Shown: piece by piece, positions 1-25,236 of the stretch | Position numbering within the stretch: position 1 is the first letter of the stretch | How the letters are laid out: each line of letters opens with the position of its first letter | Made by a program: the position numbers and the translations under genes | The notes under the pieces: model-generated | Told to the model about the DNA's origin: nothing | The model's input: the letters and a program-made list of their open reading frames with translations, nothing else | Database searches by the model: none | Virus record (IMG/VR): IMGVR_UViG_3300007541_000195 | Span: 1 to 25,236 of that record | Direction: 5' to 3' (one strand) | From: a virus | DNA length: 25,236 bases

Positions 1-41
1 GTAATATTTGGAAAAGCTGAATAAAATAACAGAAAGTTACA

Positions 42-479
42 ATGCATGCAAGCGGAACAGAAGTAATTAATCTTGAGGGAGGAATCGATTATACACCGAC
101 ATTTATTAGCACAGATAAAAGATCTCCGGCTGGAAGCACAACGTCAATCGGTTATTGGCAGATTGGAGCAGATGCTCAGTATGGATATACTCATGGGCCA
201 ATATATCAGATAGAATTTCTAGATGTAGCCGAGCCTGTCGGAGCAAGCGTAGCTTTTATTGCTATTTGGGGAGTAGACAATCAAGGAAGTCCAGCGATAT
301 ATCCGATCTCTTATTTCTATGATGCCGCCGGATCAGTAAGCATCCCTAGAAAAATTGATATCCTTCTAAAGAAATTTGAATTTTGGGATTCAAATCTAGA
401 CGATATCACAAGCGCGGTCGATGCTAGCCTAACCTATGTCGTTGGTTACAAAAGAAGAACATTCCCTCTATCTCTATAA
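42..479 (+). CDS. Hypothetical virion-like protein (145 aa)
   Basis: I do not recognise a family. The 145-residue protein is rich in Gly, Ser, aromatic residues and short alternating hydrophobic stretches, as expected of a beta-rich structural protein, and has no membrane segment or obvious catalytic motif. An in-frame stop at 27-29 lies just upstream, so ATG 42 is the first available ATG and the gene is probably complete. A box reading GAATAAAATAA at about 19-29 resembles the late promoters further on. The stop overlaps the next start (TAATG), suggesting translational coupling. A capsid decoration, fibre or baseplate role is possible but unproven. Confidence 0.7.
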   Translation: MHASGTEVINLEGGIDYTPTFISTDKRSPAGSTTSIGYWQIGADAQYGYTHGPIYQIEFLDVAEPVGASVAFIAIWGVDNQGSPAIYPISYFYDAAGSVSIPRKIDILLKKFEFWDSNLDDITSAVDASLTYVVGYKRRTFPLSL

Positions 480-943
480 TGAAAAGGCTTAATGAAAATA
501 GCATTTCACCAATGGTAAATCGAGGAGATTTTACCAGAGGTATTCCTTTTTATGGAACTAAGGGAGATTTTAATTTTACAGTAGGTCGTAGCAAGTTTAC
601 TCCAGGAATATCAATTAAGCAGACTCCGCTTACCGATATGTCAGTTAATGGAGACCCAGGATACACGCAATTAGATCGACTTGTAGCACAATTGCGACAT
701 TTTTTTAAACCTGGAGACAGAGTTAGGGGGCTTGTGATTAATTCTCAATTTACGAGCGAAAATGGAAAGATCGTCGTTGGTAAGCTTTACAAAGTTCGAC
801 CAGATTATTCAAATGATCAAGTTCGAGTATGGATCAAGGATCCTCGTACATTAAAGGTCAAAGAAGTATATGTTGACTCTATCGAACGTATCTATGAATC
901 TCAGCATCGCGCACTAAGTTTTTCTCAATTCTTAGGTTCATAA
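479..943 (+). CDS. Hypothetical protein with SH3/KOW-like region and C-terminal tag-like tail (154 aa)
   Basis: Unrecognised protein translated from a start overlapping the previous stop. Residues about 76-137 (beginning KPGDRVRGLV and ending VDSIERI) look like a small SH3/KOW-type beta barrel. The last 14 residues, following a candidate cleavage Glu (IYE140|S), end in ALSFSQFLGS. The LSFSQF core matches ISFSDF at the end of the 623-aa protein (11327-13198) and ITFNEF at the start of the Nudix protein (16767-17270). This suggests a virion protein carrying a prohead-targeting tag at its C-terminus. The N-terminus also has a RLNE|N site. Function otherwise unknown. Confidence 0.75.
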   Translation: MKRLNENSISPMVNRGDFTRGIPFYGTKGDFNFTVGRSKFTPGISIKQTPLTDMSVNGDPGYTQLDRLVAQLRHFFKPGDRVRGLVINSQFTSENGKIVVGKLYKVRPDYSNDQVRVWIKDPRTLKVKEVYVDSIERIYESQHRALSFSQFLGS

Positions 944-952
944 CAAGCAACC

Positions 953-972
953 CTTAAACCGGTTTAAGCTTT
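953..972. terminator. Perfect 16-bp palindrome followed by a short T run
   Basis: CTTAAACC/GGTTTAAG (953-968) is a perfect palindrome followed by CTTTTAT, directly after the 154-aa gene and before a promoter-like box. As RNA it could form a six-pair stem with a CCGG loop, a weak terminator. As DNA it could be an operator for the unit starting at 1005. Confidence 0.4.
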
Positions 973-976
973 TATC

Positions 977-996
977 GTATAAAATAGATAAAATAA
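977..996 (+). promoter_or_regulatory. Promoter-like box upstream of the hub gene
   Basis: GTATAAAATAGATAAAATAA resembles but does not match the NATAAATAA late box used elsewhere. The TATAAAAT part ends about 20 nt before ATG 1005, the spacing seen for the clear late promoters. It could be a degenerate late promoter or a -10 element for host polymerase. Confidence 0.4.
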
Positions 997-1004
997 AAAC
1001 CAAT

Positions 1005-2018
1005 ATGGGTATCGAATTTGATCCAGATGACGTTCGTCAACATCTTATAGAACAGGACAAAAAGCACGGTAAAAATACAATAGTCGAAGAAGTAAAAACC
1101 GGCGATTCCGTGAGTGAAGAACCTGTAAATAGTTTAGGTAAAGCATCAACTTTCTATAATAATCCTCCCGAATTATCTGCCGCTTCTGAATCTCCTTGGA
1201 AGCTCCTTAGTTTTGATTCACTTCCATCTAAGGGAATGTTCTATCCAAAGGACTCTGAACTTCTTCTAAGATCCGCAAAAACCAAAGAGATCAGGCACTG
1301 GTCGACGATCGATGAAAAAGATCCTCTCGATGTAAGGGAAAAGATAAACTTTATCTTAAACTCATGTACACGATTTAAAATTAAGGGAAACGCAGTTCCA
1401 TTAAATTTTAACGATTTTTTAGAAATCGATAGATATCACATTCTTTTTAGAATTTACGAGCTCACGTTTTTTAATCAGGAAAATAAGTTATTTGCCAACA
1501 TTAAGTGTAAAAACGATCAATGTGGCCATATCAATCGAACACAAGTCCAAAGTAAAAATCTAAAGGGCTTTGAATTTCCAACTGAGGTCATGAAATGGTA
1601 TTCACCAGAAGAAAGGTGTTTCGTAATTAATTCTGAAAAACTTGGAGAAACTCTGAGAATATACATGCCAACCTTAGGCTCAGAAGAAAGAATTAGACAA
1701 AAAAGAAAAGAAGAAATAGGCATTTCAAAGGAAGATGCTTCTTCATTTTATCGACATGCGAAATACTTAATCAAAGATTGGAGGAGAGCTGATTCTAGGT
1801 CAATAGGCGATCTTCGAATGAATATGCTAGATTGGTCGGAAAATAAGTTTCTAATAATTCACAAGTTTACTGATTTTCTTGAAAAAAATAGATTAAATCA
1901 AGCAGTATCAATTTGCGAAAAATGTAGAACACAGACGGAGAGCCATATTTTTTTGGGAGGAAGCTTCACTGTCAAAGATATTTTCATTATTTCAGCTGGA
2001 CTTGATGAACTTATTTGA
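1005..2018 (+). CDS. 26: T4 gp26-like baseplate hub subunit
   Basis: Probable homologue of the T4 gp26 baseplate hub family (Pfam T4_baseplate), which helps build the central hub of the contractile tail. A disordered, acidic N-terminal extension of about 65 residues precedes a family-like core starting LPSKGMFYP (73-81), followed by a KEIRHWSTI stretch and a helix-rich part. Two Cys pairs, C168-x4-C173 and C304-x2-C307, could form the split zinc ribbon that I recall in gp26 proteins. At 337 aa it is longer than T4 gp26 (about 208 aa), largely through the N-terminal extension. ATG 1005 has an A-rich leader with no Shine-Dalgarno. It overlaps the next gene by 14 nt. The call rests on remembered family motifs, not a search. 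Confidence 0.72.
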   Translation: MGIEFDPDDVRQHLIEQDKKHGKNTIVEEVKTGDSVSEEPVNSLGKASTFYNNPPELSAASESPWKLLSFDSLPSKGMFYPKDSELLLRSAKTKEIRHWSTIDEKDPLDVREKINFILNSCTRFKIKGNAVPLNFNDFLEIDRYHILFRIYELTFFNQENKLFANIKCKNDQCGHINRTQVQSKNLKGFEFPTEVMKWYSPEERCFVINSEKLGETLRIYMPTLGSEERIRQKRKEEIGISKEDASSFYRHAKYLIKDWRRADSRSIGDLRMNMLDWSENKFLIIHKFTDFLEKNRLNQAVSICEKCRTQTESHIFLGGSFTVKDIFIISAGLDELI

Positions 2019-2217
2019 GCTTAATGCTCGGATGGCGGTGAAGCTTAATCAATCGTTAGATACTCTATATGAACTTGAATATATGGAGTATTCAATACTA
2101 TTAAATATCATAAAGAAAGAAATTGATGAAAAAAATGAAAGTATTCAAAATCTTTCAGAAATTCAACAATCTCCTCAAGTAAAAGTCAATTTACCTGAAG
2201 GTATCTCTCTTAAATAA
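2005..2217 (+). CDS. Small helical protein downstream of hub gene (70 aa)
   Basis: Unrecognised helical, acidic protein. The frame also opens with TTG at 2002, but the ATG immediately after (2005) is preferred because nearly all starts here are ATG. It overlaps the end of the hub gene by 14 nt, so translation is probably coupled. The central region (LDTLYELEYMEYSILLNII) resembles short alpha-helical tail-assembly proteins that follow hub or tape-measure genes in myoviruses, but I cannot name a family. The end of the gene (CTT AAA TAA) runs into a late-promoter box. Confidence 0.7.
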   Translation: MNLFELNARMAVKLNQSLDTLYELEYMEYSILLNIIKKEIDEKNESIQNLSEIQQSPQVKVNLPEGISLK

Positions 2218-2221
2218 ATAA
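2213..2221 (+). promoter_or_regulatory. Late promoter box AATAAATAA
   Basis: AATAAATAA overlaps the stop codon of the 70-aa gene and lies 17 nt before ATG 2239, the same spacing as other copies. A weak 5-bp inverted repeat (ATAAT 2218-2222 / ATTAT 2236-2240) reaches the start codon. Confidence 0.6.
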
Positions 2222-2238
2222 TAAAAAATTAGGCGATT

Positions 2239-3408
2239 ATGTCTAAAAAGCGTAAAGGCAACAGAGAGGATAGCGAACCTGAAAAGATCGATGATAATGT
2301 CTCCCAAGACTTTAGTAGATTTAATTTTGATAAGCCCGACCTAGATGAACTTGAAAGAAGGAAAAAAAGTCAGCTTAACGATTTACTAGAAGATTATCAA
2401 GCCGGAATCATTGATTTAGACGAGTATAATGAAGAATCAAACTATGTGATAAATGAATATGAAGATAGTGTGAGCGACTATCGAAATATTTATGGAGAGT
2501 CCTTTGAATCTCCAGTAAATGATGCGGCTTTGACCAGTGTTCCTGGAGAAATAGTTATCCCTGAAACAACTTCAAGCCTAGTAGAATTTCCTAAGGAGGA
2601 AGCGATTGAGATTGAACCACAAATATCAATTAATCTCGAAAGCTCTCCAATGGCAGACGCGTCAAATACTCCAGTAATTCCAATCGAACCTGCAGTAATT
2701 AATCAGAGCCAGCCTGTAAATTTACCAGATATATTAGAAGAAACTACTAAACCTGTAAATCTACCAGATGTCTTAGAAGAAACTACTAAATCTGTTATTG
2801 GCGGGCAGCCGGATGAAATAGTTAAAGCGACTTCAACCTTAATAAACGAGAACGATGCATATCGAATGCTTTTTGGAGAAGACTTTGTAAGAAGGTCTAT
2901 GCTTAATGAATTAAATTCAACTGTTGAAAACGAGTCTAACTTAGAAAGTCAACTAGCAATTGAGTCAAATACGATCAATAGTATTAATAAAACAAATGAG
3001 ACGACTTCAAAGCTAATAGAAAAGACTTCACTCCAAGATAAATTGAATTTAATCAGAGAAGAATATAACTTTAGTAAGTCTCCGCAAGATACTGATTCGA
3101 CTGAGGAGGTCGCTCAATCTAAAATTGAGTTACCTGAACCAGCCACTCCTTCTGTTCCAATGACACAAACTACGGCCAGTGTTCAAGAAAGTCGATCTAT
3201 TCAGGAGATAGAGCCAGTCTCTTCTCAAACCTCCGAAGAAGTTTCCGTTCCTGCTAAAACTGTGAATGAAGTTTCAGAAAAATCAGAGAGTTCTACGCCA
3301 GCTCCAATAAAAGTGAACACCGAGATCGATTTATCTTCTCTTGAACAAAGATTAGCGAGAATAGAGTATGCATTATCATTTCCATTAGAAGTAAAAATAG
3401 TTAACTAA
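2239..3408 (+). CDS. Disordered Glu/Ser/Thr/Pro-rich protein with tandem repeat (389 aa)
   Basis: I do not recognise a family. Residues 1-100 are highly charged and helical. The centre is a low-complexity Pro/Ser/Thr/Glu linker containing two tandem 13-residue units (PVNLPDILEETTK, then the same with V for I). Residues about 200-280 are Asn/Glu-rich, and the last 25 residues (SSLEQRLARIEYALSFPLEV) form a short amphipathic helix ending in a beta-like strand. The composition suits a flexible tail or scaffold-associated protein. It starts after a late-promoter box and its stop overlaps the next start (TAATG). Function unknown. Confidence 0.7.
   Translation: MSKKRKGNREDSEPEKIDDNVSQDFSRFNFDKPDLDELERRKKSQLNDLLEDYQAGIIDLDEYNEESNYVINEYEDSVSDYRNIYGESFESPVNDAALTSVPGEIVIPETTSSLVEFPKEEAIEIEPQISINLESSPMADASNTPVIPIEPAVINQSQPVNLPDILEETTKPVNLPDVLEETTKSVIGGQPDEIVKATSTLINENDAYRMLFGEDFVRRSMLNELNSTVENESNLESQLAIESNTINSINKTNETTSKLIEKTSLQDKLNLIREEYNFSKSPQDTDSTEEVAQSKIELPEPATPSVPMTQTTASVQESRSIQEIEPVSSQTSEEVSVPAKTVNEVSEKSESSTPAPIKVNTEIDLSSLEQRLARIEYALSFPLEVKIVN
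2713..2790 (+). repeat. Two tandem 39-bp units in the 389-aa gene
   Basis: Units at 2713-2751 and 2752-2790 differ by only a few bases and encode PVNLPDILEETTK and PVNLPDVLEETTK. This is an in-frame duplication inside a disordered linker. Confidence 0.85.
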
Positions 3409-3653
3409 TGAATATTTCAGAAAATCATAAACTTGAATTAATTAATCTTACTGAAAGATATAAGAGTCTTCGTGAATTACTTGTTGAGTTACAAGAAAGG
3501 GCTGACACTCTTTCCAGAGCACAAAAAGAAATATCTGAGAAACTTACAGAAACTCGAAGATATGAGCAGACTTTAATAAATAATATTGAAAAGGAGATCG
3601 GCCGAAATCTTTCTCAAGAAGACCTTCTAAAAATATTAACTAAAATTGAATAA
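3408..3653 (+). CDS. Small coiled-coil protein (81 aa)
   Basis: Almost the whole protein is a predicted amphipathic coiled coil (heptad-like Leu/Ile spacing from LELINLTERYKSLRELLVEL to the C-terminal DLLKILTKIE). Start and stop overlap both neighbours: ATG 3408 shares a base with the previous stop, and the next gene starts within its last codons. It probably works with the adjacent membrane-anchored coiled-coil protein or the disordered protein upstream. No family recognised. Confidence 0.7.
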   Translation: MNISENHKLELINLTERYKSLRELLVELQERADTLSRAQKEISEKLTETRRYEQTLINNIEKEIGRNLSQEDLLKILTKIE

Positions 3654-4434
3654 AGACAAATTCTACCTGATCGTAATATTAATATTGATCGGTGGACTGG
3701 GATATCTTATTTGGAAGACGGATCGTCTTCAAGCTTTGGCTGATGAACGTAACGAGGAACTAAAAAAATCAATAATCGCGTCAGATACTCTTCTTATGGA
3801 GAGTGAAGGACGATATGCAAAACTGGTCGATTATTATAACTCTTCTCAAGATCTAAATGAACAATTAAAGGACTCCAATCGTGAGTTATACAAGTCGATT
3901 AAAGCGCAAGATGAAAGAATCTTAAGTCTTACATCGAGCATAATATCTCTTAGAGGAAAAATCGATGATGGTTTTGGAAGTATCAATACGACTGATACTA
4001 CTAAGATTGATCTTCAACTTACTTATCCAGATCAAATAGATCCATTTATTACTTGGAACGGATCGATAAATCGACTCACGGCCAGATATACTGGTGAGTG
4101 GGCCTTCAGTAAATTACCGATTGAACTCGTGGTAACTGAAGAGTCTCGGGGCATATGGAAACACCGAATCATTGGGCCAGAATGGTTTAAAGTCGATTCG
4201 CTTAGTGTTAACAGTCTTCCACCGGATGATTATGCTCAAAACAAAGAGCGTGATATTCAGTTTATGGTTGGCGCAAACTATGCGCGTAGTCTTTCATCAG
4301 ATGGAATAAATGCAGTAGGTATTGGCGCCGGAATAAATATTTTAAACCAGCATACGCTACTGCTTGGAGCAAATAGCTCACAACAGGTGACTTTTGGATA
4401 TTATTACAAGATAAAGTCATTAAAAAGAAAGTAA
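3646..4434 (+). CDS. Membrane-anchored coiled-coil protein, possibly spanin-like (262 aa)
   Basis: Residues 6-23 (FYLIVILILIGGLGYLIW) form one clear membrane segment, followed by a long charged helix (about 24-100) and a C-terminal beta-rich part. The last 50 residues are Gly-rich alternating strands ending FGYYYKIKSLKRK. One N-terminal anchor plus a periplasm-facing coiled coil is the layout of inner-membrane spanins (Rz-like), but the beta-rich C-terminus is atypical, so a structural or envelope-contact role is equally possible. The start is the unusual TTG at 3646, overlapping the previous stop. No ATG precedes the membrane segment. Confidence 0.65.
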   Translation: MNKDKFYLIVILILIGGLGYLIWKTDRLQALADERNEELKKSIIASDTLLMESEGRYAKLVDYYNSSQDLNEQLKDSNRELYKSIKAQDERILSLTSSIISLRGKIDDGFGSINTTDTTKIDLQLTYPDQIDPFITWNGSINRLTARYTGEWAFSKLPIELVVTEESRGIWKHRIIGPEWFKVDSLSVNSLPPDDYAQNKERDIQFMVGANYARSLSSDGINAVGIGAGINILNQHTLLLGANSSQQVTFGYYYKIKSLKRK

Positions 4435-4440
4435 ATTATT

Positions 4441-6408
4441 ATGAGAGTCAGTCGATTCATAAGCCTTACTGAATATTGCGTCGTCGAGTATATGTCAGAT
4501 CCATTGGGTTCGCTTGACTATTATACAGACGACTTCATTCTACTACAAAACGATCACCTCGATATCCACCAGATATTCAATGATGATTCATCATACAGTT
4601 CAACTCGAAATATTAAAGACTTAACGGTTGTACCGATAAGTTCAAATACTTATGCTTATCTAGATAGTGAAAAAATTCCGGATTATTTAGCATATGATTC
4701 TGAATTCACACAGACTTCCATTACTGGATATAATGTTGTGATGGACAAAGTAAGATTTCATTTTGTCGCAGGCTTTGATTTTGATGACTTCAAAGCTTTA
4801 ATTTTAAATGTTACACATGAGGAAAATACTGGAAAAACCAATGTTTTTGCAAGCGTACTACTTGCTCCTGAAACTATTGCAGAACTTATTATATTTAATC
4901 CAAAGCCTCTATTCTTAGGAAATGCTTCATTTGATAGGTATGTAGATTTATTAGTCCCTTCAATTAAGAATATTAATGAGGAATTTGTAACGTCGCCGAC
5001 TCCTGCATCTACCTTTGTGGCCGCGATAACTCCAAATTCTTCCAATTACAATGGATTCATTTACAATAACCAGATTTCAATAGGTCTCGGTGAATGCGAA
5101 CGACGTAAAACCATTAATACTCCTGCGACAACATATGATTCGTTTGAAGTATCTGAATTTTACACGGCCCAGCTGTCTCAAACAAATGAGTTTGATACTA
5201 CTGGAGCAACAATATATGAATCAACTGTTGGAGATTATCTAGAGTTTTATCTAACATTCAATGGAGGATTTCCATCAGATTTGATATCTATTTTAAATGC
5301 GCGTAATCCATCTGATGATTGGATTGTAATTCATCAAATCAGTGTATTCGAACAGATTGGGACAGCTTTTCTTAATACTTCACGATTTGTATTTTTCCAA
5401 GAAGAGGCGTTTGATGAGCCAAATATATTTAGGCCAGTCCTTAAAAATGCTGAGTCGGCTGTGAGCATGAGCATTGATTATATCGCAAGATTAACTAATC
5501 GAAGAAATGGAGAGCAAATCATCCGTGAAGCATCATTTGTTCTTACTTCTCCTAAGAAATACGGAAAGAACTTGATAAAAATCAATTTACTTGATTCTCC
5601 ACAGTCCCAGAAGATATACAATAAGATCATTAAAAAGAATTTTGAATCTACTAAATTATTCATCGATCGATCTCTTGAGCAGGCAACTGAACTTGCCACA
5701 TCGCCTACTGTAACCACTCAAACGACGGTCGAATACATTCCTATTTTCTTTAATAATAATAATGTTTCAGTCTCGATTGACAGTTCATTAATTAAAGTAA
5801 AAGACAGCACCGAAGAAGTAATCTTTGGTCAAGGAAAGCTTAGATTTATACTTTCGCCATTTGACAATGTTATAAAACTAAAAGTTTACACAACCAATTC
5901 TTCAAGTTCAAAGAAACAACAGGTCCCAATGGATCTAAATGTTACTTCACCGGATTACAGACTTGTTTTTGAAACAGACAGCGGAAAGATTTCGATCGCT
6001 AATTCAAATGATCCTATTCAAGAAAACCTATCGACTGGGCTTATTGCGTTCAACGTATCTAAAAAAGACAGCGAATCGATATTCAATTCAAATAATCGAA
6101 CCGTTTATTTAGTGTCAGTTTCACAAGACGGTAAAGAAACATTAATGTACACTGGAGAATGGAGACGACCTACTGAGCAATCTGATGTAGATTCGGCAAT
6201 TGCTCTAATCAGAGAAGAATCAAATGTGCAAAATGAAACTCAAACTGCACTAGACGAGATAGCCAACAAACCACAAATCGTCAAACTTCCAGGTAAATTA
6301 ATCAGGGATCTTGCTCCAGTTAAGGGAAGAGCGACTCCTTCTGTTGCAAATAAATTTGGAATTAAGCAGTCAAGATCAATCAAAACAAACTCTAAGAACG
6401 CTAAGTAA
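4441..6408 (+). CDS. Hypothetical large structural-type protein (655 aa)
   Basis: No family recognised. It is mostly alternating beta-like sequence with many Asn, Ser, Thr and aromatic residues, then a more charged, low-complexity C-terminus (about 575-655) ending in basic Lys/Arg/Ser-rich sequence. There is no signal peptide and no membrane segment. The N-terminus (RFISLTEYCVVEYMSD) has a faint likeness to the tag peptides of the internal-head cluster. Context (after baseplate hub genes, before the 530-aa protein) favours a virion protein, perhaps baseplate or head vertex. Confidence 0.65.
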   Translation: MRVSRFISLTEYCVVEYMSDPLGSLDYYTDDFILLQNDHLDIHQIFNDDSSYSSTRNIKDLTVVPISSNTYAYLDSEKIPDYLAYDSEFTQTSITGYNVVMDKVRFHFVAGFDFDDFKALILNVTHEENTGKTNVFASVLLAPETIAELIIFNPKPLFLGNASFDRYVDLLVPSIKNINEEFVTSPTPASTFVAAITPNSSNYNGFIYNNQISIGLGECERRKTINTPATTYDSFEVSEFYTAQLSQTNEFDTTGATIYESTVGDYLEFYLTFNGGFPSDLISILNARNPSDDWIVIHQISVFEQIGTAFLNTSRFVFFQEEAFDEPNIFRPVLKNAESAVSMSIDYIARLTNRRNGEQIIREASFVLTSPKKYGKNLIKINLLDSPQSQKIYNKIIKKNFESTKLFIDRSLEQATELATSPTVTTQTTVEYIPIFFNNNNVSVSIDSSLIKVKDSTEEVIFGQGKLRFILSPFDNVIKLKVYTTNSSSSKKQQVPMDLNVTSPDYRLVFETDSGKISIANSNDPIQENLSTGLIAFNVSKKDSESIFNSNNRTVYLVSVSQDGKETLMYTGEWRRPTEQSDVDSAIALIREESNVQNETQTALDEIANKPQIVKLPGKLIRDLAPVKGRATPSVANKFGIKQSRSIKTNSKNAK

Positions 6409-6435
6409 TTATAGGAACACCGATTATTTATGCTA

Positions 6436-6474
6436 ATTCTAAGATAAATAAACTAAAATAAATCATCGTAGAAT
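6436..6474 (+). promoter_or_regulatory. Late promoter GATAAATAA inside a start-codon inverted repeat
   Basis: The late box lies at 6443-6451, 21 nt before ATG 6473. ATTCTA (6436-6441), just upstream of the box, is complementary to TAGAAT (6469-6474), which includes the A and T of the start codon. The stem is short and A/T-rich, but the arrangement repeats at other late promoters here. Confidence 0.6.
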
Positions 6475-8065
6475 GACTCAATATATGCAAAAAATACTAG
6501 AAGGCGTCAAAGCAAATACTGCGATTATGTCCGAACCTCTAGTAAAGATGCTAGTCGAATCGACTGATAAATCAATAGCATTGGGAGAGAATCTGCATTA
6601 TGTATACCTCCAATTTAGAAATGGACTATTTCAAATAAATGAAAAAATTGAGTCGGTCGAATTAGATTCTATCGTTTCTCAAATCAAGATAAACGAAGAT
6701 TCTTTAGATTCTAAAATCGATAGAATCGCTAGATCTGCAAATCTATCAAGTCGTCTTGAGATTATTAGAGAATCAAGCGCCTATTTGAATCCAGTAGTTC
6801 AAACTAAAACTTCTGAATTTGAGTCACATGTAAATAAAGGCATTCCTGATTTTGCATTATGCGAATCATTCGTTAATGTATTTAGCAATTTCACGTACGA
6901 TAAATCAATAAAAACTCAAGTAGAAGAAGTTAAAATGTTCATAAATGAGAACAAATCAACAACATTAATGCTTAATGCAATTTATCAAATGGCAGGCATT
7001 AATTCTAACGTATATGAGTCAGTTATTGAAGATCTTAAAACGATGTTAGTTAATGAAAGTTATTCAGCTAACATTCTTAAGCTTAAATATGGAAATACTG
7101 TTCCAGTCGTTAGCGAACTAATCGATCAATTACAAATCAATGAGTCGGCGAAGTCACATAACTTTAATCTAGGATCGGGCAATCATGATACAAATGTTGC
7201 AAATTTAATCGTACCTTCTCTTAAGATAAACGAAGGAGTGATTTTATATGTCAATGATCGCTTTTTATCCATTCAAGAGTCTAACTCACTTAGCGGAAAT
7301 GAAGTTAAAGTTCACGTCGATGAAAATTTCAAAATTGCAGACATTGATCCAGAATACGTTCGCAACAAATACAATTCTTTTTATCAAATTTGCGAATCAT
7401 ATTTTCATCTAGGATTCAAAAGAAGCTCTGATGGACTTGGCGTAGAGTCTAGCAACATTAGAAACCTTAAATTGGGCTTGAAATTGAACGAAGAAAACGC
7501 GTTAGATTTTTATGTAAATGACACGAAGATCGGAGATATTTCACAGGCAACTACACAAATTCATGAGTCTATTTCTCTACAGCCGACTAAAATCAAGGAG
7601 ATGGTAAATCATCTCTTAGAAAATTCAGGTGCCATCTATAATATTGAATTCATTAAAGAAGTTTGGAATGATCGAATTCTTAAAGAATCTATGATTTTTG
7701 ATCTAAATGGAACCTATTACGTTTGTGAAAAATTAAATCCTGTTGAGACTGAATGGAATAAGAAAACTCCAGTTGAGCTCTATGAATATTTTAAAGTTAA
7801 CTATCAATATGATATTCGACCGGCTCTTGGAGAGAAGCTTACAACTGATGAGCAACGAATCAAACATATTTCTGAACGTCAGACGCAGACTCTTGCAAAC
7901 ATTGAGAAATTAGAACTTTCGATCAAAAAGCTTGATGAAGCTTGCGCAAACTCAACAATCGACAAGGAGTATCGATCTCAGCTTGAAGAATTAAGAGAAT
8001 CACTAAGCCACTCTATAAATCAATTAAGAGACGAATACATTAGCCTTGATCTAATGAAGAAATAA
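6473..8065 (+). CDS. Putative prohead core / multi-site protease substrate (530 aa)
   Basis: No sequence family recognised. The protein carries a striking series of [hydrophobic]-x-E|[S/N/G] motifs at 13-39-residue spacing: MLVE29, QINE57, KINE75, IIRE100, ALCE131, FINE159, NVYE182, LVNE195, QINE224, KINE254, SIQE269, QICE308, KLNE340, QIHE365, ILKE405 and ELRE509. T4 gp21-type prohead protease cuts after Glu in [L/I]-x-E contexts, and the T4 gp22 scaffold shows a similar density of such sites. I infer a scaffold or core protein cut into peptides at maturation. Residues about 455-525 are a coiled coil. It is expressed from its own late promoter and followed by a terminator. A repetitive structural protein not processed at these sites is the alternative. 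Confidence 0.6.
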   Translation: MTQYMQKILEGVKANTAIMSEPLVKMLVESTDKSIALGENLHYVYLQFRNGLFQINEKIESVELDSIVSQIKINEDSLDSKIDRIARSANLSSRLEIIRESSAYLNPVVQTKTSEFESHVNKGIPDFALCESFVNVFSNFTYDKSIKTQVEEVKMFINENKSTTLMLNAIYQMAGINSNVYESVIEDLKTMLVNESYSANILKLKYGNTVPVVSELIDQLQINESAKSHNFNLGSGNHDTNVANLIVPSLKINEGVILYVNDRFLSIQESNSLSGNEVKVHVDENFKIADIDPEYVRNKYNSFYQICESYFHLGFKRSSDGLGVESSNIRNLKLGLKLNEENALDFYVNDTKIGDISQATTQIHESISLQPTKIKEMVNHLLENSGAIYNIEFIKEVWNDRILKESMIFDLNGTYYVCEKLNPVETEWNKKTPVELYEYFKVNYQYDIRPALGEKLTTDEQRIKHISERQTQTLANIEKLELSIKKLDEACANSTIDKEYRSQLEELRESLSHSINQLRDEYISLDLMKK

Positions 8066-8088
8066 TAAAACCAACTAATTCTTTAAAT

Positions 8089-8115
8089 AAAGCGACATTT
8101 TTTTGTCGCTTTTTT
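8089..8115 (+). terminator. Rho-independent terminator
   Basis: AAAGCGACA and TGTCGCTTT form a 7-9-bp stem around a T-rich loop, followed by a T run. It sits 24 nt after the 530-aa gene and closes the structural block. Confidence 0.9.
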
Positions 8116-8135
8116 AATTTTAAGAGAATTCATAG

Positions 8136-8141
8136 TATAAT
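8136..8141 (+). promoter_or_regulatory. Promoter -10-like element TATAAT
   Basis: CATAGTATAATTACC lies after the terminator and 35 nt before ATG 8176. AGTATAA-type boxes recur after other terminators or gene ends in this window, suggesting host-polymerase promoters. No convincing -35 is visible. Confidence 0.5.
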
Positions 8142-8175
8142 TACCATACAATAACTTTTTAAAAATTCACGCTAG

Positions 8176-8430
8176 ATGGAACAAATCAAAGTAGGTCCTA
8201 TTCAGACCGCTCCAAAGAATGCTGAAGTGACTCAGCTGATTCGTAGCCAAATCAACAAAATGAAGGTTGGCCAATTTTTCAAAGTCCATGGAGTTGACCG
8301 TCCGACTGTAAATTCATTACGAGCTTCGATCTCGTATTACAGCAAGAGCGACAATTTTGCAGTAACCACCAGGTTCAATTCGGCCGACTCATCAATGAGT
8401 ATTTACCGAACTCGAAAAAACTTAAAGTAA
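8176..8430 (+). CDS. Small hypothetical protein (84 aa)
   Basis: A single-gene unit between two terminators, with its own promoter-like element. The sequence has a helical N-terminal half with a VGQFFKVHGV stretch and a C-terminal part (SISYYSKSDNFAVTT...SIYRTRK) suggestive of two or three strands. I recall similar small proteins in large marine T4-like phages but cannot name the family. Basic overall, no Cys, no membrane segment. Possibly nucleic-acid binding. Confidence 0.75.
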   Translation: MEQIKVGPIQTAPKNAEVTQLIRSQINKMKVGQFFKVHGVDRPTVNSLRASISYYSKSDNFAVTTRFNSADSSMSIYRTRKNLK

Positions 8431-8439
8431 TTTCCAACA

Positions 8440-8479
8440 CTAGAAAAGCCACCACTAAAACTGGTGGCTTTTTTCTAGT
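8440..8479. terminator. Strong terminator hairpin with extended arms
   Basis: The core stem AGCCACCA/TGGTGGCT is followed by TTTTTT. Outside it, CTAGAAA and TTTCTAG extend the pairing, so the whole element is nearly symmetrical and may terminate in both directions. The next promoter box starts at its 3' edge. Confidence 0.9.
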
Positions 8480-8486
8480 ATAAAAT
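8479..8486 (+). promoter_or_regulatory. Promoter -10-like element TATAAAAT
   Basis: CTAGTATAAAATATAAG follows the terminator directly, 17 nt before ATG 8504. It probably drives the accessory operon starting with the methyltransferase. Confidence 0.5.
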
Positions 8487-8503
8487 ATAAGAAAATCATT
8501 AAA

Positions 8504-9319
8504 ATGGATACACGAATTGACTTTGAAACTGCCAAAAAATTCGATCAGCTTGAAAAAGTAGATTGGCCTACAAGATACGGCAATTTTCAATTTTACGTAA
8601 GAAAGGGTCTCACCGAAGTTCAATATAACGTCGGTCAAAATTTTTCAAGAGGACCAAACAGCGGTGAGTATATTTACCCATTTGTTTCTCCTAGAATCGG
8701 GCCTGCAATGAATTTGAACGAAGTTCTAAATCATGAAGATACGTGGATGGATATTGGTGGCCATCTAGGACTGTTTGCAATTCGTTTTGCTGCTCAATTT
8801 CCAAAAATCAAAAGAATCGTTTCATACGAAGCTCTTCCACATAATGTATCATTTGCGGTTGAAAATCTCAAACTGAATGCAGTTGATGACCGTTGCGAAA
8901 TGGTACAAAAAGCTATCGTGCCTAATCATGAACCTGAGATTGAATTCTTTATTTCATCGGATTCAGGAAAGCACTCAATTCTTCCGGTTCGAGGCCGTGA
9001 TAATATCAAGGTACCTGCAGTAAATATCAATGATGCTATCAAAGAAAATGGCGTAACTGCGATTAAGATGGATGTTGAGGGGGCCGAATACGATCTAATC
9101 AAAGCAGTTGATGATTGGTCAAACATTCGTGTTGCGATCATTGAATGGCATTTCAACGCAATGAAGTCGCTTAAGCCTGGTGTAGAGAACTCACGAGTGA
9201 ACATGTTCAATGAGATCATGGACATCATGAAAGCTAACTTTGACACCATTCGAGTTATTCCAGGTATAGAGCACAAGAAGACGTTTATCACTCACTTTGC
9301 GGCTATTAAAACAAAATGA
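8504..9319 (+). CDS. FkbM-family SAM-dependent methyltransferase
   Basis: Class I methyltransferase of the FkbM type, enzymes that usually O-methylate sugars or similar hydroxyl groups. The SAM-binding motif MDIGGHLG is at 82-89, the acidic second-strand motif YEALPHN at 108-114, and the family hallmark IKMDVEGAE at 187-195. At 271 aa it has the usual length plus an N-terminal extension of about 75 residues. It starts at ATG 8504 after a terminator-promoter junction, and its stop overlaps the start of the DNA glycosylase (ATGA). A putative glycosyltransferase follows three genes later, so methylation of a glycan (on virion, cell surface or hypermodified DNA) is the most natural guess. The substrate cannot be read from sequence. 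Confidence 0.88.
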   Translation: MDTRIDFETAKKFDQLEKVDWPTRYGNFQFYVRKGLTEVQYNVGQNFSRGPNSGEYIYPFVSPRIGPAMNLNEVLNHEDTWMDIGGHLGLFAIRFAAQFPKIKRIVSYEALPHNVSFAVENLKLNAVDDRCEMVQKAIVPNHEPEIEFFISSDSGKHSILPVRGRDNIKVPAVNINDAIKENGVTAIKMDVEGAEYDLIKAVDDWSNIRVAIIEWHFNAMKSLKPGVENSRVNMFNEIMDIMKANFDTIRVIPGIEHKKTFITHFAAIKTK

Positions 9320-9756
9320 TTGTAACTGAAAGCCCATATAGACTTTTGCAAGAGATATACAACGAGCATCCATGGAGGATGCTCGTTTGTTGTATAATGT
9401 TAAATTGCACAAATCGAAAACAAGTAGATCGTGTGCGATTTAATTTCTTTGAAAAATATCCATGCCCAGTGAAAGCCGTGCTTGCGGATACGTCTGAGAT
9501 GGCCGAGGTCATTGAACATCTTGGATTTAAAACAAAAAGGACAGCTACCTTAATTCGATTTTCAGAAGAATTCCTAAATAAGGATTGGACTGAGCCAATT
9601 GAACTGCATGGGATAGGAAAATATGGGCAGGACTCTTGGGAGATATTTCAAAAAAGTAATCTTGCGGTGGAACCAACTGATGGCGTGTTAAAGAAATATT
9701 TAGAATGGGCAAAACAACAATCTGTGTGTCCAATTAAAATAACTGATTTTGCATGA
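9316..9756 (+). CDS. MBD4-like HhH-GPD DNA glycosylase
   Basis: Single-domain DNA glycosylase closely resembling the C-terminal catalytic domain of eukaryotic MBD4 (mismatch T/U glycosylase). Shared landmarks are HPWRML near 18-23, LNCT (29-32, like LNRT in MBD4), the helix-hairpin-helix ELHGIGKYG (96-104) and the catalytic-Asp region VEPTDGVLKKY with Asp122 in the expected place. There is no C-terminal four-Cys iron-sulfur motif as in endonuclease III or MutY. At 146 aa it is about the size of the bare catalytic domain. It presumably removes T, U or a modified pyrimidine from DNA. Start overlaps the methyltransferase stop and stop overlaps the next small gene. The N-terminal coding region contains an 11-bp perfect inverted repeat. 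Confidence 0.85.
   Translation: MIVTESPYRLLQEIYNEHPWRMLVCCIMLNCTNRKQVDRVRFNFFEKYPCPVKAVLADTSEMAEVIEHLGFKTKRTATLIRFSEEFLNKDWTEPIELHGIGKYGQDSWEIFQKSNLAVEPTDGVLKKYLEWAKQQSVCPIKITDFA
9361..9387 (+). repeat. 11-bp perfect inverted repeat inside the glycosylase gene
   Basis: AACGAGCATCC (9361-9371) and GGATGCTCGTT (9377-9387) flank a 5-nt loop and are followed by TTGTTGT and a TATAAT box at 9393-9398. It looks like an intragenic terminator or attenuator hairpin next to a promoter-like element. Confidence 0.7.
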
Positions 9757-9926
9757 GAGATGCAACAAATATTAAAGACCTAAAATTTGAAGTGAATGGT
9801 CATCCAGCTAAAGCAAGCGATGTATGGCTCTCTCAAAATGGAGAATACTTCGTTTCATTAAACTACAACAAACTTTGGCTGAACGTGCATATTAATGATC
9901 TTAAAAATTACATAAAAGAAAAATGA
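9753..9926 (+). CDS. Small hypothetical protein (57 aa)
   Basis: This short frame has ATGA overlaps with both neighbours (ATG 9753 within the glycosylase stop; stop 9924-9926 overlapping the next ATG at 9923), which strongly supports it as a real gene in a translationally coupled chain. It starts MRDATNIKDLKFEVNGHPAK and ends NDLKNYIKEK, with a central Tyr/Trp-rich beta-like part. No family recognised. Confidence 0.7.
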   Translation: MRDATNIKDLKFEVNGHPAKASDVWLSQNGEYFVSLNYNKLWLNVHINDLKNYIKEK

Positions 9927-10219
9927 ATAAGTACTACGCTCGAAAAAAGGATGGTGAGATTCTTGTTAAAAATGATAATGGCACATATAGCTTCATTAGC
10001 TCTCTAAAACTGAATAGTATTTCTCAATACCCAGCAGAAGCTATCGTGAATAATCCTAATTTTATGCCGATACTTGAATCAGATTTTCCTACGATGGAAG
10101 CGCGTAGTGAACAATATTACGCGTTCTTATCTTGGCATACTCGGAGCGATGGCCATGGTGGAATAAAGGGAGGAACCTTTGAGGAATGGTTAAAACTAAC
10201 TAATCAGACTAAAATATAA
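9923..10219 (+). CDS. Small hypothetical protein (98 aa)
   Basis: Starts by ATGA overlap with the 57-aa gene. The N-terminus (YYARKKDGEILVKNDNGTYSF) looks like a small beta hairpin. The C-terminus contains an aromatic and Gly/His-rich stretch (WHTRSDGHGGIKGGTFEEWL). No recognised domain. Part of the methyltransferase-glycosylase-glycosyltransferase operon, so possibly an accessory factor. Confidence 0.7.
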   Translation: MNKYYARKKDGEILVKNDNGTYSFISSLKLNSISQYPAEAIVNNPNFMPILESDFPTMEARSEQYYAFLSWHTRSDGHGGIKGGTFEEWLKLTNQTKI

Positions 10220-10225
10220 GAGACT

Positions 10226-11308
10226 ATGAAGGCACTATACGCATATTTCGGTTTACTTGAACTACATACTATTGACTCTCCAGGACACTCTTTATACCAG
10301 CTTGGATTAATGGATCAACTTGCCGTTCAATTCTCAATAAAAAAGTTCGATTTCTATTCATATTATCCAAAGGAATTAATCGAAGACCATATCGCATCGA
10401 ACATCTTTCCTTCTACTCAGCTGGGAGAAATATTTGAAGAGACTCGAAATGAGTTAATCGAGCAATATGCTCTTGATCTAAATAATGTATTAGATAACGT
10501 CGTTGCCAAGAAATACGATAAACTTTTCCTAAAGGCTAGATTTAGAAATCTTTCTACACTATCTAAAAAATGGAAAGATGCGCTGGCTTTTGAAACGATA
10601 ATCGATACTGCAGTCGGGGCTGGCTATTCAAAGGATCAAATAATCATATTGGATACAGATCTTTCATTGACTGAAAAATTTGTTAATGACTATCGAGAAA
10701 AGATAACTATTTTGACTCCGTCGATTGATATTCCTGGAATATCTGAACGCTTTCTTAAAAAGTGCGTCGATTCTAATTTAAGTAACTACGAAACGCTTAA
10801 AAATAGAAAAGGATTAGGAATAGTATTTTATGGCAACATAAATACTTCTTCATACAAGTCAGGTAACTCAAAAACTAAACTCTTACCTGAGATCTTATTT
10901 CAACTTAGCGGAGATGGCGTGTTGGGTCAACTTCTTGGAGAATTAACGATCATTTCTAAACCCGCCGATGCTCTTGGTTTCATGTCAGAATCTTCAAAAA
11001 ACATAAACAGGTGCGATCGGCCTCGAATATGGGATTGTCTTGAAAGGGATACCGTGATGCTTAATATCACCAAAGACAAGTACGACACGACTAAATTTAT
11101 TCCAGCTAGAATATATGAAGCCTTAATATTTGGCCTTATTCCAGTTTCATATAAGTTTGATTGGCTGTGTCCGGCTTTTTCATTCAATAATACTGAAGAC
11201 TTGGTCGAGATATTGAAATATCTTGATGAATGTTCAATTGACGACCTTAAGGGTGCATATACTCATTTCGTTAATAGTTATTTAGAGCACAGCTTGCGAG
11301 ATAAATAA
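10226..11308 (+). CDS. Probable GT-B-type glycosyltransferase
   Basis: Likely glycosyltransferase. The C-terminal part (about 270-345) carries the pattern of GT-B nucleotide-sugar-binding domains: MLNITKDKYDTTKFIPARIYEALIFGLIPVSYK-type sequence at 278-310, with Glu298 at the usual acidic position and G303-LIPVS following, then the downstream FSFNNTEDLVEIL element. The N-terminal half (1-200) is consistent with the acceptor domain but shows no diagnostic motif. At 360 aa the length is normal. Last gene of the accessory operon, and its final codons GAT AAA TAA are also the next late promoter. Acceptor unknown: DNA base, virion glycan and host surface are all possible. A CgeB-like assignment is a reasonable alternative. 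Confidence 0.6.
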   Translation: MKALYAYFGLLELHTIDSPGHSLYQLGLMDQLAVQFSIKKFDFYSYYPKELIEDHIASNIFPSTQLGEIFEETRNELIEQYALDLNNVLDNVVAKKYDKLFLKARFRNLSTLSKKWKDALAFETIIDTAVGAGYSKDQIIILDTDLSLTEKFVNDYREKITILTPSIDIPGISERFLKKCVDSNLSNYETLKNRKGLGIVFYGNINTSSYKSGNSKTKLLPEILFQLSGDGVLGQLLGELTIISKPADALGFMSESSKNINRCDRPRIWDCLERDTVMLNITKDKYDTTKFIPARIYEALIFGLIPVSYKFDWLCPAFSFNNTEDLVEILKYLDECSIDDLKGAYTHFVNSYLEHSLRDK

Positions 11309-11325
11309 TAAGAAAGCACTCGCAA
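11294..11325 (+). promoter_or_regulatory. Late promoter GATAAATAA in a start-sequestering inverted repeat
   Basis: The late box (11300-11308) overlaps the preceding gene's Asp-Lys-stop codons. TTGCGAG (11294-11300) pairs perfectly with CTCGCAA (11319-11325), which ends one base before ATG 11327. The 18-nt loop holds the promoter, so RNA initiated at the late promoter would lack the left arm. Confidence 0.75.
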
Positions 11326-11326
11326 C

Positions 11327-13198
11327 ATGCGCCACATCGCTAGTTATGAAACGAATGAGCAATCTGTCGCTCTAATCAATACATATTTCTCAGAATATTC
11401 CCAAATTTTTGAGAATGCAGTATCCATTCCAGCGATACGCGCTGAATTGAGATTTATTGATAAAATTGAACAGTGTTTACCTAAGGATGAAGTATTTGAC
11501 TTCCACTTTGATACTATACTTAATAAAGGAGGAAAAGCAATCTCAGAATATTACTCGAGCCTTTCTGGTAAAAACTCCCAGTTCATTAATGATATCAAAA
11601 AGCATTTTACTAGCGATCAACTAGGGATCCTCAATGAGGCTATTTCTGAATTAAAGGAAGTATTACATGGTCTAACCTTTAATCAATTAAATGAACAGGT
11701 GGCCGGGCAGGCATCCGACATCTTATCGGATATTCGACGTCGTTTACCTGAATTAAGCAAAACGCCACCATCCATTAAAGGTTCTGCAACAAATGATGCT
11801 ATTTCTACTCCAGAAGAATTCGATAAAGCTATTGCTGGCGAAGGATACACTCCTCAGGAGGGAGGAGTTCTTAACTTTCTAAAGCAGCTTTGGAACCTTC
11901 TTTCTGAGGACGGCTCTCCACTTGGGATACTCCATCTTGTTCTTGATTTAGTTGGCCTATTTGATTTTGTTGGAATCGGCGTCATTGCAGATGTTTTAAA
12001 TGCGATCATCTACTTCATTCGAGCCGGTGTTGATGACAAAGAACGTCGAGGCGAATTTATGTTACTTGGAGCAATATCATTGATTGCTGGAGTTATTCCA
12101 GTTGCAGGCGATGTCCTTAAGGCTCTAAAACCTGCTGCTCGAGGAATGTCAAAAGTAATGATCGAAACCATTGCACATGGAAGCAAAGGGGGAGTAGAAG
12201 TTCTTGCAAAACTTCCACCTAAAGAAGCCGCAAAAAGCCTGCAAGGTTTACGATTCATCGGTAAAAATATCGGACCTGCTTTTGCAAAGGCTACTAATCT
12301 ATTAAGTAAATTTTTCGATACGTTTTTAGCAAAAGTAGTCGGATGGGTCCCATTCATCGGTAAACCGCTAAAATCATTTTTTGAAGGTATCGGAAAGACT
12401 TTTTCCAAAATGGCAGATACTTTTGATAACTTTGGAAAAAACTTTGCTAAGACTGAGGCCGAATATATCGAAATGACAATCAAGGGCGCCAATAAGTCTA
12501 TCGAAAAGGCAGTCAAGGCCGGTGGAAAGCTTGAGGTAGACGCTGCTGGAAAATCAGTAGAGGTCTTTAGTAAATCGGGTAGATCCTTAGGCACATATCC
12601 AGTTGATGTATTAACAGATCCAAAGGTATGGAATAAAAAGGCTCCAGGTATGTGGAAAATGGACGCACCTACTCCTACCCAGGCGGCTAGATATACGAAC
12701 GGTATAATTAATGGCGCGCCGATTCTATCAATGGGCCTTGCTAAACTTGCCGGTAAAAATATAAAACGAGTGGCCAGATTGACATCCTTTGTTGGAAAAC
12801 AAATCATTAAATTAACGACTGGAGACGATTGGCAGTCGGCCGGTCATACTGAATCTGAAGCTGAATATTATGGAAGTGCCGCTTTTTGTGAATGGATTCA
12901 TAATGAGCTTAAAAAAGAAAAAGAGGAAACTGGAGCAACTTATGTTCCTGCTCTAATTCTAGATGGAAATGATAAAGAGACATTCGATCGTGTGGTCAAA
13001 TATCAAAATAATTATGCAAAATTATTTGGCCAACCGACGATTATTCCAGTGATCAAAGAAAAAGCCGACGCTAAGACTCAAAAAGAATTTGATGAATTCA
13101 TGGATGCCATTAAAAATGGAGCAAAGTCCAATGAAAACAAAAATGTGTCTGAATCGCTGCGACTCAGACACATAATCTCATTTTCAGATTTTAAGTAA
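11327..13198 (+). CDS. Large hydrophobic protein with pre-toxin-like helices and tag-like termini (623 aa)
   Basis: No close family recognised. Residues about 200-265 form a hydrophobic helical block (LVGLFDFVGIGVIADVLNAI, then ISLIAGVIPVAGDVLKAL) that strongly resembles the hydrophobic pre-toxin segments found before toxin domains in polymorphic toxins. More Gly/Ala/Lys amphipathic helices follow to about 400, then a globular C-terminal region (about 400-600). The N-terminus (MRHIASYETNE|QS) and last 14 residues (after VSE609, ending RHIISFSDFK) both resemble prohead-targeting tags. I infer an internal head protein possibly injected with DNA and inserting into membranes. Expressed from a late promoter, it ends 2 nt from the convergent 529-aa gene. 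A toxin or pore activity is inference. Confidence 0.65.
   Translation: MRHIASYETNEQSVALINTYFSEYSQIFENAVSIPAIRAELRFIDKIEQCLPKDEVFDFHFDTILNKGGKAISEYYSSLSGKNSQFINDIKKHFTSDQLGILNEAISELKEVLHGLTFNQLNEQVAGQASDILSDIRRRLPELSKTPPSIKGSATNDAISTPEEFDKAIAGEGYTPQEGGVLNFLKQLWNLLSEDGSPLGILHLVLDLVGLFDFVGIGVIADVLNAIIYFIRAGVDDKERRGEFMLLGAISLIAGVIPVAGDVLKALKPAARGMSKVMIETIAHGSKGGVEVLAKLPPKEAAKSLQGLRFIGKNIGPAFAKATNLLSKFFDTFLAKVVGWVPFIGKPLKSFFEGIGKTFSKMADTFDNFGKNFAKTEAEYIEMTIKGANKSIEKAVKAGGKLEVDAAGKSVEVFSKSGRSLGTYPVDVLTDPKVWNKKAPGMWKMDAPTPTQAARYTNGIINGAPILSMGLAKLAGKNIKRVARLTSFVGKQIIKLTTGDDWQSAGHTESEAEYYGSAAFCEWIHNELKKEKEETGATYVPALILDGNDKETFDRVVKYQNNYAKLFGQPTIIPVIKEKADAKTQKEFDEFMDAIKNGAKSNENKNVSESLRLRHIISFSDFK
13144..13172. 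terminator. Hairpin inside the 3' end of the 623-aa gene at the convergent junction
   Basis: TGTGTCTGA (13144-13152) and TCAGACACA (13164-13172) form a perfect 9-bp stem. Inside it TCG/CGA gives three more pairs after one mismatch. It lies 26 nt before two convergent stop codons and may limit read-through between them, although no T run follows. Confidence 0.5.
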
Positions 13199-13200
13199 TC

Positions 13201-14790
13201 TTATTTCTCCTTTTTAATTCTTTCTCTTATTTTCTTGATAATGGGTTTATATTCGTTACCTTCTCCGGTACATGCCGTCCAGTAGGCCTTTGCGAATATT
13301 GAAATATCTCCTCCAAGCTCATCGTTAATCACATCATAAACGTTCATGTTAGCATCGATCTTTCGATATTCAACGCTGAGATCCTTGGCTGCAGTTGGAA
13401 CAAGGCCCGTGATGAGAAGAGCAATCATACACTCTTCTTGATCTGTGGTATTTCCAAATATACCGCTACCGTTTTTTAAATTAAGAAGTAATGAAGCTAG
13501 GTCTTGAGAAACCATGTTTTTCATGTTTTCTATCTGTTTTGTAGGGTCCGCTGCGAGAGTATCATACCATCCCATCATTTCAGCGCCCTTTGCACCAAGA
13601 CCGGCAGATGGATCACCGGTGCCTGTAACTGCACCGCTTTGACCTATATCGCTTACCTTTTTGGCAGCAAGAAGCCCAGCTGCGGATAACGTCTTTTGTG
13701 CTCTTTGTGGATCCACGAGTTGTATAAACTTATCATGACCGACTGTGAAAACATTCTTAGTTCCGCCCATGGCCTGTAGTTTAACTCCCTGTTCAGTGAC
13801 GCCTAGCACCTTATGATTAATGTACTTTGAACCGTGCTTGTATTTAATAACCTTTCCTGTCTTAATACCTGCTTTTCCTAATGATGATAATCGAGTCACA
13901 GCCGGCAATTTATTAAATTTGTTAGCGAACGGTATCAGTTTTGAAACTGCTCGAGTCGCCCTACCGAGTGCAGCCGACCCCTTTGCAGCGGCGACTCCGG
14001 CTTTAGTTGATTTTGCAGCCTTAGCCGCCGCGTCAGCAATTTTTGCTCCTCTTAAACCTGAAGCAAATGCAGCGGATCCACCGACTGTAACTAGTATAAG
14101 TGCAACATCTCCAAGTATGGTCCACGGATTCAATCCCCTCCATACAGATTGTTCAATGTTTTGTCTAAATGCATTAAGCGCAGTTACCTCAGCATATCCG
14201 GAAAATTCTTCTTCTAAGAAATCTTTGATAGACTGTCCAAATCTTTCTGAAAAAACTTCAGAAAGTTTTTCAAAATACATTCCTGGATCTACTCCCTTTT
14301 CCGCAGCAATCTCAGTAATTGCTCCCAAGACGCCTACGATCGTTTCTTCATCAGTACCTGCATCTTCACCGCCTCCACTAAAGAAGCTTCCGATCGATCC
14401 GATTATTCCACGTTCATTCCAAGCAGTTCCTTCTCCTCCTGATTTTAAAATACCTGCAGCAACTTCAAGATCAATATCTCCCCATAAGAACTCCTCATTC
14501 ATAACCCACATAAAAAACTTTGGATTATTTGCATCGCTCTTATCTATTTTTACATAGATTTCATCTTGTTCAGGGATTCCATATTTTTCTTTGTCGATAT
14601 CTAATGATTTGAACGTATATTCTCCGTCTCTATACTTTGAGAATTTCTCAGCAAGATCTAAAATTAAATCATCATCGGATAGATAATCCTTAAGTCTTTC
14701 TTGAAGATCTTGTGATATCATGGCAGATTGTTCATTAACTGAAAGAACTGTCATTAAATTATGATTTTTATTGGCAAACATCTGTCCCAT
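13201..14790 (-). CDS. Large hydrophobic protein, probable internal virion protein (529 aa)
   Basis: No family recognised. The layout parallels the convergent 623-aa protein: a tag-like N-terminus (TVLSVNE20|QS), an acidic globular part (about 30-210), a strongly hydrophobic segment (about 223-245, ILGDVALILVTVGGSAAF), a long Ala/Lys/Gly amphipathic region (250-310), and a small beta domain (about 310-365). The start at 14790 lies 2 nt after the stop of the minus-strand 359-aa gene, so the two form one unit from the late promoter at 15889-15897. VNE|QS closely matches TNE|QS of the 623-aa protein. A packaged, membrane-active ejection protein is inferred. A tape-measure role is less likely because of its small size. 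Confidence 0.65.
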   Translation of the reverse strand: MGQMFANKNHNLMTVLSVNEQSAMISQDLQERLKDYLSDDDLILDLAEKFSKYRDGEYTFKSLDIDKEKYGIPEQDEIYVKIDKSDANNPKFFMWVMNEEFLWGDIDLEVAAGILKSGGEGTAWNERGIIGSIGSFFSGGGEDAGTDEETIVGVLGAITEIAAEKGVDPGMYFEKLSEVFSERFGQSIKDFLEEEFSGYAEVTALNAFRQNIEQSVWRGLNPWTILGDVALILVTVGGSAAFASGLRGAKIADAAAKAAKSTKAGVAAAKGSAALGRATRAVSKLIPFANKFNKLPAVTRLSSLGKAGIKTGKVIKYKHGSKYINHKVLGVTEQGVKLQAMGGTKNVFTVGHDKFIQLVDPQRAQKTLSAAGLLAAKKVSDIGQSGAVTGTGDPSAGLGAKGAEMMGWYDTLAADPTKQIENMKNMVSQDLASLLLNLKNGSGIFGNTTDQEECMIALLITGLVPTAAKDLSVEYRKIDANMNVYDVINDELGGDISIFAKAYWTACTGEGNEYKPIIKKIRERIKKEK

Positions 14791-14792
14791 TG

Positions 14793-15872
14793 TTATTTTT
14801 CTCCACCTAATGTTTTTTGAATAGCTTTTCTTAATTCTCCCATTGCGTACTCGCGATCGTCAGTATCGGACGCACGTGAAGCAACTGATTCTGAGTCGTC
14901 TTGTGGAAATATTGAAGTTCCGTCTTTATAGAAAAGCATTCTTCTTAAATTATCAGAATTGATTATAGTAGACTTATATTCGTCTTCAAATGTTTTTATT
15001 TGCTGATCTCGAAAATCTTTATCTGTAAACATTCGATGAATAAATTTACGATCAGTGGCATTGTATATAGTACCATCTGTATATAAATTCGCATTCACTT
15101 TCTTTGAAATTGCAGTGTCACGTGATGTATTATCTAAAGCCGTGTCCCAAAAAATAGTATATTCACCATTTTCTCCAGAGGACGTGTGCGTAATCTCTCC
15201 ATTTGGATCACTACCGTCTTGAGTAGTTGCCTTTAGTTTATCATCAGCCGTGAACTCCATCAAGTATATTTTACTATTAGTTCGCATAGTATAAAGGAAC
15301 TTTTTACCAATTACGCTTGAATCTTCTATTTCAGTTGGAGCAGCAGTGGGCTCAGTAACGGTCGACTCGGGATCTTCAAGTTGAGTATTAGTAAGAAGAG
15401 TTTGAGCTAGGGAAAGAGCAGTTGCCGCATCTTTCGATGCTCCCTTAAATTTATTTTCATCTACAAATCTTTCTGATTGTGCGATTGATGGATATAGAGG
15501 CTTATTTTCTGCATCCAGCCTAGGCTCAACCGAAAATTGTATCTTTTGGACTTCTCTGGCTCCTCCGGATTTATCTTTACGTACAAGATAAACGATTAAG
15601 CTTTTTTCAAAAAATGCAGGAGAGAGCTGTCCAATTTGCGAAGTAAATGCCGGTTCTGAATTAAAGAATGCAATTATTGCTTCTTCTCCAGCTGGGGTCA
15701 ACTTTGAATTAGAATCTAGAACATCTAAATCATTGACTATTTTGATTATGAATTTTTCCTTCGATTGTACTCTATATTTAACTTTTTGCGTTTTACCGTT
15801 GACAGTCAATATCTCTTTTCCTCGAGCAACTGCCTCGTTCAAGCGGCTCCATGAACTAAAAGATCGAATCAT
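14793..15872 (-). CDS. Tagged probable internal head protein (359 aa)
   Basis: No family recognised. The frame is open to 15947, but ATG 15872 is chosen because it lies 16 nt after a perfect late-promoter box and gives an N-terminus, MIRSFSSWSRLNE|A, that matches the prohead-targeting pattern with cleavage after Glu13, the same position as in the Nudix protein. The rest has a possible N-terminal globular domain (about 15-130), an Ala/Thr/Pro-Glu linker (about 165-195) and a beta-rich domain (about 197-330) with many Asp/Thr. First gene of the minus-strand pair. Function unknown, with virion interior as the inferred location. Confidence 0.7.
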   Translation of the reverse strand: MIRSFSSWSRLNEAVARGKEILTVNGKTQKVKYRVQSKEKFIIKIVNDLDVLDSNSKLTPAGEEAIIAFFNSEPAFTSQIGQLSPAFFEKSLIVYLVRKDKSGGAREVQKIQFSVEPRLDAENKPLYPSIAQSERFVDENKFKGASKDAATALSLAQTLLTNTQLEDPESTVTEPTAAPTEIEDSSVIGKKFLYTMRTNSKIYLMEFTADDKLKATTQDGSDPNGEITHTSSGENGEYTIFWDTALDNTSRDTAISKKVNANLYTDGTIYNATDRKFIHRMFTDKDFRDQQIKTFEDEYKSTIINSDNLRRMLFYKDGTSIFPQDDSESVASRASDTDDREYAMGELRKAIQKTLGGEK

Positions 15873-15888
15873 TTGAATAGCTTTATTT

Positions 15889-15911
15889 TTATTTATCTGA
15901 TCGATAAATAA
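15889..15911. promoter_or_regulatory. Divergent palindromic pair of late promoters
   Basis: Minus-strand GATAAATAA (15897 to 15889) and plus-strand GATAAATAA (15903 to 15911) sit back to back, 5 bp apart, forming one imperfect palindrome. They lie 16 nt and 19 nt before the ATGs at 15872 (minus) and 15931 (plus). Confidence 0.8.
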
Positions 15912-15930
15912 CAAAAAGCTTGATTCTAAT

Positions 15931-16767
15931 ATGCTTAAGGGCTTCAATGATTACATGAAACAAAGGTCAACCGATCCGGCAGTATGGGAAAAAATGGTGG
16001 TCCTAGCAAGTCCAACCTTTGAATCAGACATCTTTATATCTGTTAAAAATGAATCTCAGCTATTTGAATATTCTGCCGACCTTCCAATTGTTGTGTGGGG
16101 AGATTTCAATATAAGTCAATCTGCAATAAACGAGAATAAATTTTCGATTTTCAATCTGCCAAGAATAGATTTAAAAGCTATTTTAGAACAGGAGCATGAG
16201 CTTGGACCCAAATATGTAACCGATCGTTCACAAGTTAAAAAAATGAAATTTCCAATAATCGCAGTCGATTCTGAAGGAGAAGAAGAATTTAAAACGGTCG
16301 GAAAATTTAAAAAGTCAGAACGGGCTTTTTCAAAATTTAAGAGTAAACCGGTGATCCGGACCAGGTTTAATGTGATTTGTCACCGAGATGAACCAATTCA
16401 TCTTCAAGAAAAAATAAATGGAATCGGTTTTGATATTAACCTTAATTCATTCAATAATCATGAAAAAATCACTTCGATAGTTGAAAAATTAGGGAAAATG
16501 ATTCCGTTGGATTTCTATCAAGCGACTATTATTGAATCAGATGGAGAATATTACCTTGAGTCGTTAGATAATTCCTCTGAATTGAGTCCATCACAGACTC
16601 TTTCAATATACGAAAGAGCATATGAGACTCATTACGCTAGAAAAATACCTAAAGCTATTCAAACTAAATTATTCGAAACTCACGTAAAAAAGTATTATCA
16701 AAAACGATATTATGATTCGCTGTTAATTAAACCCAAAAATTCGATTGATTTCAAAAAATATGTGTAA
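15931..16767 (+). CDS. Hypothetical protein, possibly ATP-grasp-like (278 aa)
   Basis: I do not firmly recognise it. The order of motifs (KKMKFPIIAVDSEG, EEEFKTVGKFKKSERAF, VIRTRFNVI, HLQEKINGIGFDINL, YYLESLDNS) loosely recalls ATP-grasp enzymes, with Lys in the early strands and an acidic late strand, but key residues cannot be assigned with confidence. The C-terminus is helical and rich in Tyr/Lys. The N-terminus, MLKGFNDYMKQ, resembles the shared tag peptide (F-N-x-[FY]) but lacks a clear cleavage Glu. It starts from the divergent late promoter, and its stop overlaps the Nudix start (TAATG). Confidence 0.65.
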   Translation: MLKGFNDYMKQRSTDPAVWEKMVVLASPTFESDIFISVKNESQLFEYSADLPIVVWGDFNISQSAINENKFSIFNLPRIDLKAILEQEHELGPKYVTDRSQVKKMKFPIIAVDSEGEEEFKTVGKFKKSERAFSKFKSKPVIRTRFNVICHRDEPIHLQEKINGIGFDINLNSFNNHEKITSIVEKLGKMIPLDFYQATIIESDGEYYLESLDNSSELSPSQTLSIYERAYETHYARKIPKAIQTKLFETHVKKYYQKRYYDSLLIKPKNSIDFKKYV

Positions 16768-17270
16768 TGAAAAAAATAATTACTTTTAACGAATTTATGA
16801 ATGAGGCTTGGGAAGACATTGATTTTTCTGTGAAAAGAAAAGCAGCCGGCGTCGCAATAATTTGGGAAGGCCAGATTTTACTCGTACATCCTACTGGAGC
16901 AAGCTGGCAAAAAAGCTCATTTGGAATACCTAAAGGAGGAATTAATGACGGTGAAGATGTTCTTGAAGCAGCTATTCGCGAACTTAGAGAAGAGACTGGA
17001 ATCGTACTTAATTCTACTGAGCTTGATCCTGAACCATTAGTCGCAAACTCATATAAACCAAATGGGTCTCTCGATCGCCAGCTAATATATTTTACTAAAG
17101 CTATACGATCGCTTGAGGAGATAGGTCTAGCTTCGACAACTGTTCCTGAGCATCAACTACAACTCGAAGAAATAGATTGGGCCGGTTTTGTGCCAATCGA
17201 TCGTGCATATCCTAAAATGCACCGGTCTCAATTAATTATATTGGATCGCGCACGATATATAAAAATATAA
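16767..17270 (+). CDS. Nudix hydrolase with prohead-targeting-like N-terminus
   Basis: Nudix enzyme (hydrolyses nucleoside diphosphates linked to another moiety). The complete Nudix box G-x5-E-x7-REL-x-EE-x-G-I is at residues 57-79, with catalytic Glu75/Glu76. The core begins near residue 27 (AAGVAIIW). The first 14 residues, MKKIITFNEFMNE|A, do not belong to the fold and closely parallel the T4 internal protein III tag (YQEFIAE|A). Processing would release a mature enzyme starting at Ala14. It is translationally coupled to the 278-aa gene and shares the late promoter. The late, packaged context points to a virion-delivered enzyme rather than an early metabolic one. The substrate (NAD-, ADP-ribose- or cap-type) is not readable. 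Confidence 0.92.
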   Translation: MKKIITFNEFMNEAWEDIDFSVKRKAAGVAIIWEGQILLVHPTGASWQKSSFGIPKGGINDGEDVLEAAIRELREETGIVLNSTELDPEPLVANSYKPNGSLDRQLIYFTKAIRSLEEIGLASTTVPEHQLQLEEIDWAGFVPIDRAYPKMHRSQLIILDRARYIKI

Positions 17271-17282
17271 AGATATTAATCT

Positions 17283-18407
17283 ATGGGCAAGATATTGAAT
17301 TACTTAGTTTGGAAAAAGTTGCATGAACAGGCCTCAGCCACTGATACTGAAAGAGCAAGAACTATTCTAGGTCAAGAAATTGATCGATTCTTAAATCAGT
17401 CTGATAACTCGACGGCCACTCGCCCTGAGACACCGATTGCAGATCAACTCAAGAAGCCGGCCGTAGATAAACCTAAGGCTCCGACCACAGATCAACCTAA
17501 GGATACTCTAAAGGATCAAGAAATATTAAATCAGCTTGAAATTGGAACTCTAGTATTAAAAAGTGGAATGAGCGGCAGAGCGGTTGAACTCATCCAAAAT
17601 AAGTTAAAAGACGCCGGGTATCTAACTACTCCAGTTAATGGAGAATATGATGCGGCTACGTACACGGCTGTCACAAATTTTCAAAAAGAAAAAGGGTTAA
17701 AAACGGATGGAGTCTTTGGTAAAAACACATATGCTGCGCTATATGGAAAAAAACCAGAAACTGAATCTCAACCGACTACAACAGTTGATGGAAAATTTAC
17801 TAGCCCTAGATATTTTAAAGAGGCGCTATTACCTAAGGCCAGTGCAGTGATACAAAAACTCAATTTGCAAGTTCCACCAGTTGCCGTTCTTGCGCAATGG
17901 TCTCTAGAATCTGCAAATGGCTCTAGCCCAGCAAGTTCATATAATTATGCCGGGTTAAAGGCAATGGGCCCACTTAAAAATAAGAAAGGAAAGGCCGTTC
18001 TTGCCGAAGAGCGGTATACTCCGCAGCATATTGAAAAAATGAAAGCTGGTAAAACCACTGAAGAGTTGGTAAAAGTTCTAGGCAAAGATGATACTATCCG
18101 CAAAAGAGGTCGTGATGTAACGATCGATCAGTGGTACGGAAAGGACGCCTGGCAAAAAGCCAAGGATGTCGGTAAGCAGTGGTGCCAAGTAAAAACCTAT
18201 TTTGCTTCATTTGATAACTATGATGATTTCGTTAATGGCTATCTTAAAGTTGTAGGAGGAGACCGCTATCGTGAAACCATTAAGTCTGCAAAAACGGTTG
18301 AAGACTTTGCACTCGGCCTTGCGAAAAATGGATATGCAACAGCATCTCCAACAAAATATGCTCAGGCAGTTGTGAGTAAATCTAAGGAGCTTGAAAACCT
18401 AGCATAA
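17283..18407 (+). CDS. Peptidoglycan-binding / glucosaminidase-type lysin with tag-like N-terminus
   Basis: Cell-wall hydrolase with three parts. Residues 1-16 (MGKILNYLVWKKLHE|Q) are a tag-like peptide. About 45-80 is a Pro/Lys/Asp linker with short repeats (DKPKAPTTDQPKD). A PG_binding_1 domain (about 96-154) has the RAVELIQNKL and DGVFGKNTYAAL signatures. A C-terminal glucosaminidase/FlgJ-like domain (about 172-374) has LAQWSLESANGSS with probable catalytic Glu209 and the downstream YNYAGLKA. It likely cleaves N-acetylglucosaminyl bonds of the host wall. No signal peptide or membrane segment. Given its neighbours it may be packaged in the head or tail and act at infection, though a conventional endolysin released by a holin cannot be ruled out. 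Confidence 0.85.
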   Translation: MGKILNYLVWKKLHEQASATDTERARTILGQEIDRFLNQSDNSTATRPETPIADQLKKPAVDKPKAPTTDQPKDTLKDQEILNQLEIGTLVLKSGMSGRAVELIQNKLKDAGYLTTPVNGEYDAATYTAVTNFQKEKGLKTDGVFGKNTYAALYGKKPETESQPTTTVDGKFTSPRYFKEALLPKASAVIQKLNLQVPPVAVLAQWSLESANGSSPASSYNYAGLKAMGPLKNKKGKAVLAEERYTPQHIEKMKAGKTTEELVKVLGKDDTIRKRGRDVTIDQWYGKDAWQKAKDVGKQWCQVKTYFASFDNYDDFVNGYLKVVGGDRYRETIKSAKTVEDFALGLAKNGYATASPTKYAQAVVSKSKELENLA

Positions 18408-18440
18408 TCGACTAAGTACAAGATTGAAAAATCATATCTA

Positions 18441-18983
18441 ATGGATCAAGAAAAAATTGAAGTGATCGATACTAATCTTGAAGAAGCGTCTGCTGAGCTT
18501 CTAGAAACTGTTGAATCGACTGAAGATCAATCCCTAGCTGAAAGTTTGCCTAAGGCTCCTGAGGAACTTCTTTCGACTCTTACCCAATCTCGAATGGGAC
18601 AGTTTGGCGTAAAAATTTCTCATTCTGATCTTAAGTATATCAAAAACGTCATTTCCAACAAGCTCGAATGGACGGGTCCAAATGAGGCATATTTGACTAT
18701 CATTTCTACTCTAACTATCGATAACGCCTTGGGAGAAATTGCTGAGCTTACTAAAGATCAAAATGAGCCGGTTCAGATTAAATTACCTGCAGCGACTATT
18801 GAGTCTATTGATTTCTTCTTAAATAAAGTTTCTGGAAAGGGTATTCAGGCGGCTCAACGGCTTTTTTCAGCAGTAATGCAGTTTAGACAGCCAATTGGAG
18901 CAATTAAGAAATTGGACAATGAGATCGCTGCTCTTCAGGAAGAGATAAAACTTGCAAAAAGCAAAGAAAGTACAGATAAATAA
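18441..18983 (+). CDS. Acidic helical protein, possible head assembly factor (180 aa)
   Basis: No family recognised. The N-terminal 45 residues are very acidic and disordered (Glu/Ser/Thr-rich), the middle (about 60-150) is a compact helical region, and the end (about 155-180) is a Lys/Glu coiled coil. There is no tag-like peptide. Its final codons GAT AAA TAA form the late promoter of the next gene. Position between packaged proteins and the acidic core protein suggests a scaffold, chaperone or core partner. Confidence 0.65.
   Translation: MDQEKIEVIDTNLEEASAELLETVESTEDQSLAESLPKAPEELLSTLTQSRMGQFGVKISHSDLKYIKNVISNKLEWTGPNEAYLTIISTLTIDNALGEIAELTKDQNEPVQIKLPAATIESIDFFLNKVSGKGIQAAQRLFSAVMQFRQPIGAIKKLDNEIAALQEEIKLAKSKESTDK
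18975..18983 (+). promoter_or_regulatory. Late promoter GATAAATAA overlapping a stop codon
   Basis: The box coincides with the Asp-Lys-stop codons of the 180-aa gene and lies 18 nt before ATG 19002. A direct repeat GAAAGTAC flanks this region (18967-18974 and 19005-19012). No start-sequestering hairpin is evident here. Confidence 0.75.
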
Positions 18984-19001
18984 TAAAAAACTATTTTCAA
19001 A

Positions 19002-19361
19002 ATGAAAGTACATAACTTTGCAGGGTTCATGAAAGCTCGAAAGAGAGTAAACGAATCTGAATTAGGCGACATGCCTGAAAACGAATACGGAGCATATCCT
19101 GAGCAAACAATGGATTTTGGAGCAAATCCTGAAGAAGGAGAAGAGCTTGAGGATCTAGAGAACGATGAGCTAGAGAACGATGAGCTAGAGAATGAAGAGG
19201 AAGAAGTAACCATGGAAGATCTTAAAGCCATGATTGAGGATCTTACTGAAAGGATTGAAGCTCTGGAAGGCGGCGATGAAGAAGCCGAGGAAGGCGAAGA
19301 AGCCGAGGAAGGCGAAGAAGCTGAAGAAGGCGAAGAAGCTGAAGAAGGCGAAGAAGTCTAA
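19002..19361 (+). CDS. Very acidic prohead core-like protein with Glu repeats (119 aa)
   Basis: Resembles the T4 gp67-type prohead core protein in character: small, with an extremely acidic Glu-rich tail. The N-terminus MKVHNFAGFMKARKRVNE|S is basic and hydrophobic and ends in a candidate protease site at Glu18. Then come two LENDE units plus a LENEE unit (15-bp DNA period), a short coiled coil (MEDLKAMIEDLTERIEALEG), and four EEAEEG units (18-bp DNA period) to the end. In T4, proteolysis of such a protein yields acidic internal peptides that stay with the DNA. Similarity is in layout and composition, so homology is not proven. Confidence 0.7.
   Translation: MKVHNFAGFMKARKRVNESELGDMPENEYGAYPEQTMDFGANPEEGEELEDLENDELENDELENEEEEVTMEDLKAMIEDLTERIEALEGGDEEAEEGEEAEEGEEAEEGEEAEEGEEV
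19154..19198 (+). repeat. Three 15-bp tandem units
   Basis: CTAGAGAACGATGAG at 19154 and 19169 and a diverged copy at 19184 encode LENDE, LENDE and LENEE. Confidence 0.85.
19278..19349 (+). repeat. Four 18-bp tandem units
   Basis: Units at 19278, 19296, 19314 and 19332 encode EEAEEG. The first two are identical (GCC GAG), and the last two are identical to each other with GCT GAA at the same positions, a pattern of stepwise duplication. Confidence 0.9.
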
Positions 19362-19391
19362 TAGTGTTCGACTTGCCTGCAAAGACGAATA

Positions 19392-19451
19392 TACTTAAAA
19401 ATAAGAAAATGGGGGAATGGTTCTCCCATTTTTTTGATAAATAATTAAGTA
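19392..19451 (+). promoter_or_regulatory. Late promoter GATAAATAA within a nested inverted repeat
   Basis: The late box (19436-19444) is only 7 nt from ATG 19452. TACTTAA (19392-19398) is complementary to TTAAGTA (19445-19451), which abuts the start codon. The terminator hairpin is nested between the arms. Late RNA would be nearly leaderless and lack the left arm. Confidence 0.6.
19406..19435 (+). terminator. Rho-independent terminator
   Basis: ATGGGGGAA and TTCTCCCAT pair (one G-U) around a 3-nt loop, with A and T runs on either side. The downstream T run joins the next late-promoter box at 19436. Confidence 0.88.
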
Positions 19452-19889
19452 ATGCCGATCTGTGATGGACATACTATAATTCCTCTATTCGAAGGATTTT
19501 GTCGAAAAACCCAAGTCGACGGGCTTAACATTATCGCAAAAATAGGCAATCACGACTTTAAATTAAAGGTCTTGTCTACTCCAGTAAGTCAAATGAAAGG
19601 GTATATGGATAGTCAAGAGACGCCTAGGGACGGAGAAGGAATGTTATTCGTATATGATAGGCCTCTCCCTTTAGAATTTTGGATGAAAAATGTTCCATTT
19701 GACTTAGATATCATCTTCTTTGACGAAGATCGAAATTATATCGGGCACCAAACTATGAAAGCCGGCGCTGGAATTCCAGATGATCGTCTTGTTCGTTATC
19801 GTTCCAATAAAAAAGCTCAATTTGCCGTAGAAGTAGCGGCCGGTTGGTGCGATACAAATTTAACAAAAGACTCTCAACTCAAGTTTTAA
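19452..19889 (+). CDS. DUF192 family protein
   Basis: Matches the DUF192 (PF02643) pattern. The signature runs from GMLFVYDRPLPLEFWMKNV (about 64-82) through DLDIIFFDEDRNYIG to AVEVAAGWC near the end, covering the whole usual domain. The function of this family is not established. The 40-residue N-terminal extension (MPICDGHTIIPLFEGFC...) is extra. The start is uncertain: ATG 19452 lies only 7 nt from the late-promoter box, so the mRNA may be nearly leaderless. The next ATG is well inside the domain. No signal peptide is visible, unlike many cellular members. Confidence 0.8.
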   Translation: MPICDGHTIIPLFEGFCRKTQVDGLNIIAKIGNHDFKLKVLSTPVSQMKGYMDSQETPRDGEGMLFVYDRPLPLEFWMKNVPFDLDIIFFDEDRNYIGHQTMKAGAGIPDDRLVRYRSNKKAQFAVEVAAGWCDTNLTKDSQLKF

Positions 19890-19900
19890 TGCGAATAGCT

Positions 19901-19916
19901 TGTATAGTATTATATA
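19901..19916 (+). promoter_or_regulatory. Promoter-like A/T element before ligase
   Basis: TGTATAGTATTATATA lies 15 nt before ATG 19932 and contains TATAGT and TATTAT boxes similar to AGTATTAT at 23751. Probable host-type promoter for the ligase. No clear -35. Confidence 0.4.
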
Positions 19917-19931
19917 AGCAAATCTGAGAGA

Positions 19932-21224
19932 ATGCTAATCCGCGATAATTTTGAAAAACTTCGACTTTTTGTCGAAGCAATGAACGAATCAAATTCAACA
20001 AATCATAAGGTAAAAGTATTAGAAGAATATACGCAAGATTTATTTATTGCAGGCGTTCTACATTATACTTACACTCCCTATAAGCAATATGGAGTCACCT
20101 CAAAGAATCTTGAAAAAAGGGGCGACCTTGTAGGCTTGCCATTTACTCCAAACATCACATTTTTTGAATTACTTGATAAATTAACTGATCGCGTCCTTAC
20201 TGGACATTCTGCGATACAGGCAGTAAATCGTTTTATCCAAGATAATGCTGAATACAAGGACCTGATTTATCAGGTGATTGATCGAAATCTTGAGACTCGA
20301 GCAACGACTACTTTAATTAACCGAGTCATTCCCAATCTTATCCCCACGTTTAATGTTGCCCTGGCACATGATATCACAAAGGTCAACGGGATAGATCCTC
20401 TCGATGGTACCTGGTATTGCTCAAGAAAACTGGACGGGATACGATGTATCGCAATAATTAGGGACGGAAAAATCAAGTTCTTTTCAAGAAATGGAAAAGA
20501 GTTTGAAACGTTAGGAGTCGTTCAAGATCGAATAGAGGCTCTTGGATTAACTGATTGTGTTCTTGATGGAGAAATATGTCTCATGAAAGAAGATGGATCA
20601 GATGACTTCCAGGGAATCTTGAAAGAGATTCAGCGAAAGAATCACACCATTAAAAATCCAAGATACTGGATATTCGATGTTCTCACTCTAGAAGAATTTG
20701 ATTCTACTTCAGGCGAAGTCCCATTAGCTGATCGACTGGCTCGACTCAATATCGGAAAAGATCCAGTGCTTGCATCGCTTCCACAATATCTTATTGAAAC
20801 TGAAGACGACTTTGAAAAATTCAAAGAAAGAGCAAAGTCCTTTGGGTGGGAGGGACTTATTCTTCGTCAGAATATTGGTTATGAAGGCAAGCGGTCTAAA
20901 GGCATGCTAAAGATTAAAGAATTCTTCGATGCTGAATATACGGTAGAATCAGTAATCATGGAAGACCAGCGAATCATAGTCGATGGTCAAGAAAAGGTTG
21001 AAGAGGTGTTAAGCGCTGTGATAATCAGACATAAGGGCGATCCGGTTCGAGTGGGCAGCGGATTTAACCTTAACGAACGCCGAAAATATTATGCAGATCC
21101 AAATCTTATTTTAGGCAAAACGATCACGGTCCAATATTTTGAGGAGACCGTCGATCAGGAAGGACGAAATTCATTACGCTTTCCAGTATTTAAGGTAAAC
21201 CATGGAGAATCTCGTAGTATATAA
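19932..21224 (+). CDS. ATP-dependent DNA ligase
   Basis: Nick-sealing polynucleotide ligase with all nucleotidyltransferase motifs: I KLDG with adenylated Lys166, III FFSRNGKEF (183-191), DGE (212-214), IIIa YWIFDVL (245-251), IV EGLILR (307-312) and V MLKIK (325-329), followed by an OB-fold (about 333-430) ending FPVFKVNHGES. Residues 1-140 form a helical N-terminal domain. At 430 aa it is a little shorter than T4 gp30 (487 aa). It is preceded by a promoter-like element rather than a late box, suggesting earlier expression for replication and repair. The enzyme class is certain. Whether it is the direct counterpart of T4 gene 30 is inferred. Confidence 0.95.
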   Translation: MLIRDNFEKLRLFVEAMNESNSTNHKVKVLEEYTQDLFIAGVLHYTYTPYKQYGVTSKNLEKRGDLVGLPFTPNITFFELLDKLTDRVLTGHSAIQAVNRFIQDNAEYKDLIYQVIDRNLETRATTTLINRVIPNLIPTFNVALAHDITKVNGIDPLDGTWYCSRKLDGIRCIAIIRDGKIKFFSRNGKEFETLGVVQDRIEALGLTDCVLDGEICLMKEDGSDDFQGILKEIQRKNHTIKNPRYWIFDVLTLEEFDSTSGEVPLADRLARLNIGKDPVLASLPQYLIETEDDFEKFKERAKSFGWEGLILRQNIGYEGKRSKGMLKIKEFFDAEYTVESVIMEDQRIIVDGQEKVEEVLSAVIIRHKGDPVRVGSGFNLNERRKYYADPNLILGKTITVQYFEETVDQEGRNSLRFPVFKVNHGESRSI

Positions 21225-21230
21225 AGATAT

Positions 21231-21413
21231 ATGAGTTTCAATAAAAAATATCTAGGAAATCTAGACGACGTCAAAAATCTTTTTGAAAGACTTGGAGAAG
21301 ACGAATTCGTTAAGATATTCAAAAAAGCCGATGCTCTTATTGGAAAATCAGAAGCAATCGAATTTGTTAATAACATAATGAAAAATTACTACGATAAGAA
21401 CGAAAATCAATAA
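21231..21413 (+). CDS. Small hypothetical protein (60 aa)
   Basis: Starts 6 nt after the ligase stop and is probably cotranscribed with it. Helical, charged, with no motif I recognise (FNKKYLGNLDDVKNLFERLG at the start). Ends 4 nt before the DUF4494-like gene. Confidence 0.65.
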   Translation: MSFNKKYLGNLDDVKNLFERLGEDEFVKIFKKADALIGKSEAIEFVNNIMKNYYDKNENQ

Positions 21414-21417
21414 CCAT

Positions 21418-21621
21418 ATGATGTATTATATCGCAAAAGTAAAATTTGAAACGGTCGACGACAATACTGGCCGAATTCGTAAACTAAATGAGCAGTATCT
21501 AGTTGAAGCTCAATCAATTTCAGATGCAGAAGCAATGCTTAACGAAAAATTTAAGGACTCGATTGCAGATTTTTCAGTGGTAAGCATACAAGAGTCCAAG
21601 ATCATAGGCATCATCAAGTAA
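21418..21621 (+). CDS. Small DUF4494-like protein (67 aa)
   Basis: Resembles DUF4494, small proteins known to me mainly from Bacteroidota and their phages: YYIAKVKFETVDDNTGRIR followed by EQYLVEAQSISDAEAML, a strand-strand-helix, then a final strand pair. The frame begins ATG ATG (21418, 21421), and either may be used. Role unknown. It supports a Bacteroidota host, but the assignment is from memory. Confidence 0.6.
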   Translation: MMYYIAKVKFETVDDNTGRIRKLNEQYLVEAQSISDAEAMLNEKFKDSIADFSVVSIQESKIIGIIK

Positions 21622-21633
21622 ATTTCTTAAACT

Positions 21634-21942
21634 ATGGCGGGAAAATTACCAACCTCGATCGCTGAGGAAGTATACAAAGTCTTAGAAAAATTTGCAGAAG
21701 TAAAGTCAGATTATTATTCTAGGGAAGAATTTATTTTCCATTTCGGCGTTCTCAAAGGAAAATCCATTGATTTTAAATTAAATTGCTTTGACGATGTTGC
21801 CAGAACGTTCTATTGTACCGATGATGGTAAAATGTGGATGACTGGAAAAGGCAGTGGGCGGGTAAATAGAATTTTAGATAAGATTGCAGGCACGCTTACT
21901 CAACAGATAGGCGAATTTACAGTGACTCGCCATGGAGGTTAA
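21634..21942 (+). CDS. Small hypothetical protein (102 aa)
   Basis: Alpha/beta protein with a helix (SIAEEVYKVLEKFAEV) and two or three strands (FIFHFGV, SIDFKLNCF, RTFYCTDDGKMWMTG). No catalytic motif. Its 3' end overlaps the next gene by 11 nt, indicating coupling. Part of the ligase-downstream group. Confidence 0.7.
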   Translation: MAGKLPTSIAEEVYKVLEKFAEVKSDYYSREEFIFHFGVLKGKSIDFKLNCFDDVARTFYCTDDGKMWMTGKGSGRVNRILDKIAGTLTQQIGEFTVTRHGG

Positions 21943-22363
21943 AGTCCCAAATATCAAAGATACCCAGTTTGATTCAACCCTATTTAAAGCGGTATCCGAC
22001 GGGCTTACCGAACTCTTCCAAGAGACCGGAAAGTGGCCCGATTCAATTATCTTCAGCGGCACGCTTGGAAACGAGCTCTATAATCATGTGTTCAATAAGA
22101 ATTGGGACCTAAATAAGTTTGGACCTGTGTGTTTACCTGGAGGAGCCAATAAGATTCGGATTGAATACACCAAACCCATTAACCAAATTGAAGACAATAA
22201 CTCTCCAATAATGGTCGACGATTTAAACGGAAGACAGGTCAATGGCGTCATCGGAAGCGAATCGATGGCTCGAATAATGAGTTCATACGCACAGCCTTCA
22301 CTGAAAATAGAAAGAACCGTTCGACCCCATTACGAAATAAGATTAGTCCGTTTAAATAAATAA
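21932..22363 (+). CDS. Hypothetical protein (143 aa)
   Basis: Overlaps the 102-aa gene. The sequence mixes helix (FDSTLFKAVSDGLTELFQET) and strand segments and ends in a strand (YEIRLVRLNK). No membrane segment and no recognised motif. Its last codons AAT AAA TAA overlap the next late promoter. A virion or assembly role is possible. Confidence 0.68.
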   Translation: MEVKVPNIKDTQFDSTLFKAVSDGLTELFQETGKWPDSIIFSGTLGNELYNHVFNKNWDLNKFGPVCLPGGANKIRIEYTKPINQIEDNNSPIMVDDLNGRQVNGVIGSESMARIMSSYAQPSLKIERTVRPHYEIRLVRLNK

Positions 22364-22385
22364 TACAAACAACTGTATTATTTAT
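22356..22385 (+). promoter_or_regulatory. Late promoter AATAAATAA forming one arm of a 12-bp start-sequestering hairpin
   Basis: ATAAATAATACA (22356-22367) and TGTATTATTTAT (22374-22385) are perfectly complementary with a 6-nt loop. The left arm is essentially the late promoter (22355-22363), and the right arm covers A and T of the start codon (ATG 22384). Read-through RNA would hide the start. Late RNA begins around the loop and would not. Confidence 0.85.
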
Positions 22386-23175
22386 GTCCACTAAGATTGT
22401 ACACGTACCTCAACACAAGGAAGTAGCTTCAACTCCAAGCACACCCGATTCAGGATATAGTAAAATTTATGTAAAGTCGGACGGTCTTTGGTATTACTTA
22501 GATGATGCTGGATCAGAAAGTCTGCTTGGAGGAGGCGGTGGAGGAACATGGGGTTCAATCACAGGCACTCTTTCTGACCAGACAGATTTACAAAATGCTC
22601 TTGATGACAAAGTCGATGACACTCGAGAGATTAACACAGCGTCGAATAGCGGACTTGGAGGCGGTGGCAATTTGACCGCTGACCGTTCCTTTGTCCTCAA
22701 CGTGAATAATTTAACTAGTTTTACGGAAGCGGTCGCCGCTAACGACACCATTGCAATATACAATGCATCGACTGGAGCAACTCAAAAGGCCACTTTACTA
22801 TTAGCAGTAGCGGCAGGTCAGAAATACGAAGATACGTTAGAGATTCAACCCTTTAATCGAACAACGAACGTTGCTGTCGTGGCTGAGACCGAACAGGGAG
22901 TCACATGTCCATATGCCGGTAAGATTCAAAAAGTTGTTTATAGAGCATTTACCCCAGGGGGCAGAACCGGCTCCACTGCCATTCGATTATTGATCGATGG
23001 AGTGCCTTTTAATACGACTCTCGCAAACCTGGACTCGACCACCGGTATTGGGGTTGCAGCACCGGCAACACCGAATACCGTTAATGAGGGTTCTACAATA
23101 ACCGTTGAAGTTGGCTCAATACAGTCACCAGCTCCAATAGGTCTTGTTGTGACCGTTGAGATTCTAAGATCATGA
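22384..23175 (+). CDS. Fibre-like structural protein (263 aa)
   Basis: Phage fibre-type protein. The N-terminal part contains a Gly6 hinge (about 51-56) followed by WGSITGTLSDQTDLQNALDD (about 58-76), a motif common in tail-fibre and appendage proteins, and a GGGGNLTADRSFVL element (about 92-105). The C-terminal 120 residues are beta-rich (lectin or jelly-roll-like), ending in strand VGLVVTVEIL-type sequence. No catalytic residues. Expression under a hairpin-controlled late promoter suits a structural protein. It could be a tail fibre tip, a short head fibre or an Hoc-like decoration. It overlaps the next gene by ATGA. Confidence 0.75.
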   Translation: MSTKIVHVPQHKEVASTPSTPDSGYSKIYVKSDGLWYYLDDAGSESLLGGGGGGTWGSITGTLSDQTDLQNALDDKVDDTREINTASNSGLGGGGNLTADRSFVLNVNNLTSFTEAVAANDTIAIYNASTGATQKATLLLAVAAGQKYEDTLEIQPFNRTTNVAVVAETEQGVTCPYAGKIQKVVYRAFTPGGRTGSTAIRLLIDGVPFNTTLANLDSTTGIGVAAPATPNTVNEGSTITVEVGSIQSPAPIGLVVTVEILRS

Positions 23176-23741
23176 GATTCGTAAGGGAAAGGTTCAAGTA
23201 TCTAGGGCAAGAGACTCTTCCTAGCTTTTGGAAGCCGTATTTCAGTATGTCAATCGTCGGTCAAGAATATACTGTGCTTAGGGATTTACAACCCAACGTG
23301 CGAGTAATTAGGCAGAGATCCGTTGAAACGGTTGAAGCCGAGGATCTAATAATGTCCGATACTGAGTATGAATATTTTACGAATGAACCCTTTTTTGAAT
23401 TATGTCGTTCTTATAATCGGCCCAAAGTCCTATCGGTCGGATACGGCATTGGTTTAATCATTCCAGAAATGGAAAAACAATCGGCCGATCTTACTATAAT
23501 CGAAAAATACCAAGAAGTATTGGATCTTGAGGAATCGATTGAGGATATTAAAGCAAAACATACGATCATAGTCTCGGATTTCAACAAGATGGATCTTTCC
23601 TCTCTTGGAAAATACGATGTAATTTTTATTGATTTTACCGAAGATCTTTTACATACTCATGAATCGCTTAGTGAGCTATTGGCAGATGGTGGCCAAATTT
23701 GTTATTGGAGACATAAATTACCTTCAAATTTTAAGAGTTAA
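23172..23741 (+). CDS. Class I SAM methyltransferase-fold protein (189 aa)
   Basis: Rossmann methyltransferase-like fold, nearest in feel to spermidine synthase-type proteins: motif I VLSVGYGIGL (86-95), motif II acidic end of strand 2 at Glu111 (LTIIEKYQEV), motif III-like SDFNKM and strand 4 YDVIFIDF (148-155). Substrate unknown. It may be a methyltransferase or a non-catalytic relative, because the post-strand-4 motif DFTEDLL lacks the NPPY/DPPY of DNA N-methyltransferases. Start overlaps the fibre gene stop, so it is cotranslated with a structural protein and may modify it. Confidence 0.75.
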   Translation: MRFVRERFKYLGQETLPSFWKPYFSMSIVGQEYTVLRDLQPNVRVIRQRSVETVEAEDLIMSDTEYEYFTNEPFFELCRSYNRPKVLSVGYGIGLIIPEMEKQSADLTIIEKYQEVLDLEESIEDIKAKHTIIVSDFNKMDLSSLGKYDVIFIDFTEDLLHTHESLSELLADGGQICYWRHKLPSNFKS

Positions 23742-23750
23742 AACCGGCTT

Positions 23751-23758
23751 AGTATTAT
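23751..23758 (+). promoter_or_regulatory. Promoter-like element AGTATTAT
   Basis: CTTAGTATTATATCC lies 9 nt after the methyltransferase-like gene and 6 nt before ATG 23765. It matches the AGTATAA/AGTATTAT boxes near 8135, 8478 and 19905. Confidence 0.4.
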
Positions 23759-23764
23759 ATCCAC

Positions 23765-23881
23765 ATGATACGATCTTTAAGAAAATGGATTGACTTAAAT
23801 ATAGGATGGTTTTTCATAAATGGAAATAAAGTCCACATTTGGGAAAATTATTTGAAAAAAAAGTATCCAAAAAGTTTTTAA
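23765..23881 (+). CDS. Small basic hypothetical protein (38 aa)
   Basis: Short frame starting MIRSLRKWIDLNIGWFF and ending KKKYPKSF, rich in Trp, Lys and aromatic residues. It has a promoter-like box just upstream and lies in an otherwise gene-free stretch, which supports it modestly. The central hydrophobic part (LNIGWFFI) is too short for a membrane span. Confidence 0.45.
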   Translation: MIRSLRKWIDLNIGWFFINGNKVHIWENYLKKKYPKSF

Positions 23882-23905
23882 GTTGAAAAAAGTTAGTAAT
23901 TTAGC

Positions 23906-23937
23906 ACTGTCTTTGAAACTTTTTACCCAAGGACAGT
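23906..23937. repeat. 10-bp inverted repeat abutting a late promoter
   Basis: ACTGTCTTTG (23906-23915) and CAAGGACAGT (23928-23937, one G-U in RNA) flank a 12-nt loop. The last base is the first T of the TATAAATAA box, so the element may be an operator, or a terminator for the 38-aa gene. Confidence 0.6.
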
Positions 23938-23945
23938 ATAAATAA
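23937..23945 (+). promoter_or_regulatory. Late promoter TATAAATAA
   Basis: Exact T4-type TATAAATA core, the best match to the T4 late consensus in the window. 21 nt before ATG 23967, the standard spacing here. Confidence 0.75.
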
Positions 23946-23966
23946 GTAAAAATTAAGCAACTTCAC

Positions 23967-24053
23967 ATGTCACGCACGCAAAATATCGTAATGTTCTCAG
24001 AGAGCCCACTATTTATGGATGGGAAAGATGAGATCTGTGTGACTACTAGTTGA
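23967..24053 (+). CDS. Possible micro-protein (28 aa), or a short non-coding late RNA
   Basis: Frame MSRTQNIVMFSESPLFMDGK... ending VTTS lies between an exact late promoter (23937) and a strong terminator (24076). The unit is only about 150 nt. The start has correct promoter spacing, but the peptide matches nothing I know, so the RNA itself may be the product. Confidence 0.4.
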   Translation: MSRTQNIVMFSESPLFMDGKDEICVTTS

Positions 24054-24075
24054 GAATAACGTTCTTTTAATAAAG

Positions 24076-24104
24076 AAACCTCAACTTAACGTTGAGGTTT
24101 TTTG
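24076..24104 (+). terminator. Rho-independent terminator
   Basis: AAACCTCAAC (24076-24085) and GTTGAGGTTT (24091-24100) form a perfect 10-bp stem with a 5-nt loop, followed by a T run. It ends the short late unit. Confidence 0.92.
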
Positions 24105-24148
24105 TTTTATAACGAGTTTTTAGTTCACGCAGAAAGCAAATAGTTCGA

Positions 24149-24175
24149 ATGATAAATAATAAAAAGAATTATCAT
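24149..24175 (+). promoter_or_regulatory. Late promoter GATAAATAA in a start-sequestering inverted repeat
   Basis: ATGATAA (24149-24155) pairs perfectly with TTATCAT (24169-24175). The right arm covers the A and T of ATG 24174, and the left arm overlaps the late box (24151-24159). This is the arrangement known for T4 I-TevI, also an endonuclease gene. Confidence 0.75.
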
Positions 24176-24857
24176 GAAAACTTGCGAAAATTGTGAATAC
24201 GAACATACTGGAGAGTATGGAAGCGGGCGATTTTGTTCTTTGAAATGCGCTAGAGGGTTTAGCACAAAAGCAAAAAGAAAGGAAATTAATGAAAAAGTTT
24301 CCAAAAAGTTAACAACAACTGAATTACCTTTCTGTAAAAATTGTAAAACAGTTAGAGTTAAAAATAATAGAAGACTATTTTGCTCAGTTACTTGCTCTCT
24401 CAAATACAGAGGAGGATGGACAAACCACTCTAAAATAAATTGGAGTGAAGTCAATAAAAAAGCGTATCGTGAAGGAAAAAATTACGTAGCTGGAGGAACA
24501 ACTAAGTGGTATACATATACATCATTCGACGGGAAATCAATTAAAGTTCAAGGATCTTATGAATTACGAATGTGCAAAATATTAGATCACTGGAAAAAAG
24601 AAAAAAGAATAATTGATTGGGAATATACAAATGATCGAATAGAATATATTGGAATAGACGGACACTCTCATAATTACTTATTTGATTTTAAAGTGTTCGA
24701 TTATGGAAAATCTATTTGGTATATTGAGGTCAAAGGATTTATTAAAGAAAATGATTATTTAAAATGGAGAGCAGTAAGAGAACAAAATATTCCTCTTAAA
24801 ATATTTAAAGAAAATGAACTTTTATTATTAGAAAAAGAAATTGGACTTGGCGCATAA
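24174..24857 (+). CDS. Zinc-finger PD-(D/E)XK endonuclease, probable free-standing homing endonuclease
   Basis: The N-terminal part has two C-x2-C...C-x3-C fingers (Cys 4, 7, 21, 25 and 54, 57, 70, 74) likely to bind zinc and DNA. The C-terminal nuclease domain shows the PD-(D/E)XK layout: Glu130 in QGSYELRMCKIL, Asp171 in YLFDFKVFD, and Glu185-x-Lys187 in WYIEVKGF. At 227 aa it fits phage-borne homing or Vsr-like nucleases. It looks more A/T-rich and uses fewer CGN arginine codons than its neighbours, consistent with mobility. Its last 15 nt (including the stop) are the 5' end of the tRNA-Asp gene. Under a hairpin-controlled late promoter. Cleavage site unknown, possibly in a tRNA gene. Confidence 0.82.
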   Translation: MKTCENCEYEHTGEYGSGRFCSLKCARGFSTKAKRKEINEKVSKKLTTTELPFCKNCKTVRVKNNRRLFCSVTCSLKYRGGWTNHSKINWSEVNKKAYREGKNYVAGGTTKWYTYTSFDGKSIKVQGSYELRMCKILDHWKKEKRIIDWEYTNDRIEYIGIDGHSHNYLFDFKVFDYGKSIWYIEVKGFIKENDYLKWRAVREQNIPLKIFKENELLLLEKEIGLGA

Positions 24858-24919
24858 CGGTTGGTGCACTCGACTGTCTCTCGAGATCTAAGAGGGTTCG
24901 ACTCCCTTCAAGTCCGCCA
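24843..24919 (+). tRNA. tRNA-Asp(GTC)
   Basis: Acceptor GGACTTG pairs with CAAGTCC, discriminator G and CCA encoded. D stem GCAT/GTGC, anticodon stem CTCGA/TCGAG with loop CTGTCTC (anticodon GTC), T arm GAGGG-TTCGACT-CCCTT. G73 fits Asp identity. Position 37 is T instead of the usual purine. The first 15 nt overlap the 3' end of the endonuclease gene. Confidence 0.88.
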
Positions 24920-24926
24920 AAATTAT

Positions 24927-24999
24927 TGCCTTGTAGCTGAGTTGGTAAAGCACCTGACTCTTAATCAGGGGATCGCCGGTTCGAACCCGGCCGGGGCAA
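24927..24999 (+). tRNA. tRNA-Lys(CTT)
   Basis: Acceptor TGCCTTG/CGGGGCA (two G-U), anticodon stem CCTGA/TCAGG, loop CTCTTAA (anticodon CTT), T arm GCCGG-TTCGAAC-CCGGC, discriminator A. CCA is not encoded. Confidence 0.94.
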
Positions 25000-25019
25000 C
25001 AGAAAAAGTTCTTTGAAAT

Positions 25020-25095
25020 GGCGAGTTAGCTCATGTTTGGTTAGAGCACAGGATTCATAACCCTGAGGTGACCGGTTCGACGCCGGTACTCGCTA
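25020..25095 (+). tRNA. tRNA with anticodon CAT (elongator Met or Ile2)
   Basis: Acceptor GGCGAGT/ACTCGCT, anticodon stem CAGGA/CCCTG with an A-C mismatch next to the loop, loop TTCATAA (CAT), T arm ACCGG-TTCGACG-CCGGT. C11-G24 in the D stem marks an elongator. Met versus lysidine-modified Ile cannot be separated by eye. Confidence 0.93.
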
Positions 25096-25112
25096 CACTA
25101 AAAAAATTACAT

Positions 25113-25189
25113 TGCGGGATAGAGCAGTTGGCCAGCTCGTTGGGCTCATAATCCAAAGGTCGGGGGTTCGAATCCCTCTCCCGCTACCA
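25113..25189 (+). tRNA. Initiator tRNA-fMet(CAT)
   Basis: D-arm GAGC...GCTC has the A11-T24 pair typical of bacterial initiators, the T1-T72 acceptor mismatch removes the first pair, and the anticodon arm TTGGG-CTCATAA-TCCAA carries three G on the 5' side (29-31), though one pairs with T. AAGGTC follows as in E. coli fMet. T arm GGGGG-TTCGAAT-CCCTC, A73, CCA encoded. Confidence 0.92.
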
Positions 25190-25236
25190 AGAATCAGTAG
25201 CAACGTTAAAGTTACTTCGAATTCCATTATGAGGAC
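25190..25236. other. Window end, nothing recognised
   Basis: 47 nt after the last tRNA, with no gene or clear structure visible. Confidence 0.5.

Follow-up and report, generated by a model that had tools for sequence, protein, structure and literature searches.

The window analysed here, a 25,236-base virus fragment, carries on its plus strand an endonuclease gene with four tRNA genes directly 3' of it, and holds ten ATAAATAA boxes lying at most 30 nt from an ATG. Its stretch 4441-12440 has no DNA match among deposited phages. The product of gene 1005-2018 is 24-31% identical to relatives in Chryseobacterium, Tenacibaculum, Lak (Prevotella) and uncultured huge phages, and about 48-67% identical to those in some 80 IMG/VR contigs. 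Three of the six relatives searched (G008, G017 and G020) have a gp55-type late sigma gene, in frames 132-136 aa long whose match is limited to positions 3-116 of the 181 in the profile; phrog_12791, a second late-sigma family, matched nothing, and its controls were likewise silent. On the strength of the gene 1005-2018 relatives and the gp55-type sigma, the window phage is T4-like and probably has a Bacteroidota host. The original prediction that it lacks Shine-Dalgarno sites is confirmed: the motif precedes none of 28 window starts, and late leaders stand at shuffled background.

In 85 related records, which yield 240 distinct late promoters, the motif extends from ATAAATAA through a T or A into a run of A reaching index 13, the assumed +1 region, and the distance from box to ATG is mostly 22-30 nt. 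Core and position of the box are shared with T4 late promoters (TATAAATA, read by the gp55 sigma, of which relatives encode a family member), whereas the extended consensus, ATAAATAA-T/A-A-A-A-A-A up to the assumed +1, is unlike the T4 TATAAATA. By analogy with T4, late RNA would begin about 12 nt after the box start, and we express the effect of a hairpin as ddG, the cost of opening ATG-4..+4 in read-through RNA minus that in RNA starting 12 nt past the box start. T4 gene e, used as a method control, scores 3.6-5.8 on this scale; T4 soc, a positive control, reaches only about 1, and the measure therefore misses some known cases. The boxes and repeats outside the endonuclease locus are as follows.

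2214-2221, plus strand: late promoter box without a hairpin
6436-6474, plus strand: inverted repeat enclosing the 6444 box, ATTCTA...TAGAAT; not supported as a lock (ddG 0.4, P=0.6)
11294-11300, plus strand: left arm TTGCGAG; plausible (ddG 4.4-4.8, left-shuffled P 0.025)
11301-11308, plus strand: late promoter box of the 11327 gene
11319-11325, plus strand: right arm CTCGCAA, 1 nt short of ATG 11327
15889-15896, minus strand: late promoter box of a divergent pair, with a weak hairpin (ddG 3.0)
15904-15911, plus strand: late promoter box of the same pair, without a hairpin
18976-18983, plus strand: late promoter box without a hairpin
19392-19451, plus strand: inverted repeat enclosing the 19437 box, TACTTAA...TTAAGTA, and flanking a terminator; not supported as a lock
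19407-19438, plus strand: intrinsic terminator (stem and T-run) directly 5' of the 19437 late box; orthologs have one with other sequences
19906-19916, plus strand: candidate early/middle promoter AGTATTATAT, before a ligase operon running into the 22384 gene
22356-22367, plus strand: left arm ATAAATAATACA, the late box itself; plausible, 12 bp
22374-22385, plus strand: right arm TGTATTATTTAT over the AT of ATG 22384; also a minus-strand ATAAATAATACA box
23938-23945, plus strand: late promoter box without a hairpin, preceding a 28-aa ORF and a terminator

It had been predicted that five late promoters lie in inverted repeats whose right arm touches or covers the next start codon. All five repeats exist and their arms are perfectly complementary, but they account for only five of the ten late promoters in the window, the boxes at 2214, 18976 and 23938 and the minus-strand box at 15896 having been omitted. 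The reach of the right arm also differs from site to site: 22374-22385 and 24169-24175 overlap the ATG, 6469-6474 takes in its first two bases, 19445-19451 abuts it, and 11319-11325 stops one base short. Inverted repeats of 6-7 bp are common in A/T-rich leaders, and the window by itself would fit a chance origin with no functional repeat among them: the longest ATG-touching stems number four of at least 6 bp against 2.5 under left-arm permutation (p=0.16) and two of at least 7 bp against 1.4, so that as a set they show no excess over permuted controls. Folding with and without the left arm likewise leaves two of the five sites, 6444 and 19437, within shuffles, but 24152, 22356 and 11301 stand out. 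Chance is nonetheless an improbable account, given that the arms co-evolve in 32 endonuclease homologs and in a 175-aa gene family, and that leader shuffles do not reproduce the 12-bp repeat at 22356.

The strongest of these sites precedes the endonuclease gene.

24143-24148, plus strand: GTTCGA, a tRNA T-loop-like motif adjoining the late box; candidate operator or homing-site mimic
24149-24155, plus strand: left arm ATGATAA, complementary to 24169-24175; supported by arm co-evolution in 32 homologs
24152-24159, plus strand: late promoter box ATAAATAA within the hairpin, matching the consensus over 240 promoters
24169-24175, plus strand: right arm TTATCAT over the A and T of the start codon (ddG 6.4-6.8 kcal/mol)
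24174-24857, plus strand: endonuclease gene, N-terminally Cys-rich (zinc-ribbon-like) and C-terminally TnsA-like PD-(D/E)xK; its 3' end overlaps tRNA-Asp
24842-25189, plus strand: four tRNA genes (Asp, Lys, Met, Met; ARAGORN, Rfam)

The best PHROG of the 24174 product is 945 (endonuclease), with which annotated homologs agree. Residues E130, D171, E185 and K187 are invariant among its homologs, and Foldseek matches TnsA (1t0f, E 2.7e-3, prob 1.00) from a model whose pTM is only 0.54. A search for Pfam domains and for GIY-YIG or HNH motifs found none in this protein, and its N-terminal match to an HNH PHROG is weak (E 1.8e-4). By fold and conserved residues, the product is predicted to be a PD-(D/E)xK-type nuclease.

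The late box at 24152-24159 sits inside the repeat 24149-24175. We posit that in RNA arriving from upstream, bases preceding or inside the ATAAATAA box would pair with the leader as far as the start codon, thereby closing it, and that RNA begun at the late promoter inside the hairpin would have lost the left arm and would expose the start codon. The predicted cost of opening the 24174 start is 7.3 kcal/mol in the long RNA and 0.4 in the late RNA (ddG 6.4, P=0.02). In an arm-swap test across 32 endonuclease homologs, ddG averages 3.98 kcal/mol with own arms versus 1.53 with swapped arms, and in 20,000 permutations the observed mean was never attained. Because the arms co-evolve in this way, a putative late-promoter hairpin lock on the start codon of the tRNA-cluster endonuclease is well supported at the sequence level; it would silence a mobile-type nuclease in early tRNA-operon transcripts. 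We thus consider it likely that the window phage uses a T4-type late-only translation lock selectively, the 24174 gene being the only well-supported case in the window. Sequence, statistics, covariation and predicted energies carry this reading; the +1, the effect on translation and the reason for it are what we infer.

The stems themselves vary widely: ATGATAA/TTATCAT in the window, TTGATAT/ATATCAA in L063, TTCCATTATAAA/TTTATAATGGAA in Acinetobacter phage AM101, where the arms surround a TATAAATA, and TTCTCCATGAAT/ATTCATGGAGAA in Escherichia phage F25. L063, the first homolog found, keeps the 13-nt loop and has two stem pairs altered on both sides. In F25 and AM101 the stem stops 4-5 nt short of the ATG and covers a Shine-Dalgarno-like site, not the AUG; F25 hides GGAG in a 12-bp stem. 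By the ddG measure a few homologs (L228, L234, L247) show no lock. Several stems are A/U-rich and marginal, and that of the window endonuclease has 7 bp. The two highest ddG values among 214 distinct promoters belong to unrelated endonucleases near tRNAs, the 24174 gene and a SegE-like GIY-YIG gene that lies beside a tRNA in the 207-kb relative G008 and has a 13-bp stem around its box.

The same repeats might instead work as DNA, serving as operators for the endonuclease itself or another regulator, with the hairpin potential a by-product. I-TevI binds an operator over its own late promoter (PMC2988022), and the T-loop motif GTTCRA is found next to the promoter in 24 of 30 upstream regions from homologs (1.7 expected), in five homologs making up the arms themselves. 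Yet across homologs it is the stem sequence that changes and the pairing and its placement at the initiation region that are kept; moreover, F25 hides its GGAG, and one clade of the 175-aa gene, with 37-nt spacing, holds the ATG in a separate stem. We therefore regard operator function as the sole basis of the repeats as unlikely, and retain the RNA lock. Homologs of the 24174 gene lie in tRNA clusters at all 33 loci scanned, including those of F25 and AM101, and this scattered occurrence in the tRNA clusters of unrelated phages suggests, from sequence comparison, that the gene may be mobile. A tentative scenario, one that we hold possible, is that a TnsA-like mobile endonuclease spread through these clusters by recognizing the T-loop sequence universal to tRNAs (GTTCRA) and would control itself in two layers, a T-loop-like operator beside the late promoter and a surrounding start-codon hairpin whose sequences are made anew in every host phage, and that Bacteroidota phages recruited the same lock for a few late genes of their own.

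A selective late-only lock is a device already known from T4. In T4 I-TevI and segB and in Aeh1 mobE, a late promoter lies within a hairpin segment whose right arm closes the initiation region (PMC2988022, PMC3014915). T4 segB, I-TevI/II/III and Aeh1 mobE are, like 24174, endonuclease genes with an initiation region closed in read-through RNA only (PMC2988022, PMC3014915), and segB also shares with 24174 its position inside a tRNA cluster. What is new is the setting, a phage without Shine-Dalgarno sites and an endonuclease that is neither GIY-YIG nor HNH: the TnsA-like PD-(D/E)xK enzyme differs by sequence from the T4 seg/mob enzymes, and, unlike in the T4-type endonuclease hairpins, the AUG itself is paired because the window phage has no Shine-Dalgarno sites. 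Covariation thus carries the T4 late-only lock over to phages without such sites, with the start codon itself as its target. The T4 gene e leader also resembles that of 24174: a hairpin that runs up to the start codon encloses its late box, and its ddG is similar, but there it is mainly the Shine-Dalgarno sequence that is hidden and the product is a lysis protein (lysozyme). The endolysin gene of the window (17283) is not preceded by a ATAAATAA box. A probable endolysin gene of G008 has a 7-bp hairpin that its orthologs lack.

At two further window sites, a lock is plausible. The 11294/11319 hairpin is a plausible lock of the 11327 gene, for which the arm-swap test over 15 distinct orthologs gives p=0.135. 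Within this family two clades have hairpins, the other clade independently of the window gene, and seven members have an intrinsic terminator immediately 5' of the box; the two features do not occur together. A single-sequence search with the 11327 protein found no relatives, and a clade-member query gave five. The 22356/22374 hairpin is likewise a plausible lock of the 22384 gene (ddG 6.2; leader-shuffled P 0/200), although a second late box, convergent with the first, would explain the repeat equally well; shuffling the left arm is uninformative here because that arm is the box itself, and no ortholog of the 22384 gene in the set has a late promoter. Both genes are downstream of candidate early/middle operons; 22384 comes after one that runs from DNA ligase onward, with AGTATTATAT at 19906, a position that fits early read-through. 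At both 11301 and 22356 the stop codon of the upstream gene falls inside the box, so that ribosomes reaching the end of that gene would disrupt the left arm.

The remaining two repeats are rejected as locks. The one at 6436/6469 appears to be a chance repeat: its ddG is 0.4, the hairpin is missing in nearly all orthologs, the arm-swap test over 25 distinct orthologs of the 6473 gene shows no covariation (p=0.84), and stems in this group fall below expectation (z -2.7, n=47). The one at 19392/19445 (ddG 2.9, P=0.40) is a coincidence that brackets an intrinsic terminator common to orthologs, and insulation at 19437 comes from this terminator. The proposed hairpin mechanism thus holds up well at one of its five sites, 24149/24169, is plausible at 11294 and 22356 and is unsupported at 6436 and 19392; the covariation looked for in related phages appears at the 24174 endonuclease, amounts to a trend in the 11327 group and is absent in the 6473 group.

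The original prediction went further and made the start-codon hairpin a general rule, locking nearly every late gene reached by read-through. A modest excess speaks for it: the 240 distinct promoters have 29 ATG-touching stems of at least 7 bp, where permutation of left arms between G+C-matched promoters gives 19.2+-3.2 (p=0.005), and ddG reaches at least 5 kcal at 9 of 214 distinct promoters against 3.5 expected. Of the nine control positions between +10 and +50, two come down to p=0.025, and at 8 bp or more no excess is seen at any of them. The difference between 29 and 19 stems corresponds to a real hairpin at about 5% of late promoters, roughly one in 20. Arm coupling is absent in eight of ten ortholog groups tested, including a sheath-like group (21 distinct members, p=0.29), and only a trend in a ninth, that of the 11327 gene; the 6473 group even lies below expectation, and half of the window promoters have no hairpin. 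Nor do divergent promoters differ, as had been predicted, from those exposed to read-through: strong hairpins occur at 5 of 58 divergent and 28 of 224 co-directional promoters, which is no significant difference. The lock as a rule for late genes is thus refuted, and we consider it very improbable. What the comparison does provide is a distinction between locked genes, namely tRNA-cluster endonucleases and one 175-aa late gene, and many unlocked late genes, with arm-swap tests as sequence-level criteria for finding such switches in metagenomic phages.

What the hairpins are for may differ from a block on early expression: they could keep a gene from being translated off other late transcripts, or mark the sites of RNA processing. 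The 175-aa gene lies among late genes, and its purpose may therefore be insulation from other late transcripts; hairpin and terminator occur together at none of 307 junctions (p=0.07), as if either can insulate. The endonuclease cases argue the other way, since they lie in tRNA clusters, where by T4 analogy early transcription is expected. Insulation or processing in place of an early block is accordingly possible but doubtful, and we keep the late-only lock as the preferred reading. A link of hairpins to upstream early-type promoters is only suggestive (8 of 40 versus 5 of 63, p=0.07), and the idea that hairpins are confined to junctions downstream of such promoters was dropped as a mere trend (p=0.07-0.2).

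The 175-aa late gene, found outside the window (window gene 42-479 was rejected as an ortholog), occurs at 77 loci and has a late box directly upstream in 24 distinct ones. Across 13 distinct clusters its own arms give 3.19 kcal versus 0.65 for swapped arms (0 of 20,000 permutations), and a putative late-promoter hairpin lock on this gene in relatives is, by such covariation, well supported. Blocking early read-through has no obvious purpose among late genes. By inspection, orthologs without a late box have no such stem. The stems are unrelated between clades (CGTCAGTA, TTCGTAAA, GATTTC, ATTTGGT), and in the clade with 37-nt spacing the promoter lies inside one stem and the ATG in a separate outer stem; compensating double changes occur in both stems, and two members break two outer pairs.

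Of 30 endonuclease homologs, 24 carry the tRNA T-loop sequence GTTCRA ahead of the ATG, where 1.7 would be expected (at 24143-24148 in the window and in the upstream regions of the homologous loci L221-L259). The motif is mostly at a distance of 28-46 nt from the start codon, and in five homologs the hairpin arms are themselves duplicated GTTCRA motifs. Such a motif beside the endonuclease promoter is similar to the operator of I-TevI, a mimic of that enzyme's homing site. At its 3' end, the endonuclease ORF runs into the tRNA-Asp gene, so that the two overlap over the first 16 bases of the tRNA (24842-24857). A 7-bp start-codon hairpin encloses a late box at position 170535 of the 207-kb relative G008, at a gene for a peptidoglycan-binding protein that is probably an endolysin, an arrangement that recalls T4 gene e; this hairpin was not found in the gene's orthologs.

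Across all late promoters, the extended consensus includes an A-run at index 9-13, counted after the first box base, and is thereby longer than the TATAAATA of T4. The upstream gene's stop codon often falls within the late box (ATAAATAA), as at 11301 and 22356. Intrinsic terminators stand immediately 5' of late boxes at 19 of 224 co-directional junctions versus none of 58 divergent ones:

19407-19438, window: intrinsic terminator directly before a late box
L098, L100, L104, L107 and L114, junction of the 11327 gene in relatives: intrinsic terminators directly before the late box

Among the junctions sampled, no late box combined a terminator with a strong start-codon hairpin.

Matches to the late sigma factor gp55 in three relatives (L261-L263, from G020, G017 and G008) lie in open frames of 132-136 aa and reach no further than positions 3-116 of the 181-position profile, so these proteins may lack the C-terminal portion that T4 gp55 has.

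The window and its relatives also contain a second promoter-like class, TTTTAA followed after ~17 nt by T(T/A)GTAT(A/T)ATA:

8134, 19906 and 23751, window: TTTTAA-class promoter-like sites, with further ones in relatives

Sites of this class sit 25-45 nt before an ATG and are candidate early or middle promoters.

Follow-up and report, generated by a model that had tools for sequence, protein, structure and literature searches.

Short N-terminal tags on diverse phage proteins probably form an expanded T4-type capsid-targeting system that carries enzymes

In an uncultured tailed phage and in several other phages, we found a short peptide of 10–20 amino acids at the N-terminus of otherwise unrelated proteins, enzymes among them. 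From their sequences, these tags most likely represent a modular capsid-targeting system of the T4 type, greatly expanded and carrying enzymes. The window, i.e., the whole stretch of DNA analyzed, is a 25,236-base fragment of this phage from an IMG/VR record. Tail-side genes lie at 1–8 kb. A cluster at 10–22 kb encodes a Nudix hydrolase, a peptidoglycan-binding glucosaminidase, a DNA ligase and several proteins without known family, and an FkbM-like methyltransferase is also encoded in the window. No prohead protease, scaffold or capsid genes were recognized within these 25 kb.

Two arrangements of the tag can be distinguished (slashes mark predicted cleavage sites). In the A-type, [FY]xx[FYW][LIVMF]xE, two aromatic residues at positions i and i+3 are followed by an aliphatic residue and then Glu; in the W-type, [FY]xxWxx[LIVM]xE, the Glu lies two residues later. 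The Nudix hydrolase (ORF 16767–17270, plus strand; PF00293 domain at residues 23–114) begins with the A-type tag MKKIITFNEFMNE/A (16767–16805), an arrangement also found in its relatives. The glucosaminidase (ORF 17283–18407, plus strand; peptidoglycan-binding and GH73 domains) begins with the W-type tag MGKILNYLVWKKLHE/Q (17283–17327). On the minus strand, a 359-aa protein (ORF 14793–15872) starts with MIRSFSSWSRLNE/A (15834–15872) and a 529-aa protein (ORF 13201–14790) with a degenerate tag ending in MTVLSVNE/Q (14731–14790). An acidic 119-aa protein (ORF 19002–19361, plus strand), gp67-like in character, carries MKVHNFAGFMKARKRVNE/S (19002–19055), in which the Glu sits farther downstream of the aromatic pair. 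A 278-aa protein (ORF 15931–16767, plus strand) begins with LKGFNDYM (15931–15957), which has the aromatic pair without Glu and is probably a tag remnant or the targeting part alone; its orthologs start with MKLKKFNEYAAF and MKLKNFTDYAAY.

All six peptides quoted in an earlier, sequence-only reading of this DNA are present, and five of the starts, with their tags, were read directly at 16767, 17283, 15872 (minus), 14790 (minus) and 19002. That reading had assigned the set to 16767–19361, an interval that covers only the Nudix hydrolase, the glucosaminidase, an untagged 180-aa protein (18441–18983, plus strand) that is a co-conserved neighbor inside the cluster, and the acidic protein; the tag-bearing span runs from 479 to 19055. 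A further candidate, FVEAMNE/S in the DNA ligase (19932–21224), was rejected: the ligase family profile begins already at residue 16, and the motif is common to all ligase orthologs and part of the protein itself.

Direct searches of viral contigs with the Nudix, glucosaminidase and 529-aa proteins yielded no relatives. Entry to them was gained with a conserved 337-aa protein (1005–2018 of the window), and orthologs of the window proteins were collected via synteny. One relative of 207 kb (G008) is colinear with the window and encodes Peptidase_S77, gp23 and Portal_T4. Comparison of orthologs showed conserved N-terminal tags in the Nudix hydrolase, the 359-aa protein, the glucosaminidase locus and the acidic protein. 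The Nudix alignment comprises the window protein and six orthologs, 48–55% identical to it. In all seven sequences M1, I4, F7 and E13 are invariant, residues 14–26 vary and contain gaps, and invariance resumes at A27, which lies in the enzyme. Nudix homologs without a tag begin at the domain itself, e.g., in LR756504. Orthologs of the 359-aa protein keep MIKSFxxWSSLTE/A (e.g., MIKSFDTWSSLTE/A and MIKSFNSWSSLTE/A), and those of the acidic protein keep [MK]xVKNFAGFMKxR..NE/S (e.g., MKVKNFAGFMKSRVNE/S and MRVKNFAGFMKTRTLNE/S).

For the 529-aa and 623-aa proteins the picture is different. In the 529-aa protein V-x-E/Q is invariant in four orthologs, and the aromatic pair is present in orthologs (FYNNYQGAVNE/Q) and absent from the window copy. 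Orthologs of the 623-aa protein start with MKYVSPYGTTPES, MKYIAPYGAQPEP and MHSFSEYLHHTSP; the quoted ASYETNE/QS is not conserved among them, and that example therefore fails. AlphaFold predictions for these two proteins are poor (mean pLDDT 43 for the 623-aa and 41 for the 529-aa protein). The idea of a tag on several unrelated proteins thus holds for the four conserved cases, was dropped for the N-terminus of the 623-aa protein and applies to the 529-aa protein in degenerate form. A pair of aromatic residues, presumably for docking, combined with a processing site also describes the tag better than the LNE/VNE/MNE/TNE set first proposed.

The skeleton [FY]xx[FYW][LIVMF]xE reproduces the positions that experiments have mapped in the capsid-targeting sequence (CTS) of T4 IPIII, MKTYQEFIAE/A, in which Y4 and F7 serve targeting and I8 and E10 processing (PMC9026906); we confirmed this peptide in the T4 IPII and IPIII sequences. 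Like the CTS of IPI, IPII and IPIII, the tags are short, putative N-terminal propeptides on unrelated proteins, often with a small P1′ residue, and they share the order of aromatic residues at 4 and 7, an aliphatic residue at 8 and Glu at 10.

Such a simple skeleton could in principle arise by chance, as AT-rich gene starts yield K, I, F, N and E near the N-terminus. N-termini are indeed rich in K, I and N in the LR-series genomes and in the window, and one of the six originally quoted examples is not conserved. We scanned the first 25 residues of each protein for the A-type (pattern A) and W-type (pattern B) expressions, with non-overlapping internal 25-residue windows from the same proteins as control. 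Both patterns were drawn up with the ORF list of G008 in view and then left unchanged for the other genomes. In the window, 2 of 31 ORFs matched (0.12 expected, p=0.03), and the 359-aa protein becomes a third match if ATG at 15872 replaces an upstream TTG. G008 gave 14 matches among 243 ORFs (1.7 expected, p 1.7e-7), which is not an independent test as the patterns were written after its ORF list was viewed; its many further tags include MRAKNFDQYLNE/V, MEPVKSYSEFVNE/G, MILDFSKWKKLNE/Q, MILDFKGWTRLNE/Q, MSYLLSYQNWAKLNE/Q and MLIKKFSDFVNE/S.

Enrichment was also seen in six further genomes. Matches numbered 12/98 in G009 (0.6 expected, p 2e-8), 23/639 in the 462-kb LR756500 (3.4 expected, p 9e-10; type MKYIKEYEEFLNE/A) and, among the genomes examined later, 27/950 in LR756502 (5.9 expected, p 1.4e-8) and 21/551 in LR756504 (5.8 expected, p 8e-6). 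In 200-kb samples, we counted 15/239 in the 735-kb LR756501 (0.9 expected, p 2e-10) and 10/253 in LR745206 (1.5 expected, p 4e-5). No excess was seen in Lak-B4, read with code 15 (1/427, 1.9 expected), or in Tenacibaculum phage PTm1 (2 vs 2.4 expected), and that in Chryseobacterium phage MA9V-1 was not significant (3 vs 0.8, p 0.075). A prediction recorded in advance, that LR756504 would be enriched and Lak-B4 would not, held on both counts. Across the whole T4 genome, taken as a positive control, the expressions found IPII and IPIII, with 4 matches against 2.0 expected (not significant).

Reversing the motif left 0, 0, 1, 4 and 4 matches in G008, G009, LR756500, LR756502 and LR756504, against 14, 12, 23, 27 and 21 in the forward direction. 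With the tags removed, the matching proteins of these five genomes fell into 14, 12, 16, 22 and 19 unrelated families, i.e., the tagged bodies are mostly unrelated. Unbiased motif searches were positive for LR756500 (score 364 vs 170–194) and G009 (170 vs 123–139); in G008, the score of the unbiased EM search was not above controls. Tags were absent from the loci around gp21 and gp23 in 12 relatives. Topoisomerase IV is among the false positives of the expressions. Given the reversed-motif and internal-window controls, the invariance of the tag across divergent Nudix orthologs and the lack of excess in PTm1 under the identical test, a chance origin is highly improbable.

Relatives keep the tag at the glucosaminidase locus, and the peptidoglycan enzyme behind it is swapped, so that tag and enzyme have recombined. 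The window copy carries GH73, G002 a VanY peptidase, and G006, G010 and G014 carry GH19, which is weak in G009; in G008 a peptidoglycan-binding domain and a domain without assignment follow the tag. Elsewhere, LR756502 has tags on PPK2, on a T4 Rnl1-like RNA ligase and on a DHH protein, and the tagged proteins of LR756500 include an LRR protein and a DUF2201 metallopeptidase/VWA protein. In a DUF3008 protein the tag is internal, and most tagged proteins have no recognized domain. PPK2 and RNA ligase are unexpected as capsid cargo.

The tagged proteins might instead be core or scaffold accessories for head assembly that are chopped or lost, rather than delivered cargo. The acidic 119-aa protein, with its resemblance to T4 gp67, would suit such a role, and T4 IPIII influences head assembly (PMC9026906). 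Against this stand the intact enzyme domains behind the tags (Nudix, GH73, VanY, GH19, PPK2 and RNA ligase), and the exchange of enzymes behind a constant tag suggests that their activity is the point. We consider this alternative unlikely.

The sequence-only reading had assumed a gp21-like protease of the phage's own. G008 and the other phage records examined do encode a gp21-family protease; it is absent from the 25-kb window fragment. Comparison with the relatives, together with the skeleton match to T4, strongly supports the core of the proposal. The G008 Peptidase_S77 (PF03420) scored 41.7 bits against a Pfam cut-off of 27, and its motifs HPP and SSRAAG align with T4 H85 and S140; across these phages the motifs read HP[PK] (H85) and SSRxxG (S140). 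In G008 and seven relatives the protease is fused to a scaffold with 11 tandem 14-residue repeats, hxYxxY[ILV]AE, and the fusions have about 11–14 repeats each across the G008 group and in the huge phages. Repeat-array scaffolds with the tag skeleton occur in the G008 group, LR756500, LR756502, LR756504, LR756501 and LR745206. Among the matches listed in the ‘phages’ collection, LR756500, LR756502, LR756504, LR756501/503 and LR745206 matched the fusion along most of the repeat region.

Of all internal matches to strict pattern A in the G008 proteome, 8 of 22 fall in the protease-scaffold (P 3e-11), as do 11 of 58 in LR756502 (P 2e-16); the fusions of LR756504, LR756501 and LR745206 hold 11, 14 and 11 matches. 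The LR756500 fusion has two strict and seven loose repeats and keeps the periodicity more loosely. The fusion is also the protein densest in [LIVMF]xE in G008, LR756502, MA9V-1 and PTm1 (P 3e-6 to 1e-13); in LR756500, one of the five phages tested, no such excess was seen. The gp23 gene adjoins the protease and encodes a conserved TPLFE/[QNS] near residue 54. We also considered the 530-aa protein of the window (6473–8065) as a chopped core protein and rejected it, as its site density is weak (P 4e-3) and few sites are kept in orthologs.

Phages lacking the repeats (PTm1, Lak and MA9V-1) have no significant tag set. The protease tree is poorly resolved, so this association of repeats and tags may reflect joint inheritance in one clade. 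A full profile (PSSM) built from the scaffold repeats did not retrieve the N-terminal tags, and hence only a minimal skeleton is common to both.

These data also bear on whether the tags sort proteins to a non-capsid site, such as a compartment of the infected cell or a membrane, with the Glu left uncleaved. Housekeeping-like enzymes such as PPK2, RNA ligase and the DHH protein are among those tagged, as such sorting might predict. We regard it as quite unlikely, since the skeleton agrees with the T4 CTS position by position, is concentrated in the fused prohead protease and scaffold, and forms tag sets that co-occur with the repeat scaffold and are absent from Lak and PTm1.

Similar elements are found at C-termini. 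The 623-aa protein (ORF 11327–13198, plus strand) ends in SESLRLRHIISFSDFK (13148–13195), E/S followed by hxFxxF, and this element is kept in orthologs (NNESRTVLSFKDFKKV, PNESRILSFSKFIND and KESISHLRYIIPYSKF), most of which have hx[FY]Sx[FY] within a few residues after E/S. A 154-aa protein (ORF 479–943, plus strand) ends in YESQHRALSFSQFLGS (893–940), whose conserved form across about 12 orthologs is IYES..[LM][ST]FxQFINS. Both look like versions of the docking pair cut upstream. The 278-aa protein ends in SIDFKKYV (16741–16764, plus strand), and this terminal F/YxxY is conserved in nine orthologs. T4 Alt undergoes C-terminal processing (PMC9026906); we found no description of a C-terminal targeting element in the literature examined.

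We suggest that capsid targeting by these tags would proceed as follows. Through the aromatic pair, [FY]xx[FYW] or, in the second type, [FY]xxW, the protein would dock on the prohead core as the core grows. The gp21-like protease of the phage, one polypeptide with the scaffold in these phages, would then cleave [LIVMF]xE behind its Glu and remove the tag, and the enzyme would remain in the head, from which it would be ejected along with the DNA. In two or three proteins the docking pair seems to lie at the C-terminus, with the E/S site just upstream. Docking by the pair and cleavage by the fused protease are supported by the skeleton match to T4, the motif-rich fusion, its density of [LIVMF]xE sites and the TPLFE site of gp23, the last two being consistent with cleavage after Glu. 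As the scaffold repeats have the tag skeleton, the tag may dock like an additional repeat, with cleavage at the corresponding position. Such mimicry of a scaffold repeat by the tag is an attractive idea, though a less certain one. More tentatively, the tag may be a single 14-residue scaffold repeat, so that about 12 acquired codons would build any protein into the core and the cuts that dismantle the scaffold would release the cargo. This would be an open plug-in delivery system in the largest known phages, with dozens of enzyme cargoes attached at either terminus.

A capsid-targeting propeptide with a Glu-directed prohead protease is already known from T4 and, in a longer form, from phiKZ and SPN3US (PMC5694885, PMC10052503). 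The phages described here share with T4 a gp21-family protease and, presumably, its [LI]xE specificity. T4 has a handful of tags, compared to 12 to 27 matches per genome here. Unlike the T4 CTS, the tags are found on enzymes and exist in W-type and conserved C-terminal versions; unlike T4 gp21 and gp22, protease and scaffold are fused and hold tag-like repeats, and T4 gp22 has no 14-residue repeats of this kind. In SPN3US and phiKZ, the prohead protease is likewise Glu-directed and propeptides were proposed to target ejection proteins. These propeptides mostly comprise 100–250 residues with A/S-x-E sites, unlike the tags here, and the sections consulted do not describe a short tag common to dozens of proteins (PMC5694885, PMC10052503). 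In the open-access literature on such tags in jumbo or huge phages, we found only the work on T4 and on SPN3US/phiKZ, and no description of the scale, of enzymes exchanged behind an unchanging tag, of W-type and C-terminal forms or of tag-like repeats in a protease-fused scaffold.

In T4, few internal proteins are tagged, and the literature examined does not resolve what they dock onto in the core; the phages described here provide a concrete model, open to test, of the binding partner of a capsid-targeting sequence. The tags provide a list, readable from the genome, of probable injected proteins, comprising the Nudix hydrolase, peptidoglycan hydrolases, RNA ligase, polyphosphate kinase and many unknowns. 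This list covers uncultured and huge phages, up to a record of 735 kb. A packaged Nudix hydrolase or RNA ligase could immediately counter nucleotide or tRNA damage inflicted by host defenses, and a packaged peptidoglycan hydrolase could work at genome entry. The tag could be used as a rule for annotating counter-defense proteins that act early.

Within the window, a 530-aa protein (6473-8065) is kept in all relatives at an identity of 41-47% and contains eight [LIVM]xE sites, few of which are conserved in position. An FkbM-like methyltransferase (window 8504-9756), overlapping an HhH-GPD DNA glycosylase-like ORF, has a homologue in G008, the 207-kb relative colinear with the window. On the minus strand of G008 (194558-195109; L028:4561-5109), a DUF3008 domain is followed at about residue 60 by an internal tag (VLKFNDFVNEQ), and this gene perhaps encodes two proteins split by the protease.

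Three proteins unusually dense in [LIVMF]xE, the putative processing-site pattern, were found in Tenacibaculum phage PTm1 (AP019524.1; 65267-66457, P 2e-7, and 171574-172902, P 3e-4) and Chryseobacterium phage MA9V-1 (OR050627.1; 148053-150722, P 1e-5). All three are candidate long propeptides, which the prohead protease would cleave. FINEA-type sites occur in two small MA9V-1 proteins adjoining the protease (122538-123347 and 126193-126453) and at the N-terminus of its gp23-like capsid protein (at 130617; VDRWSEFINEAAPK).

In the huge-phage genome LR756500, the tag MKYIKSYENFIFEN is carried by a DUF2201 metallopeptidase plus VWA protein (LR756500.1, 200318-201793); a tagged LRR protein is also encoded there. 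N-terminal tags were likewise identified in LR756502, another huge-phage genome, on a PPK2 polyphosphate kinase (LR756502.1, 140679-141845; MINNFIKFINEE) and a T4 Rnl1-like RNA ligase (LR756502.1, 491690-492961; MKKLHRYNSFIKES), both of which are possibly packaged enzymes.
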